A stretch of 64,000 nucleotides of DNA from Prevotella sp. (GTDB lineage: Bacteria > Bacteroidota > Bacteroidia > Bacteroidales > Bacteroidaceae), in NCBI GenBank assembly GCA_024697645.1, contig JAILFH010000114.1, forward strand, positions 1 to 64,000, written 5' to 3'. This document shows, piece by piece, positions 1 through 64,000 of the stretch. The stretch's first letter is position 1, and every line of letters begins with the position of its first letter. Below the pieces are notes generated by a model. That model was not told where the DNA came from. It saw only the letters and a list, made by a program, of their open reading frames with translations, and searched no databases. The position numbers and the translations under genes are program-made.

Positions 1-38
1 TCAACATTGTCAATGGCAAGAAGGTGCTGGTAAAGTAA
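1..38 (+). CDS. 3' end of a secreted protein with C-terminal tail ...NIVNGKKVLVK* (truncated by window start)
   Basis: Frame 3 reads NIVNGKKVLVK then TAA at 36-38; matches the tails of other proteins in the window (e.g. 1411-5505 ends GVYIVNGKKVIVK). Confidence 0.8.
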   Translation, partial: NIVNGKKVLVK

Positions 39-64
39 TTAATTAGTAAAAAGCATTACAAGAT

Positions 65-244
65 ATGAAAAAAGAATATTTTGCACCTGAAGTCAAGGTA
101 AGAAACTACGAACTTGAGAGCGCCCTCCTGGGTCTTAGCAACAATGGCGATGGCACATGGACTCAGCCCATTAATGATTCCGAAGAAGGCTCCGACGAAG
201 ACGGCCGCGCTAAGCCCTTCTCGGGAAGTGTCTGGGAAGACTAA
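65..244 (+). CDS. Small acidic peptide (59 aa), MKKEYFAPEVKVRNYELESALLGLSNNGDGTWTQPINDSEEGSDEDGRAKPFSGSVWED
   Basis: ATG at 65, TAA 242-244, directly downstream of the tail-encoding gene; similar to 5565-5750 (shared ..DG.., E/D-rich segment, G.AK....GS.VWED). Confidence 0.75.
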   Translation: MKKEYFAPEVKVRNYELESALLGLSNNGDGTWTQPINDSEEGSDEDGRAKPFSGSVWED

Positions 245-508
245 GGGCCCTACGGGCATAACTGTGCCCTTGGGCAGTTAAGAATAGTTCTGAACGGTTA
301 AGAGTTGTTCAGAATGGTCTTTTCAAAGTAACAAAGTTTGAGCTTCCCCGTTGGGGAGGCGGCTTAAGCCAAGGGGTTTAACCCTATGTTCTGAATAGTT
401 CTGAAAAGTTCAGAACGGTTAAGAGTAGTTCAGAATGGTCTTTTCAAAGTAACAAAGTAACAAGGTAACAAAGTAACAAACTTACTGTAGTTACAATAAT
501 ATCGAGAG

Positions 509-549
509 ACTGCAACATTAACCAGCAATGGTTTGTGTTGCAGTTTTTT
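509..549 (+). terminator. Rho-independent terminator ACTGCAACA-loop-TGTTGCAGT-TTTTT
   Basis: 9-bp perfect stem (509-517/536-544) followed by T-tract; near-identical copy at 5809-5849. Confidence 0.75.
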
Positions 550-648
550 CGTTTAACACCTACCATCCTACCATAACCCTTCGCAAATACCGATGAATAA
601 AGGGATGAAGGCATGGTAGGAGTTTCACAAACACCTACCATACACCTA

Positions 649-905
649 CCTAAAACCGTGCGAAGCACTTCGTTACTTTGTTACCTTGTTACCCTGTTAC
701 TTTGGAAAGGCCTAAAACCGTGCGAAGCACTTCGTTACTTTGTTACCTTGTTACCTTGTTACCCTGTTACTTTGGAAAGGCCTGAAACTGTGCGAAGCAC
801 TTCGTTACTTTGTTACCTTGTTACCCTGTTACTTTGGAAAGGCCTGAAACTGTGCAAAGCACTTCGTTACCTTGTTACTCTGTTACTTTGTTACTTTGAG
901 AAGGC
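649..905. repeat. Tandem repeat, four units of ~62/70/62/62 bp (CCTRAAACYGTGCGAAGCACTTCGTTACTTTGTTACCTTG...GGAAAGG)
   Basis: Unit starts at 649, 711, 781, 843; each contains a GCGAAGCACTTCG hairpin and a TTGTTACY octamer run. Confidence 0.85.
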
Positions 906-988
906 CAATCATAACTACTCAGAACTACTCATAACTACTCATAACCGCTCAGAACTACTCTGATCAATAGAAACCATGCCTTTTATGA

Positions 989-1120
989 AGTAATATGTCA
1001 CTTATTGCAAAGTAATATGTCACTTATTGCAAAGTAATATGTCACTTATTACAAAGTAATATGTTACTTATTACTCAGTAATATGTTACTTATTACTCGG
1101 TAATATGTTACTTATTACTT
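989..1120. repeat. Six tandem 22-bp units AGTAATATGTYACTTATTRCNM
   Basis: Units start at 989, 1011, 1033, 1055, 1077, 1099 with exact 22-bp period; later units contain AGTAATA-N7-TATTACT inverted repeat. Confidence 0.9.
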
Positions 1121-1410
1121 TTGGGGAGTACATCTTTCTATCTATTGAACGAATCCTTTCTTTGAATGTTCTTTTTCCCTTTTGCCTTATTCTCTTTGTG
1201 ATTCGGCAGGCATAATTAGTTTAAAGAAACTTAAAAGATTGCAGAAATAGCGGTTTTTAGCCTGCTGTTTCACAAAATTTTATTAATTTTGCAAAGTTTA
1301 TACGCGCACGCGTACATAATCCTATTTTAAAATAATAATAAACGTATCAAATATTTTCCGATATAATTAAAAACAATTCACATAATTAAAAACAAATCAA
1401 ACAAAACAAA

Positions 1411-4400
1411 ATGAAAAAACATTTACGTTTTCTATTGGCTTTCTTAGCCCTATTCATAGGGAGTGGGATTGCAAATGCACAGGAGGACGTGACGTCAACG
1501 TACATCACTAATCCAAGTTTTGAACTCAGTGCAGAAGGAACGACGACAAGTGCACAAGCCCTCACCTCTGGAGGCTCGTATTATGGTTGGACGCTTCCTT
1601 CTTTGGGTTCCTCTTATATAAACATCAGCATCGGCGATGCTACAACTTGTAATGGTAACGCTTTTGGCGTACCAACAGCAACTGCTGGTTCTTACTATTA
1701 TTTCGCCCGCAGAGGTTGGAACAGTTCCAGTTCTTCTGATGCTACTCTTTCCACAACTATGTCAAGTTTGCCAGTTGGTCAATATGTGCTGACCATGGAT
1801 TATAAAGGATTGGATAGTTATGATAGTGATCATTCATCACAAGGATCGTATTTTACGGTCAGTGCCGTTGAAGGTGAAACTACCTTGAATTCTGTTACAA
1901 CCAATGCATTTACTGCTGTCAATGGTAATAGTGCAGGATCTGGCAATTTTACAGGTGAATCAAATTGGCAGTCTTTAACTTTGAGTTTTGCAGTTACCAC
2001 GGCAGGTGATGTCACTTTGAATATTTTACATCATATGGTAGGTGGCGTTCGCACAGATGTCGTTATCGACAATCTTGTTTTGACCTATACAGAAACCGTC
2101 ACAGCTACCGCCGTTACTTTAAGCTCATCATCTTTGGAACTTGACTATGGCGGCTCAGCTACATTGACCGCTTCGTTCACTCCCGAAGGTGCCAACTCTG
2201 GTACTGACATCACATGGAGCACCAGTGATGAAACGGTGGCTACGGTTGCCGATGGTGTAGTTACCGCTGCTGGTCCTGGTACAGCTACTATCACGGCAAC
2301 AACATCTGGTGGTTTGACAGCTACCTGCTCAGTCACCGTAACTGATGTAACAGCTGCTGCCGCACCTGCTAACTACAGCGAGGTTGCTGCTGGCGATTTC
2401 TATATTGTGAATGCTGCCACAGGTAAGTTCCTCAGTGGTGCCAACTCATGGGGCACACAGGCATCACTTGTAGATCATGGCACACCATTCACTGTTGCTC
2501 TTGGAGATGGTGTTTATACTCTAAATTCACATTTCCAGGAGAAAACCGGTACAAACAAATGTTATTTTAATGGTACTTATGTTGATGGCAATTCAACGAA
2601 CCTCCACATTACAGCTATAAGTGATGGCAAGTATAGTATTTCCACTGCTGACGGTTCTGAATTCGTAACTGCCAACGCAAACGACAATATTGTTGCAAAT
2701 ACAGCCGCTAATGCCAATAGTGTACTCGCTCAGTGGTATTTCGTGAGCAAGGATAATCTGGAAACTACTTTGACCACAGCCACTTCTTCCGCTCCTGTAG
2801 ATGCCACCTTCTATATAGCAGACCAGAACTTTAGCCGCAACTACCTTGCTCCTGTTTATAATCAATCAACCCAGACATTGACTGCTTGTGATACCTATCC
2901 TTGGACAATGGATGCAAGTAACTACAACCTCAAGGGCGGTAATAATGACAATTTCTGCGCTGAGTCCTATCACGCTACCTTCACACTGAGTCAGAAACTC
3001 ACCGTTCCCAATGGTATGTATAAGATGCGTGCTCAGGCCGCTGAGAATGCTACTTCTCCTGTTGCAGTTGTCTATGCCAACGATGAGACTGTAGCCTTCA
3101 ATGCTATGGCCAATGGCGAAAGCTCTATGGGTGCTTGCTCCACTCAGTTCACGGCTGGTAACTATTACACCGACTGGATTACCGTTAACGTTACAGATGG
3201 CACTCTGACGGTAGGCGTGAAGAGCACAAGTTCTTCTAACTGGTGTATATGGGATAACTTCGAACTTTACTATTATGGTCTTGACCACAGTCGCTACAAT
3301 ACCATTAAGAATGCTGCTTTGGTCATTAATCCTAACTTAGATACATCAACCACTGATGCGGCGGTTGAGGCTGCTATTACAACAGAAGAAATTGACGCTG
3401 CTATCGTAAATCTACGTGCTGCATTCGTTTCCTCTCTTTCTAGGCTCACAGTTCCCGCTGATCCTGGGTACATCGACGTTACTGACGTGATGGTTGATAA
3501 CGCTTCAGTAAGCGAAAACACTGATTATTGGACTATAGAAGGAACACCTAACACTTCTTACAGCTGGGCCTTCTGCGACTACGGAGAGTGCGAGTTCTAT
3601 CAGCAGAACTTTAAGTTCTATCAGACTCTTGCTCTAGGTACTGGTACATGGGAGTTTGGCGTAACTGGTTTTCACCGTGCTGGTAACCACAGCACCTATT
3701 TCTATGCAGGTGCTACCGACAAGGTTCTCATCCCCGGTGTTGAAAGCTCTGAGGTAAACAGTATGGCTGCTGCCCAGACTTACTTTGATAACGGCAACGG
3801 TAAGGTAGCCTTGAAGTTTGCCGTTGAAGAAAAAACTGACGTCGAAATCGGTATTAACAACCAAGATACTGAAACCGATAAGTGGACCATCTTCCGCAAC
3901 TTCACCCTGAAATATTATGGAGAAGCCATCGATCTTACTCAATACGAAGAAGCATTGGCGGCTGCTGTGGAAGCTGCATCTGTTTCGAACATTCCACAAG
4001 CTGCAATAGAAGAATTAGCTAATGTCGTATCTGAGAATAATAAAGAGTATACTACCGTTTCCGATTATCAGACTGCTATCTCTAATATTGAGACAGCCAC
4101 AACTAAGGCTAAGTCATTGCAGGCTCCTTATGCTGCATATAAAACCTTGGACTCCGAAGTTCAGGCTCTCTACGATGTTGCTAAGTACGAGGAACTGACT
4201 ACCGGAGCACATAATACATTAGGTGCTGCGCTCAACACTGCTAAGACTGATATAGAGACGAAAACAACTGTTGATGATGTCAATACTGTTTATACAACAT
4301 TGAGAGCAGCTGGCGCCACATATGCTGGTGCTGCTAATCCCACAGAAGACGCCAAGTTTAACTTGACATTTATGCTTACGAACCCCGACGTTTCCTCATT

Positions 4401-5505
4401 CCCTGCATGGACTTCTCGTGAGAATGTTCCTGGATGGTATACAGAACAAACGGACGGTAACAGTCAGACTATGGTTAATGATGCCGCTACAAGTGAAGAT
4501 GGAACAAAGACTAATTTCTTTGAGTACTGGAGTGCTTCTGCCAAGGCAAATAATCTTTTCACACTCTACCAAAAGGTTACTCTTCCTGTGGGAACATATG
4601 ATATCTCATGTTATGCATTTGCTCAGGACCAGTATGCAGGAACTAACACTGTTGGCGTTTACTTCTACGCTAATGACACACAAGGTTCGTCTGTAACAAC
4701 AACCCGTTTGACTGAGGCTTCTCTTTCATTCGTAAACGATACCGAACAGGAAGTCAAGATTGGTTTGAAGGCTATCACTGGTAACTCTTATAACTGGATG
4801 GGTATTGGTTATATGGAACTCTACAAGGTTCCTGCACAAACGATGGCTCTCGATGAAACTGAAACCGAAGTGCTTTCCTCTGGTGCTTACACGACTGTTA
4901 CGTATGCTCGCACATTCTCTGCTGGTTGGAATTCTCTCGTTTTGCCATTTGCAACAACGAAGGACGAGCTTGGAGCTGATAAAGTCATTGCATTTGCTGG
5001 AACGACCACAGAAGACAACCTGAGCTATACTGCTAACTTTACTGAAGTAACTGACGCCCTCAGTCCTAATGTTCCTTATATGGTGAAGTATACGACTGTT
5101 CCGACTGAACTTTCTTTCAGCAACAAGACTGTTGCTCCTGCTACCTCGCCTGTCGCTGTAGACGGAACAAATAGTGCTTTCACCTTCACAGGAACCTATA
5201 TTGCTTATGAAAAGGGAGAAAATTCACCTATTGTTTCTGGTGACTACGTCATAGCTTCTAACGGTCTAAAGGCTGCTGCGGGTGGAAATGCTCTCAGAGC
5301 ATTCCGTGCTTACTTTAAGAATGTAAGTGGTACAACAGCTAAGCTTAACTTTGTCATCGATGGTCAGGAAACTACTGGCCTCGAGACAATCGAACTGCAA
5401 AAGGCTCTCACTGGTGATGCCATCTACAATCTCAATGGCCAGCGTGTAAACAAGGCTCAAAAGGGTGTCTATATAGTCAATGGCAAAAAGGTAATCGTAA
5501 AGTAA
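1411..5505 (+). CDS. Large secreted multidomain protein with Big_2-like domain and C-terminal tail GVYIVNGKKVIVK
   Basis: Signal peptide MKKHLRFLLAFLALFIGSGIANAQ; Ig-like segment ATAVTLSSSSLELDYGGSATLTASFTPEGA...ITWSTSDETVATVADGVVTAAGPGTATITATT; C-terminal tail. Confidence 0.85.
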   Translation: MKKHLRFLLAFLALFIGSGIANAQEDVTSTYITNPSFELSAEGTTTSAQALTSGGSYYGWTLPSLGSSYINISIGDATTCNGNAFGVPTATAGSYYYFARRGWNSSSSSDATLSTTMSSLPVGQYVLTMDYKGLDSYDSDHSSQGSYFTVSAVEGETTLNSVTTNAFTAVNGNSAGSGNFTGESNWQSLTLSFAVTTAGDVTLNILHHMVGGVRTDVVIDNLVLTYTETVTATAVTLSSSSLELDYGGSATLTASFTPEGANSGTDITWSTSDETVATVADGVVTAAGPGTATITATTSGGLTATCSVTVTDVTAAAAPANYSEVAAGDFYIVNAATGKFLSGANSWGTQASLVDHGTPFTVALGDGVYTLNSHFQEKTGTNKCYFNGTYVDGNSTNLHITAISDGKYSISTADGSEFVTANANDNIVANTAANANSVLAQWYFVSKDNLETTLTTATSSAPVDATFYIADQNFSRNYLAPVYNQSTQTLTACDTYPWTMDASNYNLKGGNNDNFCAESYHATFTLSQKLTVPNGMYKMRAQAAENATSPVAVVYANDETVAFNAMANGESSMGACSTQFTAGNYYTDWITVNVTDGTLTVGVKSTSSSNWCIWDNFELYYYGLDHSRYNTIKNAALVINPNLDTSTTDAAVEAAITTEEIDAAIVNLRAAFVSSLSRLTVPADPGYIDVTDVMVDNASVSENTDYWTIEGTPNTSYSWAFCDYGECEFYQQNFKFYQTLALGTGTWEFGVTGFHRAGNHSTYFYAGATDKVLIPGVESSEVNSMAAAQTYFDNGNGKVALKFAVEEKTDVEIGINNQDTETDKWTIFRNFTLKYYGEAIDLTQYEEALAAAVEAASVSNIPQAAIEELANVVSENNKEYTTVSDYQTAISNIETATTKAKSLQAPYAAYKTLDSEVQALYDVAKYEELTTGAHNTLGAALNTAKTDIETKTTVDDVNTVYTTLRAAGATYAGAANPTEDAKFNLTFMLTNPDVSSFPAWTSRENVPGWYTEQTDGNSQTMVNDAATSEDGTKTNFFEYWSASAKANNLFTLYQKVTLPVGTYDISCYAFAQDQYAGTNTVGVYFYANDTQGSSVTTTRLTEASLSFVNDTEQEVKIGLKAITGNSYNWMGIGYMELYKVPAQTMALDETETEVLSSGAYTTVTYARTFSAGWNSLVLPFATTKDELGADKVIAFAGTTTEDNLSYTANFTEVTDALSPNVPYMVKYTTVPTELSFSNKTVAPATSPVAVDGTNSAFTFTGTYIAYEKGENSPIVSGDYVIASNGLKAAAGGNALRAFRAYFKNVSGTTAKLNFVIDGQETTGLETIELQKALTGDAIYNLNGQRVNKAQKGVYIVNGKKVIVK

Positions 5506-5564
5506 TAATATTCTAAAGGAACGGATTCATCTCCGTTTCGAGGATTCAAATAAAAAATAAAGTC

Positions 5565-5750
5565 ATGAACAAGAAAATATATGCTATTCCAGTTATCTAT
5601 GTGAAGAACTGCCATGCTAACACTATCATGCAGTTTACTTCTGCAACCATTGACGGCAATACTGAAAGTGGATTTATTGACAACGAAACCACTGAAGACG
5701 AGGGTGGTGCAAAGTTCAATAATACTGGCAGTAACGTTTGGGAGGACTAA
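5565..5750 (+). CDS. Small acidic peptide (61 aa) ending GSNVWED, paralogue of 65-244
   Basis: MNKKIYAIPVIYVKN...IDNETTEDEGGAKFNNTGSNVWED; 60 bp downstream of 1411-5505 stop; same context as 65-244. Confidence 0.75.
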   Translation: MNKKIYAIPVIYVKNCHANTIMQFTSATIDGNTESGFIDNETTEDEGGAKFNNTGSNVWED

Positions 5751-5808
5751 CCAAAGTAACAAAGTAACTAAGTAACAAACTTACTGAAGTTACTTTATCA
5801 TACGAGAG

Positions 5809-5849
5809 ACTGCAACATGAACCAGTAATGGTTTGTGTTGCAGTTTTTT
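5809..5849 (+). terminator. Rho-independent terminator, copy of 509-549 hairpin
   Basis: ACTGCAACA...TGTTGCAGTTTTTT, 59 bp after the VWED-peptide stop. Confidence 0.75.
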
Positions 5850-5871
5850 CGTTTAAGGCCTACCATTTGCA

Positions 5872-5932
5872 AAAGTAAAAAGGTAAAAAGTAAAAAGGTA
5901 AAAAGTAAAAAGGTAAAAAGTAAAAGGATAAA
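5872..5932. repeat. A-rich tandem repeat, ~15-bp unit GTAAAAAGGTAAAAA
   Basis: Direct reading of 5872-5932. Confidence 0.85.
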
Positions 5933-6002
5933 ATCTATTCATAACCACTCAGAACTACTCTGAACCATTCTGAACCATTCTGAACTGCCGAAAGGCTTAG
6001 GC

Positions 6003-6740
6003 GATGCCCTGGGCTATGTGCTTGTAGGACTTATAGCCCGTTTTTCTGGTTGTAATTCAACGATTTCTTGTCTCATGAGGTTGTCTGGGTTATGAGCTTT
6101 TGCCCCTATAGGGCGACACAGGATGTATACAACTTAAAACCCAGGGCGTTGCCCTGGGCTATGAGCTTGTTACCCCCTTTGTTCTTAGCGTCTTCTGCTT
6201 CGACTTGGGCTTCACCAGTCTTGCAGGAGCCGAGAACTGCACCACTTAGGCGGCGTCAAAGATTATCAATCTTCGCCTTGCCCAGACCTACAGCCCGCTT
6301 CTGCAGGATGTAAAGTGTACTCTAATTCAAAGCAATGCCCATGGGTTATGTTCTTGTAAGACTTATAGCCCATTTTTCTGGTTGTAATTCTGCGATTTCT
6401 TATCTCATGAGGTTGTCTGGGCTATGAGCTTTTGCCCCTATAGGGCGACACAGGATGTATACAACTTAAAACCCAGGGCGTTGCCCTGGGCTATGTGCTT
6501 GCTGGGCTTTCAGCCCGTTTCTGCTGGATGTAAAGTGTACTCTAATTCAAAGCGATGCCCATGGGCTATGTTCTTGTAAGACTTATAGCCCGTTTTTTTC
6601 TGGTTGTAATTCTGCGATTTCTTGTCTCATGAGGTTGTCTGGGCTATGAGCTTTTGCCCCTATAGGGCGACACAGGATGTATACAACTTAAAACCCAGGG
6701 CGTTGCCCTGGGCTATGTGCTCGTTGGGCTTTCAGCCCGC
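6003..6740. repeat. Three-copy REP-like element with CCCAGGGC-GTT-GCCCTGGG palindrome and further GGGCT...AGCCC hairpins
   Basis: Perfect palindrome at 6140-6158, 6472-6490, 6694-6712; flanking ~170 bp nearly identical in each copy. Confidence 0.85.
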
Positions 6741-7057
6741 TTTTTTTGATTACACCGCTACCTCCACCGTCGCAGGCTCCCCTCATCGCTCCTTACTCGC
6801 GCTTCGCCCCCGCCTTCGGCTAACCCTTCCTTCCCGAAGGAGGGGAATGCATGGGTGCGACTTTCAACCGCAAAGAGGCGCAATATAGAGCGCCGAAGTT
6901 GTCAAATGTTGTCAAAGTTGTCTTTAAAAATCTATTAGTTTTCAGAATCCCCTTTGGCTTAGGCCGCTTCTCCGATTAACGGGGAACGCTCAAACGCAAG
7001 GGGTGGAGCGATAGCGAGGGGCGAAACCGTCACCAGAAGGAGGGGAATGGGGATTAC

Positions 7058-8158
7058 TTATTTCACTACGATTTTTTTCTCGTTGTGGGAAACAAAGACG
7101 AGAGTGCCGGGGCTGACGCCACAATTGTAGCGGGCGAGGACGGAACCATTGTTGCTGTAGCGGACGATATAGCCATCAGTGGTATAACTGGCGCCACCCG
7201 TATCAGGATCCTTGGAACGAGAACTGATGAACACTTCTCCCGAGAGTGGATCAACACCAATGGCGACTGGCGAGATGATGTCGGAACCTTCTGTGAAAGT
7301 GGTCTCCTTGCCCGTAGAAAGATTGAAAACGGTATAGGAGTTCACTTCGTTCCAGTTGGAATCGTAGGAGGAACCAATGAGATAAAGGCAACCATTGCCC
7401 AAAGCCATGTGAGTGGCATGAGTGAGAATGCTGACCTCATCTCTCTCATTGACCTGCTGAATCGTTGCTTGCACATCACCATAGTTACCCCAAGAGGCTA
7501 CGTAGAGTTCATCACCCGAAGCAATGAGTTGATTGGGGTTGGCAGCAACAATGACATCCTTCTGCTTCTTCAAAGTCTGAGCATCGAGTTTCACGAGGTT
7601 CGTATTGTAGGTGTAGTCGCTGTTCCAGGCGTTACAGACATAGACTGAACCATTGCGATAGGCAATACCCTCGAGGTTGGTACCGACAACATCAGATTTC
7701 AGCGTGACCTTCAGCGAGAGCGTGTCAATCTTCGACACTTCACCCGTATAAGACGACACATAGACAGACTCACCATCCGTACAGAGTTCACGTGGAGAAG
7801 TCACTGACACGGGCGTAAGGGCCTTCAGCGTCTTCGCATCAACAACCTCCACGCGATTCTCTTCCTGTGTGGCGATATAGAGTTTCGAACCACAAAGGAT
7901 GGCGTTGTTGGGTGTGCCACCTAATGCACGACCGTTCGCACTTTGGAACACATTGCGCGAAACCGAACCTGCTGCATAGTCAAGATAGTCGAGCGAACCA
8001 TTGACCTGACTGAAATAACTGCCTTCGTTAAGGATGAAAACACCATCGGCTACAGCCACATCCTGATACTCGATTACGAAATCATCATCGTCGTCACACG
8101 ATGTGAGGACAATGGCACCTGCAAAAAGACAGGCAAGGAGTTTAAAATACTTTTTCAT
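7058..8158 (-). CDS. YncE/DUF5074-like beta-propeller surface lipoprotein, BtuG-like
   Basis: Lipobox ..AIVLTSCDDDDD; repeated propeller-like blades (NEGSYFSQVNGSLDYLD, LYIATQEENRVEVVDAKT, SVYVCNAWNSDYTYNTNLVKLDAQT); directly downstream of riboswitch-linked BtuB-like receptor. Confidence 0.75.
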   Translation of the reverse strand: MKKYFKLLACLFAGAIVLTSCDDDDDFVIEYQDVAVADGVFILNEGSYFSQVNGSLDYLDYAAGSVSRNVFQSANGRALGGTPNNAILCGSKLYIATQEENRVEVVDAKTLKALTPVSVTSPRELCTDGESVYVSSYTGEVSKIDTLSLKVTLKSDVVGTNLEGIAYRNGSVYVCNAWNSDYTYNTNLVKLDAQTLKKQKDVIVAANPNQLIASGDELYVASWGNYGDVQATIQQVNERDEVSILTHATHMALGNGCLYLIGSSYDSNWNEVNSYTVFNLSTGKETTFTEGSDIISPVAIGVDPLSGEVFISSRSKDPDTGGASYTTDGYIVRYSNNGSVLARYNCGVSPGTLVFVSHNEKKIVVK

Positions 8159-8258
8159 TTTTTGCTTTGTTTGTTTTTGTTGTTATTATTGTTTTGATTG
8201 TTTGCTAGATGGACTAGATTTTCTAGAAGAACTAGATATACTAGAAAAACGAGATATA

Positions 8259-10472
8259 CTAGAGGGGAATGACAAGTTGCAGTCGCCACGAACGACCGGG
8301 CATGGGATAGTGAGCCACAAGGTCGTATTGACAGTCGAAGACGTTCTGAAGCGTGAAACGAAGCGTGAGAGGCTGCGATTCACGAGAAGCCGAATGAGGA
8401 TAAGACTTGTGATGAGCCTGATACCTATGAGAGAAAAGCCTGAAGCGAGGGAAGGTACGCCAGAGGGAAATGTCGGTAGTCGCAAAAGGATCAATGCGAG
8501 TACCAGCACTATGCTCAACTGTGGTCCAACGCGCCGTCTGACCACTGAGCGAAGCAGAGACGTTGACCCATGGATTTTCCCACGAGAGTGTGGCACAATA
8601 GGAATGTATGGGCGTATAGGGAAGTTGATTATGATAGGATGATGAACTTCGATTGGTGGTATTCATCGCACGCTGCAGACTATAATTTCCACTGAGGGCA
8701 AGCGTGTGGCGAGAATTGAAGTGATAGGCGGCATTGGCAGTGAGATCAAGACCGAGAATGGTTGCCGAACTGAGGTTCATGATGCGCCAAACGAACATAT
8801 TGAAGGGAATCGCCACTATCTTATCAGTCACTCGATTGGCATAGGCATCAAGCGTGAACTGAGTAGCAAGTGGCTGAGAAGGTCGAGACTCCCAAGTTAG
8901 TCCAAGGTTCAATTGCGAGGCAATCTCAGGGCGAAGAGACGCCGAACCAATATGATAGAAATAGAGTTCGTTAAAGGTAGGCAAGCGGAAGATGCGCTTT
9001 GCCATCAGCCGGAGATATAGTTGCTCGTGGGGCAGCAATCGATAGGACAGGCTTAGAGAAGGCGAGAAACTGGAATGACTGGAGGAATTGGAAGAACTTG
9101 ATGTACTCGAGGAACTAGACAAACTAGACAAACTCGAAGAGTTTGATAAACTTAAGGAACCAGACGAAGGTTCTTCCTGGCTGGAATCGTGAGAATAGTG
9201 ATAAAGTACACGCGCCACAAGGGTCAGGCGTTCCCATTGCGCTTTGGCTGCAAGAGATTGCAAGAGAAGCAGGCGATGCGGATGACTGGCATAGGTAGAA
9301 ATCGTGCTATTCAGCGAATTGTGCTGGATATCAACCGCATAGTCGAGCGAAAGCCAGTTTGTTGGCTCATAGAGCAAAGACCCAGAAGCATAGGCTTCGC
9401 GTTGCCAATAACGGGCGTCACCCAATCCGCTCCCCGGTGTACGATTCTCATAGTTGGTGTGACTCCAATTGTACTTTGCATTCACCAAGAGAGACCATTG
9501 ACTGGAAAACTGTGAACGCAGGCGAAGTTGACCAAAAGCTGTCTGCTCGGCAAGTCGTTCATGGTTCTCGCTTGTGTATAGATGAACGATTCCTGGCAAA
9601 CGGCGATGGTTATTATAATAGTAAGCCTTTGCCGAAAGAACGTGATGAATGTTTGGTTGCCAAGTGAGCCCCAACTCACCATGACCCACATTCATACGGC
9701 TATTCGTACGATGCTCACGCGTGGTAAGGGTGAGATTGTGAAGGGTGAACGGATAGTCGTTATCGGCATGAAAGAAATCACCAATGGCAGTAAGACGAAG
9801 CGAGGGAACCGTTTCCCCTACCCCATCTGAAGATGATTCCGATGCATTCAAAAGATTCTGGAAAAAACGGAAAGAAGGATTGACAAGTCCGAAAGAACCC
9901 ACATTCAACAAAGCCTCAGCATGGGAAGGCTGCCAAATGGAGGTTTCGCTTAGTGTCTCAGTTTCAAGATGAAGAGTGGCTGCAGCCGCCTGATTACGAG
10001 CAGGTTGAAAGATATTGTCATCGTCGCCTATGACAAGGCGAAGCGAAGAAAGTTGATCAAGGGAATAGCGTGAGAGGTCAATCTCGCCAGTCTGACAATC
10101 AGAGAGCGCGATACCATCGTAGACGACTGCTGTATGACGCGCACCAATGCCTCTTACCGAAACGGTCTTCATGCCCCCTGCCCCACCATAGTCACGAATG
10201 GTAATTCCCGCCATATGACGAAGTGCGTCAGTCATGGTGTGAAGTCCAAGACAAAGCATGCGGTTGCGATCAATCTGCTGAACTGGAACACTGGCTCGAA
10301 TGGGGCTCGTCTGACGTTCGGCCACGACTTCCACTCGCTGCAATTCCTGAACTGATTGCAACGTGCTGTCGGTCTGTGCCCATAGGAAACAGGCAGAACA
10401 TGACAGAACTACACAGAAAACGGAGCGCAAGTGCTCGGCACCCCACTTTTCAGTAATCAACTTACGATACAT
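8259..10472 (-). CDS. TonB-dependent outer membrane receptor, BtuB-like (cobalamin uptake)
   Basis: Plug domain ..DALRHMAGITIRDYGGAGGMKTVSVRGIGARHTAVVYDGIALSDCQTGEIDLSRYSLDQ..; C-terminal LQNVFDCQYDLVAHYPMPGRSWRLQLVIPL; cobalamin riboswitch upstream. Confidence 0.85.
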   Translation of the reverse strand: MYRKLITEKWGAEHLRSVFCVVLSCSACFLWAQTDSTLQSVQELQRVEVVAERQTSPIRASVPVQQIDRNRMLCLGLHTMTDALRHMAGITIRDYGGAGGMKTVSVRGIGARHTAVVYDGIALSDCQTGEIDLSRYSLDQLSSLRLVIGDDDNIFQPARNQAAAATLHLETETLSETSIWQPSHAEALLNVGSFGLVNPSFRFFQNLLNASESSSDGVGETVPSLRLTAIGDFFHADNDYPFTLHNLTLTTREHRTNSRMNVGHGELGLTWQPNIHHVLSAKAYYYNNHRRLPGIVHLYTSENHERLAEQTAFGQLRLRSQFSSQWSLLVNAKYNWSHTNYENRTPGSGLGDARYWQREAYASGSLLYEPTNWLSLDYAVDIQHNSLNSTISTYASHPHRLLLLQSLAAKAQWERLTLVARVLYHYSHDSSQEEPSSGSLSLSNSSSLSSLSSSSSTSSSSNSSSHSSFSPSLSLSYRLLPHEQLYLRLMAKRIFRLPTFNELYFYHIGSASLRPEIASQLNLGLTWESRPSQPLATQFTLDAYANRVTDKIVAIPFNMFVWRIMNLSSATILGLDLTANAAYHFNSRHTLALSGNYSLQRAMNTTNRSSSSYHNQLPYTPIHSYCATLSWENPWVNVSASLSGQTARWTTVEHSAGTRIDPFATTDISLWRTFPRFRLFSHRYQAHHKSYPHSASRESQPLTLRFTLQNVFDCQYDLVAHYPMPGRSWRLQLVIPL

Positions 10473-10514
10473 TCACAAAGAACTGTTTTTCCCCTTCCCT
10501 TCACTCGAGGGTAT

Positions 10515-10855
10515 AGGAACGCGCAGTAGCGCGACAACGGCAGGTCTTCTGACTTGCAGCCCGAGTAGAACGCCTTCCCAAGACGGAATTTTCCAAAGTA
10601 ACAAAATGCAAAGTAACAAAGTAACAAGGTAACAAAGTAACATAGTAAGTAGAAACTTGAAACCTGAAACTTGAAACTCGTAACCTGAATCTTGAAACTT
10701 GAAACTCGAAACTTGAAACTTTCTTCCGCCTCAGTGGCATTGTGTTCGGCTCTTAGATAAGGACTGCTTACAGCAGCGGGACTGTTCAGGATTCTCACCT
10801 GATTCCCTTTTAATCGCCCTCAGAGAGAGGTAACGAACCAATTGCGAGTGCGAAG
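10515..10855 (-). ncRNA. Cobalamin riboswitch with a repeat insertion in a peripheral stem
   Basis: Minus strand reads AAAAGGGAATCAGGTGAGAATCCTGAACAGTCCCGCTGCTGTAAGCAG...GCCACTGAGGCGGAA...TTCCGTCTTGGGAAGGCG...GCAAGTCAGAAGACCTGCC, the conserved B12-box and core of cobalamin riboswitches. Confidence 0.92.
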
Positions 10856-10865
10856 GTACAAAAAA

Positions 10866-10897
10866 AATCTCATCCCACAAAGGGATGAGACCTTTTT
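10866..10897 (-). terminator. Rho-independent terminator (readable on both strands) TCTCATCCC-ACAAA-GGGATGAGA flanked by A/T tracts
   Basis: 9-bp stem with T-run on both strands; downstream of the 11228-12796 minus-strand gene. Confidence 0.75.
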
Positions 10898-10929
10898 TAT
10901 ATATACAGTTCTTTGTCTACTTCGAAAGG

Positions 10930-11227
10930 CTATTCAAAACCATTCTGAACTATTCATACCCATTCTGAACAACTCTGAACCGCCCGAAAGGCAAAGTTAC
11001 TTTGTTACCTTGTTACTTTGTTACTTTGAAAAGGCCATTCATAACAATTCAGAACCAATCATAACCATTCTGAACAGCCCGAAAGGCAAAGTTACTTTGT
11101 TACCTTGTTACTTTGTTACTTTGAAAAGGCCATTCAAAACCATTCTGATCTAATCAGAACAACTCTGAACCGCCCGAAGGGCGAAGTTACCTTGTTACTT
11201 TGTTACCTTGTTACTTTGTTACCTTGG
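10930..11227. repeat. Composite tandem repeat, 95-bp period, three copies
   Basis: GCCCGAARGGC hairpin at 10982, 11077, 11172 (95-bp spacing), each flanked by decamer runs (RAACCATTCT) and octamer runs (TTGTTACY). Confidence 0.85.
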
Positions 11228-12796
11228 CTAAACTCCCATAAAGGCCTTGACAAGCAGGTATACAAGAGGTATCGTAATCAGGAACACTCCAATGATATCG
11301 AGGATAATACCAGCCTTGATCATCTTCGTGATGGGGATATAGCCTGAAGCATAGACGATGGCGTTCGGCGGAGTCGATACAGGCAGCATGAATGCAAGCG
11401 ATGTACAGAGTGCCATGACAACGCAAACAGGAATAGGACTGAAGCCAAGCGACAGAGCCGTAGCAATAGCAATCGGACCCATCAGGTTGGCCACAGCAGT
11501 ATTGGACGTGAGTTCTGAGAGGAACAGAGAAGTTACTGCGAACAGCGTCAGGAAGACAATCTCCGAAGGATTACCACCCATCATACTTGTCAGCGACTCA
11601 CCAATCCATTGAGACAGACCCGTTGAGAAGACCATTCCACCGATAGCCAGACCGCCACCGAAGAGAAGCAATGTGCCCCATTCAACACCTTTGACGCCTT
11701 CCTTCCAATCAAGGGTCATCTTGCCAGACTTGTCAACAGGCATCAAGAACAGAAGCAGACCACCAATCATAGCAGCGATAGCCTCTGGGAAGTACTTGTT
11801 ATAAGTCTTTACAACATCAGCATCCAAAGCATCGGGAGCAATATTCTGAATAGCGCTGAGAACGCCAGGAAGTACCCACAACGTAACAGCAACGATGAAA
11901 GCAATAAGAGTGTTCTTCTGGGCACGGGTCCATTTTCCAAGACCTTTCACACGCTCCTGGATGAAATCCTGAGCACCCTCGATGTGCTCAACATCGGCAG
12001 GGAACATCTTCTGAAGAACGAAATAAGTCACAATGAAATAGAGAATCATAGCAATAGAGCCCCAAACCATCCAGTCAAAGAAGGTAATCTGAGGAGCATC
12101 GGGTGCCAACTCTCTGATGAAGCCCATCATAATAATATTAGGAGGAGTTCCAATCGGGGTGAGCACACCACCAATAGAACAAGCATAGGCCGTCATCAAC
12201 ATCAGACCTGTTGAATATTTATATGTTCTCAAGTCGATGTGTTTGCCGTTAGCAGCCATCATCTCACGAATTGCTTCCAGCAGACCAAGAGCAATGGGGA
12301 ACATCATTGCTGCAGTGGCGGTGTTACTAATCCAACCAGAGCAAAGCATACAGGCCAAACCAATTGCCAAGAAGATACGACGTGGCGAGTCGCCTACCCA
12401 TTTCATCGACATGATGCCATAGGCTATGCGTTTGTCAAGACCATTCACCATCATTCCCTTTGCAATCAAGAAACCGCCCATGAACAGGAAAATCATCGGG
12501 CTGGCAAATGCAGAGAATGCATCTTTCACTGATACGACACCAAAAACTACGCAGAGGGTCGGTCCGAGAAGTGAAGTGACGGGGATGGGTACTGGTTCAC
12601 AAATCCACCAGAATGCAACAAACGTCACAATGGCCAGCAGTTTGTGAGCCTCGGGTGACAACCCGGCAATAGGTGTGAGATAAACTAAAAGGGCACAAAT
12701 AGGACCCATAATGGCACCAAAAATATGGCGCTTGCGATCAAATGCGGCTTCCTTATGACTAATTCGAGCCGCAGTAGTTTTTTCTTCTGTACTCAT
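11228..12796 (-). CDS. SLC13/DASS-family anion (dicarboxylate-type) transporter
   Basis: Duplicated SNTATAAMMFPIALG / SNTAVANLMGPIAIA and GTPPNIIMMG / STPPNAIVYASGYI motifs; start chosen at MSTEEKTTAAR. Confidence 0.85.
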   Translation of the reverse strand: MSTEEKTTAARISHKEAAFDRKRHIFGAIMGPICALLVYLTPIAGLSPEAHKLLAIVTFVAFWWICEPVPIPVTSLLGPTLCVVFGVVSVKDAFSAFASPMIFLFMGGFLIAKGMMVNGLDKRIAYGIMSMKWVGDSPRRIFLAIGLACMLCSGWISNTATAAMMFPIALGLLEAIREMMAANGKHIDLRTYKYSTGLMLMTAYACSIGGVLTPIGTPPNIIMMGFIRELAPDAPQITFFDWMVWGSIAMILYFIVTYFVLQKMFPADVEHIEGAQDFIQERVKGLGKWTRAQKNTLIAFIVAVTLWVLPGVLSAIQNIAPDALDADVVKTYNKYFPEAIAAMIGGLLLFLMPVDKSGKMTLDWKEGVKGVEWGTLLLFGGGLAIGGMVFSTGLSQWIGESLTSMMGGNPSEIVFLTLFAVTSLFLSELTSNTAVANLMGPIAIATALSLGFSPIPVCVVMALCTSLAFMLPVSTPPNAIVYASGYIPITKMIKAGIILDIIGVFLITIPLVYLLVKAFMGV

Positions 12797-12902
12797 TTTG
12801 CTAATAGTTATGTAGTTTTTAATCAAAAAATAACGATAGATTTTAACTATTGTGCAAATATAATAATTATTTCTGAACGAACAAAAAAAATTGTAAAAAA
12901 AA

Positions 12903-12956
12903 ACACAATTCATCATCAGCCGACAAAACTCTTTGCTGGTTGATGATGAATTGTTA
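12903..12956 (-). terminator. Rho-independent terminator ACAATTCATCATCAACC...GGCTGATGATGAATTGT-T-run
   Basis: Long inverted repeat with a T-run on the minus strand, downstream of 13028-14533. Confidence 0.75.
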
Positions 12957-13027
12957 TTTTCTTATTCTGCTATGGTAAGCAGAAACAAGAAAACTATAAA
13001 AATGTTCTAAAGACTAAGAGCCAATAC

Positions 13028-14533
13028 TTAAATTATTCCTGCCTTTGCGATGAAGTAAAGCATGACGTAGCCCAGGACGATGGAGATCAAGCCAATGACC
13101 AAACCAATTCGAGCCATATCGTTCTGCTTTACGAGGTTCGTAGCATAAGCCAATGCGTTCGGCGGTGTCGAAATCGGCAACACCATTGCACTTGATGCAG
13201 CAATAGCCACGCCGATGAGCACTGTAGGAGTACCACCGATGGCAGCAAGTTTGTCGCCCATAGCGCCACATACAACAGCAAGAATAGGCATGAGCAAGGC
13301 TGCAGTTGCAGAGTTCGAGATGAAATTCGACAGTGCATAGCAGATGACGCCCGAAAGAATCAAGATGAACAGCGGTGAGAATTCGCCGAAGGGAATGCTC
13401 TTAACAGCATTGGCTGCCAGACCTGATGAATTCAGACCATAACCAAGCGCAAAACCACCAGCAACCATCCAGATAACAGACCAGTTGATTTCCTCAAGGT
13501 CGTACTTCGTGATGACACCTGTCAGGGCAAACACTACGAACGGAATCAATGCAACGGTATAAGAGTTGATACCTGTGAGTTTATCGGTAAGCCAGAGGAG
13601 CACGGTGACGATGAAGGTAACGATGACAATATAGGTACGAACTTCTTTCTTCATGCCGCCTTCAATCTTCAGTTCAACAGTCTTCTGTGAGAATGGGAAC
13701 ATGGTCTTCAGTACCCACCAACTGATAATCAGCAATACAATAACGAGCGGGAACATGAACGACATCCACTCACCGAAGCCAATACCCATGTTCAGACCTT
13801 CGGGATCGTTCAGATATTTCATAGCGATGGTGTTTGGAGGTGTACCGATAGGAGTACCCATACCACCAAGGTTGGCTGCGACAGGAATAGAGAGCGCCAT
13901 TGCGATGCGGCCCTTACCCTCTGGAGGCAACTGTTTGAATACTGGTGTAAGGAACGTCAGCATCATAGCTGCTGTAGCCGTGTTGGAAACGAACATTGAG
14001 AACAAACCCGTAATGAGCAGGAAGCCCAGAAGCACATTCTCACTCTTCGAACCGAAAGGTTTCAGCAAAGCCTTGGCCAACTGTGCATCAAGACCTGTCT
14101 TCGTAGCAGCAATAGCCAAGATGAATCCACCAATAAACAGCATGATAACAGGGTCGGCAAAACATGCCATAATGCCCTTGTAGGAAAGGAGTTCGCCCAC
14201 TTCCTCGGGGTCGCACATCCACTTGATACCACTATCGCTCGTGAATATCAGCATCAGACCCATGATAGCAACAGAAGTTGCCCACGATGGTACCACTTCG
14301 AGTATCCACATCAGCGTGGCAAACGCGAAAATGGCAATAATGCGCTGTTGCACAACAGTCAGTCCTTCAATGCCGAAAGCCGATGTTGGCAGATTCCATA
14401 ACAAAAGGGTCACAAACAAAACGAAAAGTGCCTGTGCCGTCTTCTTAAACACTCTGTTGGGGTGGAAACGTTTCTCATGGCGCACCTTGTGATACGCCTC
14501 TACAAGATCAAATCCTCTAAAACTCTTAAACAT
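13028..14533 (-). CDS. SLC13/DASS-family anion transporter (second, tandem)
   Basis: SNTATAAMMLTFLTPVFKQLP, GTPIGTPPNTIAMKYLND, SNSATAALLMPILAVV, PISTPPNALAYATNLVKQ. Confidence 0.85.
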   Translation of the reverse strand: MFKSFRGFDLVEAYHKVRHEKRFHPNRVFKKTAQALFVLFVTLLLWNLPTSAFGIEGLTVVQQRIIAIFAFATLMWILEVVPSWATSVAIMGLMLIFTSDSGIKWMCDPEEVGELLSYKGIMACFADPVIMLFIGGFILAIAATKTGLDAQLAKALLKPFGSKSENVLLGFLLITGLFSMFVSNTATAAMMLTFLTPVFKQLPPEGKGRIAMALSIPVAANLGGMGTPIGTPPNTIAMKYLNDPEGLNMGIGFGEWMSFMFPLVIVLLIISWWVLKTMFPFSQKTVELKIEGGMKKEVRTYIVIVTFIVTVLLWLTDKLTGINSYTVALIPFVVFALTGVITKYDLEEINWSVIWMVAGGFALGYGLNSSGLAANAVKSIPFGEFSPLFILILSGVICYALSNFISNSATAALLMPILAVVCGAMGDKLAAIGGTPTVLIGVAIAASSAMVLPISTPPNALAYATNLVKQNDMARIGLVIGLISIVLGYVMLYFIAKAGII

Positions 14534-14654
14534 TTTATTTACTAATTAGTACTAATCTCAATTTTGAGAGTGCAAAGGTACTAATTTTTAGCGAAACCCA
14601 CAAAACAACCGATTTGACATAAGTCAAGAAATGCAGGTATTAAGGTTAGAAAAA

Positions 14655-14693
14655 ACAGAGATTGCAAAACGCTCAAGCCATTTTGCAATCTCG
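14655..14693 (-). terminator. Rho-independent terminator GAGATTGCAAAA...TTTTGCAATCTC with T-run on minus strand
   Basis: 12-bp perfect inverted repeat (14658-14669/14681-14692) followed by TGTTTTTTC on minus strand; downstream of 14758-17103. Confidence 0.8.
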
Positions 14694-14757
14694 ACTTTAC
14701 AATGAGAAGTAAAATATAGATATTTTATCCCTTAATTAATCACGTCATTCCACTCTA

Positions 14758-17103
14758 TTACTTCGTCTTCACCTCACTCCACTTCGGTGGCTCTACACCA
14801 AGAAGGTGGCGGACAAAGAAGTCGTAGCGCTTGTGTTCACCATAACGCTCTCCCATAGTATGATGAACGCCTGGTAGAACGACAAGTTCAAAATCTTTAC
14901 CGGCACGAATCAGGGCATCGGCTACCTGCATAGTGCTGGCAGGGTCAACATTGTCGTCGAGTTCGCCAACAACAAGCATCAGTGGACGCTCAAGTTTAGA
15001 GGCGTGATAGACATTACTGCATTCTACATAGGAGGAATCGATGGGATAACTCATCCACTGCTCATTCCACCAGATTTTGTCCATACGATTGTCGTGACAG
15101 CCACAGGAAGAATAGGCTGCTTTGTAGAAATCACCATGAAGGAGTACAGCAGTCGTCGACTCCTGTCCACCTGCCGAAGCACCGAAAATGCCAACATTGT
15201 CTGCATCCATATAAGGATATTTCTCGGCTGCAGCACGAATCCATGCTTTACGGTCGGGGAATCCAGCATCCTTGAGGTTCTTATAGCAAACCTCCTCAAA
15301 CTCCTTACCACGCCAGGAAGTGCCCATTCCATCAAGTTGAACAACAATGAAACCAAGTTCAGCCAATGGGGTCATATTCCAGTTAAAGACACTGAACGAC
15401 TTCGGAGTGTAAGCATCACCAGGGCCTGCATAGATATACTCAATAACAGGATATTTCTTCGATGGGTCGAAATTGGTGGGACGTTGAATAACTCCCCACA
15501 TAGGCGTTTTACCATCACGGCCAGGAGCCACGAAAACCTCAGGAGCGCGCCAACCCTCAGCAAGCAATGGCTGGATATCAGCAGATTCGAGAAGGAGCCC
15601 ATCCCCAGCCTGTCCATTTGATGTACTTCCTAATGCATATAGTTTAGTTACAGGGGCCTTATCAGGCGAAGAATAGGTGTCAACAAGATACTGATGATCG
15701 CGGGAGAAAGATGCCCGGTGGTTTCCTTCCTCTGGAGTAAGTTCCTGGAAATCAGTACCATCGAAACGAACCGTGAAGTAATGAATATTATAGGGATCTT
15801 CATTTGCATGATAGCCTGAAGCCGTGAAATAGATGACTTGAGACTCCTCATCTACGTGAAGAACCTCACGCACGCACCAAGAACCACTTGTAATCTGCTT
15901 GCAGGAAAGAGGGAAACGAAGCGAAGCAGGAGAAGCCTCCTGAATGTTCAAAGTTTTTGACTTTGAGGCCTTACGCTTCTTTGAAACTGCTGCAGGCGAA
16001 TAGATATACAAATGATTCCAATTGTCACGCTCGCTAATCCAAAGCAAACGTCCATCCTTCAGCCAACGACGCCAGAGGCGGTTGTAGTTGACAAACTTCT
16101 CAGAACGTTCCTCAATAAGAGGAGTCAGACTGCCCGTCTCTGCATCCATTGCCAGAAGTTGATAGAGATGATGACCACGCTGATTATATTCCATCGTAAC
16201 ATAGCGGCTATCAGGTGTCCACTGGAACCATTCAAGATCATACTGATTAGGGAGAGCGCCCTCGCCAGCATCTTTTCTTTCGGCAAGAATCGTCTTATGA
16301 CCCGATGCATTTGAAGAATCCACTGTTAGAGTAAATATATAAGGAGTGCGCTGTGGGAGTTCATCACCAGGTTTCGCATATTCCTGTTTGTGAAGAATGG
16401 GTTGCAACTGGTCCTGAGGTGAAGATTCCACGTAATAGGCGTATCGCTTCTCTACAGGCTGACGTTTGCATACGAAAAGTTTGCGAGAATCAGGTGACCA
16501 ATAGATACGATTGCTATAATAGTTGCCAATAGTTCCATCCTGAGAAATCTGGCGTTTTTCGCTATAAGGACGTCCAACCTCATGAACGACGATATTGTAG
16601 CCTTCAACCCATGCTTCCAACTTGCCATCAGGCGAAGTAGCCAATCGCTGTTCCTGTTCCTCATCTACCTCCATCCAATGGCGCTGTTGCTGACGGAACG
16701 GAGTTGTACCTCTCCCACCCCATCCATTGGGGCGATTTCCAAAGCGACGCTGGCGCTCAGGCTGAGGAGAACGAAAAGCAGACAGAGCCTCATTCAGTTC
16801 CTTCTCTGAAGCAAATTCCTGCTTAGAGTTTTGGTCTAAATCACGAAGGATAAACCTCTGACCCTCAGGAGTTTGTATGGAATAGTGAAACACATGGGTG
16901 GAATCTACCCACTGAATATTCTGTGCCCAATGATAAACATTCTTCGTAGAAAATCTAGACTGGAGTGAATAAGCACGATTGTAGTCTTCGACTGTGCCCT
17001 GGGCTAAACATGTTGAAGTTCCAAGGACTGGAAGCATCATAATGGCTGCTGACACCATCAAGAACTTCTTAACTGGTTTGTAAGTAAATCTGGTTTTGTT
17101 CAT
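14758..17103 (-). CDS. S9-family serine peptidase, dipeptidyl peptidase IV type
   Basis: Catalytic GIFGASAGGQES, GELDDNVDPASTMQVADAL, LPGVHHTMGERYGEHKRYDFFVRHLLG; N-terminal WD-like propeller and signal peptide. Confidence 0.88.
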   Translation of the reverse strand: MNKTRFTYKPVKKFLMVSAAIMMLPVLGTSTCLAQGTVEDYNRAYSLQSRFSTKNVYHWAQNIQWVDSTHVFHYSIQTPEGQRFILRDLDQNSKQEFASEKELNEALSAFRSPQPERQRRFGNRPNGWGGRGTTPFRQQQRHWMEVDEEQEQRLATSPDGKLEAWVEGYNIVVHEVGRPYSEKRQISQDGTIGNYYSNRIYWSPDSRKLFVCKRQPVEKRYAYYVESSPQDQLQPILHKQEYAKPGDELPQRTPYIFTLTVDSSNASGHKTILAERKDAGEGALPNQYDLEWFQWTPDSRYVTMEYNQRGHHLYQLLAMDAETGSLTPLIEERSEKFVNYNRLWRRWLKDGRLLWISERDNWNHLYIYSPAAVSKKRKASKSKTLNIQEASPASLRFPLSCKQITSGSWCVREVLHVDEESQVIYFTASGYHANEDPYNIHYFTVRFDGTDFQELTPEEGNHRASFSRDHQYLVDTYSSPDKAPVTKLYALGSTSNGQAGDGLLLESADIQPLLAEGWRAPEVFVAPGRDGKTPMWGVIQRPTNFDPSKKYPVIEYIYAGPGDAYTPKSFSVFNWNMTPLAELGFIVVQLDGMGTSWRGKEFEEVCYKNLKDAGFPDRKAWIRAAAEKYPYMDADNVGIFGASAGGQESTTAVLLHGDFYKAAYSSCGCHDNRMDKIWWNEQWMSYPIDSSYVECSNVYHASKLERPLMLVVGELDDNVDPASTMQVADALIRAGKDFELVVLPGVHHTMGERYGEHKRYDFFVRHLLGVEPPKWSEVKTK

Positions 17104-17114
17104 ATTGTTGATAT

Positions 17115-20100
17115 TTATTTCGAAAATTCACCTGGTTTCTTGCCGAACTGCTTTTGGAAACACTTCGAAAAATAAGATGGAGAACTGAAGCCCACCATAT
17201 AACTGACCTCACTGATTCGATACTTACCCTCAGAAATCAGTTGGGCAGCACGCTTCAGACGCACAATCTGAATCATCTCATTAGGGGTAACATCAGCAAT
17301 AGACTTGATCTTAGCAAAAAGTCCACTACGACTCATATTCATCTGTTCAGCGAGGAAACCCACAGACAACTCTGAATTGGAGATATTCTCCTCAATGATG
17401 CTATTCATGCGCGTGAGAAACTCATCGTCTACCTCATTTGTTGCAAGGGGACTAATAGGTTCATCAGGTGACTGAGAGAAACGTCGCATGAGTTCGCGAC
17501 GCCGATTGATGAGATTGCGAATTGTTGCATCGAGGAACTTTAGAGAGAACGGCTTTTCGATGTAGGCATCAGCACCAATGTTCATTCCCAAAGTCTTTGA
17601 ATCATCATCGGTCTTAGCAGTCAGCATGATTAGCGGAATATGACTCGTGTTTCGATCATCACGTACACGACGACAAAACTCCGCACCATCCATCTCGGGC
17701 ATCATCCAGTCGCTAACAATCAAAGTAACTGTGTTCTGACTAAGTTGACGCAATCCTTCGACGCCATTCGCTGCTGTAAGGACTGTATAATCATTCGCGA
17801 AGTGGCTTGCGAGGAAGGAAAGCATATCGGCATCATCCTCAACGATGAGAACCACTGAAGTTCCCTCGGTTTCATCAGGAATAACAGGAGCCACGTTTCG
17901 GATTTCACCATTTGTCGTCTTCTTGTCAGAAAGATTCACAGAAGAAGTTTCTCCGTCATCTTGCGAAACTGGAAGCGTAACCACAAAGCGAGCACCCTTT
18001 CCTTCCTCCGACTCCACACTGACATCACCATGATGTTGATCAACTATCGTCTTAACGATGGAGAGTCCTATGCCTGTTCCAGGCTTATTGTCGCGAGCCT
18101 GATAGAACGCATCGAAAATGCGCTTTCGGTCTTCCTTGCTAATGCCCAGGCCATTGTCCTCAACGATAATCCTGAAGTACTGATTATCAGGATCTACCTC
18201 ACACGAAAGAAGAATTCTGTCGTGAGTATATTTAGCAGCATTTGCCATAAGATTGCTGACTACTTTCGTCAGACCCTCGTCATCAAAGACTGCAGAGAAA
18301 TTCTCATCGGGATATTCAACTTGGAAAGTGATGTTGTTCTGGTTCAACGTTGGCTCAAAACGTTCTGCTACAGCCTGAATGACCGGAGCAATCAGATGAC
18401 TGGAGAAATTCATAGAAAAACCTTCCTGCTGCACCTTGTTGAAATCAAGCAACTGATTAACCAATGTCAATAGTCTATGGGCATTGCGGTCAATAATATT
18501 GAGCGACTCATTCCACCCTGGTTTTTGCTTCAGGGTCTCAAGAGGACCGATAATGAGTGAAACTGGCGTTCGAATCTCATGCGCAATCATCGTGAAGAAA
18601 TGCAAACGAGCGTCACGCACATCGGCCTCAGCCTGATCGTTGATGTCTTTCAGTTCCTTTTGGTGACGCTGTTCGGCCTTGCGCAAACGGAACTGAGTGT
18701 AGCCGTAGATAGCAAGAAGTGCCAACAACAAATAGAGAATCTTTGCAGGCCATGACAACCAGAACGGAGGATGAACAACTATCTTCAACTGTGCCTCATC
18801 AGTACTCCATACACCATCGTTATTGGTTGCACGAACGCGGAAAGTATATGTGCCCGAAGGAACATTCGTATAGGATGCCTCGTTACGACTTCCGCTATAG
18901 TTCCACGACTTATCGAAGCCTTCAAGCATATAAGCATACTGATTCTTCTCCGGAGAGCAATAACTCAGAGAAGCAAACGACAACGAGAACATATTGTCGC
19001 GGTAGGAAAGATTGAGTTCATCGAGATGGCTCAAGGAAGAAGTGAGTGGTTTCTCCCCCACTTTCACCTCTTTATTATATATCTTCAGTCCCGTAATAAA
19101 CACCTTAGGGGGCATGCTATTCACACGAATGTGATAGGGGTAGAATGCATTAAAACCACGAACGGAACCAAAATAGATTCGACCATCCGATGCTTTCAGG
19201 CAGGAATTCGGCTGGAATTGTTCGCTCACAAGTCCATCGTACTTATTGAAAATCAGGACATCCCGCTCCTTATTGTAGCGCACAATACCCTTAGCAGTAG
19301 AAAACCAAAGATACTGTCCATCTTCAATGATGCCTCGAACATCATTGCTCGGAGCATCAAGGGACTGGGGAATGAAACTATCTGAAGATGCGTCATAGAA
19401 ACACAGTCCACTTTCCGTTCCCACCCATAAACGATGGTCGGAGGAGATTGCGACACAGTTCACCTGATTGCTGGGAAGCGATGTGGTATCATTAGGCTGA
19501 TGAACATAGTTCTTCCAAATATTTTTCTTAGGCTGATAGCGCCAAAGGCCACCGCCCTGCGTTGAGAACCAAAGGTTGCCTTGTGGATCTTCATCTATAT
19601 CGATTGTGAGAGCGCCTAATAATTTAACAACCTGAAACTTGGATTGTTCACGATTGAAAAAACATACACCCTGCATAGTGGCCGCCCAAATGCGTCCCTC
19701 ACTATCACGATATAGCGCATAACTATTGTCATCAGCAAGTCCTTCCTTAATAGTATAATGAACCATCCGGCCTGAGTTGACGTCCATACAGAACACACCA
19801 TCAGCAAATGTTCCTATCCACAGATTCTCACCATCGATACAAAAGGCGTGAATATTATATCGCTGAAGTTGTTGACGATTCGGAAAATCGAGGAAGGTAT
19901 CGCTTTTACCACTTTTGAAGCAATTCAGTCCGCCATCGTCAGAAGCAATCCAAATACGCCCGCGACTATCTTCACAGAAACGAGCAACCACACTTCCTCT
20001 TAAACCCTGTAGCCCCTCACGATTCTGAAAAGAAACGAATCGCTCAGATACAGGAGAAAGATAGTTTACTCCACCATAAAAAGTAGAAAACCACAAACCA

Positions 20101-21029
20101 CCCTCATTGTCGGCAAAAGAAGAATAAACGAAACGATTGTTGATTGCCTCACTGTGTTCTGGATCAGAAATGAGTACCCATGAACGATCCTGAGGGTTGA
20201 AGTCAATTAGTCCCTCATCGCAACTAATCAACAAATGATGATTGGGAAGTTCAGACAACTGATGAATATGGCTCCCGACCATAGAGAGACGTGGATTGAA
20301 GAACTGTTCGACGTGGTCATTGTCATCTAAAAGATAAAGACCTCCATTCCACGTACCTATCCAAAAACGACCATCAGTAGTTTGCGTCATTGCGTAGCAA
20401 CCTGCATCGGCATCAGGCATATCTGTCTTTACAAACTGGAACTGCTCAGTGGCTTTGTTGAAGCGATACAACATATATTGGGAGGAATTGGTATAAAACC
20501 AGACTTGATTGTTGAGATCAACAAAAACCTTTGAGACAAAATTCCTGTTAACTGGGCTCTTATAAGCCAAGAACTGATCAGATTCAGGCAAATAACAATA
20601 AATGCTATCACGAATCATCGTCACCCAAACATTACCCTCTTTATCAGCAGCGAACGAACTAATTCCACCTTTAACCGAAGGAATAATACGCCTAAAAGAC
20701 TCAGAAACAAAATCAAAGAAAAATGCACCATTGTCGGTGCCGACATAAAGGCCGCTTTCAACAGCCAATAAGCAAGAAACATACTGATTAACTCCGTTCT
20801 CCAGATTGCGGAAAAGACGGAATGATACTCCATCATAGCGACAGAGTCCATTATCAGTTCCCATCCAGATAAAACCATCTTTGTCCTGAGCGATATTGCG
20901 AACCGTATTCGACGGCAAGCCGTCCTCAACTGTCAAGTTGCGGAAACGAACATAATCGAAAACGGCAAAGGCTTTAACTGATAATAATAAGCCCAAGCAC
21001 AAAAGTACTATGCTGCGGCGAAAGAGCAT
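17115..21029 (-). CDS. Hybrid two-component system regulator (HTCS): Reg_prop propellers, histidine kinase, receiver, AraC-type HTH
   Basis: FRNLTVEDGLPSNTVRNIAQDKDGFIWMGTDNGL; HEIRTPVSLIIGPLE; NLMANAAKYT; VLIVEDDADMLSFL..SDWMMPEMDG; C-terminal ISEVSYMVGFSSPSYFSKCFQKQFGKKPGEFSK. Confidence 0.95.
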   Translation of the reverse strand: MLFRRSIVLLCLGLLLSVKAFAVFDYVRFRNLTVEDGLPSNTVRNIAQDKDGFIWMGTDNGLCRYDGVSFRLFRNLENGVNQYVSCLLAVESGLYVGTDNGAFFFDFVSESFRRIIPSVKGGISSFAADKEGNVWVTMIRDSIYCYLPESDQFLAYKSPVNRNFVSKVFVDLNNQVWFYTNSSQYMLYRFNKATEQFQFVKTDMPDADAGCYAMTQTTDGRFWIGTWNGGLYLLDDNDHVEQFFNPRLSMVGSHIHQLSELPNHHLLISCDEGLIDFNPQDRSWVLISDPEHSEAINNRFVYSSFADNEGGLWFSTFYGGVNYLSPVSERFVSFQNREGLQGLRGSVVARFCEDSRGRIWIASDDGGLNCFKSGKSDTFLDFPNRQQLQRYNIHAFCIDGENLWIGTFADGVFCMDVNSGRMVHYTIKEGLADDNSYALYRDSEGRIWAATMQGVCFFNREQSKFQVVKLLGALTIDIDEDPQGNLWFSTQGGGLWRYQPKKNIWKNYVHQPNDTTSLPSNQVNCVAISSDHRLWVGTESGLCFYDASSDSFIPQSLDAPSNDVRGIIEDGQYLWFSTAKGIVRYNKERDVLIFNKYDGLVSEQFQPNSCLKASDGRIYFGSVRGFNAFYPYHIRVNSMPPKVFITGLKIYNKEVKVGEKPLTSSLSHLDELNLSYRDNMFSLSFASLSYCSPEKNQYAYMLEGFDKSWNYSGSRNEASYTNVPSGTYTFRVRATNNDGVWSTDEAQLKIVVHPPFWLSWPAKILYLLLALLAIYGYTQFRLRKAEQRHQKELKDINDQAEADVRDARLHFFTMIAHEIRTPVSLIIGPLETLKQKPGWNESLNIIDRNAHRLLTLVNQLLDFNKVQQEGFSMNFSSHLIAPVIQAVAERFEPTLNQNNITFQVEYPDENFSAVFDDEGLTKVVSNLMANAAKYTHDRILLSCEVDPDNQYFRIIVEDNGLGISKEDRKRIFDAFYQARDNKPGTGIGLSIVKTIVDQHHGDVSVESEEGKGARFVVTLPVSQDDGETSSVNLSDKKTTNGEIRNVAPVIPDETEGTSVVLIVEDDADMLSFLASHFANDYTVLTAANGVEGLRQLSQNTVTLIVSDWMMPEMDGAEFCRRVRDDRNTSHIPLIMLTAKTDDDSKTLGMNIGADAYIEKPFSLKFLDATIRNLINRRRELMRRFSQSPDEPISPLATNEVDDEFLTRMNSIIEENISNSELSVGFLAEQMNMSRSGLFAKIKSIADVTPNEMIQIVRLKRAAQLISEGKYRISEVSYMVGFSSPSYFSKCFQKQFGKKPGEFSK

Positions 21030-21125
21030 TGTTTAGTTGAGAGTTAAGAGTGCAGAGTTGAGAGTGCAGAGTTATGAGTGAAAAGTGTAATTAAGGGGAA
21101 CATCAGAAGAGAATGAACCTCTGAG

Positions 21126-22364
21126 TTATTTCCTCAACCGGAACTGATAAGGGAAGACTGTAGGTTTAGGTGCATTCTCAAATCCATAGCCACCACGCCC
21201 ACGATGGCGATAGAGTTGTTCGTGTTCGTTAGGTGCTCCCATGACTACAAGATAGAGATGCTTGAGTTGCTTACCCTTCGGCACACGGAACTCAGAATTA
21301 TTCATCTCGCCATAGATGCTCTCACCCTCAGTAGTCACTCCGACAAATCCATAACGTACGCGGTCGCCAACAAACTCGATGCGAGTCTTTTTAGCCAAAG
21401 GCAATGGGATAGCATTAAATCCATACTCTTCAGGAAGATTCTCAGGACGAAGCCATCCATCCGCCAGTGTATCGAGTTTACAGGTGAAAGTACAAGCATA
21501 AGGACGTGTTTCCTTCTGAGCATGCTTGAAGTCGAAGTTCACGAGATGCTGATAGCCTCTGAAGGTTTCATCGCAGAATGCTTTCTGAGAAAGGCCATAG
21601 AGCCGCTTATAGGTAATCACGGGATCTTCACCTCGCTTACCTGCCCGATAAAGATCACCAATAGCCGTCTTACCACGAAGGTCGCTCCACCATTGGATGA
21701 CATAGGGCGAATGATAGATGTTATCCATCGCAAGATAAGCCTTGTGGGTTAGATTCTTGAAAGCATCGAAGTGATACTGTTCGTCTTTGACCCAATCTGG
21801 GTTCACTTGCCACAACATCCATTGTGAAGTCATTTCGTAGAAGCCTGAACCTCCCCAAGCCTCTCCCGTCTTATCGGCAGGAATCTGCAACTGGAAAGAA
21901 TGTCCAAGTTCGTGAGCAAGACAGTTGAGTTTACGGTCTTGAATACGATTGGGTGCCACCCATAGCGCACCGATAAAGTCATCGTAGGTACCGCCGTAAG
22001 CAGTGCCGTCAAGCGAGTACATAATCATGACCATCATCTTATATTGCTCAGACTTTGAACCTGGCAGCGTGAACTTCAGCGTGTCGCGAAAGAAATGGTA
22101 GAACGATTCAACTCGCTCTTCCAAGTTCTGAAGGTCGAATCGCATAGGATGCCCCTCAAGACTGGGTGGATTCTGCAGATCATCGCCAAATCCTTTCTCC
22201 CAGAAAAATATAAGATTCTCGGTCTGTACAGACCGTTGATAACACCACTTCGAAGCGGTATCATTCAGATTCATTCCCTGAAGATCCTCAGGGATGAAAA
22301 TTTTCTTCTGTGCGAAAGCCATACACGGCAGCAGACAAGACAATACAATAAGAAACTTCTTCAT
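21126..22364 (-). CDS. DUF6055-like secreted putative metallopeptidase (HELGH)
   Basis: Signal peptide MKKFLIVLSCLLPCMAFAQ; CLAHELGHSFQLQ then GFYEMTSQWMLWQ; paralogous to 45672-47864 and 55641-57626. Confidence 0.75.
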   Translation of the reverse strand: MKKFLIVLSCLLPCMAFAQKKIFIPEDLQGMNLNDTASKWCYQRSVQTENLIFFWEKGFGDDLQNPPSLEGHPMRFDLQNLEERVESFYHFFRDTLKFTLPGSKSEQYKMMVMIMYSLDGTAYGGTYDDFIGALWVAPNRIQDRKLNCLAHELGHSFQLQIPADKTGEAWGGSGFYEMTSQWMLWQVNPDWVKDEQYHFDAFKNLTHKAYLAMDNIYHSPYVIQWWSDLRGKTAIGDLYRAGKRGEDPVITYKRLYGLSQKAFCDETFRGYQHLVNFDFKHAQKETRPYACTFTCKLDTLADGWLRPENLPEEYGFNAIPLPLAKKTRIEFVGDRVRYGFVGVTTEGESIYGEMNNSEFRVPKGKQLKHLYLVVMGAPNEHEQLYRHRGRGGYGFENAPKPTVFPYQFRLRK

Positions 22365-22399
22365 GACTTCCTGTTTAGTTTTTATCCATCAAAGAAGAC

Positions 22400-22425
22400 G
22401 GGGATGGGATTCAATTCCCATCCCC
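22400..22425. other. Intercistronic hairpin GGGGATGGGA-TTCAAT-TCCCATCCCC
   Basis: Perfect 10-bp stem between SusD-like stop (22461) and DUF6055-like start (22364) without a strong T-tract. Confidence 0.6.
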
Positions 22426-22460
22426 ATCAACAGTTTTATACAGTTTTTTACTATACAATA

Positions 22461-24218
22461 TTAATAGCCGAGACCAATCTTATCCTGCCAGTTGAGATAC
22501 CAACTACGGGTATCATTAAGGTCGACCTGGATGAGAGAATGCATCGTTGCATCGTTCTCACCTCCACGACGAGCATAGATACGATTGGCAAGGAACGACG
22601 GATCGTTTCGACGCAATGCTACACGCATAAGGTCGTAGAAACGCTGTCCCTCGAAAGCAAACTCAAGTGCTTCCTCATTAACAATGAGATCCTCAACCTG
22701 CTCAATCTGGTAGGCAATCTGCTGGAGAGAGTCTGTGATGAGCGTATCCTCAGGCATAACATAATAGTCATTGAAACTGCTATAACCACTACCACGTGAG
22801 TGGATACCAATAGTATTCTCGTTATTGCTGTTAGCAGTTGTCTCAAGGATATAGAGCGTGTTGGGGAAGTCGAACTGACGAATCCACGTGCTATCATTAC
22901 GATAGTAAGGAATCACATCATTCTCAATCACTTCGTTGTTAACACCAGTCTTCAGAATCTGGAAAGCGAAACGCGGATAGCCTGCACGATTAAGTGCCTC
23001 AGCCATGCGCAGATAAACCATTGCCAGACGATAGACGTGAACGTTACGAGTAGAATACTTAGTGATACCTATCTCAGTCACACGATGAGTACCAACCATA
23101 CGGTTCTCATTTACTTTATAGATTGACTGGAAGCGAAGGTCGCCTGAGCGATACTCGTCCAACCCTTCAGGAGCATAAGTCACCTCACCAGAAGCGGTTA
23201 CGTGACAATACTTCTGAGCAGACGACAGTTCAATGATGCGCTGAGAAGGAACGATAGATGCCTTGTACTCATTCGACTCATAAGCATTGAACAGATTACG
23301 CAGTTCGCTATAGTTACCCTCCGAAGGAATAGAGTCACCAGGAATCATCGTGATCAGTTCAGGATAGGTAAGGTGGTTCTCTCCAATAAATGAACTCATC
23401 GACCAACCATCACGAACGTCCTGCCAATGGGTTCCGTCCATAAAGCGAACTGAACCGGTACTGATTGGAGAAGCAGTATTGGTGCCATTATGAGTGCTCA
23501 AATACTTGTAGTAGTTGAGAGCAGCCTCTTTGTAATGACCTGCCCAGAGGTTAAGGTCGCCCAGAAGCACATAGATTGGGAAGTAGAACAACTTCGAATC
23601 AGTGTTACGAATAGTTCCATAGCCCGGAGTCTCAACGTCGGCGTAAGGAGCAATGTCGTCGATGAAATAATCACAAATCTCGGCAATGCCATACTTCGGA
23701 TAATCCATCTCCGACTCAGCCTTAGACAGAATGGGATCGGTAACGAGAGGAACCTGACCATAGTTAAGGGCCAGTTGCAGATAGGTCCAAGCGCGGAATG
23801 CCTTCACGGCTGCATACTCCTTCATGAAGATGTACTCATTGCGGTTGTTGCGCAAAGCAGTATCAGCCTTAGCAATGAAGTAGTTGCAGTTGTTGATGAT
23901 GGCATAGTAATCGCGTGGTGAATTATACATATTGTCGTCACCAATGTTGAACAAGGCAACATCACGCAGGTCAGAAGACGTGTTGGAGTTAATGTCAACA
24001 AGATCACCACGCATCTCACCCAGCAAGATAGTACGGTCAGCAATCACCTGCATCTTATTCAGAATACCGGCTACAGACCACAATGTATCAGTTGCGTTGT
24101 CAAGATGACTCTTATCAGCATAGATTACCTGATCAGACTCCTGATCGAGGAAATCGCTACAGGCAGTGAAACCGCAGATGACGCAGATTGCGCTGATCAT
24201 TAAAATATATTTCTTCAT
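22461..24218 (-). CDS. SusD/RagB-family nutrient-binding outer membrane lipoprotein
   Basis: Lipobox ICGFTACSDFLDQES; VYRLAMVYLRMAEALNRAGYPRFA; ALEFAFEGQRFYDLMRVALR. Confidence 0.92.
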   Translation of the reverse strand: MKKYILMISAICVICGFTACSDFLDQESDQVIYADKSHLDNATDTLWSVAGILNKMQVIADRTILLGEMRGDLVDINSNTSSDLRDVALFNIGDDNMYNSPRDYYAIINNCNYFIAKADTALRNNRNEYIFMKEYAAVKAFRAWTYLQLALNYGQVPLVTDPILSKAESEMDYPKYGIAEICDYFIDDIAPYADVETPGYGTIRNTDSKLFYFPIYVLLGDLNLWAGHYKEAALNYYKYLSTHNGTNTASPISTGSVRFMDGTHWQDVRDGWSMSSFIGENHLTYPELITMIPGDSIPSEGNYSELRNLFNAYESNEYKASIVPSQRIIELSSAQKYCHVTASGEVTYAPEGLDEYRSGDLRFQSIYKVNENRMVGTHRVTEIGITKYSTRNVHVYRLAMVYLRMAEALNRAGYPRFAFQILKTGVNNEVIENDVIPYYRNDSTWIRQFDFPNTLYILETTANSNNENTIGIHSRGSGYSSFNDYYVMPEDTLITDSLQQIAYQIEQVEDLIVNEEALEFAFEGQRFYDLMRVALRRNDPSFLANRIYARRGGENDATMHSLIQVDLNDTRSWYLNWQDKIGLGY

Positions 24219-24260
24219 AATCATGTATTTTCTTAAATCATTAATCATTATGCAATTCCA

Positions 24261-27200
24261 TTACAGATTGATCTTCACACCAGCAACAAAACTGCGGCTG
24301 AGCGGCAGACGACCGAGGTCGATGCCCTGACCAATGACATTAGAAGTCATCGAGAACTCAGGATCAGCACCAAGATACTTAGAGAATGTAAGCAGGTTGT
24401 TAGCCTGAATCCAGAACTGGAATCCCTGCAACAGTGTTGAGTGCATGGGAAGCGTGTAAGAAAGCGTGATGGTCTTCAACTTCAGATAACTTCCATCCTC
24501 AATCCAACGATCGCTGAAGCGGCTGTTGCCCATAGGATCCTGGAAAGTAACCTTAGGAATATCAGTCACCTGACCCTCAGTCTGCCAGCGGCGTGTGAGT
24601 GCAGTGGTCTGATTCATGAAGCGGCTACCTCCCTCAAGTTGTGAGCGCATGTAGTTGTATACATCATTACCCAACGAATAGTTGAAATTGACATCAAGTT
24701 TGAAGCGCTTATAAGCAAGTGAAGTGAAGATGTTACCGTAGATATCGGGATTAGGATCACCGATAAACGTACGATCGGCCTCAGAAATCTGATTGTCGCC
24801 ATTGAGGTCGGCAAAGTGAATATCACCAGCACCAAAGTAATCGTGGTCAACGCCATTGGTATTAAGAATGTACAGCGCAGCCTGATTAGCCTCCTCGCTC
24901 GTTGCGAAGACACCCTGAGTCTTGTAACCGTAGAACATATTTGCGGGCTTACCTATCTCAGTGCGGATAGATGCACCATAGACGCTTGTCTCAAATGCAT
25001 TCTGATTGTCAGAAAGTTCCGTAATCTTGTTCACGTAGTGACCCATGCTTGCACCAAGTTCCCACTGGAAGTCCTTCAGCGAGATTACCTTGCCAACAGC
25101 CGTAACGTCGAAACCTTCGTTCTTCATGGCGCCACCATTAGTCCAGTTGCGCTCCAGACCCGAAAGGAAACCAAGCGACTGATACATCAGCAGATGGTCG
25201 GTCTTGCTGCGGAAGTAGTTGAAGCGAACATTCAGGCGATTGTTGATGAAGTTACCCTCAAAGCCTGCATTGAAGCGCTTCGTGGTCTCCCACTGCAAAT
25301 TGGTGTTACCAATGTTCTCGAAGGACAGACCCGAAACATCCTCAAGGAAGTTGTTCGAACTGAAGTAACTTCGAGCAGCATAGTAGTCGAGATCGTCGTT
25401 ACCGCTGACATCGAAGCCTGCTGTAAGACGGAAGTAGTCGATACCACGTACCTTTGCGAACCAAGACTCATTGCTCATCACCCAAGATGCCTGAACACCT
25501 GGGAAAATACCCCATGCAACACCGAATGCCTTTAGTGCGTTGTCGGCATCCTCGCCGAAGCGAGACGAAGCCTCTGCAGTGAGGTTAGCCTGCAGATAAT
25601 AGCGCTGCAGATAGTTATATTCGGCCTGAGCGTACCAAGCAATTGAGTTCCAATTATCATTGTTACCGAAGGTCTGAGCGTGTGCCAGACTTGAACTGAT
25701 TGAAGGAATCTTATCACTGCTGGTATTGTAGCCGAGTTGTGAACTAAGCGTATAACTCTCCCAGTTGATACGGGCTCCACCGAATACGTGAAGGTAGTGA
25801 GCCTCATAACGATTGTTCCAATCAAGACGCGTATCACTCATCACAGAGTTCTGCTTACCTGCCATCGAGCGAACCTCGTTATTCACATAGGAGTTCACGC
25901 TGGAAACATAGTAAGAAGGAACACCATTCAGAGGAACGTAAAGTTTCTCGTTCGTGTTAACGAGGTTGTAACTGAAGTGCTCGCTCAAAGCAAGATGCTT
26001 GTTGAACTGGAATTTCGGAGTCACCGAGAGGTTAATCATCGAGTTCTCAAAGCGGTTCTTATTCTCAGCCTCACCAAAATCGTTGACAGCCAGCGGGTTA
26101 GCCAACTGGTAGTTGTAATTAGCATAGTCAGCAAGAGCCTCGTCGAGATAACTCTCGTCAGTAACGTCTACGTAGTTGTCAGAAATAATTCCATTGGCAA
26201 ACGTATAGGGGCTAAGCATAGGACTCTTAACGTAAGCAAGGAATGCAGCCGATGTGGGAGTTCCCTCAGTATAGTTCTCGGGGGCACCGTCATTGCGGAG
26301 GTTACGAGTCTGGTTGGCAAACGAAGCATCAAAGCGAATGCTGAACTTATCTGTCAGATGAATATCGGTATTGAAACGGATATTCAGACGGCTCATCGCA
26401 TTGTCCTTCAGTGTGCTCTGATTGTTGATGTAACCCAGCGAGAGGTTATAGTCAGCCACATCGTCACCACCTTCTACGTTGATGCTGTAGTTCTGAGTGA
26501 TGGCAGTACGATAGACATAGTCCTTCCAGTCAGTATTGTTATGATACTGTGGATAGTAGTAATAGTTGGGATCTTCGTTCAGGAACTTGAAGTCCTTAAT
26601 CGTGGTGTAAGTTGTCTGCAACAGATCGGAAGCATAACTGCGATACTGATTTGCATTCATCACATCAACAAACTTCGGCTCCAGCGTCACACCACCCGAG
26701 AGGCTTGCCGTAATACGGGTTGCCATACTGTGGTTGCGACGAGTGTTCACCTGAATCACGCCATTGGCACCCTTTGCTCCATAGAGAGCCGTACCATTGC
26801 GGATTACGTTGACGCTCTCGATATCGGCAGGGCTGATATTGGCGAGAATGTCGTTGAAGAAACCATCGTGCAGGGTTGTACGATTATACTGCTGGTCGAA
26901 GATAACGCCGTCGACAACGATCAGCGGCTGAGCATTGATGTTCAGAGAGTTCAGACCATTCATGAACATCACGCTACCGATACCGGGCGTACCACTACGG
27001 GTAATCACGTGCACATCGGCACCGAGACGCTTCTGTACTTCCTCCTCAATGGAAACTGCATTGGAGAAACGGAAGTCGGAAGTCGTTTCGTCGGATGTGA
27101 CGTTCGTTCCCTGAACATATTCAGAAGTAAAGGTCGACGGATAGAGCAAAGCATCGCGCTGCTGCTCATCAGGCGAAAGACCCATCTTCGTCATGTTGCG

Positions 27201-27506
27201 ATCAGGAGCCGAGATTTCGAGTGACGTAGCAAAGAGAGGAACCTTCAGTTCGTAGGTACCATCACTATGTGAAAGCGCACTGTAGCCCTCAACCTCTGCC
27301 GCGCGAACCATAGCACCCGATACGGGGGCTTTGGTTGTAGCATTCAGTACACGACCTTTAACAACTCGTGTAGGATATTGCTTACGTGGCTTTACCACTT
27401 TCTCCCTTCTAGGGGCTGACAGTTCTTCGCTGTCGTCCTCTTGCGCCACAGCGGGTGCAGCGCACAGTATGAGGAGTGATAGGCAAAATACAATATATCT
27501 TTTCAT
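24261..27506 (-). CDS. SusC/RagA-family TonB-linked outer membrane protein
   Basis: Carboxypeptidase-like N-domain; plug PLIVVDGVIFD..NISPADIESVNVIRNGTALYGAKGANGVIQVNTRR; YLKLKTITLSYTLP; C-terminal barrel. Confidence 0.93.
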   Translation of the reverse strand: MKRYIVFCLSLLILCAAPAVAQEDDSEELSAPRREKVVKPRKQYPTRVVKGRVLNATTKAPVSGAMVRAAEVEGYSALSHSDGTYELKVPLFATSLEISAPDRNMTKMGLSPDEQQRDALLYPSTFTSEYVQGTNVTSDETTSDFRFSNAVSIEEEVQKRLGADVHVITRSGTPGIGSVMFMNGLNSLNINAQPLIVVDGVIFDQQYNRTTLHDGFFNDILANISPADIESVNVIRNGTALYGAKGANGVIQVNTRRNHSMATRITASLSGGVTLEPKFVDVMNANQYRSYASDLLQTTYTTIKDFKFLNEDPNYYYYPQYHNNTDWKDYVYRTAITQNYSINVEGGDDVADYNLSLGYINNQSTLKDNAMSRLNIRFNTDIHLTDKFSIRFDASFANQTRNLRNDGAPENYTEGTPTSAAFLAYVKSPMLSPYTFANGIISDNYVDVTDESYLDEALADYANYNYQLANPLAVNDFGEAENKNRFENSMINLSVTPKFQFNKHLALSEHFSYNLVNTNEKLYVPLNGVPSYYVSSVNSYVNNEVRSMAGKQNSVMSDTRLDWNNRYEAHYLHVFGGARINWESYTLSSQLGYNTSSDKIPSISSSLAHAQTFGNNDNWNSIAWYAQAEYNYLQRYYLQANLTAEASSRFGEDADNALKAFGVAWGIFPGVQASWVMSNESWFAKVRGIDYFRLTAGFDVSGNDDLDYYAARSYFSSNNFLEDVSGLSFENIGNTNLQWETTKRFNAGFEGNFINNRLNVRFNYFRSKTDHLLMYQSLGFLSGLERNWTNGGAMKNEGFDVTAVGKVISLKDFQWELGASMGHYVNKITELSDNQNAFETSVYGASIRTEIGKPANMFYGYKTQGVFATSEEANQAALYILNTNGVDHDYFGAGDIHFADLNGDNQISEADRTFIGDPNPDIYGNIFTSLAYKRFKLDVNFNYSLGNDVYNYMRSQLEGGSRFMNQTTALTRRWQTEGQVTDIPKVTFQDPMGNSRFSDRWIEDGSYLKLKTITLSYTLPMHSTLLQGFQFWIQANNLLTFSKYLGADPEFSMTSNVIGQGIDLGRLPLSRSFVAGVKINL

Positions 27507-27526
27507 TTCGTATCTATTCTTAAAGG

Positions 27527-29221
27527 TTAGTTGATTACATTACGCTTTGCATTCTCTTCGTCTGTAGCATCCTGATGGGGTTTGAAGATGATACAGTCAA
27601 GGCGGAGAGTACGAGTGTGAGTAGCCGTCTGCTTGTTCGTAACCTGAGTTGTCAGTGTCAGTTTCACCTGAGGTTCAGTCAGGCCACTCGAACAAGTCGG
27701 GAAAACTACGCTCTCAGCCAAGAGAACAGAGTCAACAACGCCTCCCTTTGTCTCAATACCGGGTTTCGGACGCTGGAAAGAAGTAGAGCCATTCTCATCG
27801 AGCCACTCAAGACGATTCTGACGCACGATGGTAGGCTTGTTTCCTTCTTCGATATCGAGTGTGTCAGCAGCAGTTCCTGGAACAGTAACAACGTAGATGT
27901 CGTAAGGAACATTCGAGAGCACATTGGGAATCTTGAAACGAACCGATACAGCGGCCGTAGCGGGATTAGGAATCACCTCTACGAATGTGTTTCCGGAAAT
28001 CTTTCCGTAGAAAGGATTATCGGTCTGAACCACCTTTACCTCCAGCGGGTCCACTGCGTGGGCAATAGAGTCCAGATAGAAGGTGCTCTCGGCTTCAACC
28101 TTGATCTCCTGCATGAAGGTCTCATACTTGGAAATCTTGTAGTCAGACTCCTTCAGAACAACACCATTACTGCATTCTATCTGCTCAGCACCGTCAAAGA
28201 CGCCACCAGCATCGAAAGGCTTCTGGTAGATATAATAGGGATTACTCTCACCCATAACCTCACGCATACGATGCGTACGAGCCGATGTCGACATAGCAGA
28301 ATCGCGGAAGGCAACATCAGGCTGATTGGTGCGACTGAAGAACGAACCTCCGAGAATGGCAAGACGACTATTCACGAACGAAAGTGAGTCGTACTTGTTC
28401 ACCGTTTTCGCATAGACGAAATAGGGCTCATATTCAGCCAGAAGTCGGTTCCATTCGCTGTTCGTAGGAGCCACCATCCAGTAAGTACTATCCTCAGAAT
28501 TAATCTTTCCGTATTTGTCGAAGAGAATATTCGTGTAGTCTGAGACAGAGTCGAGATAGACTGTCTGACCATCAACGATTTCACCAGGTACACTCTTGGC
28601 AGCATTAAACTCATAGACGCTAAAGCTGTTCAAGAAATTATAAACACTGTCGAGTTCGCTATCATGATCCAGATATTCAAACACATTGGGGAAGTAATCA
28701 AGCTTCTTGTCCACAGTGAAGAGAACACCATTGTTGCAAAGGGCATTCGATGTCAGGAAATTACTTGCTCCCAGCGAAGAAGACGTAAGCAACTGGTACT
28801 TACTGTTCATCATCGTGATTGAGTCGTTCGTAAGCGACGATACGGGATGCTTATAGAGAGCAATGTGATTCTGCAGGAACTGGCGCACCACCGTATTCTC
28901 GTCGCTGCGCGTTCCCTGAGCATTCTGCTCCTGGAAAGCAGCAATCAGACTATCAGCCTCTGCCGACGAAAACACATCGTCCGTCGGAGCGAAGACAGAG
29001 AAGTTCTGGCTACCATTGAGCACGGCATCGTAACCGCAAGCCTTCACCACACGGGAGAAATTGCTCAGGTTTCCCTGCGACTGTATTGCTTCCCAAAGTG
29101 TGCCGGCAGTTGAAGACGACTCTTCATAATGCTCGTTCCACTCGTCGCTACACGAAGAGCCGAACACCACAGCCGCCATCATCATCACCGCCGATGCTAT
29201 TTTATTGAGATATTGTTTCAT
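27527..29221 (-). CDS. Fasciclin (FAS1) domain lipoprotein
   Basis: Lipobox VVFGSSCSDEW; NLSNFSRVVKACGYDAVLNGSQNFSVFAPTDDVFSSAEADSLIAAF. Confidence 0.8.
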   Translation of the reverse strand: MKQYLNKIASAVMMMAAVVFGSSCSDEWNEHYEESSSTAGTLWEAIQSQGNLSNFSRVVKACGYDAVLNGSQNFSVFAPTDDVFSSAEADSLIAAFQEQNAQGTRSDENTVVRQFLQNHIALYKHPVSSLTNDSITMMNSKYQLLTSSSLGASNFLTSNALCNNGVLFTVDKKLDYFPNVFEYLDHDSELDSVYNFLNSFSVYEFNAAKSVPGEIVDGQTVYLDSVSDYTNILFDKYGKINSEDSTYWMVAPTNSEWNRLLAEYEPYFVYAKTVNKYDSLSFVNSRLAILGGSFFSRTNQPDVAFRDSAMSTSARTHRMREVMGESNPYYIYQKPFDAGGVFDGAEQIECSNGVVLKESDYKISKYETFMQEIKVEAESTFYLDSIAHAVDPLEVKVVQTDNPFYGKISGNTFVEVIPNPATAAVSVRFKIPNVLSNVPYDIYVVTVPGTAADTLDIEEGNKPTIVRQNRLEWLDENGSTSFQRPKPGIETKGGVVDSVLLAESVVFPTCSSGLTEPQVKLTLTTQVTNKQTATHTRTLRLDCIIFKPHQDATDEENAKRNVIN

Positions 29222-29272
29222 TTTCTTCTATTTATTGTTAGTTTCGATTCAAAAACATATCAACACCTGCGA

Positions 29273-31297
29273 TTAGAGCATGTCTTCCATCTGTCCCTCA
29301 TCGGTCACACCATAGACACTCTTCGGGACAAGTTCCAGATAGTCGAGCATAAACTCGTTATCATTACCCTGTTTGGTCGATACGGAACGAATGCGCAAGT
29401 AGTGGTCCTCGCCCGGCGTGATGTGAGTCGTACAAATAACCAGACGCACCGTCCAGGCCTGAGTGGCGAAGATTACTGTAGTAGAACCACCGGCACCGTT
29501 GTAGCGGTAGCCACCAGCAGCACCACGATAGTAACCCTTGTTCTTCAACACCTTCTGGTCGGTAGAGAGTTCTTCCTGCGTCATAGAACTATAGTCAGAC
29601 TTCCAGTCGGAACCCAGAATGGAGGCGTGGTCAAGATTCTTCGTCATGTCGAGAGGAATACCCTGAGGCTTTCCGTCAAAGTAGATCTGTGCCACACCAC
29701 GAGTAGGCTCAGCGGCAAAACCGAGACGAATCTGCCAGTCACCTTCATAAGGCACAGGAGGAATCTTGAATGTGATATCGAAATCACCGAAGAGGTTCAT
29801 CTCATCACCTTCATAACTATCATAATAGTCGTGAGGACGACGATAGACGAAATAAGCATTCTCGTTGAGCGTCACACCCTTTAGATAGCCATTGGGGAAG
29901 TAGTAGTTACGTCCGTACTTAGCAGTCTCATCGTAATCGGGGTCCTGAACCTTCATACCACCATTGCGTTCGTTCAGACGAATGTCGTTCGTCATCAACT
30001 CTGGGAAGATGGTAGAGAAGTCCATACGAATGCGAGCATTATCGACAATGTCGCGCGTATTCGTATCAAATGCTACAATATCGTCGATATAGAAATAACG
30101 ACCGTTCAGAGCATCCTGCTTATAGTCAGTCTCAACGTTTGCATAGACGCGCACACCGGGAAGTGAGAACTCATCGTCGTAGCGGCGGTTGATGTAGCGC
30201 TGACCTACAACGCTCGTACCTGCCCAGCGACGAACAGTCAGACGCTCGAACTTCATCATCGTGTGAGGCAGCATCGTCTCGTACCAGTCAACGGGGTTCA
30301 TCACCGTTGTCAGAATACCAACATCTTTCACGGGAGTCAGATAGTTCCAGCCCTTCACGTCGCGAGTCAGAATATGATAGGCAAGGAATCGGTTCAGCGG
30401 GTTCTTCGGATGTGTGATGTTCTCAAAACTGTGATAGTCTGCATTGGCATCTTCCGGATAGACTGCATCATAGATTTCGCAAGCCTTCATGTAGAGGTCG
30501 TGAATATTATTAATAGCATATTTCTCACGCAGCACGGAGTCTGTCGGCACGAACACCGTGAAGCCAGAACGCTTCTCGTCGGGCACGGTAGCCGTTTCCT
30601 TGTTCACGTGCGAAACGTAGAAATAGCGAGGATAGACAGAGGGATCCCATGAAGGATCTTTATAAGCATACAGCGAGTCGCCCAAACCCGTAGCCTGCAG
30701 CGCTTCCACATAGAGGGCGATGTTCGGATTCTGACGCATCACGTCGAGAATCATGCGGTTACTGCTTTCCAGCACTTCCGTGATGGGCTGCATGATACCG
30801 TTCTCCACTGAGTCGTCCTGCATCGTGAAGATAATGTGCGAAGTACCATTCAGATACACAACAGCATTATCATTCTCGTCAAGTCCGTGAGTCACCTCAA
30901 TATAGCGGCGGTTCATGTTGGCTGTTGTCAACACACCGTCTTCCATATCGGAGGTCGCATACATATTATCTACCATGTGCGTGCGCGCGATGGTGTCGCA
31001 GTCAGCAACGGAAAGTTCTTCTACCGAAGACAGTCCACGCTTCGACAGATATGCGTTCACGGCATCATTGGTCGGCGGGAAGCATGTATAGGCGCCATAG
31101 GTGGCCAGAAGGTCCATCATGCCAGCACGCTCAACAATTGTCTTGAACTGGCTGAACTCCTCATGGCTCTGCAGATATTCACTCATCATCTGGCCGGTGA
31201 ACGTGTAGTAATTCGACTTGTCCGGCTCATCGGAACAACTCGACAACGTCACAAGCATACCCATGATGAGCATTAGCATCAAAATATATTTCTTCAT
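29273..31297 (-). CDS. Fasciclin (FAS1) domain lipoprotein
   Basis: Lipobox LVTLSSCSDEPDKS; EFSQFKTIVERAGMMDLLATYGAYTCFPPTNDAVNAYL; second FAS1-like segment with SGFTVFVPTDSVL. Confidence 0.78.
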   Translation of the reverse strand: MKKYILMLMLIMGMLVTLSSCSDEPDKSNYYTFTGQMMSEYLQSHEEFSQFKTIVERAGMMDLLATYGAYTCFPPTNDAVNAYLSKRGLSSVEELSVADCDTIARTHMVDNMYATSDMEDGVLTTANMNRRYIEVTHGLDENDNAVVYLNGTSHIIFTMQDDSVENGIMQPITEVLESSNRMILDVMRQNPNIALYVEALQATGLGDSLYAYKDPSWDPSVYPRYFYVSHVNKETATVPDEKRSGFTVFVPTDSVLREKYAINNIHDLYMKACEIYDAVYPEDANADYHSFENITHPKNPLNRFLAYHILTRDVKGWNYLTPVKDVGILTTVMNPVDWYETMLPHTMMKFERLTVRRWAGTSVVGQRYINRRYDDEFSLPGVRVYANVETDYKQDALNGRYFYIDDIVAFDTNTRDIVDNARIRMDFSTIFPELMTNDIRLNERNGGMKVQDPDYDETAKYGRNYYFPNGYLKGVTLNENAYFVYRRPHDYYDSYEGDEMNLFGDFDITFKIPPVPYEGDWQIRLGFAAEPTRGVAQIYFDGKPQGIPLDMTKNLDHASILGSDWKSDYSSMTQEELSTDQKVLKNKGYYRGAAGGYRYNGAGGSTTVIFATQAWTVRLVICTTHITPGEDHYLRIRSVSTKQGNDNEFMLDYLELVPKSVYGVTDEGQMEDML

Positions 31298-31317
31298 AAC
31301 TTTCATCATTTACGGTT

Positions 31318-33060
31318 TTACTTTGTGGTGTTCTGATAAGAATTGTTGTCACCACTGCCAAAGGCTGGGTTCTGAACAAGGTTCTTGTTCACCTTAATTT
31401 CATCATTGTTATAGGGCCAGTAGATGGCGTCCATACGTGAGAGTTTACTTGAGATGGCCGTACCACCTGAAGAGCCTTTTCGCGAAACGACACCCACGAG
31501 ATAGTTCGTGTTGCCATCTCTGCGCGAGCGGCGAACGAGGTCGAACCAACGCTTACCCTCGAACATCAGTTCGCGCTGACGCTCCTCAAGAACCAGAGCC
31601 TGCATTTGCGACTTTGTCGTCAGGTTTGTAGCATCGATGTCCTTGGCCGAAGAAGAGCAGTTCGAACGCTTGCTGATTGCATTCACAATCTGGAAGGCCT
31701 GCTTTAGCAGCGTGTCGGCCTGAGCCTTACCCACTTCAGTAGAGTCCTCAGCGTTTACCATCTCCACCAGAGCCTCCGCCTTCATCAGCATCACATCAGT
31801 CAGGCGGTAGACAATCCAGTTAGCATGACAGTAACCATCGGTGTAGACACCCGAATAGGTGGTCGTGATATCAGCAGTACCGGTATTCACGCGGGCATCA
31901 GTATAAGCATACTTGTTAATGCCATACAACGTACCAGAACCGCCCACCTGCTGCAGATTCTCATAGTAGCGAGTGTCGTACTTGTTCATAAATACTGCAA
32001 ACAGTCCATCAGAAACGTCAGTACAAATGAAGTCAGCAGGCTTCACGTAGCCCGGGAACGTAGTTGCATTACCATAGAGGTTGTTCACAGAGGCGTTGGC
32101 CTTCATCTGATCATTCTTCATGAAGATGAGTTCGAAGATGCTCTCCGTACTATTGCCCGCGCCAAAGATTGAACTGAAGGCCGTGCCGTAGGAGTTGCCA
32201 GTCGTATAGGCGTCGTTGATTAGTGGATAGCCATCAATCAGACGGTCCGTAGTGCTTGCATTGGAACCTGCCTTGTTCAAATTGTCTTCATAGTCCTGAA
32301 GTTTGGCGGCAATCACCATATCTGCATAGCGAACGGCGTTTGTATAGTCCTGCTTCCAAAGGTACATATCGGCAAGCATTGCGTGAATAGCGTCCTGCGT
32401 AATACGACCACGCTGATAGTAGTCCTTCGTCACAGGATATTTCTTCACTGCAAGGTTCTGAACGCTCTCGAGATCGAGAATCAGACTGTCGAGCACATCC
32501 TCAAACTTCGTTGCCGGCAAATCCAGCGTCTGATTATCATCGAGGAACGGCTCTGTGCTATAGGGTACATCGCGGAATGCTCTGATCAGGTAGAAATACA
32601 TGAGGTCGCGAATGGCCGAAACCTCTGCTTTCGTTGCCTCAAGTTCACTCTGCGTGTAGTTAGGATCTTTCTCAGCCACCATCGGTGCATAGTGAAGCAC
32701 AGTGTTACAGCGGTTGATGACATTATAGAACTCGCCCCACGTTGTGTAGACGTTGCTGGCATTGATGTTCTCCTTGAAGATGTTCGAAAGGTCAATCTTG
32801 TTCTGAACACCAGTACCACCGACGAGGTTGTCGGAACGGAACTCGCCCCAGGCCATCATACGATCAATAATGGCTTCAGACTGCATAGCAGAATAGCATC
32901 CTGCCACCACGTTCTCAACGTCGGCTTCCTCATTCCAGAACTTATCCAGCGTGATGAGTTCCAGCGGTTCTATCTCTAGGAAATCGGAGCACGATGTGAA
33001 GGTCATACAGCCCATCAGGCCAATCATGCCCAATTTGATGATATTATGTTTCATTTTCAT
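31318..33060 (-). CDS. SusD/RagB-family lipoprotein
   Basis: Lipobox CMTFTSCSDFLEIEPLE; VYRLTDVMLMKAEALVEM; LVLEERQRELMFEGKRWFDLVRRSRRDG. Confidence 0.93.
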   Translation of the reverse strand: MKMKHNIIKLGMIGLMGCMTFTSCSDFLEIEPLELITLDKFWNEEADVENVVAGCYSAMQSEAIIDRMMAWGEFRSDNLVGGTGVQNKIDLSNIFKENINASNVYTTWGEFYNVINRCNTVLHYAPMVAEKDPNYTQSELEATKAEVSAIRDLMYFYLIRAFRDVPYSTEPFLDDNQTLDLPATKFEDVLDSLILDLESVQNLAVKKYPVTKDYYQRGRITQDAIHAMLADMYLWKQDYTNAVRYADMVIAAKLQDYEDNLNKAGSNASTTDRLIDGYPLINDAYTTGNSYGTAFSSIFGAGNSTESIFELIFMKNDQMKANASVNNLYGNATTFPGYVKPADFICTDVSDGLFAVFMNKYDTRYYENLQQVGGSGTLYGINKYAYTDARVNTGTADITTTYSGVYTDGYCHANWIVYRLTDVMLMKAEALVEMVNAEDSTEVGKAQADTLLKQAFQIVNAISKRSNCSSSAKDIDATNLTTKSQMQALVLEERQRELMFEGKRWFDLVRRSRRDGNTNYLVGVVSRKGSSGGTAISSKLSRMDAIYWPYNNDEIKVNKNLVQNPAFGSGDNNSYQNTTK

Positions 33061-33071
33061 ATTCGTAACCA

Positions 33072-36000
33072 TTAAAAATCAACAGTGATACCAAGTGTGT
33101 AGGACTTTGCGCGAGGTGTCTGACCACCGTCGACAGCGGCTCCGTAGCCACCATAGCCAACCTCGGGATCCACACCCTTATACTTCGTGAGGATGAAGAG
33201 GTTGTTGGCACTTGCATAGAAACTCAGGCGGTTTACACCGAGCACCTTCTTGATGACCTTAGGATCAAATGAGTAGGACAACTGAACATAGTTCAGTCGG
33301 AGGAATGAACCATTCTCCACGAAGCGGTCACTGACGAGCGTGTTATAGTTACTACCAGCACCATACATTGCACGTGGAATCGACGTCACGTCACCTTCCT
33401 TACGCCAGCGATAGTTCACAGCCTGACTCTGATTATCGTTGTTAATCATAGCCTCTGCGTCGAGACGGGCAAGGTTCAGGATCTTGTTACCCACACGATA
33501 GTTGAACTGCGTGTTGAGTTTCCAGCGGTTGTAGTTCAGTGTGAAACCGAAACCACCAGTCAGTTTAGGTAGCGAACTACCGAGGTAGACGATATCAAGG
33601 GCATTGATGTTACCATCGTGGTTGATATCTTCATAGATAGCGTCACCACCCTTGAACTTATAGTTCTTACCAGTACCGTCGTTCGTGTAGTTGAACATCA
33701 TACGCACGGGATTACCCTCGTCGTCGAGCACCACCTCACCCGTCTCGCTGATGGCGACAGGAGCCGTGTGGCCTGCTGCGAGGAACTCAGAACGCTCCTC
33801 AGGAGTCATTGCTGCGAATGTGTCGTACTGATATTCATAAACACCCTTCGAACGGAAACCGTAGATAGCACCGAACGGGTTGTGCAACTGTACGCGTTGC
33901 AGCACCTCGCGGTTACCGAAATAGAACTCGGTGTTGAGCGACGACAGCACAGTCTCGTCCATCGAGAGAATCTCATTGGAGTTATTACCGAACGTCATGT
34001 TGAAGTCGGCATAGAACTTGCCCTTCTCGATGATGCGGTTAGTGTTCACGTTCAACTCCCAACCCACGTTGCGCATTGAACCGACGTTACGATAGGCAAG
34101 ATCGTAGTAACCCGTGTTAGACGGAATGCGCACAGTCGGCATCAGCATGTCGCGACGTGTAGCGCTATACCACTCGGCCTGAATCGTCAGTTTGTCATTG
34201 AAGAAGCCCAGGTCGGCACCGATGTCGTAGGTCGAAGTGGTCTCCCAGCGCAGATTGGTCAGACGAATGTTGTTGGGTTTCATCGTACCCATGTCGATAT
34301 AGCGGTCGCTCTGAGAATAGATACTCTCATAGAGATAGTCCTGACCGGGCTGGTTACCTACCTTACCCCAACTGGGACGAATGGCGAGCATCGACAGCCA
34401 CTCACGAGTGTTCTTCATCCAAGGCTCGTCGACGATGATCCACTTTAGCGAAACTGCGGGGAAGTAACCCCAGCGCTTGTCGGGACCGAACTTTGTCGTA
34501 CCATCGGCACGAAGCGAGAAGTCGGCAACGTAGCGACCCTTGAAGGCATAGTGAGCAGAGAAGGTGTAGTACATCGAGCGCCACTGGCTGAAACTCGAAC
34601 TCATGCCCGTCACACGTCCACCGGCAACAGGACTATTGATACCGCCCGACGGCAGACGAGCCGCGTTGGTTCCCTGTCCGTTCGAACTACCTGAGGTCAA
34701 CTCGAAACGTCCCATCGCCATCAACTGATGGTCCTTGTTGTTGAAATGAGGAATGAAGGTCAGCGTCTGCTTCGTGTTGAAGGCAACGCTCTTCGTACTT
34801 CCCGTATAGGCTGAGTTCACGTCGTTGTTCCACGAAACTGTCACTAGTTCGCTGGGATAGAACTTGTCGATATACTCATTGAAGATATTCATATACACAC
34901 GGCCCTGCCAGTTCAACTGATGATGATCCTCATCGAGTCCGAGCAGACGATAGTCCAACTGGAATTCAGGCGTGATGTCGTACGTACGGTCGTCGAACTT
35001 AGCCAGATTGGCACTTGCCACTGGGTTCACGTATCTGCGCTGGTCATTGGCAAACACGTCGGGGGCCGACTGAAGCATCGTGTAATACTTGTCGGTATCC
35101 ACGCCAGTCACTGGATCCTGCTCATAGATGCTCATGTTCGGCATCTTCTTATAAGCCAGCGAGAGCAGACCGTCGTAGTTCTTCTTATTATTAGTATAGG
35201 TGAGCGAGAAGTTAGTCGCAATCTTGATGCGCTCACTGACATAGTAGTCAAGAGCCACACGGGTCGAGAAACGATCGAGTTGCTGCTTGATCACCGAACC
35301 CGTCTCGTGGTCGAAACCACCAGAGATACGGAATGTTGCCTTCTCACCACCACCAGTCACCGAGAGATAGTGGTTCTGGCGCAGACCCCATTGAGTCACT
35401 GCGTCCACCCAGTCGGTGTTGTTGTTATATTGTTCATACTCCGAGAATGTCGGGTCGTAGTTCAGTTCGCTGATATTAGCGGCACCGTCGTTCTGCTCAG
35501 GATTGAAGTACGACTCCTTCAGCAGCATCGTGTAGTCGTCACCATTAAGCATCTTGTAGCCCTGAGGCTGATACGTACCGGTCAGACGGAGCGAATAGGT
35601 CAGTTTCGGTGTACCGCGCGTACCACGCTTCGTCGTGATCTCGATTACACCATTAGCACCCTGCGAACCGTAGATGGCCGTAGCGGCAGCATCCTTCAGC
35701 ACAGTGATTGAGGCGATATCCTCAGGGTTCACATTCAGCAACTGGGCGAACTGCTCGTCATTGGCGCTTGTTAGGTCGAAGTTGCTCATATCCACGTTCC
35801 ACGTGTTACCGTTCACCACGATCAGCGGGTTCGAATTAGTCAACGTACTGATTGACGAAGCACCACGCAGACGCATCGTCGTACCAGCACCGAGGTTACC
35901 GGAAATCGACACGATATCCAGACCGGCGATACGACCCTGAAGGGCTTCGTCGATGGTGTTCATGCCGAGACCTTCAAACTGCTTGGCGTCAATCGTCTGT

Positions 36001-36389
36001 GTAGCGAACGACACCTCACGCTGCGGAATGGCCAGACCGCCACTGTTCAGACGACGCTTGGCGACAACCGTCACTTCCTTCAGGTTGGTCTCTGATGTCA
36101 GTTTAATCTGATATTCCTCGCGGTCGATGGGCAAGGTCTGTGTCTTGCAGCCAACATAACTGAAGCGAATCTTGTCCCTTGTATTACGGATAGGCATCGA
36201 GAAGTTACCATTCAAGTCGGTCACTGTAGCCTCGATAATACGTCCTGCTCCGTCAATCTCACAAACGGAAGCACCCGTGAGTTCTCCAAATTCATCAACT
36301 ACCGTACCGTGAACGGCCGTAATCTGCGCCGAAGCACCGAGAGCCACTACGGAGAGCAGTGATAGCATGATATATCTTAGTTTCTTCAT
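33072..36389 (-). CDS. SusC/RagA-family TonB-linked outer membrane protein
   Basis: VHGTVVDEFGELTGASVCEIDG; NPLIVVNGNTWNVD..ASITVLKDAAATAIYGSQGANGVIEITTKRG; FLRLNYVQLSYSF. Confidence 0.95.
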   Translation of the reverse strand: MKKLRYIMLSLLSVVALGASAQITAVHGTVVDEFGELTGASVCEIDGAGRIIEATVTDLNGNFSMPIRNTRDKIRFSYVGCKTQTLPIDREEYQIKLTSETNLKEVTVVAKRRLNSGGLAIPQREVSFATQTIDAKQFEGLGMNTIDEALQGRIAGLDIVSISGNLGAGTTMRLRGASSISTLTNSNPLIVVNGNTWNVDMSNFDLTSANDEQFAQLLNVNPEDIASITVLKDAAATAIYGSQGANGVIEITTKRGTRGTPKLTYSLRLTGTYQPQGYKMLNGDDYTMLLKESYFNPEQNDGAANISELNYDPTFSEYEQYNNNTDWVDAVTQWGLRQNHYLSVTGGGEKATFRISGGFDHETGSVIKQQLDRFSTRVALDYYVSERIKIATNFSLTYTNNKKNYDGLLSLAYKKMPNMSIYEQDPVTGVDTDKYYTMLQSAPDVFANDQRRYVNPVASANLAKFDDRTYDITPEFQLDYRLLGLDEDHHQLNWQGRVYMNIFNEYIDKFYPSELVTVSWNNDVNSAYTGSTKSVAFNTKQTLTFIPHFNNKDHQLMAMGRFELTSGSSNGQGTNAARLPSGGINSPVAGGRVTGMSSSFSQWRSMYYTFSAHYAFKGRYVADFSLRADGTTKFGPDKRWGYFPAVSLKWIIVDEPWMKNTREWLSMLAIRPSWGKVGNQPGQDYLYESIYSQSDRYIDMGTMKPNNIRLTNLRWETTSTYDIGADLGFFNDKLTIQAEWYSATRRDMLMPTVRIPSNTGYYDLAYRNVGSMRNVGWELNVNTNRIIEKGKFYADFNMTFGNNSNEILSMDETVLSSLNTEFYFGNREVLQRVQLHNPFGAIYGFRSKGVYEYQYDTFAAMTPEERSEFLAAGHTAPVAISETGEVVLDDEGNPVRMMFNYTNDGTGKNYKFKGGDAIYEDINHDGNINALDIVYLGSSLPKLTGGFGFTLNYNRWKLNTQFNYRVGNKILNLARLDAEAMINNDNQSQAVNYRWRKEGDVTSIPRAMYGAGSNYNTLVSDRFVENGSFLRLNYVQLSYSFDPKVIKKVLGVNRLSFYASANNLFILTKYKGVDPEVGYGGYGAAVDGGQTPRAKSYTLGITVDF

Positions 36390-36392
36390 AGT

Positions 36393-39014
36393 TTATCTCC
36401 TCCTTTTGGCTTCAGTTGTTTGATTGTTGATTTCTTCCTGCCACGAGGTGAGTTGTGCATCGTCGTAGAACAAAGCACCGTCAATCTGGTGAACCACCAG
36501 GTCTGACGCATTATAAAGTTGCGTGGAGTTGATATTAGTCGCAGCCTGAATCCAGTATTCGCGACCAATGAGGTTGTAGTTGTTGCCCTTCACGACATTG
36601 CGTGTGTTGCCCAACTGGTCAGTGATAGTCATATGGCTGTCGTCGCAAGTCACCGTCACACTGAAGAATCGGTTGTTGTTCGGGTTCAGCGTAGAAGTCT
36701 CATACTTCACAGCGTTGTGAGGCTCACCACCGATGAACACCGAGTTATCCTGAATGTGATACTTCAGGAAGTTCACAATGCGATCTGCAATCACCTTGCG
36801 GGCTGCCTTCAACTTGTCGTTGTCGCCATCGAACTGCTCTGCGGTCAGGTCCTCATAGTCCTGCCAGTCGGGCAGATAACCGAGTTCGTGCAGACGCTCA
36901 ATCTCAGCGTCAGTCGGTACATAGACGGTGTAGTTATAGGCATCGAACAGACTACAGTTGTAGTCGGCACAGGTGTAACTGCCCATACGTGCTTTCAGCA
37001 GCGTATTGGCCGTACCACCATTGAGCAGCAGGTCGAAGAACTTCGTGCAATTCTCGCGGCCGTTCAGTGTCGAATAGAGCGAACGCTTACTCGACATCGG
37101 CATGCTCTCCTCCACGACGTACGACTTACCGTTACCAGAGGTCGTTTGGTCGTAGATGCGGGTCACGGTCAGCGGTATGTTGTCCTCAATCTGCAGACCA
37201 CCGGCGAGCGTCATCACGCCTTCCTGACCAGCGTTCTGCACCTTAATCACGCTACCACCCTTTGTGCGATAGAACGTGTGTCCGTCCTCGATGTTGCCAA
37301 CGATAATCAGATTGTCGAGCATGTCGCGCAGACGATTCTCCACCTGAGCGTCGCTTGCGTCGGTCAAGTCGCGTCCACCTTCAATGATCTGATGGTTCAC
37401 GAGGTCATAATTATATCTGTGCGCACGCACGCGCTTGCGATCAGTATCAAAATAGAACTCATACAACACCGACGTCGAATTTCCATACGTACAGGGGTCG
37501 ATGTAGTAGAGCATAGCACTGTTCGTCGGAATGATGAAACTGTAGTAAGAGTCCATAGAGTTCAGATAGGGCTCAAAGTCCAGATTCTCAATGGCCCAGT
37601 AGATCACGTTCATCGTGTTCTCATTCACCAGAGCGGGGAACGATACCGACGCATAGGAAGCAGGGGTGAACACCTTATTTAATAAATAGACCACACCGTT
37701 GCATCCCATGAAACAACTGTCCACATTCTCCTTCTTCACGCCGAGGGCCACCTTCGTTGTGTTGTCGACGATATTGTTGAACTTCGAGGGAACGGTCTCC
37801 GTGAACGTACGGATGAGGTTGATGTCGAGCATCTTCACCAGCACCTTCATCGGCACGTTGTCCCATGTGCCGTACATATCCTGCAGCACCTTACCATCGT
37901 GATTCCACCAATAGTCGAGCGAAGTGTTGTTCGGAACGAGGATTGCACCAGCGTCGTAGTGCAGGTCGCGACCTGCGGTGTTGGTGTACATATACTGGTT
38001 CCAACCCGGATCGAAGCCCAGATAGGCGTCGACGGTGTTGCCATCGGGATCGGTCTTCAATTCACCAGCGTTCGGACTGCCGTACTGGCCTGTGTTGGCG
38101 GTCGAAGAGAAATACTTCAGCGTAAACACAGAGTCGGTGTTGTTGTACAGACGATTGTACTCCTTCGTGGCAGCCTCATCGTAGTAGGGAGCGCAGAAGC
38201 GGTCGAGCAGCGAACTGAAGAGCGACATGTTGGCGTGAGAGCGGATAATCTCCACCATGTTGTCGGCCGATGTGGCCAGACCATCCATGCGCTGAATGTA
38301 ACCATTCTTGCACGTGATGTCGCGCTCAACAAGTTTCTTGCCGTTCACCCACGCGTCCTCAATCGTGTTCGACTCGCCATTGGTCAGGATGCTCAGGTCC
38401 TCGTCTGTAATGTTGTTGTGACGCATGAACACAGGAAGGAAGTGAATCATCGGCTTCGTGGTGTTGTCACGGAGCAGCACGATTCCGTTCTTCTTCTCCT
38501 TGTGCTTTGCCCAGAACTGCGTGTTCGGCATCTCGTCGGGATAGATGCGCGAAATCGAGTCAAAGACAGAGGCGGCTGTTTCGCGGCGCATGCACTGACC
38601 TTCCATCGGCGGGTTGCCACTCACGTTACTGAGCAGTTCCACCAAGTAGGCGTTGTTCACCATTGCGCTGTTGAACAGCAGTTTCTTTTGTGCGTTCGAC
38701 AGATCCTCGTACTTACGCACTCCCCAGGAGTTCGACTTGAAGAACTCATCGTACACAGCGTCATCTGCCACGAACAGGGTTTTACTACCTGTCTGGCTGA
38801 GCACTGCCGTCTGGTTCAAGTCATCGATCAACCGGAGTGTGTAGCCGTAGTCACCATCTTCCTGCAGTCGTTCGTAGATAGAGTTGCCGAGCCATGATGG
38901 CTGACCGACTAACTCGTCCTTATCGCACGACTGAAACAGTCCGGCACCAGTGAGCAACAGCATTGCTGACAACGCCGCTGCTCCAACTTTACTTTTCGGT
39001 ACGTAACTTTTCAT
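36393..39014 (-). CDS. Fasciclin (FAS1) domain lipoprotein, multidomain
   Basis: Lipobox GLFQSCDKDELVG; FAS1-like segments TLRLIDDLNQTAVLSQTGSKTLFVADDAVYDEFF and YNYTVYVPTDAEIERLHELG. Confidence 0.75.
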   Translation of the reverse strand: MKSYVPKSKVGAAALSAMLLLTGAGLFQSCDKDELVGQPSWLGNSIYERLQEDGDYGYTLRLIDDLNQTAVLSQTGSKTLFVADDAVYDEFFKSNSWGVRKYEDLSNAQKKLLFNSAMVNNAYLVELLSNVSGNPPMEGQCMRRETAASVFDSISRIYPDEMPNTQFWAKHKEKKNGIVLLRDNTTKPMIHFLPVFMRHNNITDEDLSILTNGESNTIEDAWVNGKKLVERDITCKNGYIQRMDGLATSADNMVEIIRSHANMSLFSSLLDRFCAPYYDEAATKEYNRLYNNTDSVFTLKYFSSTANTGQYGSPNAGELKTDPDGNTVDAYLGFDPGWNQYMYTNTAGRDLHYDAGAILVPNNTSLDYWWNHDGKVLQDMYGTWDNVPMKVLVKMLDINLIRTFTETVPSKFNNIVDNTTKVALGVKKENVDSCFMGCNGVVYLLNKVFTPASYASVSFPALVNENTMNVIYWAIENLDFEPYLNSMDSYYSFIIPTNSAMLYYIDPCTYGNSTSVLYEFYFDTDRKRVRAHRYNYDLVNHQIIEGGRDLTDASDAQVENRLRDMLDNLIIVGNIEDGHTFYRTKGGSVIKVQNAGQEGVMTLAGGLQIEDNIPLTVTRIYDQTTSGNGKSYVVEESMPMSSKRSLYSTLNGRENCTKFFDLLLNGGTANTLLKARMGSYTCADYNCSLFDAYNYTVYVPTDAEIERLHELGYLPDWQDYEDLTAEQFDGDNDKLKAARKVIADRIVNFLKYHIQDNSVFIGGEPHNAVKYETSTLNPNNNRFFSVTVTCDDSHMTITDQLGNTRNVVKGNNYNLIGREYWIQAATNINSTQLYNASDLVVHQIDGALFYDDAQLTSWQEEINNQTTEAKRRR

Positions 39015-39159
39015 GTTAGGCTTTTTTGTTATTTATATATTGATTTGAATTTAATTCTTTCATTCATTGCCCTCACCTCTACCCCATCGGGATTCCATTT
39101 GGGCTCGCGAAAAAGAACCTCCTTCGTTTTTAATCTCTTCGTTTTATTACATCACTAAT

Positions 39160-39460
39160 TTGTATCATCGTTTATTTTTCCATCTTCTGCTTTCTCATCG
39201 TCTTGTGACTCATAGTCTTCTCATCTGCTTTCTCGTCCTCTTCTCATCTCGTTGTCTTGTAGTCTTGTAGACTTGTTGTCTCATTGACTCATAATTTCAA
39301 TTTCATCTTCTCGGTTCATCTTTTTCTTCATCAAATAGCATCAACTTGCTTTCTCTCATCATGTTATAATTCATCTTGTCATCTTTTCGACATGTAAACT
39401 AAGTGAAACGTAACCTTATAGACTCGTTGACTTGTAGACTCGTTGACTTGTCGTCTCTAC
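39160..39460. repeat. Low-complexity decamer-type repeat (GACTTGTAGACTCGTTGACTTGTAGACTCGTTG and variants)
   Basis: Direct reading; same word family in opposite orientation at 52340-52420. Confidence 0.7.
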
Positions 39461-42003
39461 TTCACCACAATCTTCACTCCCGATGTCTCCTTGCCGTTCA
39501 CGCCCTGCAGCATATAGATGCCAGGAACAATGTCAGCGGGAATCTCAAAGTAGCCATCGCGCATGAAACTCTGCGAATAAATCATCTGTCCTGCCTGATT
39601 GAACATTCTCACAGGCACTTGCAACTTGCTCGCTGCAGCAATGTGCATATAGAGTCGCTCACCACGACCGACCACCGTGCGCTCAGGCTCAATCCTGAAC
39701 TCAGCAGCCTTTGCCACCTCAGTGGGTTTCTCAATGGCAGTGATGAAATCCTGATCCTTGATGGTGCTCTTGTAGTCGTACCACTTCAGTTGCGCCTTTC
39801 CAGGCATATAGACGTTCTCGCCCATCTTCAGTCGATAGTCGAAGTGCTGCTTGCGCGTCGCGTCGCCCTGATAGATGTAGTCAGTGTTGCAGACAACCGC
39901 AAACACCACATTGTTCGCCGGCACATCCTGCAGTTTCATCACCACATCACCCTCACCCTCAATCGGCTGCGAGTAGTAAGTCCTACCCCTGCGGGTGCGG
40001 AAACAGAGTTGACAGGTCATATTCTTGCCCAGCGGCTTGAAGTGAATGCTGATCAGGTCACCCTTGTTACCGCTGACGTGCAGCGGAATCTGGTTCGCCC
40101 CACTCCATCCGGGAGTCGTTCGCCATTCGGGATACCACCAGCCCAGTGAGTCCACCTCGTTACATTTATACATATTGGCATAGGGCGTAGCCTGCCAGAC
40201 TTTTACTTTCTTCCAATACGGACTCCACTCCTGCTGTACGTTCAGCAGCCAGTTGTCGTCGAGCAACTTACGGCAGGCCATCGACCACTGACCGACGTCC
40301 ACCAGTGCCTGACGGGAGCGATACTCCATAATCAAGTGGCGCATCTGCTTTGCGCCCAGCGAGTCAGCCATTCCCTCCAACACACGGGTCTTGCAATAGC
40401 GCCAGATCCAGGGGATTGCGCCGCGACCCATAATCTCACTCAGGAAATGGGGGAACAGTTCGCCGTATTGCACACCACCGAGCAGATTTCTCCAGGTGCA
40501 CACCTGCTGCGAACCATTATACATATTCACACCCTCCGCACTCGGACCGCCAAACGAATCGTCGAGCAGCCAACCCGAATAGCACTCAATCGGCATGAAT
40601 GGAGCAATCATGTTGCCTGCGCTCAGATAGCCCATGCTCGTAGGAGCCACACCGCTCTTCGCCAACTCAGCCTCGCCCTGCAGCCAGGTGTTGCCACCTT
40701 CGTGGAACCACGCTGACTGCTTGCATCCGTCCAAATCAGCAAAAGTCGCATGTATACCTTCATGTACGCATGCATTCTGCTGTCCAATCCTGTCACCATA
40801 GGTGCATTCGGGGTCGAAACAATAGATGGGATAATAACTCAGGAACACCATCGGCCACGACGAGCCGTTATAATAAGTTGTGCTCTGCCAGCCGCCAGTA
40901 GCAGTGTTGGGAGTTCCCGCGTCGAAACTCAGGCCCGAGCCGTAACCATATACCTGACTGTAGTATCCGTTTCGGGCGCGTTTGTCGGGCGGCCAACCAA
41001 ACTCGTTGCGGAAGTAGGCGAAGTCCTCGTCCATCTTCTGAGCCAGCAATCGCATCGATTCCTCAGTGATCAGCGGGTTGGCCTTCGGGCCTACCGCCAC
41101 GCTCCACCATTCGCCGTGCACCTCCTTCGCCACGTTCACGTTCTCGGGCAGTCGTCCCTTCGTCGGAGCCGACAGTTCGGGATACTCCCAGCGGAAGTCG
41201 TAGTTCAGAGTCGGTGAATATTCGGGCCACTCGTAGGAGATGGAAGGATCAAACACATTATAATAGAAATCGGTCTCAGCGCCACACTGACGCAGATAGG
41301 TCACCTTGTATTGTCCTGCCTGCGTGGCAACAATGGTTGCTGTGGTAGCGGTCGTGCCGTCGGGCAGTGTCCACAGCCAGATGGGAGTTTCTTCCTCGCC
41401 GTCGGGCAGCGTCACCTTCGGAGCCAGCACAATCTGCTTGCCCTCTTCCCAGGCCACGACACTGTTGTCCTCGATCACTGCAGCCTTGCAGGCCTCACCG
41501 CGAACGCCATACACGCGCAACTCACGCAGACCGCAGGCCTTCTCGCTCTTCATGTAGAAACGCAGTCGGTTCGACGTCATCTCCACATCGGTCTCCGAGA
41601 GGTTTGTCTCGTCGGGTGCGGCGAGCGTTGCAGCCTTCACCCACTCATGTCCGTTCCACCAAGCCACATAGGCATCCGTGGGCAACAGCACACCTTCCTC
41701 CTCATTCAGTGCCCAGTAGGCGCGGATGTTCGTGAAGCCATTATTGCGGTCCCACGCCATCTCCACATACTCATACTGACCATAAAATTCCTCACCGTGG
41801 TTCGAACTCCAATAGTAATTGGCCGAAGTACGGTTGTCTTTGATAAGACTCAGCGGGTGCTCCTCCGAATCCACCGAGGCCGACACTTCTGACTGCGACG
41901 ACAGATTAGTCGCCGTCTGGGCACGCATTGCTGACGTCGATGCGAACAGGGCGACGATGACAAAACATGCAATCCTCATGACTGATAAGGGTGAGCGTTC
42001 CAT
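39457..42003 (-). CDS. Secreted putative zinc metallopeptidase (HEGIH...FHEGGNTWL), F5/8-like N-domain, C-terminal sorting-like tail
   Basis: NACVHEGIHATFADLDGCKQSAWFHEGGNTWLQGE; N-terminal region with LRELRVYGVRGE; tail FNQAGQMIYSQSFMRDGYFEIPADIVPGIYMLQGVNGKETSGVKIVVK. Confidence 0.65.
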   Translation of the reverse strand: MERSPLSVMRIACFVIVALFASTSAMRAQTATNLSSQSEVSASVDSEEHPLSLIKDNRTSANYYWSSNHGEEFYGQYEYVEMAWDRNNGFTNIRAYWALNEEEGVLLPTDAYVAWWNGHEWVKAATLAAPDETNLSETDVEMTSNRLRFYMKSEKACGLRELRVYGVRGEACKAAVIEDNSVVAWEEGKQIVLAPKVTLPDGEEETPIWLWTLPDGTTATTATIVATQAGQYKVTYLRQCGAETDFYYNVFDPSISYEWPEYSPTLNYDFRWEYPELSAPTKGRLPENVNVAKEVHGEWWSVAVGPKANPLITEESMRLLAQKMDEDFAYFRNEFGWPPDKRARNGYYSQVYGYGSGLSFDAGTPNTATGGWQSTTYYNGSSWPMVFLSYYPIYCFDPECTYGDRIGQQNACVHEGIHATFADLDGCKQSAWFHEGGNTWLQGEAELAKSGVAPTSMGYLSAGNMIAPFMPIECYSGWLLDDSFGGPSAEGVNMYNGSQQVCTWRNLLGGVQYGELFPHFLSEIMGRGAIPWIWRYCKTRVLEGMADSLGAKQMRHLIMEYRSRQALVDVGQWSMACRKLLDDNWLLNVQQEWSPYWKKVKVWQATPYANMYKCNEVDSLGWWYPEWRTTPGWSGANQIPLHVSGNKGDLISIHFKPLGKNMTCQLCFRTRRGRTYYSQPIEGEGDVVMKLQDVPANNVVFAVVCNTDYIYQGDATRKQHFDYRLKMGENVYMPGKAQLKWYDYKSTIKDQDFITAIEKPTEVAKAAEFRIEPERTVVGRGERLYMHIAAASKLQVPVRMFNQAGQMIYSQSFMRDGYFEIPADIVPGIYMLQGVNGKETSGVKIVVK

Positions 42004-42054
42004 TTAGGCTGCAATTTTAAGTGATAAAAATTAGTTAGTCTCTTAAAAACCTTA

Positions 42055-42062
42055 CAAAGGTA
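42055..42062 (-). promoter_or_regulatory. Putative Bacteroidetes -7 box TACCTTTG upstream of 39457-42003
   Basis: Matches TAnnTTTG; TTTGC at 42082-42086 at plausible -33 spacing. Confidence 0.5.
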
Positions 42063-42150
42063 CAATATTTTCTAAGGATTTGCAAACATAATTAGAAAAA
42101 TTTTTTGAAAAATTGTATTTTAACACTTACACCCTATGGAGCCGCTGAAA

Positions 42151-42180
42151 AAATCGTCCAAAAAATAAAAAAATAATCCA
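42151..42180 (-). promoter_or_regulatory. Candidate HTCS-responsive direct repeat (TTGGATTATTTT / TTGGACGATTTT, 20-bp spacing)
   Basis: AAATCGTCCA at 42151 and AAATAATCCA at 42171 on plus strand; related motif at 50160-50190 and 50236-50267. Confidence 0.4.
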
Positions 42181-42340
42181 AACACGTCGATTTAACAGAA
42201 AATTTCTTGCTAATTCAAAAAAAAATCATTAGTTTTGCGAAATAAATTAGAACTATACCAAACCGAATAATTTTTTAAACTTTTACAAATTTGAAAATCA
42301 TTAATACTCAATTTATCAACCTAAAATTAATTAACATGTT

Positions 42341-44797
42341 ATGATTACTACCAAAATGAGAAATCTGCTGACAGCAGTCGTCTGCCTTTTCGCAGGCGTT
42401 TCGGCTCAGGCACAGTTCACCGGTGGTGTTGAACAATACCCCACCAGCGACTACCGCACGAAGGCCGTTAAGTTCAGTCTTACGGAAGTAGCAACCGCAC
42501 TGGGCACCGATGCCGCAACGTTTGCCGAGGCCTATACGGCATTCGTAGCAGCCGAGGCTCCTGAGGCCAACCTGCTCTTCCTGGCTAATCCCGACGGAAC
42601 ACTCTCCGACGTGTATTCAGCCAACGACAAGGGTTTCTACATCACCTCTGAGGGTGCTGCTGGCGTTTGGGATCAGACCGACCCCGCTACTGCTGGCACA
42701 TGGTTCGCTTCTGCAGCAGCCGATGCTGAGAACGACGTGTTCGCCTTCTACGTAGGTCAGTATCCCGACACACTGAAGGCTGGCGACAAGGTCACTGGCA
42801 ACTTCGTTGTGAAGTACAATGGTCAGGAGGCTAAGTTTGCCGTTTCGCTCAGCGTGATTGCAAAACCCGAGATTCCTGCTCCCACAACGCTCATCGAGAA
42901 AGATCTGAACATCGTCGGTGAGAAATCTGCCTCCATCGAGCAGTTCCCGCGTACTGGCTACGATGCCGACGCCGTACAGATTGAGGCCACCGACCTCGTC
43001 GAGAAACTCGGCTTTGAGAGTGGCGAACTGCTGGCCGACGTGCTGGGCGACGTGCTCTACTGCACATGGTACAACAGTGCCGACGTTGCTGAAGGCGGCG
43101 GTCTGAAGAAGGACTCGCTGACCAACACTTCTACCGCTGGCGCTCCTGGATTCTGGCTCCACGCAGTTCAGAACGAGAATGGTGAGGAGACCGGTGAGTG
43201 CTCTGCTGCTGCCTATGGCGGTGAGGACAAGTTCTACATTGAGGCATTTGCCTACAATGCTGAGACAGGCGTTCTCTCTTGCAACCTCGGACAATATCCT
43301 GGCGCCATGAAGGCCAACGAACAGTGGTACGCCAACGTCTACGTTCTCCGTGGCGACAAGGCTTACAAGTTCACCTACAACCTGAAGATCAACGAGCGCG
43401 AACAAGGCTCTGGCACAGAGGGTATGAACAAGATGGGCGAGGCTGAGATCAACTGCGAACTCTGGCCCGATGCTACCAACTACACCCACGTTGACGTCTA
43501 TCCCGACGTTGATGCCATTGCTGCCGCTCTCGGCTGCACAACCGACAACATGTCTATGCAGGCTCTCGACGACTCCGACAACTGGGCTACCTCTACTGCC
43601 AACAACGGTGGTTTCTGGTACAACGAGGTTGGTCGCGTTGTAGGCTATGGCACCAGTTCTTACTGGTTCATTGAGCCCGCTGTTGCCAATGACTTCTCTC
43701 TCCTCCACGTTGGTCAGTATCCTGGTCGCATCGCAATCGACGAGAAGTATAGCACCGTTCTCTACTTCGTCAATGGCGAGAACTACTACGCAGTCACCAT
43801 CAATATGACTGTTGTTCCCGAAAAGGTTGTTGATGGAGAATTCACTGAGGTTGCAAGCCGCACTATCAACATCCAGCAGATGCCCGACAACGGCTATGGC
43901 TGGTCTGAGGGCGTTGAGATTCCTACCGACTTCATCGAGCAGAACATCGGTTCTACTTGGGTTGTCTACGGTCTGAACACGCTCGATGAGAATGGCGAGG
44001 AGCGCGCAGGAAATGCTAAGTATAGCAAGAGTTACACTATCACTGAGAGCCCGGGCTTCTGGCTCAACAGCGACGGTCGCAACGCAGGCTGGGGCGATCC
44101 CGATGCTAAGTTCGGTATCAGCGCAGGTGGTCAGCAGAGCGGTAAGTTCAGCATGATCCAGTACCCGAATCGCTGCTCTATCGGTGAGGTGCTGAAGACA
44201 AAGATCTTCTTCGTCAACGAGGAAACAGCCGAGATGGTTACCTTCAACTTCAACTACTACATCGTTGAGAGCATTGTGGCTAAGGAAGTGGTTGGAACCA
44301 CATCTGTTACTTGCGTCGTTACTCCGAGTGAGGACGCTCAGGAAATCGACCTCGCTCCCGTAGCAGAGGCCCTCGGTGTCACAGTCGACGACCTGCTCAG
44401 CGACGACAACGAGTTCCTGAAGGGTGTTACCGATGGTCAGTACAGCAAGGGCTGGAAGGCTTCGCTCGGTATCAACTTCGACTACTCTGGTAAGTACGAC
44501 GAATACGGCGACATGTACATCTACTTCGACAATAGCGACGGCACCAAGTTGGTATCTGGTTCAAGCGACGATGTTGCTGAGGACTTCACGGCCGATGGTG
44601 AGTTCTGCTTCGATGTCGACAACAAGGTCTACACCTTCTACGTAAGATTCGTATCGCCTGAGGTTGCCGATGGCATCAACAATATTGCCACCGACACCAA
44701 GAAGAACGGCGCTATTTACGACCTCAGTGGTCGTCAGGTGAAGAAGCCTACTCGTGGCCTCTACATCCAGAATGGCAAGAAGTTCATCGTGAAGTAA
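42341..44797 (+). CDS. Secreted protein composed of ~5 DUF4859-like modules with C-terminal tail GLYIQNGKKFIVK
   Basis: Recurrent [VI]-E/Q-Q-[YFM]-P...; GFW[LY]..; [GIL]QYP[GDN]... signatures (FYVGQYPDTLKAGDK, CNLGQYPGAMKANEQ, LHVGQYPGRIAIDEK, SMIQYPNRCSIGEV). Confidence 0.75.
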   Translation: MITTKMRNLLTAVVCLFAGVSAQAQFTGGVEQYPTSDYRTKAVKFSLTEVATALGTDAATFAEAYTAFVAAEAPEANLLFLANPDGTLSDVYSANDKGFYITSEGAAGVWDQTDPATAGTWFASAAADAENDVFAFYVGQYPDTLKAGDKVTGNFVVKYNGQEAKFAVSLSVIAKPEIPAPTTLIEKDLNIVGEKSASIEQFPRTGYDADAVQIEATDLVEKLGFESGELLADVLGDVLYCTWYNSADVAEGGGLKKDSLTNTSTAGAPGFWLHAVQNENGEETGECSAAAYGGEDKFYIEAFAYNAETGVLSCNLGQYPGAMKANEQWYANVYVLRGDKAYKFTYNLKINEREQGSGTEGMNKMGEAEINCELWPDATNYTHVDVYPDVDAIAAALGCTTDNMSMQALDDSDNWATSTANNGGFWYNEVGRVVGYGTSSYWFIEPAVANDFSLLHVGQYPGRIAIDEKYSTVLYFVNGENYYAVTINMTVVPEKVVDGEFTEVASRTINIQQMPDNGYGWSEGVEIPTDFIEQNIGSTWVVYGLNTLDENGEERAGNAKYSKSYTITESPGFWLNSDGRNAGWGDPDAKFGISAGGQQSGKFSMIQYPNRCSIGEVLKTKIFFVNEETAEMVTFNFNYYIVESIVAKEVVGTTSVTCVVTPSEDAQEIDLAPVAEALGVTVDDLLSDDNEFLKGVTDGQYSKGWKASLGINFDYSGKYDEYGDMYIYFDNSDGTKLVSGSSDDVAEDFTADGEFCFDVDNKVYTFYVRFVSPEVADGINNIATDTKKNGAIYDLSGRQVKKPTRGLYIQNGKKFIVK

Positions 44798-44820
44798 ATC
44801 TCCGCAAACCCAATCAATAA

Positions 44821-44850
44821 GAGGATGTGTCATCGGCACATCCTCTTTTT
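44821..44850 (+). terminator. Rho-independent terminator GAGGATGTG-TCATCGG-CACATCCTC-TTTTT
   Basis: 9-bp perfect stem plus T-tract, 24 bp after the 42341-44797 stop. Confidence 0.92.
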
Positions 44851-45130
44851 CTTTATGGCGACTTGTGCTTCGGCATGGGTCGCCTTGTCCTTTGTCAACC
44901 AGTTCAGGAAAGTAGGCGTCGACTACAACAGGGAATAATGGGATCACTGTCAACCTAAATCAAAAAAAGACATAGCAGAAAATGCCAATTGTTGTTTGTT
45001 GATTGTTGTTTGTTGCATTAAGGTCGAAATTAATTGGAAATGAATAGTGAGCAGGTGTGTGAATATCTTGAGTCGCCAAAAATTGAAATTAATGATAGGT
45101 AGAAAATTGTAAATTGTAAGAAGTATATTT

Positions 45131-45156
45131 TTATTATATATTATAATATATAATAA
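45131..45156. repeat. Perfect 26-bp AT palindrome TTATTATATATTATAATATATAATAA
   Basis: Sequence equals its own reverse complement. Confidence 0.85.
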
Positions 45157-45276
45157 CCCATAGGTATCAAGGGCATTTTGCATAGGGTCGGTACGTGCTT
45201 AATGCAACAAACAACAATCAACAAACAACAATTTACTATTTTCAATTCAAATAATCAACCACCTTTATACTTTGGA

Positions 45277-45342
45277 GAGCATTACTCTATTGGTTACGGA
45301 GCATTGCTCTATTGGTTGCGGAGCATTGCTCTTGAGTATACG
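45277..45342. repeat. Three tandem 22-bp units GAGCATTRCTCTATTGGTTRCG (third unit diverged), each with GAGCA-T-TGCTC-type hairpin
   Basis: Unit starts 45277, 45299, 45321; followed by CCTTTCGA-CTA-TCGAAAGG hairpin. Confidence 0.8.
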
Positions 45343-45428
45343 GAAGCATCCTTTCGACTATCGAAAGGCATGCTCTGTATAAGGGACCCTCGACCCATCC
45401 TTCAAGGGACAGGTGTTCGGAGAAGCGC

Positions 45429-45468
45429 AAAAAAAACGCTCCCACACCTTCACAGGCATGAGAGCGCA
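45429..45468 (-). terminator. Rho-independent terminator CGCTCTCATGCCTGTGAAGGTGTGGGAGCG-TTTTTTTT (minus strand)
   Basis: Imperfect stem followed by eight Ts on minus strand; downstream of 45672-47864. Confidence 0.7.
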
Positions 45469-45671
45469 AATCTAATTACATTAACTATTTAAATGAAAAC
45501 ACGTGCCTCACGGCATCCATGAAAACTAAAACTACATTTAACTAATATAATTTTATTTGATTCATACTTTAATCACCAGATTAAATTTCCCAAACATTTC
45601 AGGATAACGATACAATTTCTAATTCATTCAACTTATTGATATTTAACTAATTATTTCGATACGTTCACGAA

Positions 45672-47864
45672 TTACTTCACGAGTACCTTTCGACCATTGA
45701 CCACATAGACGCCGCGCTGGAGGCCTTCGGTGGCGGTGACAGCAGGAACATTCGTACGCAACTGCTGACCCGTGAGGCTATAGACGCTGACACGATCGGT
45801 CTGACTAGCGGCTGACGAATGTTGCTCGATACCCAGCGTGCTGGGATCAGTATAGTCAATGCTCTTCAGCACTGCGCTTGCGCCTGTAGTGGAGTCAATG
45901 GTGACGTTGAAGATGAAGCGGGCTGTAGCCTTCTCCGAACCGCTCTTACGATAGTGCAGAGCCTGGCGGATAGTGTACTTCGAACCTTCTGCCAGTCGGC
46001 CAGGATACTGACCAAGACTGAAGACCAACTGACTGGGTGCAAACTCTGAATAGAGATAGCCGTTGGCATAGGGCGACACAGTGCCCGTGCTGTCGAACCA
46101 GTGGCCGTAGCCGTTGGCGGTAGAACCACTTGAGGCGAGCGAACCATCGGGATTGACAGCGTAGAACATGATGCGGCGATTGGCAGGACCCGAGGCGCTC
46201 CACGACTGCAGACGACCAGCAATGTCGCTGGGCTGCATCTGGAAGGCTGTGCCGAGCGTTGCGGCAGCCTGACCGCTCACGGTGACGGTGGTGCCCGAAT
46301 AGGCGCTTGCATCACGTGGGAACGTCACATCGTAGGTGAACGTAGCATCGGCAATGTCGCGGTCGTCGATAGTCGCTGCGGCATAGACCATTGCACGCGA
46401 ACCAATATCGGTGCCTTCGAGTTTGAAACTATAGGGCCACATATCGTCGTCAGAGATCTGCTCGTTCCACTTATGCTGCACGTACTCGCGCAAGGCAGGC
46501 GAGACGACGAGCCAGAGTTGGCTGACACCCTCGGGCAGGGTCATCGTATAGTCGGCAGTCATCGGCGTATTGCCATTGCCCTGACAATAGATGCTGTCGG
46601 CAGAGAAATACTGGCGCGAACCGTCCTTCATCAGTGCGACATAGCCCATGCGGAAACCGCGATAGTTGCGGGCTGCACCAAGCACGTAACGGCGATTGTC
46701 TGTCTTCACGAATTGCGTGTTGCCGTCGAGATACTCACCTGGGTCAAGGTCGAGCAGCGCCGCTCCTGGGCGCAGTCCCGTGAGATGAGTAGTAATCTCG
46801 GTTCCTGCCTCAGGCACCTGAAGGGGAATCACATTGAAGCCAGTGCCCTGCGGACAGGAGGAGTAGGCAACCTGATAACTGCCGTCGTCGGTCAGGACGC
46901 AGCGATAGTTGAAGTCGCCGATGTAACTCTTGCGATAAGGCGCACAGGCGTCGAAATCCCACGTAGCACAACGGCAGGCGTAGTCGAAATAGAGACGATA
47001 GAGTTCGTCGACGGAGAGTCCCTTCAGCGCCATGAGCGACTGATTGAAGTCAACGGCACCCGTCATCGGCTGATTCCAGACGTTGGCAACGGTCTTGATG
47101 TCACCATAGTGCTGGCAGAGATAGTAGAAAAACCAGTAGGACTGATAGCGGTGCCACTCATGGCTGTAGGCGTAGTTGTGGCTGTTGCGGAACACATTGA
47201 TGCTCTGGTCGTACATCAGTTCGGGATAGGACTGATTGGCTTGCCACTGGGCAGTCTGCTCCCAGACGGCCTGACCATTGCCGACGGCCAGATGGAAACC
47301 TGTGCCGATGGTGGACGACGACCAGTGACTGTGGTTGCTCGCCTCAGCGTAGCACATGTAATGGAAAGAGTGTCCCACCTCGTGAGCAACACTATGGCCA
47401 ACGGGCTTACAAGTAGCGGGATTAAGCCACAGCGCCGAAACTTCGAAGTCGTAGCCACCACCGTAGCAGGTCCACGTGTTGGTGTGGTTCATGAGTACCA
47501 TCACCTTGTATTTTGCGAGGTTGGAATTGACGGGGTCAACGAATCCCAACTGGTTAATCTCGAGGTCGAAAAAATCTTCACACTTCTGCAGCAGGTCGTT
47601 AATGTCGACATAGTAGAAGTTGGAAGTAGGCAGTTCGTTGGGCTTCTTCGTGCCGTAGTACTTGTCCCAGAAAATGATGACGTTGTCTGACTCGATGCTG
47701 CGCGACTTCGACCAAGTGTATTGGTTATCGGGGTCAGACTCAGCATAGAGCAGCGTGTCGGAACGCTGCTGACGCCATTCGTCGGGGATGTAAACTGTCT
47801 TTTGCGCCCAGGTGCTGGTACTTGCCAGCACGAGCAGATTCAGCATGAATAGTATTCGTTTCAT
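45672..47864 (-). CDS. DUF6055-like secreted putative metallopeptidase with DUF4859-like module and C-terminal tail GVYVVNGRKVLVK
   Basis: HSVAHEVGHSFHYMC, VWEQTAQWQ; C-terminal SQLVFSLGQYPGRLAEGSKYTIRQALHYRKSGSEKATARFIFNVTI; signal peptide MKRILFMLNLLVLASTSTWA. Confidence 0.75.
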   Translation of the reverse strand: MKRILFMLNLLVLASTSTWAQKTVYIPDEWRQQRSDTLLYAESDPDNQYTWSKSRSIESDNVIIFWDKYYGTKKPNELPTSNFYYVDINDLLQKCEDFFDLEINQLGFVDPVNSNLAKYKVMVLMNHTNTWTCYGGGYDFEVSALWLNPATCKPVGHSVAHEVGHSFHYMCYAEASNHSHWSSSTIGTGFHLAVGNGQAVWEQTAQWQANQSYPELMYDQSINVFRNSHNYAYSHEWHRYQSYWFFYYLCQHYGDIKTVANVWNQPMTGAVDFNQSLMALKGLSVDELYRLYFDYACRCATWDFDACAPYRKSYIGDFNYRCVLTDDGSYQVAYSSCPQGTGFNVIPLQVPEAGTEITTHLTGLRPGAALLDLDPGEYLDGNTQFVKTDNRRYVLGAARNYRGFRMGYVALMKDGSRQYFSADSIYCQGNGNTPMTADYTMTLPEGVSQLWLVVSPALREYVQHKWNEQISDDDMWPYSFKLEGTDIGSRAMVYAAATIDDRDIADATFTYDVTFPRDASAYSGTTVTVSGQAAATLGTAFQMQPSDIAGRLQSWSASGPANRRIMFYAVNPDGSLASSGSTANGYGHWFDSTGTVSPYANGYLYSEFAPSQLVFSLGQYPGRLAEGSKYTIRQALHYRKSGSEKATARFIFNVTIDSTTGASAVLKSIDYTDPSTLGIEQHSSAASQTDRVSVYSLTGQQLRTNVPAVTATEGLQRGVYVVNGRKVLVK

Positions 47865-47984
47865 ATTGGAAGTTTTATAGGGGCAAGGGGCAAAGGGGCA
47901 AGAGATTTGCTCTTCTGGCGCACTTAGCCGCCGAGTTTCAAGTTCCCTGTTTATATTTTTATCAAGAATTTAAGAATTAGAGAT

Positions 47985-48155
47985 TTTTCTTCACTTTGAA
48001 TTAATAAGAATTTGAGTATTTTCTTCACTTTGAATGAATGAGAATTTGAGAAATAGTTGCCCAGAGTCGTACTTTTCACGCAGTTGCTCGTGACTTCCAC
48101 AAATTACTCATTACTCATTTCTCATTACTCATTATTCATTTCTCATTACTCATTA
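47985..48155. repeat. Short tandem repeats: two ~40-bp units (TTTCTTCACTTTGAATKAAT..AGAATTTGAG) then a CTCATTACTCATT minisatellite
   Basis: Direct reading of 47985-48052 and 48100-48155. Confidence 0.75.
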
Positions 48156-48158
48156 TTC

Positions 48159-50057
48159 TTACCACCACCAGCCGCCGCCGTTCCACTCAATGGTGAAGTG
48201 GACATCGACATTGACTTTTTTCAGGACACCGTCGTAGGGATACTGATATTGCATCGTGACAGTGTGCTCCTCGTCGTAGCAGTTGTTCTGATAGAGGCCG
48301 CAGTCCCAGTTCCACAGGTCGTTGAACACCTCGATATAAACGTGACCCTGAGCATAGGCACCAGGTTCGCCGTTCTCGTCGAACCATCCACCAAATACTC
48401 CATTGGTACCGTTCGAACCCTCGCTGCCGTCATTCATCAGCGGCACAATCGTCACGTTGCCCTCATTGAATTCCGACTCACTGACGCCCATGAGTTCCAG
48501 CACGTCAGACTTGCTGACCCTCACCTTATTGCTCTGCTGATAGCCATCGTACCAGTTCATCGTCACATCGGTGGTGATTGTACCACAGACCTGTTCGTCA
48601 TGAATGGGCGTATCATCAGGCATCGGGATGTTCTCGATAAGATTCGTCAGAAATGCGCAGCGGTTCTCGAGCCACTCGTGCATCTTCTCCACCTCCGTAT
48701 TAAAGGTCTTGCCGCTAATCGGCCAGCGGTTGGATTCGCGCGGCATACAAGCACGACGCAGATTGACGATATAGTTCTCCATCTCCTTCCAGTTGCGCTC
48801 GACGATGGAATCCTTCACGGCAGCCCATTGGTCCTTATAGGCCTGGACGAACTCGCTGCAGCCAAACAGATCAGTGAAGAACTGAGGCACGTAGTTATAG
48901 TTGCCGTTGCGCTTATAAGGATTCGAGCCCATCACGGTCTCCTTATAGTTGCTGAAGAACGTATGCCCCGTCATCATGTTCGACCACTCGAAATCGTAGC
49001 CCGCATCAAAGTCCCAGAGGGGTCCCATGAACCACTTGCCGTCGCCGTCCTTATGGAGATAGATGCTGCGCGGGGCAGAGAGTTCGACGTTGTAGATGAA
49101 CTCCTGAATCTGCAGATACTTGATGAACGAAGGGATGTCGAGCAGCGTCTTTACTCTCTCATAATCCTTATCCTTGATGGCCTGCTCAAGAATTGCGAAC
49201 TCAGCCTTCACGGAGTCGACAGTGTTGTCAGTGAAATATTCATCATCAGGGTATTTCACAGCAGCAGGCATGCGATAGACCTGCGAGTAGAAATTGTCTT
49301 CGGCATAGGGATCCTCGCCTGGACCATCGTCAACGTCGAGTGAAAGCAAAATTCCACCGTCGTCACTGATATTCACGCGGTTGGAGCCTTGCTGAACTTG
49401 TTCCGTGAGTTGATAGATGCCCTTGTAGTCGCCATTGAGGAAAAGTTCGACATAGCGAGTATGATTGGTGAAAGGAAGTCCCATCCACTCGCCCATCTGG
49501 AACACAAATGTGTTCATTAGGTCGGTCACGTCGCGATAGTTGGCGAGCAGCACCCAACTCTTAGCCTTAGCAAGTCCAAGCAACTTGTGTTTTTGGTCGA
49601 GTTTAATGCGATAGGGCTTCTTGTCGTACCACAGCCACGAACTGTTGCCGCGACCGCGAATGCCCGCTGATGCCGAGTAGTTGCTGAACGAGCCGCGGGC
49701 GTTGAGCATAATCTGACAAGGCTTGTACTCCTCCTTTGAGGTGACGCTGCGCCCGTCGTTAGTGGTGATATAGAGTTGGAACACCTTATACTTATCCTTC
49801 GTCTCAACAAATGACTCATCACTGACTACAAGGCTGTCGACCACCGAGAGGTCGAACGGAACCACTGCATCGCCCTTCACATGCAGGCGCAAGTCGTCCT
49901 GATCGTCACTGACGTCGGCATAGGCCAGACTATCGGCAAAGAGCGGGAAATCCCAGTGAGCATTGAGGTTGTGAGTATGCACATGCAGCATTTCCTGAGC
50001 CAGAACAGAGCCTAACCCAAAAACTGCAAGCGCGAGGAGAAGTAAACTTCGTTTCAT
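48159..50057 (-). CDS. CotH-type protein kinase family secreted protein with C-terminal DUF4859-like module
   Basis: GIRGRGNSSWLWYDKKPYRIKLDQKHKLLGLAKAKSWVLLANYRD...GIYQLTEQVQQGSNRVNI...GDGKWFMGPLWDFDAGYDF; C-terminal VFGGWFDENGEPGAYAQGHVYIEVFNDLWNWDCGLYQN. Start set at MKRSLLLLALAVFGLGSVLAQ. Confidence 0.82.
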   Translation of the reverse strand: MKRSLLLLALAVFGLGSVLAQEMLHVHTHNLNAHWDFPLFADSLAYADVSDDQDDLRLHVKGDAVVPFDLSVVDSLVVSDESFVETKDKYKVFQLYITTNDGRSVTSKEEYKPCQIMLNARGSFSNYSASAGIRGRGNSSWLWYDKKPYRIKLDQKHKLLGLAKAKSWVLLANYRDVTDLMNTFVFQMGEWMGLPFTNHTRYVELFLNGDYKGIYQLTEQVQQGSNRVNISDDGGILLSLDVDDGPGEDPYAEDNFYSQVYRMPAAVKYPDDEYFTDNTVDSVKAEFAILEQAIKDKDYERVKTLLDIPSFIKYLQIQEFIYNVELSAPRSIYLHKDGDGKWFMGPLWDFDAGYDFEWSNMMTGHTFFSNYKETVMGSNPYKRNGNYNYVPQFFTDLFGCSEFVQAYKDQWAAVKDSIVERNWKEMENYIVNLRRACMPRESNRWPISGKTFNTEVEKMHEWLENRCAFLTNLIENIPMPDDTPIHDEQVCGTITTDVTMNWYDGYQQSNKVRVSKSDVLELMGVSESEFNEGNVTIVPLMNDGSEGSNGTNGVFGGWFDENGEPGAYAQGHVYIEVFNDLWNWDCGLYQNNCYDEEHTVTMQYQYPYDGVLKKVNVDVHFTIEWNGGGWWW

Positions 50058-50125
50058 TTCTATATTAATTATAAATGTAGTGCTATATGTAAAAGTCGTG
50101 TCGGTCGAAAAAATCAAATCTGCTG

Positions 50126-50133
50126 CAAAGTTA
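50126..50133 (-). promoter_or_regulatory. Putative -7 box TAACTTTG for 48159-50057
   Basis: Matches TAnnTTTG, ~70 bp upstream of the MKRSLL start. Confidence 0.5.
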
Positions 50134-50157
50134 GCAAAATTCCACTAAACACGATGA

Positions 50158-50190
50158 AAAAATCGTCCATTGGAATGACAAAAAAGTCTA
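50158..50190 (-). promoter_or_regulatory. Candidate HTCS-responsive site (TTAGACTTTTTT..TTGGACGATTTTT type, ~22-bp spacing)
   Basis: AAAATCGTCCA on plus strand at 50158 plus weaker half-site AAAAAGTCTA ~21 bp away; immediately upstream of the predicted promoter. Confidence 0.4.
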
Positions 50191-50235
50191 AAATGCGGGC
50201 ATGAGGGTACTTTTTACACGAATTTACCAAAAATT

Positions 50236-50267
50236 TGGACGATTTTAGTAAACTCTTTGGACGATAT
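50236..50267 (+). promoter_or_regulatory. Candidate HTCS-responsive direct repeat TGGACGATTT-N12-TGGACGATAT
   Basis: TGGACGATTT at 50236 and TGGACGATAT at 50258 (22-bp spacing) upstream of a TAATTTTG -7 box at 50294-50301. Confidence 0.45.
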
Positions 50268-50293
50268 TTGTTGGCTATCTGCAAAGTTTTTTG

Positions 50294-50301
50294 TAATTTT
50301 G
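50294..50301 (+). promoter_or_regulatory. Putative -7 box TAATTTTG for 50324-52333
   Basis: Matches TAnnTTTG; 23 bp before start codon. Confidence 0.5.
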
Positions 50302-50323
50302 CAACAAACTATTAATTTGCCTT

Positions 50324-52333
50324 ATGAAAAAGTGCGTTTTCCTTCTCTTTGCCCTGCTGTCGGTGCTGAACTTAGCAGCCCGCGAACAGCGTTTCACATC
50401 GCCTAACGGCCGCCTGTGCGTCGTTGTCGACGACAACTCAGACATGGGACTTCTGTTGTCGGTGAGACTCGACGGCGTTGCTCTCATTGCCCCCTCCCCC
50501 ATCGGACTGACACTTGCCGACGGGACAATCGTAGGACAGAAGGGCTCTGCAAGCAAGGGACGCACGAAGGTGGTCATCGACGATAGCGACGCTCCATTCT
50601 ATCGGCAGCGCCACATCAGAACTGAGGCCAACCAACTGGACATCAGACTGAAGGGTGGCTTCGGGCTGCAGGTAAGAGCCTACAACGAGGGTGTTGCCTA
50701 CCGATTCTATACGACGCGCAAAGGCGAGACCATCATCAAGAGTGAGAAGGCCGAGTACGACTTCAACGGCGACCCGAAAGCGTGGCTCGCCTATACGACC
50801 AACAAGGAAAAGCCTTTCGCAATGGCGTTTCAGAACACTTACGACGAGACTCTGCTCTCTGAGGCTCGAGACCTAATAGCATTTCTGCCTGTTACGGTGG
50901 CGTGCGACGGATGTGGTTTTGGTCCTCAGACAAAGGTGACAATTCTCGAGAGCGATTTGCGGAGTTATCCGGGAATGTTCCTGAAAGCACAGACGCAGAA
51001 GAACGCAAGCGGCAGTTTTTCCTCGCTGAAGGCAACATTTGCCCCTTATCCGAAGAAGATGGACTACTATCGCTGGCGCGGGATGTCGTACGTGAGCGAG
51101 GCGGAGGACTTCATTGCTAAGTCGAGTGGCTCAAGGACCTATCCCTGGCGCGTGTTTGCCGTAACGGAGCAAGATACGGAGATGCCCGTAAACAATCTGG
51201 TCTATACACTTGCAACACCGAACGAGATCGGGAAGACAGACTGGATCAAGCCCGGCAAGGTGGCATGGGACTGGTGGAACGACTGGAACCTGCGAGGTGT
51301 TGACTTCGAGGCGGGCATTAATACGCAGACATATAAATACTATATCGACTTCGCTGCGAAGTTCGGCTTGCAATACGTGGTGCTCGACGAGGGTTGGTAC
51401 GACTCCTCGAAGGGCGACATTATGAACCCCATCGACAACATCGACCTCGCTGAACTTATCGCCTACGGACGCGAGAAAGGCATTGATATTGTACTGTGGA
51501 CGGTGTTCAACGTACTCGACGAGCATCTTGACGAAGCCTGCAAGAAATATGCGGCAATGGGTGTGAAGGGTTTCAAGGTGGACTTCCTCGACCGCAACGA
51601 CCAGACGGCTGTGGAAATGGCTGAGCGAATCGCGAAGCATTGTGCAGGCTATAAACTCTTCCTCGACTATCACGGTTTCTATTCGCCTACTGGACTGAGC
51701 AGGACTTATCCAAACGTGATGAACTACGAGGGAGTGTTCGGAATGGAGGAATGCCGATGGGCGAAAAAGACCACAGATATGCCCTTGTACGACGTGACGT
51801 TCCCTTTCATGCGACAGATGGCGGGGCAGACCGACTTCACACCTGGAGCAATGCGCAACGGAACGCGCTACAACTGGGTGGAATGCTACCAGAACCCCGT
51901 CTCGATGGGTACTCGCTGTCATCAGGCGGCTTGCTACGTGCTGCACGACTCACCGTTCACGATGCTCTGTGATGCTCCGACAAACTATGAACCTGAACCC
52001 GACTACACGAAGTTCATCGCCTCCATTCCCGTGGTCTGGGACGAGACGCGCGTGCTGCAGGGTGAGATGGGTAAGTATGTTGTCATTGCCCGTCGACTGG
52101 GCGACGACTGGTACGTAGGCGGTCAGACCAACTGGGACGGACGGACCATCGAGTTGCCGCTTGAATTTCTTGGTAGTGGTGCATACAAGGCTACACTCCT
52201 CACCGATGGCATCAACGCCAATCATCACGCTGAGGACTATCGCTTTGTTGAAGAAACACATCAGTCGTCAGAGACGCTCTCGATCACAATGGCAAGTGGC
52301 GGCGGCTTCGTCGTGAAGTTTGCTAAGCAATGA
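50324..52333 (+). CDS. Glycoside hydrolase family 97, retaining-type (alpha-galactosidase-like)
   Basis: VAWDWWNDWNLRGVDFEAGINTQTYKYYIDFAAKFGLQYVVLDEGWY; GVKGFKVDFLDRNDQ; FLDYHGFYSPTGLSRTYPNVMNYEGVFGMEE; MRQMAGQTDFTPGAM. Confidence 0.9.
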   Translation: MKKCVFLLFALLSVLNLAAREQRFTSPNGRLCVVVDDNSDMGLLLSVRLDGVALIAPSPIGLTLADGTIVGQKGSASKGRTKVVIDDSDAPFYRQRHIRTEANQLDIRLKGGFGLQVRAYNEGVAYRFYTTRKGETIIKSEKAEYDFNGDPKAWLAYTTNKEKPFAMAFQNTYDETLLSEARDLIAFLPVTVACDGCGFGPQTKVTILESDLRSYPGMFLKAQTQKNASGSFSSLKATFAPYPKKMDYYRWRGMSYVSEAEDFIAKSSGSRTYPWRVFAVTEQDTEMPVNNLVYTLATPNEIGKTDWIKPGKVAWDWWNDWNLRGVDFEAGINTQTYKYYIDFAAKFGLQYVVLDEGWYDSSKGDIMNPIDNIDLAELIAYGREKGIDIVLWTVFNVLDEHLDEACKKYAAMGVKGFKVDFLDRNDQTAVEMAERIAKHCAGYKLFLDYHGFYSPTGLSRTYPNVMNYEGVFGMEECRWAKKTTDMPLYDVTFPFMRQMAGQTDFTPGAMRNGTRYNWVECYQNPVSMGTRCHQAACYVLHDSPFTMLCDAPTNYEPEPDYTKFIASIPVVWDETRVLQGEMGKYVVIARRLGDDWYVGGQTNWDGRTIELPLEFLGSGAYKATLLTDGINANHHAEDYRFVEETHQSSETLSITMASGGGFVVKFAKQ

Positions 52334-52564
52334 AAAAGAAGTCAACGAGTCAACGAGACTACAAAGTGACAAGTCCAACACGAACAACTGGACGAATGGA
52401 CGACCACGAGGCTATGAGGCCACAAGTTGTTTGAACAACGGCATTTATTCAATTTTGAGCAACAGAGACTATCATCTAAACAACAGAAATCGACTATTAT
52501 CTGGAATAACTAATTGAAACTAAGATCTGGACAACAGAACACTACAATATTAAAATAACACAAC

Positions 52565-55024
52565 ATGAAAAAACTAATCATCCTCTCGCTGGCGGTAGCA
52601 ATGACGCTCTCCGCTTCAGCCGCAAAGAAACAGCAGCCCAGTGCTGGCTATCCGATTTCGCCTGTGCCCTTCACGGCTGTGAAAGTAACCCCTGGTACGT
52701 TCTGGGGACAACGCCTTGAAGCCTCGCGTACAGTGACCATTCCTCTGGCTTTCTCGAAATGCGAAAGCGAGGGCCGCTACAAGAACTTTGAGAACGCAGC
52801 CGCTCACCTGAAGGATCCCTCGAAGGTGTTCAAGGTAAATGGCGTCGGCTATTCGTTCGACGATACTGACCCCTACAAGACCATTGAGGGCGCAAGTTAC
52901 ATTCTGCAGACTTATCCTGACAAGAAACTGAAGGCGTATGTGGACTCTGTGCTCGACATCATCGCTTCGGCTCAGGAGCCCGACGGCTATCTCTACACTG
53001 CCCGCACGCAGAACCCCGAGAATCCTCACCACTGGGCAGGTAAGACGCGCTGGTCGAAGGAGGAAGACCTCTCTCACGAACTCTACAATCTCGGCCACAT
53101 GGTCGAAGCAGCCGTAGCCCACTGGCAGGCAACAGGTTCGACAAAGTTCCTCGACATTGCAAAGCGCTACGCCGACTGCGTCTGCCGCGAGGTTGGACCG
53201 AATCCCGGTCAGGCTTGTGTGGTTCCCGGTCATCAGATAGCAGAGATGGCACTTGCCAAACTCTATCTGGCCACTGGCGAGAAGAAATATCTCGACGAGG
53301 CTAAGTTTCTGCTCGACTATCGAGGAAAAACCACTATCGTTCACGACTATTCGCAGGCTCACAAGCCCGTTATTGAACAGGACGAGGCCGTTGGTCACGC
53401 TGTTCGTGCTGCCTATATGTATGCAGGTATGGCCGACGTTGCCGCACTGACGGGCGACCAGGACTACATTCACGCCATTGATGCCATCTGGGACAACATC
53501 GTCACGAAGAAACTCTACATCACTGGTGGTATCGGCGCTACGTCAAGTGGTGAGGCCTTCGGACCGAACTACTATCTGCCCAATATGTCGGCTTATTGCG
53601 AGACTTGTGCCGCTATCGGCAATGTCTATGTGAACTATCGTCTGTTCCTGCTTCACGGCGATTCGAAATACTACGACGTGCTCGAGCGTACGCTCTACAA
53701 CGGCCTCATCTCGGGTGTATCACTCGATGGTGGCGGCTTCTTCTACCCCAACCCACTGGAGTCGATGGGTCAGCACCAGCGTCAGGCTTGGTTCGGATGC
53801 GCCTGCTGTCCGTCGAACATCTGTCGTTTCATTCCCTCACTGCCCGGATACGTCTATGCCGTGAAGGATCGCAACGTCTACGTGAACCTCTTCCTCGCCA
53901 ACAGCACAACGCTCGACTTGGCTGGTAAGAAGGTAGCACTCTCGCAGCAGACCGAATACCCGTGGGACGGTGACATCGCCATCAAGGTGGACAAGAACGC
54001 AGCAGGAAAGTTCGCGATGAAGATTCGTATTCCCGGATGGGCAAAGGGTCAGGTGGTGCCGAGCAATCTCTATAGTTATACCGACAACGAGCGCATTCAG
54101 GCTACTTGCAGCGTGAATGGAACGGAGGTAGAGGTGAAGACCACCGAGGACGGCTATCTGACCATCGACCGCAAGTGGAAGAAGGGTGATGTGGTTCGTC
54201 TGCACTTCGACATGAAGCCCCGTACGGTGAGAGCCCTTGAGCGCGTGGAAGCCGATCGCGGAATGGTCGCCATTGAGCGTGGTCCGCTGGTGTATTGCGC
54301 AGAGGCTGTTGACAACGACTTCGACATCATGGGCGTACTCATCAATCAGGAGCCGAAGTTCGACGTGAACGCCAATCAGGACTTCAGTTTCAAGGCTGAG
54401 AGCGGTGCTTACACCGTAAAACTGACAACGCTCGCTACCGACGCGCAGACGCTCTCCTTCGATAAGCAAGGTCGTCTGACGGCTGAGAACGTCCGTCTGA
54501 AACTCATCCCCTACTACGCTTGGTGTCATCGTGGTCGCAACAATATGAAGGTTTGGCTCGCTCAGGATCTGCGTGCTACACGCCCATCGGCTCCTCCCAC
54601 GCTCGCCTCGCTCAGTAAGATTGGCTCTTCGATGCGCATTCCATCGCTCAATAGTATCTGCGACCGACTGGTGCCGAAGGATGGCAGCGACCGCTCTATC
54701 CCCTATACTCACTGGTGGCCGAAGGAAGGTTCTACTGAGTGGATTTCTTACACATTCCCAGAGGCAACGACTGTTCAATCGTCAACGGTTTACTGGTACG
54801 ATGATCAGCCTTGGCAGGGATGCAAGGTTCCCGACAGTTGGAAACTCTACTATAAGGACCAGCAGGGCGAATGGCAGTCTGTGCAGAACCCCGATCAGTA
54901 TCCTGTGATGAAGGGCGCTCCCTGCACCGTGAACTTCGACCCTGTGAAGACCACTGCCGTGAAACTCGAAGTGACAATGGCTGAGAACAAGTCGGCTGGC
55001 GTCTTCGAGTGGAGTGTGAAGTAA
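52565..55024 (+). CDS. Glycoside hydrolase family 127 (DUF1680), beta-L-arabinofuranosidase-type, with C-terminal extension
   Basis: GGIGATSSGEAFGPNYYLPNMSAYCETCAAIG; GGFFYPNPLESMGQHQRQAWFGCACCPSNICRFIPSLPGYVYA, matching the GH127 Cys/Glu zinc-thiolate centre. Confidence 0.92.
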   Translation: MKKLIILSLAVAMTLSASAAKKQQPSAGYPISPVPFTAVKVTPGTFWGQRLEASRTVTIPLAFSKCESEGRYKNFENAAAHLKDPSKVFKVNGVGYSFDDTDPYKTIEGASYILQTYPDKKLKAYVDSVLDIIASAQEPDGYLYTARTQNPENPHHWAGKTRWSKEEDLSHELYNLGHMVEAAVAHWQATGSTKFLDIAKRYADCVCREVGPNPGQACVVPGHQIAEMALAKLYLATGEKKYLDEAKFLLDYRGKTTIVHDYSQAHKPVIEQDEAVGHAVRAAYMYAGMADVAALTGDQDYIHAIDAIWDNIVTKKLYITGGIGATSSGEAFGPNYYLPNMSAYCETCAAIGNVYVNYRLFLLHGDSKYYDVLERTLYNGLISGVSLDGGGFFYPNPLESMGQHQRQAWFGCACCPSNICRFIPSLPGYVYAVKDRNVYVNLFLANSTTLDLAGKKVALSQQTEYPWDGDIAIKVDKNAAGKFAMKIRIPGWAKGQVVPSNLYSYTDNERIQATCSVNGTEVEVKTTEDGYLTIDRKWKKGDVVRLHFDMKPRTVRALERVEADRGMVAIERGPLVYCAEAVDNDFDIMGVLINQEPKFDVNANQDFSFKAESGAYTVKLTTLATDAQTLSFDKQGRLTAENVRLKLIPYYAWCHRGRNNMKVWLAQDLRATRPSAPPTLASLSKIGSSMRIPSLNSICDRLVPKDGSDRSIPYTHWWPKEGSTEWISYTFPEATTVQSSTVYWYDDQPWQGCKVPDSWKLYYKDQQGEWQSVQNPDQYPVMKGAPCTVNFDPVKTTAVKLEVTMAENKSAGVFEWSVK

Positions 55025-55169
55025 AAAAGCTGACTCTCCCCCCCTGCCCCTCTCTAGGAGCGAGGGGGGAATAGTTAGTCTTAAGAGGGTAAAACGTTTG
55101 AGTAGGCAAAGCATATCTCTTGCCCCTTGTCCCTTACCCCTTGCCCCTAAAACATTAAATCAAGCAATA

Positions 55170-55613
55170 ATGAAAAAGACCATCATCATGTCACTTCTGC
55201 TCTTGGCCGTAACCTCCGTTTCGGCCAAGAGTGTAGTGATGGTGCTCAACGACAGCACCAAAGTTTATTACCTCATCGAAAACGGAAAACCCGTACTGAA
55301 GATGAAGGACAACGGATTCACCGTGAACAATCAGGACACTTACGAATTCGAGACTTTCAACCGTTTTTTCATCTCGAATGAAGACGCTCCGACAGGCATC
55401 AACCAACTCGAGGCCAGCGACTTACTGTTCGAAGGCGGTTCGCTCCTCATTGAATCGTCACAGGCAGCAAGAGTCTATTCTGCCGACGGCAAGGCTATCA
55501 GCGTCCCCATGCGCCAAGTCGGAAACAAACAGTCGTTTGATCTCTCTGCAATGCCCCCAGGCATCTACGTTTTGCGTTGTGGCAATCAGTCGATGAAGTT
55601 CATGAAGAAATAA
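55170..55613 (+). CDS. Small secreted protein with C-terminal sorting-like domain (GIYVLRCGNQSMKFMKK)
   Basis: Signal peptide MKKTIIMSLLLLAVTSVSA; RVYSADGKAISVPM...LSAMPPGIYVLRCGNQSMKFMKK. ORF-track start at 55098 is likely too early. Confidence 0.7.
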   Translation: MKKTIIMSLLLLAVTSVSAKSVVMVLNDSTKVYYLIENGKPVLKMKDNGFTVNNQDTYEFETFNRFFISNEDAPTGINQLEASDLLFEGGSLLIESSQAARVYSADGKAISVPMRQVGNKQSFDLSAMPPGIYVLRCGNQSMKFMKK

Positions 55614-55640
55614 CCAATCTGAAAGAAATCTTTTTGAATC

Positions 55641-57626
55641 ATGAGACACCACATCTTGTTAATCTCGGCCCTTCTGATGCTGTCTTCCTCGTCCGCTATG
55701 GCGCAGAAGGACTCACTATGGGCTAAGAAAATCAGCGACACACGCTTCTACGAGAACCAAGTGTTCGACATCAGCGATGTTGACTCCATCGACTTCAACG
55801 CTTCCCGTATCCGTTTTAAGAAAGACGGAAAGACTACTGCACAAGCATTCTCGACTTTCGAATATTTCTCTTTCCGCAATCCTGGACAGACGCTCTATTG
55901 CCCAGCAGAATTTCGTTCTATGGACTGGAACGACGAGGCGAGCGAATGGTGCTTCCAGCGCTCGATGGAGAGTGATCACTTCATCGTGTTCTGGCAAGAA
56001 GGCTTCGGGCTCGACCCCACCAAGGCGGCACGCGGCTATGCATTCGACCCCAACCTTCTGCTCTCGCAAGCCGAAGAAATCTATAAGGTGAACAGCGAGG
56101 AACTGGGATTCTCTCGTCTAGGCAGCAGTTATACCCTTGACCACTATAAGCACATGCTCTTCGTTCGCTATCAGACCGAATGGCTCGCTACAGGCTCAGG
56201 CTATGATGATAAGATTGGGGCGTTCTGGTGTAATCCTGCTGCCGTCAACGACCGTACTACTCTCGCCCACGAACTCGGTCATACGTTCCAATATCTTGTT
56301 CGCTGCGACCTGGGCCCTGGACGCGGGTGGCGACAGGGATTCGGTCCTAATGGCGAAGGCGGCAACATGTATTGGGAGAGTTGTGCCCAATGGCAGTCGG
56401 CGCGTGTCTACACAGAAGGAATCTTCTCTGGCTGGGGCTCGTCTTACCCAGGACATAGTTATATGAATCTCCTTCACGAGGAACCGCGCTACGAGAACTA
56501 CTATCATCAGTACTACTGGTGTCAGTTACATGGTCAAGACTTCGTCGGACGACTCTGGATGGCTACCAAGGGCAAAGAGGATCCTGTGGACACCTATAAA
56601 CGCATCACTGAGCGCACGCAGGATGAGTTTTGCGACGACATGTTCGAATATGCTCGACGCTGCCCCACCTGGGATATGGACGGAATCAGAGAGTTGGGAA
56701 AGAATTATCGTGACCGCTTCAGTACCCGAATTCAAGACAACGAGGAAGGATGGATTGAGCCACAGCCAGGAAACTGTCCTGAGAACTATGGTTTCAACGT
56801 GATGCGAATGACTGTACCCAATGGAGCGACTACTGTCAGCGTTCGTTTCAGAGGCGAAGCAGGCAAGGAAGGCTATCGCGCCCTGAATACCGAACTGGCA
56901 GGTTGGCGTTATGGATTTGTGGCTCTCGGACGTGGCGACAAGCGAACCTATAGCGAGATTGGTCGCGCGAAAGAAGGTACACTCGACTTCGACGTTCCAG
57001 AAGGCACACGCAATCTCTGGTTTGTGGCTATGGGTGCTCCCACGGAGCATTTCCACCACGTGTGGGACGACAACAACGACAACGATGAGCAATGGCCCTA
57101 TGCTGTAGACTTTCAGGGTACAGACGTAAAAGGTCACGTAAAGAACCTGAAGGAACTCGTGCCGCACGACACTACGATTGTCGTGAACACATACAACACC
57201 TATGAGGCAGAGAAGGAATTAAGCGGAACCTACGAACTCGACATCACTCCTATTCGTATGGCACTCGCCTGTACGGCTACAGAACTGCAAATTACGCCTC
57301 AGACGCAAGACACGATTCGCGTCTATACGGAGGAGCCTGACGGTACACTATGCGACGTTGAGGTTACACCTTATGCGTACTATTTCTTCTACGATGCTGA
57401 GGGCAACGTCATCAAGGCAGAATCCATTGCAGATGGAGAAGAAAAAGGAAGTTATTATGCGATGTACGCGAGTTATGGAGATCACTTTCTAATCTACTAT
57501 GGCGAACTGAACGGCAAGCATCTGAACAAAGGCGATTCACACACATTCCCGATTGCTTTCCAGCGCACACTGGATGACGGAACAAAGGTTACTGCCCGCG
57601 TGCTGCTGAACGTCATTATGGAATAG
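55641..57626 (+). CDS. DUF6055-like secreted putative metallopeptidase with C-terminal DUF4859-like module
   Basis: TTLAHELGHTFQYLVR, YWESCAQWQSARVY; same architecture as 21126-22364 plus extension; signal peptide MRHHILLISALLMLSSSSAMA. Confidence 0.78.
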   Translation: MRHHILLISALLMLSSSSAMAQKDSLWAKKISDTRFYENQVFDISDVDSIDFNASRIRFKKDGKTTAQAFSTFEYFSFRNPGQTLYCPAEFRSMDWNDEASEWCFQRSMESDHFIVFWQEGFGLDPTKAARGYAFDPNLLLSQAEEIYKVNSEELGFSRLGSSYTLDHYKHMLFVRYQTEWLATGSGYDDKIGAFWCNPAAVNDRTTLAHELGHTFQYLVRCDLGPGRGWRQGFGPNGEGGNMYWESCAQWQSARVYTEGIFSGWGSSYPGHSYMNLLHEEPRYENYYHQYYWCQLHGQDFVGRLWMATKGKEDPVDTYKRITERTQDEFCDDMFEYARRCPTWDMDGIRELGKNYRDRFSTRIQDNEEGWIEPQPGNCPENYGFNVMRMTVPNGATTVSVRFRGEAGKEGYRALNTELAGWRYGFVALGRGDKRTYSEIGRAKEGTLDFDVPEGTRNLWFVAMGAPTEHFHHVWDDNNDNDEQWPYAVDFQGTDVKGHVKNLKELVPHDTTIVVNTYNTYEAEKELSGTYELDITPIRMALACTATELQITPQTQDTIRVYTEEPDGTLCDVEVTPYAYYFFYDAEGNVIKAESIADGEEKGSYYAMYASYGDHFLIYYGELNGKHLNKGDSHTFPIAFQRTLDDGTKVTARVLLNVIME

Positions 57627-57749
57627 AAATCCGAAACTATACAATCAATATCAGTATTCAACCAATATCATCAACGGTTCACATATTGTGGACCGTTTTT
57701 TATTTATAGAAAAAAATCTTAAATGCCCCAGGGAGGATCGAGATGACGT

Positions 57750-57900
57750 TTTTAATAGAAAGAATAAAGGGATTTCTCAACTACTCTCAAGCGAAAATCG
57801 TGGGCATTTGGTTTTGATAAAGAACGGTAGAGTGATTATGTTGATAGAAAGAATGCAATATTCTCAACTACTCTCAAAAAAGAATCGTGAGGTGCTTGGG
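57750..57900. repeat. Imperfect direct repeat, two copies ~90 bp apart (ATAGAAAGAAT...TCTCAACTACTCTCAA...AATCGTG)
   Basis: Matching words in both copies by direct reading. Confidence 0.65.
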
Positions 57901-57963
57901 GATTTAACGGAATATTTCCTTAACGATTAAAACATATAAGCGCTGGATGTTTTTGATAAAACG

Positions 57964-57994
57964 AAAATGGGAGCCCACAATTGGACTCCCATTA
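57964..57994 (-). terminator. Hairpin terminator ATGGGAGTCC-AATTGT-GGGCTCCCAT-TTTCGTTTT (minus strand)
   Basis: Near-perfect stem with T-rich tail, just downstream of 58019-60526. Confidence 0.7.
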
Positions 57995-58018
57995 TTGTTA
58001 GATTTTCACAAACGTCGA

Positions 58019-60526
58019 TTATGGCTCGTAGCACTTCACGCGAGTACCATCGTAACCTACTGCCATAATGTAAGCGGGGTTCTCGCTTGTGTTCCAGACG
58101 ACGTTGGTGTACTGTGGCTTGTAGGCGCTCTCACCATGACCATAATTAGTGATGTGGATGAGCGTACCGTCAGCCGTATAAGTCTCAAAACCAACGACAT
58201 TCTTCCACTTGCTATGCTGGATGCGAACATTATTGCCAGAGAGCACGCAGCCTGCTCCAACAGTTCCTGCCTCAAGAGCAGCCTTATCGCGGAAGACGGG
58301 ATAGTTGTTAACGTCGATGAAATAGAACGCCTCAGGAGGCTCAGGATAATTCATTGCCTCTATCTGACTCTCGAGTGTGTTGAGCATACTCTCAGTGATT
58401 GTGAGTTGACCGACACCATAGTCGTCAATTGCGACATCAACAGTTTTGAACATGCCTACCTTCTTGAAGAATGGCAACCAGTTGGTCTTCGTAATCTTAC
58501 ACCATTGCAGCATAAAGTTCACCTGCTGCTGACCATTAGTCATACTTGCTACGCTTGCATCTGTACGTAAAGTCTCGTAGAGTTCGGGATAAGCACTCGG
58601 CTGTATTTCAGCAATACGAGTATAGATAAGCAACTGCCAGAACGGAATCAGTGTGCAGAACACATCACCATTGACATGCGGCATGAACTGACCTCCTGTA
58701 AGTACATTGTACTGAAGGTAGTTGTAGTAGCGGAAGCCGTTGGACTCGTTCTCCAAACGATGATAGCCATCAGTACGAAGTTCGTGTTCAACGTAAGCCG
58801 ACATAATGTTATTACTGACCTCAGTCAGACCAACCCATGTCAGACCCTTCGTCTGGTTGTTGTGACCCAACTCGTGGGCAGCACCCCAGAAGTCGAAGTA
58901 TTTACGGCTCGTCGGATCACGCAGCGCATTGACGGGAACGCAGAAACCATCGTTGCTGGCATGATAGAGACCAGCACTCGTGGCTACAGTGATAGCGCAC
59001 TGACGGTTGGGACACTCGTGGTTGTACTTGAATACACCCATGAGTTCACGCTCAACGCTGACAATGCTGTCGTAAGCGGCCATCAGCCATTCACCATCGT
59101 TCGGACAGTTAGCCTGATAAGACGAAACAGGGAAGACGCAATCGATGAACTCACCGTGTAGATCAAGGCAGTCGCCCTTCGCATTTGCCAACAGACGCTT
59201 CCAGTCATCATTGGTGTGACCCTTATACTTCGGACTGAAGTAACCCTGCTCTGTGGCGTTGAGGAAGTGAATCTTCACCTTCGGAGCATTCTTCCAGTCG
59301 GAAGTGTAGTAGTTGATGTAGCCATTACCCTTGTTGTTACACCTGATGACGTTAATACCATTGCTGAGCGGATAACTGCTCGAAGCGAACACTTCGGGAC
59401 CGAAGTTGCGAACAGTAAGTGAAACGGGCGATGTAGAGATGCCTTCAACAGCCAGAATAACGGTCTCTCCCTCTTCGAAGGTGATACCAGTCGGATTCTC
59501 ATGATCGCAGTAGGTGTGAGCATTCTTCAGTTCGTTGCGAAGTTCAGAGACAGGACGGAACGCACCAAACTCGCCCAAGCGGAACTCTGTGGAATAGGTT
59601 CCTGCCATCATCTGCTGAGCAGCATCGCGAATCTCCTCGACGGGAATCTCGGCAATCTGTTCTGCGGTGAGACCAGACTTGAGGGTCGTGCAAAGATTGT
59701 CAGCGAAGTACTGCTGGAAGAGGTCGGTCATATAGGTGTTGCGCTCGTAGAACGTCATCTCAGCACAACTGGCAAATGCGCGTCCTGCGTCGCTCGTACT
59801 GCTGAGTACAGTGAAACGAACTGACACGATATTGTCGATGCCATTTGAACCGAAGGAGATCTGCGAAGCATTGTTGCCACCGCCGAAATCCATTGTGGTG
59901 AGTTCCACAAAGTCGCCACCTTGTAACTTATACTCAATTTTAACTTCCTTAAAGTTGCCATTGGTGCCCGACTGACGCGGAGTGTATACAGCGTAGTCGA
60001 TATGCGACGCCTTCTCGAAGTTATAGGTGAGCGTAATGGGATAAGTAGTTCCGGAATAATTAGAATGATAGATGGTTGAATAGTCGCCATCAAACGATTT
60101 CTCAATACCTTCACCACCCTGATAAGACGAAGCCTCACCACTTGCGATGGGAACCTGAATGTCTGTAGCATCGAAACCTTCCTGAATGACGGTGAGCAGG
60201 CGCTCAACAGTGCCGTTGGCAGAAGTGAACTTCACGGTTCCTTCACGCTCGCCAAGATTGAAGTTGGGTGAACTGAAGATGGCCATATTGCCATTTGCCA
60301 TCTTACGCAGAATGATCCACGAATCATCGCTCGTGGCAGTATAGTCGCAGTTACCTGCTACGGCTACAGTCGTGAAACCGCTGCAGTCGATATAGGCTGT
60401 GGTCTTACCAAGTATGAGTTGGTCGCTCTTCAGATTCGCATTGTCAAGACGGAGCGACTGAGCCTGAACATTCACAGCAAGCAGCATTGCCACTATGCTG
60501 AGGACATAATATCTTATTGTTTTCAT
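58019..60526 (-). CDS. M60-like (enhancin-type) metallopeptidase with N-terminal BACON-like and F5/8 type C/CBM32-like domains
   Basis: WGAAHELGHNNQTKGLTWVGLTEVSNNIMSAYVEHEL; BACON-like NCDYTATSDDSWIILRK...GTVKFTSANGTVERLLTVIQ; CBM32-like GEGIEKSFDGDYSTIYHSNYSGTTYPITLTYNFEKASHIDYAVYTPRQSGTNGNFKEVKIEYK. Confidence 0.85.
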   Translation of the reverse strand: MKTIRYYVLSIVAMLLAVNVQAQSLRLDNANLKSDQLILGKTTAYIDCSGFTTVAVAGNCDYTATSDDSWIILRKMANGNMAIFSSPNFNLGEREGTVKFTSANGTVERLLTVIQEGFDATDIQVPIASGEASSYQGGEGIEKSFDGDYSTIYHSNYSGTTYPITLTYNFEKASHIDYAVYTPRQSGTNGNFKEVKIEYKLQGGDFVELTTMDFGGGNNASQISFGSNGIDNIVSVRFTVLSSTSDAGRAFASCAEMTFYERNTYMTDLFQQYFADNLCTTLKSGLTAEQIAEIPVEEIRDAAQQMMAGTYSTEFRLGEFGAFRPVSELRNELKNAHTYCDHENPTGITFEEGETVILAVEGISTSPVSLTVRNFGPEVFASSSYPLSNGINVIRCNNKGNGYINYYTSDWKNAPKVKIHFLNATEQGYFSPKYKGHTNDDWKRLLANAKGDCLDLHGEFIDCVFPVSSYQANCPNDGEWLMAAYDSIVSVERELMGVFKYNHECPNRQCAITVATSAGLYHASNDGFCVPVNALRDPTSRKYFDFWGAAHELGHNNQTKGLTWVGLTEVSNNIMSAYVEHELRTDGYHRLENESNGFRYYNYLQYNVLTGGQFMPHVNGDVFCTLIPFWQLLIYTRIAEIQPSAYPELYETLRTDASVASMTNGQQQVNFMLQWCKITKTNWLPFFKKVGMFKTVDVAIDDYGVGQLTITESMLNTLESQIEAMNYPEPPEAFYFIDVNNYPVFRDKAALEAGTVGAGCVLSGNNVRIQHSKWKNVVGFETYTADGTLIHITNYGHGESAYKPQYTNVVWNTSENPAYIMAVGYDGTRVKCYEP

Positions 60527-60550
60527 ATCCTTATTCATTTTTGCTTGTAA

Positions 60551-61894
60551 TTACTTGATGACCACTTTCTTTCCGTTGACAATATAGATACCCTTCTGAG
60601 GCTGACGGTTGCCGAGAGAACGTCCCTGAATATCGTAGATAGTTGCATTCTCGAGACTCGTGCTGCTTGTCTCAACTTGCTCAATTCCCGTAGGATCAAA
60701 CACATCGATAGGCTCCGTAGAGAGTTCCACGTCGGGATAGTGAGGAGAAGTTGCGGTGATGACAACGCCAGTGTGAGGCTTCAGGAATGTGATGCGATAG
60801 CCCGAATAGGTGTAGTCGGTGCCCGAGACGAGTTCTTCGCCTGCACCATTCTTGAATGTGAGCGTGAGCGACAACGGGGCACTCCAGGTGTTGCGGCCGA
60901 GAATGTTCGTAAGTTGCTCGGAACGCTCGTTGATGTTCATATCGTCGAACAAATGATAAGGATTCTGCGGCGAAACGGCTCCTTCAACTGAATAGGTCTG
61001 CGAACCCGACTTATAGATGGTTGGGAACGAGTTGAAGAAGAGGTAGTTTTCCGAGAGGTCTACAAACTTCAGCGAATTCTTGCTGCTCGTGGGAATCGTC
61101 AGTTCCGCAAGTTTGTTACCAGGGGCACAGAGGCACACCAATGCAACATCTTCTGATAACGTGAGAGAGGTCAGACGATTGTTGCCAATCCAGAGGTTCT
61201 CGAGATTGGAGAGCGCAGCAGCATTAAAGGTAGTGATGCTGTTATCGAAACCAAGCACATCGGTAAGTTCCTCACAACGCGAGAGGGTTGTTGAAGAGAC
61301 CTTGTTTCCCTGGAAGAAGAGTTTCTCAAGTCCTGTCTGATTGCCCACATAGTTGAGTGCGGTCAGACGATTATTGGCACAGATGATTGAAGTGAGGCTC
61401 GTACCGCCACGAAGTCCTGTTGCCGCGAGTCGGTTGTCGGCTTCGTTGAGGTCAACAAGTTGAGTGCTGACCAGATTGAGGGCCGTCAGTTTGTTGCCCT
61501 GACAGTCGAGAGAGACAAGTTCCGTGCAAGATGAGAGGTTGAGTGCAGTCAGATTGTTGTCTGCACAGAAAAGGCGGCGAAGCGTTGTGGCAATACCTGT
61601 CACATTGAGTTCGCTCAGTTCATTCTCTGCTACATATAGCGAGGTGATGTCCTTGTCGGAACTAAGGGTTAATGACGCGCTCTTCACTGTAAACTCTTGC
61701 GGCACACCAGTGGAATTCACTTCTTCCACTGTGCCATCACCCCATTTCAGAGTCAGGGGGATTCCCGCATTCACGGCAATAGAGATGGTAGAGCCAACAT
61801 CTCTGCCTGTCTTCATAGTCACACTGCCTGCCGACGCGCTCAAGGCTGAGGTCAGCAGCAATGCCACTAATGCTAACTTTCTTAAATGTTTCAT
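60551..61894 (-). CDS. Secreted leucine-rich-repeat (internalin-like) protein with C-terminal tail GIYIVNGKKVVIK
   Basis: Repeats LFCADNNLTALNLSSCTELVSLDCQGNKLTALNL...LENLWIGNNRLTSLTLSED; tail IYDIQGRSLGNRQPQKGIYIVNGKKVVIK. Confidence 0.88.
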   Translation of the reverse strand: MKHLRKLALVALLLTSALSASAGSVTMKTGRDVGSTISIAVNAGIPLTLKWGDGTVEEVNSTGVPQEFTVKSASLTLSSDKDITSLYVAENELSELNVTGIATTLRRLFCADNNLTALNLSSCTELVSLDCQGNKLTALNLVSTQLVDLNEADNRLAATGLRGGTSLTSIICANNRLTALNYVGNQTGLEKLFFQGNKVSSTTLSRCEELTDVLGFDNSITTFNAAALSNLENLWIGNNRLTSLTLSEDVALVCLCAPGNKLAELTIPTSSKNSLKFVDLSENYLFFNSFPTIYKSGSQTYSVEGAVSPQNPYHLFDDMNINERSEQLTNILGRNTWSAPLSLTLTFKNGAGEELVSGTDYTYSGYRITFLKPHTGVVITATSPHYPDVELSTEPIDVFDPTGIEQVETSSTSLENATIYDIQGRSLGNRQPQKGIYIVNGKKVVIK

Positions 61895-62021
61895 ATTCAT
61901 TAGGTTTTAAATTCTTTTCTTATTATCGTTCGATTAATGATGCGGCAGTTATTCTAATATTGATGCTGCAATCATTTTTTTAGAGTATTTACGCTTTGAA
62001 TATTTTATTCCGATGAATCGA

Positions 62022-62846
62022 TTATTTCTGTTTGAAACTGAGAGCAGCGCCAATAGCAGTACTGAACTCGCTGTGCTCAGGCACATGGAAATGAACCCCG
62101 TAGAGCGCCTCGCACGCAGCAAAGACCTTCTCGCAAAGAGGCAATTTGGAGAGTTTTCCAATCATCACGAAGTCCTTGATGCCACAGTCCATTGAGGAAA
62201 GGATAGCTGCACTGCAGATAGATTGCAGAACTGTCCACAGAATACCGAGCGCAATGTCCTCGCGAGTTGCATCGCTCTGGGCGTTACCGAAGAGAGAGGC
62301 AATAGCGTCGCTGGGGAGTCCGGGAAGCGGTCGGGGCGAAATGTCGCCGATGAGCACGTTAATCTTCGAGAGATCACCACTGCGAGAAAGTTCCACCACC
62401 TGAGCGATGTCGCTGGTCATCAGCATGATGCGAGAAAGCCCCAGAAGGGTTCCGCCGCCAACTCCAATACCGCCGATATGCCGAATAGAATCACCATCGC
62501 AACGAACAAAACTCGTACCTGTTCCCATGCTTACGACCACCATTCGGTCAAGTTTGGTCTCGAAGCGAGCACCCAGACCATCGGCCTTGAACTCCTCGAC
62601 CTTCTTGGTTGGAAGCCCATAGATGGGTTCTTCGATATAAGCGCTTCCAACACCCGTAAGCATCACTTGCTCAACTTCTTCAAGTCCGATTCCATTGTCG
62701 TGAAGATAGCGGCCAAAAGCGCCATAGAGCGAAGCAACAGGGTCAGTAGCCTTGATGTGAATAGGCGAGATAATCTTGCCCTCATCGCTAATTCCAACAA
62801 TTTTCGTCGTACTAATGCCGACATCAATTCCTATAATAATTCCCAT
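62022..62846 (-). CDS. coaW: Type II pantothenate kinase (CoaW-like)
   Basis: GIIIGIDVGISTTKIVGI; VMLTGVGSAYIEEPIYGLPTKKVEEFKADGLGARF; VVSMGTGTSFVRCDGDSIRHIGGIGVGGGTLLGLS. Confidence 0.85.
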   Translation of the reverse strand: MGIIIGIDVGISTTKIVGISDEGKIISPIHIKATDPVASLYGAFGRYLHDNGIGLEEVEQVMLTGVGSAYIEEPIYGLPTKKVEEFKADGLGARFETKLDRMVVVSMGTGTSFVRCDGDSIRHIGGIGVGGGTLLGLSRIMLMTSDIAQVVELSRSGDLSKINVLIGDISPRPLPGLPSDAIASLFGNAQSDATREDIALGILWTVLQSICSAAILSSMDCGIKDFVMIGKLSKLPLCEKVFAACEALYGVHFHVPEHSEFSTAIGAALSFKQK

Positions 62847-62895
62847 ATTTTCAGATTACAGATTGCAAATCAAATTGAGCATCACTCATTTCTCA

Positions 62896-64000
62896 TTATT
62901 TCACTTCCTCCCACTTCAGTACAGCACCATTGCGGCGAGCGGGATCAGCACCTGGATAGTCCATTGAGTAAGGACTGCCTGTCGTTGGCGACTTGCCCAC
63001 ATAGCGGTGAGTGCGCATCGACATCAGCATGAACTCCTGATTGAGATAGTCCTGCCAAAGGAACACTTCAGCCTGATTCTCGTCCTTCGTCATGCGAACA
63101 TCACCAGGAAGACCATAGCCCGAAGACATCAGATAGCGGCCATCAGCACACTGCAGAATCACCTTGCCCTGACCTTTGTCCACGAGACGGAAGTGAGTCA
63201 GAACGGAGTTATTGCGACGATCTGTATCGTAGAGCACTCCATGAGAAGTTGCCTCTGCGGGCTTGTCGGTAGCGAGATTGATAATGCGGAAGGTCTTGCC
63301 GTAAGGAATGTTCTTGCTGCGGTCAGCCTTTGGCTCAACAACGGTGAAGTTGTCAAACTCAGCATAGCCGCCCTTCTTTCCATCCTTGTTGAAGGCAAAC
63401 AGCGCGTGACGCGAACCCTGGAAGGAAATCAACTGATAACTGAGCGGCATATTACGTCCCATAGGCTTGAAGTTCACGCCGTCAACGGAATAGAAATACT
63501 GTGCTTGATCGTGGTCGTAGTCGCCCACCATACGCAACCAAATCTTCTGCTTAGGAAGCGCGACACGGGTATCTATGGTATCGTTAGTTGCCTGTTCGAA
63601 GCAGCGGAGCAGGTAGTCGCCCTTCTTGCCGCTCTCCTTCACAACACCAATCCACGAACAAGGCACATTGATATTGCCAAGACCAGCAACGTCGCCAGCC
63701 TTCAGACCTTTCACGAGAAGTTCAACTGTCGTGACCGACTCAGGGCCAATCACACGCTGAGTTAGGGTTGTGCGAGCCCACATCAATTGCTCAGCGGGCA
63801 TTGAGGTGATGCGGAGTTTTCCTCCCTTCAGCGCCCAGTTCTTCTCTTCGGGATTGTGATTCCACTGCCAAACGCGACCAAGTTTCTTTCCATCGAAATT
63901 CTCAGAACGCACATAAGGAGCATGAGGAGTTTCCTCAACTGCGATATTGGGCTTCAGCCAAGTGCGAGGCGCACGACCGAGATTACCCTCAAGGCCGAGC
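62896..64000 (-). CDS. C-terminal part of a secreted glycosidase, GH43-like (beta-xylosidase C-terminal-type concanavalin-like domain); N-terminus outside the window
   Basis: FDGKKLGRVWQWNHNPEEKNWALKGGKLRITS...QKIWLRMVGDYDHDQAQYFYSVDGVNFKPMG; reading frame continues past 63912 to the window edge. Confidence 0.65.
   Translation of the reverse strand, partial: LGLEGNLGRAPRTWLKPNIAVEETPHAPYVRSENFDGKKLGRVWQWNHNPEEKNWALKGGKLRITSMPAEQLMWARTTLTQRVIGPESVTTVELLVKGLKAGDVAGLGNINVPCSWIGVVKESGKKGDYLLRCFEQATNDTIDTRVALPKQKIWLRMVGDYDHDQAQYFYSVDGVNFKPMGRNMPLSYQLISFQGSRHALFAFNKDGKKGGYAEFDNFTVVEPKADRSKNIPYGKTFRIINLATDKPAEATSHGVLYDTDRRNNSVLTHFRLVDKGQGKVILQCADGRYLMSSGYGLPGDVRMTKDENQAEVFLWQDYLNQEFMLMSMRTHRYVGKSPTTGSPYSMDYPGADPARRNGAVLKWEEVK

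What the first reader, a model, noticed from the sequence alone, without database searches (positions are those of the whole stretch)
14758..61894. Candidate glycoprotein-degrading PUL (extensin-type hydroxyproline-rich glycoprotein as one target)
Seen: HTCS, two SusC/D pairs and three FAS1 lipoproteins lie with DPP-IV, several HExxH secreted proteins, an M60-like peptidase, a GH97 with a retaining-type KVDF motif and a GH127 with the CxCC/ExC centre. Established: GH127 includes beta-L-arabinofuranosidases acting on Hyp-linked arabinooligosaccharides; retaining GH97 members are alpha-galactosidases; extensins carry Hyp-beta-L-arabinofuranosides and Ser-alpha-galactose; M60 peptidases cleave O-glycoproteins; DPP-IV acts after Pro/Ala. 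Inference: the set fits stripping sugars from, and cutting, a Hyp/Pro-rich O-glycoprotein better than a simple polysaccharide. Mucin-like or other arabinose/galactose-bearing glycoproteins are alternatives.
Basis: partly seen in the sequence, partly recalled or inferred. Interest (0 to 1): 0.75.

Follow-up and report, generated by a model that had tools for sequence, protein, structure and literature searches.

The report
Gut-bacterial locus for digesting plant extensin
A rumen-type Prevotella carries a gene cluster that probably cuts up extensin, a tough sugar-coated plant cell-wall protein, and many plant-eating gut bacteria carry the same enzyme set built around relatives of a plant-pathogen enzyme recently shown to cut extensin.

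Summary
In detail: HTCS, two SusC/D pairs, three FAS1 lipoproteins, an S9/DPP-IV-type peptidase, three DUF6055 zincins, a further HExxH protein, an M60 peptidase, a retaining GH97 and a GH127 are all at the stated place. DUF6055 proteins are distant members of the Svx/AvrXca family (46 of 48 locus homologues match its model, far below the curated cut-off). Svx of Pectobacterium was shown in 2026 to cleave extensin but not mucin. A scan keyed on DUF6055 alone returned 80 loci, nearly all Bacteroidales. GH97 and GH127 lie beside it about ten times more often than expected. In 8 named isolates DUF6055 sits with GH127 (8/8), a second GH127 (7/8), retaining GH97 (7/8), GH43 (5/8), the same S9 peptidase clade (5/8) and an orthologous HTCS (5/8), although most have unrelated SusC/D modules. 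That set matches extensin chemistry: Ser-alpha-Gal, alpha/beta-Araf on Hyp, Pro-rich peptide. The window's lineage combines it with an unusual double-SusCD/three-FAS1 uptake module. No substrate was tested. The DUF6055 proteins lack a detectable acyltransferase-like domain, which Svx needs for extensin cleavage. Arabinogalactan-protein and mucin remain weaker rivals.

The parts
14758..17103 (-). S9 family peptidase with DPPIV_N domain (locus-specific clade)
   Evidence: Pfam PF00326/PF00930; 44-68% identical to S9 genes of other DUF6055 loci but 23-26% to the other DPPIV-type genes of its own genome
17115..21029 (-). Hybrid two-component system regulator (Reg_prop, Y_Y_Y, HisKA, HATPase, receiver, AraC HTH)
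   Evidence: Pfam; 40-57% identical orthologues in most HTCS-bearing DUF6055 loci
21126..22364 (-). DUF6055a, Svx-related gluzincin peptidase, HELGH-X21-E
   Evidence: PF19527 383 bits; NF040510 Svx 43 bits over residues 78-265; AlphaFold model pLDDT 93 with M1/M60 gluzincin fold; H151, E152, H155, E177 invariant in 48 homologues
22461..24248 (-). SusD-like lipoprotein 2
   Evidence: Pfam
24261..27506 (-). SusC-like TonB-dependent transporter 2
   Evidence: TIGR04056 552.7 bits over cut-off
27527..29221 (-). FAS1 lipoprotein a
   Evidence: PF02469 and lipobox
29273..31309 (-). FAS1 lipoprotein b
   Evidence: PF02469 and lipobox; 70-84% orthologues in 19 congeners
31318..33072 (-). SusD-like lipoprotein 1
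   Evidence: Pfam
33072..36389 (-). SusC-like TonB-dependent transporter 1
   Evidence: Pfam Plug, CarboxypepD_reg
36393..39014 (-). FAS1 lipoprotein c, first gene of the SusCD/FAS1 operon
   Evidence: PF02469 just above cut-off, lipobox; conserved position
39457..42003 (-). Conserved secreted HEGIH protein with T9SS-like tail, putative new metallopeptidase family
   Evidence: No Pfam, NCBIfam or PDB match; orthologues beside the same module in 8 of 13 congeners, HEGIH invariant
42341..44797 (+). Four DUF4859 modules with T9SS-like tail, putative binding protein
   Evidence: PF16151 x4; conserved in congeners
45672..47864 (-). DUF6055b-DUF4859 peptidase with T9SS-like tail
   Evidence: PF19527 345 bits, PF16151; NF040510 Svx and weak TIGR04183 match
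48159..50117 (-). CotH-type kinase with C-terminal DUF4859-like region
   Evidence: PF08757 153 bits; runs with DUF6055 in 20 of 75 loci; conserved catalytic-like motifs
50324..52333 (+). GH97 retaining alpha-galactosidase
   Evidence: NF053844 over curated cut-off; closest PDB 3A24/5E1Q alpha-galactosidase; nucleophile Asp of KVDF kept
52565..55024 (+). GH127 beta-L-arabinofuranosidase-like enzyme, type 1
   Evidence: PF07944/PF20736/PF20737; closest PDB 6EX6, 982 bits, vs HypBA1 354 bits; CxCC and ExC centre
55641..57626 (+). DUF6055c, Svx-related peptidase
   Evidence: PF19527 471 bits; NF040510 Svx E 5.8e-18
58019..60538 (-). CBM32-M60 O-glycopeptidase-like protein
   Evidence: PF13402, F5/8C; closest PDB BcM60K O-glycopeptidase and a B. 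theta CBM32
60551..61900 (-). Secreted LRR protein with T9SS-like tail (accessory)
   Evidence: PF12799; kept next to M60 in one congener, G199
62896..64000 (-). 3' part of a GH43 gene (complete 62896 to about 64992 on the contig); possible alpha-arabinofuranosidase, membership of the locus uncertain
   Evidence: PF04616 + PF17851 on the full gene; closest PDB GH43 alpha-arabinofuranosidases/xylosidases

Best explanation
This is a polysaccharide-utilization-type locus for extensin-type plant hydroxyproline-rich glycoprotein. Proposed working: HTCS senses a released fragment. Secreted or T9SS-exported Svx-related DUF6055 peptidases, the M60 protein and the 848-aa zincin cut the glycoprotein outside the cell. 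DUF4859 and FAS1 proteins hold it at the surface. The two SusC/D pairs import glycopeptides. In the periplasm GH97 removes alpha-galactose from Ser, GH127 (with GH43) removes arabinofuranose from Hyp, and the S9 peptidase removes dipeptides from the bared Pro/Hyp-rich peptide. Shown here: gene content, family memberships, active-site residues, the conserved association. Inferred: substrate, enzyme localisation, order of steps.
For: DUF6055 homology to Svx: 46 of 48 homologues match NF040510 (best 2.9e-23), including the active-site region of the window copy. Svx degrades carrot extensin but not mucin or concanavalin A (PMC13164431). DUF6055a is the enzyme most constantly linked to the FAS1/SusCD module: 12 of 13 congeneric loci. 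In 60 congeners all 5 genomes with the close FAS1b (>=70%) have DUF6055, against 12 of the other 55 (hypergeometric p about 0.001, my arithmetic). A DUF6055-only scan gave 80 loci: GH97 nearby in 23 (2.5 expected), GH127 in 18 (1.7 expected), both in 9 (0.06 expected). In 8 named isolates: GH127 type 1 8/8, type 2 7/8, retaining GH97 7/8, GH43 5/8, S9 peptidase 5/8. Aminopeptidase P genes follow DUF6055 in two loci read individually (L127, L124). Retaining GH97 nucleophile motif kept in all 21 close GH97s. Known Hyp-Ara4 breakdown uses GH43, GH121 and GH127 (PMC6085000). Bearers are rumen and gut Bacteroidales and Segatella paludivivens.
Against: No substrate, expression or growth data. The Svx match is far below the equivalog cut-off (29-65 vs 625 bits). 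Svx needs its acyltransferase-like domain to cut extensin and no such domain was detected in the window's DUF6055 proteins. The GH127 is nearer 6EX6 than HypBA1. No GH121 was seen. Only one GH127 is in the window and its GH43 lies at the edge. The loci share ancestry, so counts are not independent. M60+CBM32 is also typical of mucin degraders.
Confidence: 0.7

Rival explanations
1. The locus targets arabinogalactan-protein or another arabinose/galactose plant glycan rather than extensin; GH127 removes terminal beta-Araf from AGP side chains and the peptidases act on the AGP protein core.
For: The GH127 is closest to 6EX6; a Bacteroides GH127 (BT3674) works with exo-galactanases on arabinogalactan (PMC10850190).
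Against: The window has no galactanase or beta-galactosidase family, and GH16, GH30, GH35 or GH53 were not among the 25 families shown for 55 neighbouring proteins (63 families in all, so not exhaustive). Retaining alpha-galactosidase and Svx-type peptidase are not AGP tools. Docking argued against beta-glycosylated AGPs as Svx substrates (PMC9266454, PMC10815107).
Confidence: 0.13
2. A host or mucin-like O-glycoprotein is the target; M60 and DUF6055 are mucinase-like glycopeptidases.
For: M60 closest to BcM60K O-glycopeptidase and CBM32 to a B. theta CBM32; DUF6055a fold resembles M60-type ZmpA and AM0627.
Against: M60 is present in only one of 13 related loci examined. No sialidase, hexosaminidase or alpha-GalNAcase family in the window. 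Svx does not cut mucin. GH127 acts on plant sugars. Bearers include Segatella paludivivens, which to my knowledge comes from plant residue in paddy soil (for the record).
Confidence: 0.07
3. Two neighbouring systems: the FAS1/double-SusCD module imports a separate plant polysaccharide, and the GH97/GH127/DUF6055c/M60 block is an independent cluster.
For: A sister FAS1 module (50-58% identical) lacks DUF6055 and carries a GH51-type arabinofuranosidase, a Glyco_hydro_cc protein and ricin-type lectins. GH97/GH127 are absent from many congeneric copies.
Against: DUF6055a is inside the FAS1/SusCD operon and is conserved there in most of 13 loci. Hallella seregens and G199/G203/G296 keep GH127 and/or GH97 beside the same module.
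Confidence: 0.1

Closest known systems
Svx/AvrXca peptidases (Pectobacterium, Dickeya, Xanthomonas); fungal M106/DUF6055
   Same: Gluzincin motif HExxH...E and detectable profile homology across the peptidase domain; secreted; Svx cleaves extensin (PMC13164431)
   Different: Far below the equivalog cut-off; no acyltransferase-like domain detected; sits in a nutrient-uptake locus with SusC/D, not a virulence context; three paralogues, one fused to DUF4859
Hyp-arabinoside degradation clusters hypBA1/hypBA2/hypAA of Bifidobacterium longum and Xanthomonas euvesicatoria (PMC6085000, PMC7263609)
   Same: GH127 beta-L-arabinofuranosidase and, in related loci, GH43 for arabinose on hydroxyproline-rich glycoproteins
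   Different: No GH121 seen; two GH127 types instead in related loci; adds alpha-galactosidase, peptidases and SusC/D uptake, so the protein part is also attacked
Bacteroides PULs for plant glycoproteins (AGP PULs, plant N-glycan PUL PMC9522356) and the B. theta mucin O-glycoprotein locus (PMC11992087)
   Same: HTCS or SusC/D-based uptake with glycosidases for one glycoprotein class
   Different: Enzyme set matches Ser-alpha-Gal/Hyp-Araf and has Svx-type peptidases; double SusC/D with three FAS1 lipoproteins

Membership tests
Polysaccharide utilization locus (SusC/D type) | Adjacent SusC and SusD genes | tested here: met
   Two pairs; TIGR04056 over cut-off for SusC2, SusD Pfam models for both
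Polysaccharide utilization locus (SusC/D type) | Linked carbohydrate sensor and CAZymes | tested here: met
   HTCS, GH97, GH127
Polysaccharide utilization locus (SusC/D type) | Induction by and growth on the target | not testable with these tools
   No expression or growth data
Svx family peptidase | Gluzincin motif HExxH-X(8,28)-E | tested here: met
   HELGH-X21-E in DUF6055a, invariant in 48 homologues
Svx family peptidase | NCBIfam NF040510 equivalog cut-off (625 bits) | tested here: not met
   43, 29 and 65 bits for DUF6055a, b, c: relatives, not equivalogs
Svx family peptidase | Acyltransferase-like C-terminal domain needed for extensin cleavage | tested here: inconclusive
   No reported stretch goes beyond NF040510 position 449 of 601; not searched by structure for b and c
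GH97 retaining alpha-galactosidase | Curated equivalog cut-off NF053844 | tested here: met
   805.8 vs 800 bits
GH97 retaining alpha-galactosidase | Asp nucleophile in KVDF | tested here: met
   KVDFLDR at 418, aligned with KVDF of 3A24; 5E1Q has KVGF there
GH127 beta-L-arabinofuranosidase | Catalytic domain with CxCC and ExC zinc/nucleophile centre | tested here: met
   PF07944 398 bits, CACC and ETC
GH127 beta-L-arabinofuranosidase | Activity on Hyp-linked beta-Araf rather than AGP or aceric acid | tested here: inconclusive
   Closest to 6EX6; below the aceric acid hydrolase cut-off, 472 vs 950
Dipeptidyl peptidase IV | S9 + DPPIV_N domains | tested here: met
Dipeptidyl peptidase IV | Xaa-Pro dipeptidyl specificity | not testable with these tools
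   No dipeptidyl-peptidase equivalog cut-off reached
M60 O-glycopeptidase | M60 domain with HExxH and homology to solved O-glycopeptidases | tested here: met
   PF13402 over cut-off; BcM60K 227 bits

The most novel reading that the evidence does not exclude
Gut and rumen Bacteroidales possess a widespread, so far undescribed class of extensin-utilization loci. Its core is an Svx-related peptidase, a retaining GH97, one or two GH127 enzymes, and an orthologous sensor. The core is combined interchangeably with unrelated import modules, in the window's lineage a double SusC/D with three FAS1 lipoproteins that imports glycopeptides.
Probability: 0.6. Interest if true: 0.8.

Novelty: new variant of a known kind. 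Interest (0 to 1): 0.7.

Why it matters
Extensins are a cross-linked, protease-resistant part of plant cell walls, and how herbivore and human gut bacteria use them is open. In the open-access papers searched (no preprints or subscription journals) I saw no extensin PUL in the lists returned. If right, the finding gives a large uncharacterised family (DUF6055) a likely role in gut bacteria, links a plant-pathogen virulence peptidase family to gut nutrition, and supplies cultured isolates (Parabacteroides goldsteinii, Bacteroides cellulosilyticus, B. ihuae, Xylanibacter ruminicola) in which it can be tested directly.

Tried and rejected
Homology of the 848-aa zincin to DUF6055: profile comparison matched only regions C-terminal to the HExxH, probability 59%, not accepted. 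PDB sequence searches with DUF6055 and the 848-aa protein found nothing credible. FAS1b structure prediction failed (mean pLDDT 42, nine sequences), so no fold search was run. An apparent truncated 'GH43_C2 only' gene at the window end is simply cut by the window border; the gene is whole on the contig. Other DUF6055 and M60 genes of the same genome (contigs C109, C39, C65) are not beside SusC/D or GH97/GH127 homologues of this locus. Promoter and terminator scan of 38900-42500 gave no clear excess over shuffles. Aceric-acid hydrolase identity for the GH127 rejected, score half the cut-off. That 6EX6 is BT3674 is from memory and could not be confirmed.
Full report
Observation. The minus-strand block runs from an S9/DPPIV_N peptidase (14758) through HTCS, DUF6055a, SusD2, SusC2, FAS1a, FAS1b, SusD1, SusC1 and FAS1c (39014) with gaps of at most 96 bases; an HEGIH protein follows 442 bases upstream. 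Beyond it lie a 4xDUF4859 protein, DUF6055b-DUF4859, a CotH kinase, GH97, GH127, DUF6055c, CBM32-M60 and an LRR protein. A GH43 gene cut by the window border is complete on the contig. The three FAS1 proteins begin with lipoprotein signals. Five proteins of the window, four of them in this region, end in T9SS-like tails (e.g. KGVYIVNGKKVIVK); only DUF6055b gave even a weak TIGR04183 match among those scanned, so T9SS export is an inference.

Peptidases. Three of the five HExxH proteins in the locus are DUF6055 (PF19527, 345-471 bits). NCBIfam's Svx/AvrXca model matches all three and 46 of 48 locus homologues, best E 2.9e-23. All scores seen for the window proteins are far below the equivalog cut-off, so these are relatives and not Svx itself. 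The predicted structure of DUF6055a is confident (mean pLDDT 93). Its best PDB matches are gluzincin peptidases: M1 aminopeptidases, then the glycopeptidases ZmpA and AM0627 (E 2e-5 to 4e-3, low TM-scores, so fold class only). The published work is important here: Svx of Pectobacterium atrosepticum is a gluzincin (PMC9266454) that degrades carrot extensin and not porcine mucin or concanavalin A, and needs its acyltransferase-like domain for extensin (PMC13164431). I found no trace of that domain in the window proteins. Extensin recognition would have to come from other parts, for example DUF4859, FAS1 or SusD proteins. This is the main weakness of the reading.

Glycosidases. GH97 passes the curated cut-off for retaining alpha-galactosidase and keeps the nucleophile. 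GH127 has the family's CxCC/ExC centre; its closest solved relative is 6EX6 (982 bits), with HypBA1 much further away (354 bits). It fails the aceric acid hydrolase cut-off. Hyp-Ara4 breakdown is known to use GH43, GH121 and GH127 in turn (PMC6085000).

Comparative evidence. (a) FAS1b orthologues of 70-84% identity occur in 19 other congeners. In 13 of these loci examined, the order FAS1c-SusC1-SusD1-FAS1b-FAS1a-SusC2-SusD2 recurs, with DUF6055a nearby in 12 of 13, directly after SusD2 in most. HTCS, S9 peptidase, the 848-aa zincin and 4xDUF4859 are frequent, while GH97, GH127, DUF6055b, CotH and M60 occur only in a subset (my simple ORF picker appears to have called SusC2 on the wrong strand in G296 and G041 and the zincin in G041, so those counts are minima). 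(b) A genome scan keyed only on DUF6055 returned 80 loci, mostly rumen or ruminant-gut Prevotella by record title, plus Xylanibacter ruminicola, Bacteroides cellulosilyticus, B. ihuae, B. reticulotermitis, Parabacteroides goldsteinii, Hallella seregens and Segatella paludivivens. GH97 lies within the fetched flanks in 23 loci against 2.5 expected from genome-wide density, GH127 in 18 against 1.7, both in 9 against 0.06. The loci share ancestry, so these are not independent trials. (c) For 8 named isolates I read the full neighbourhood. Three (P. goldsteinii, B. ihuae, B. mediterraneensis) were picked because the enzymes were already visible; two (X. ruminicola, B. reticulotermitis) had shown neither GH97 nor GH127 in the first 10-kb flanks and turned out to have them just beyond. 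A typical order (B. cellulosilyticus) is HTCS, DUF6055, SusD, SusC, GH127 type 2, then on the other strand GH97, GH43, GH127 type 1, S9 peptidase. (d) The S9 peptidases of these loci are 44-68% identical to the window's, whereas the window's is only 23-26% identical to other DPPIV-type genes of its own genome; HTCS proteins of the loci are mostly 40-57% identical. (e) Aminopeptidase P sits beside DUF6055 in L127 and L124. GH97 keeps KVDF/KIDF in all 21 close homologues.

Import modules differ. Most DUF6055 loci use an ordinary SusC/D pair only about 21-39% identical to the window's, often with a DUF4859 lipoprotein. The window's lineage and H. seregens use the double SusC/D with three FAS1 lipoproteins. 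A sister FAS1 module at 50-58% identity lacks DUF6055 and carries, in one genome scanned, a GH51-type arabinofuranosidase and a Glyco_hydro_cc protein, with ricin-type lectin domains there and in another. So the FAS1 module by itself is not an extensin marker. The DUF6055/HTCS/GH set is.

Mechanism proposed. Outside the cell, DUF6055b (T9SS-like tail), the other zincins and M60 cut the glycoprotein, with DUF4859 and FAS1 proteins as binding parts. SusC/D pairs import glycopeptides. In the periplasm GH97 and GH127 (with GH43 where present) remove sugars, and the S9 peptidase trims the Pro-rich peptide. HTCS couples this to expression. In several Bacteroides relatives DUF6055a carries a lipoprotein signal, which would put it on the surface; in the window it has a plain signal peptide. 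These localisations are inference from N-termini.

Verdict. Nothing biochemical has been shown for these proteins.

Noticed in passing
window 48159-50117; alignment of 14 homologues: A CotH-type kinase runs with DUF6055 in 20 of 75 loci and keeps WDFD and RGRGNS motifs; what a secreted kinase does in a glycoprotein-digestion locus is unexplained.
   Followed up: partly
window 39457-42003: 848-aa secreted HEGIH protein, strongly conserved beside the FAS1 module, with no Pfam, NCBIfam or PDB match: a candidate new metallopeptidase family.
   Followed up: partly
L178-L189, L191 (congeners G189, G284, G089, G085, G212, G210, G208): A sister double-SusCD/three-FAS1 module without DUF6055, carrying a GH51-type arabinofuranosidase and lectin proteins in some genomes; probably another plant-polymer uptake system.
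   Followed up: partly
window 8259-10857: Cobalamin riboswitch (10522-10857, minus strand) ahead of a TonB-dependent receptor gene (8259-10472), a likely cobalamin uptake unit unrelated to the finding.
   Followed up: no
window 11228-14533: Two DASS-family (sodium:sulfate/dicarboxylate type) transporters next to the S9 peptidase, also adjacent in congeners G203 and G199.
   Followed up: no
L157: A contig labelled Roseburia sp. MAG carries a Bacteroidales-like DUF6055-GH97 pair, suggesting mis-binning or transfer.
   Followed up: no
L124, L145, L127: Aminopeptidase P lies directly after DUF6055 in L127 and L124 (L145 has an ORF of the same length there), another Pro-specific exopeptidase.
   Followed up: partly
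window 1411-5505: 1364-aa Big_2/DUF5013 protein with a T9SS-like tail at the other end of the window; similar proteins occur near some FAS1 modules.
   Followed up: no
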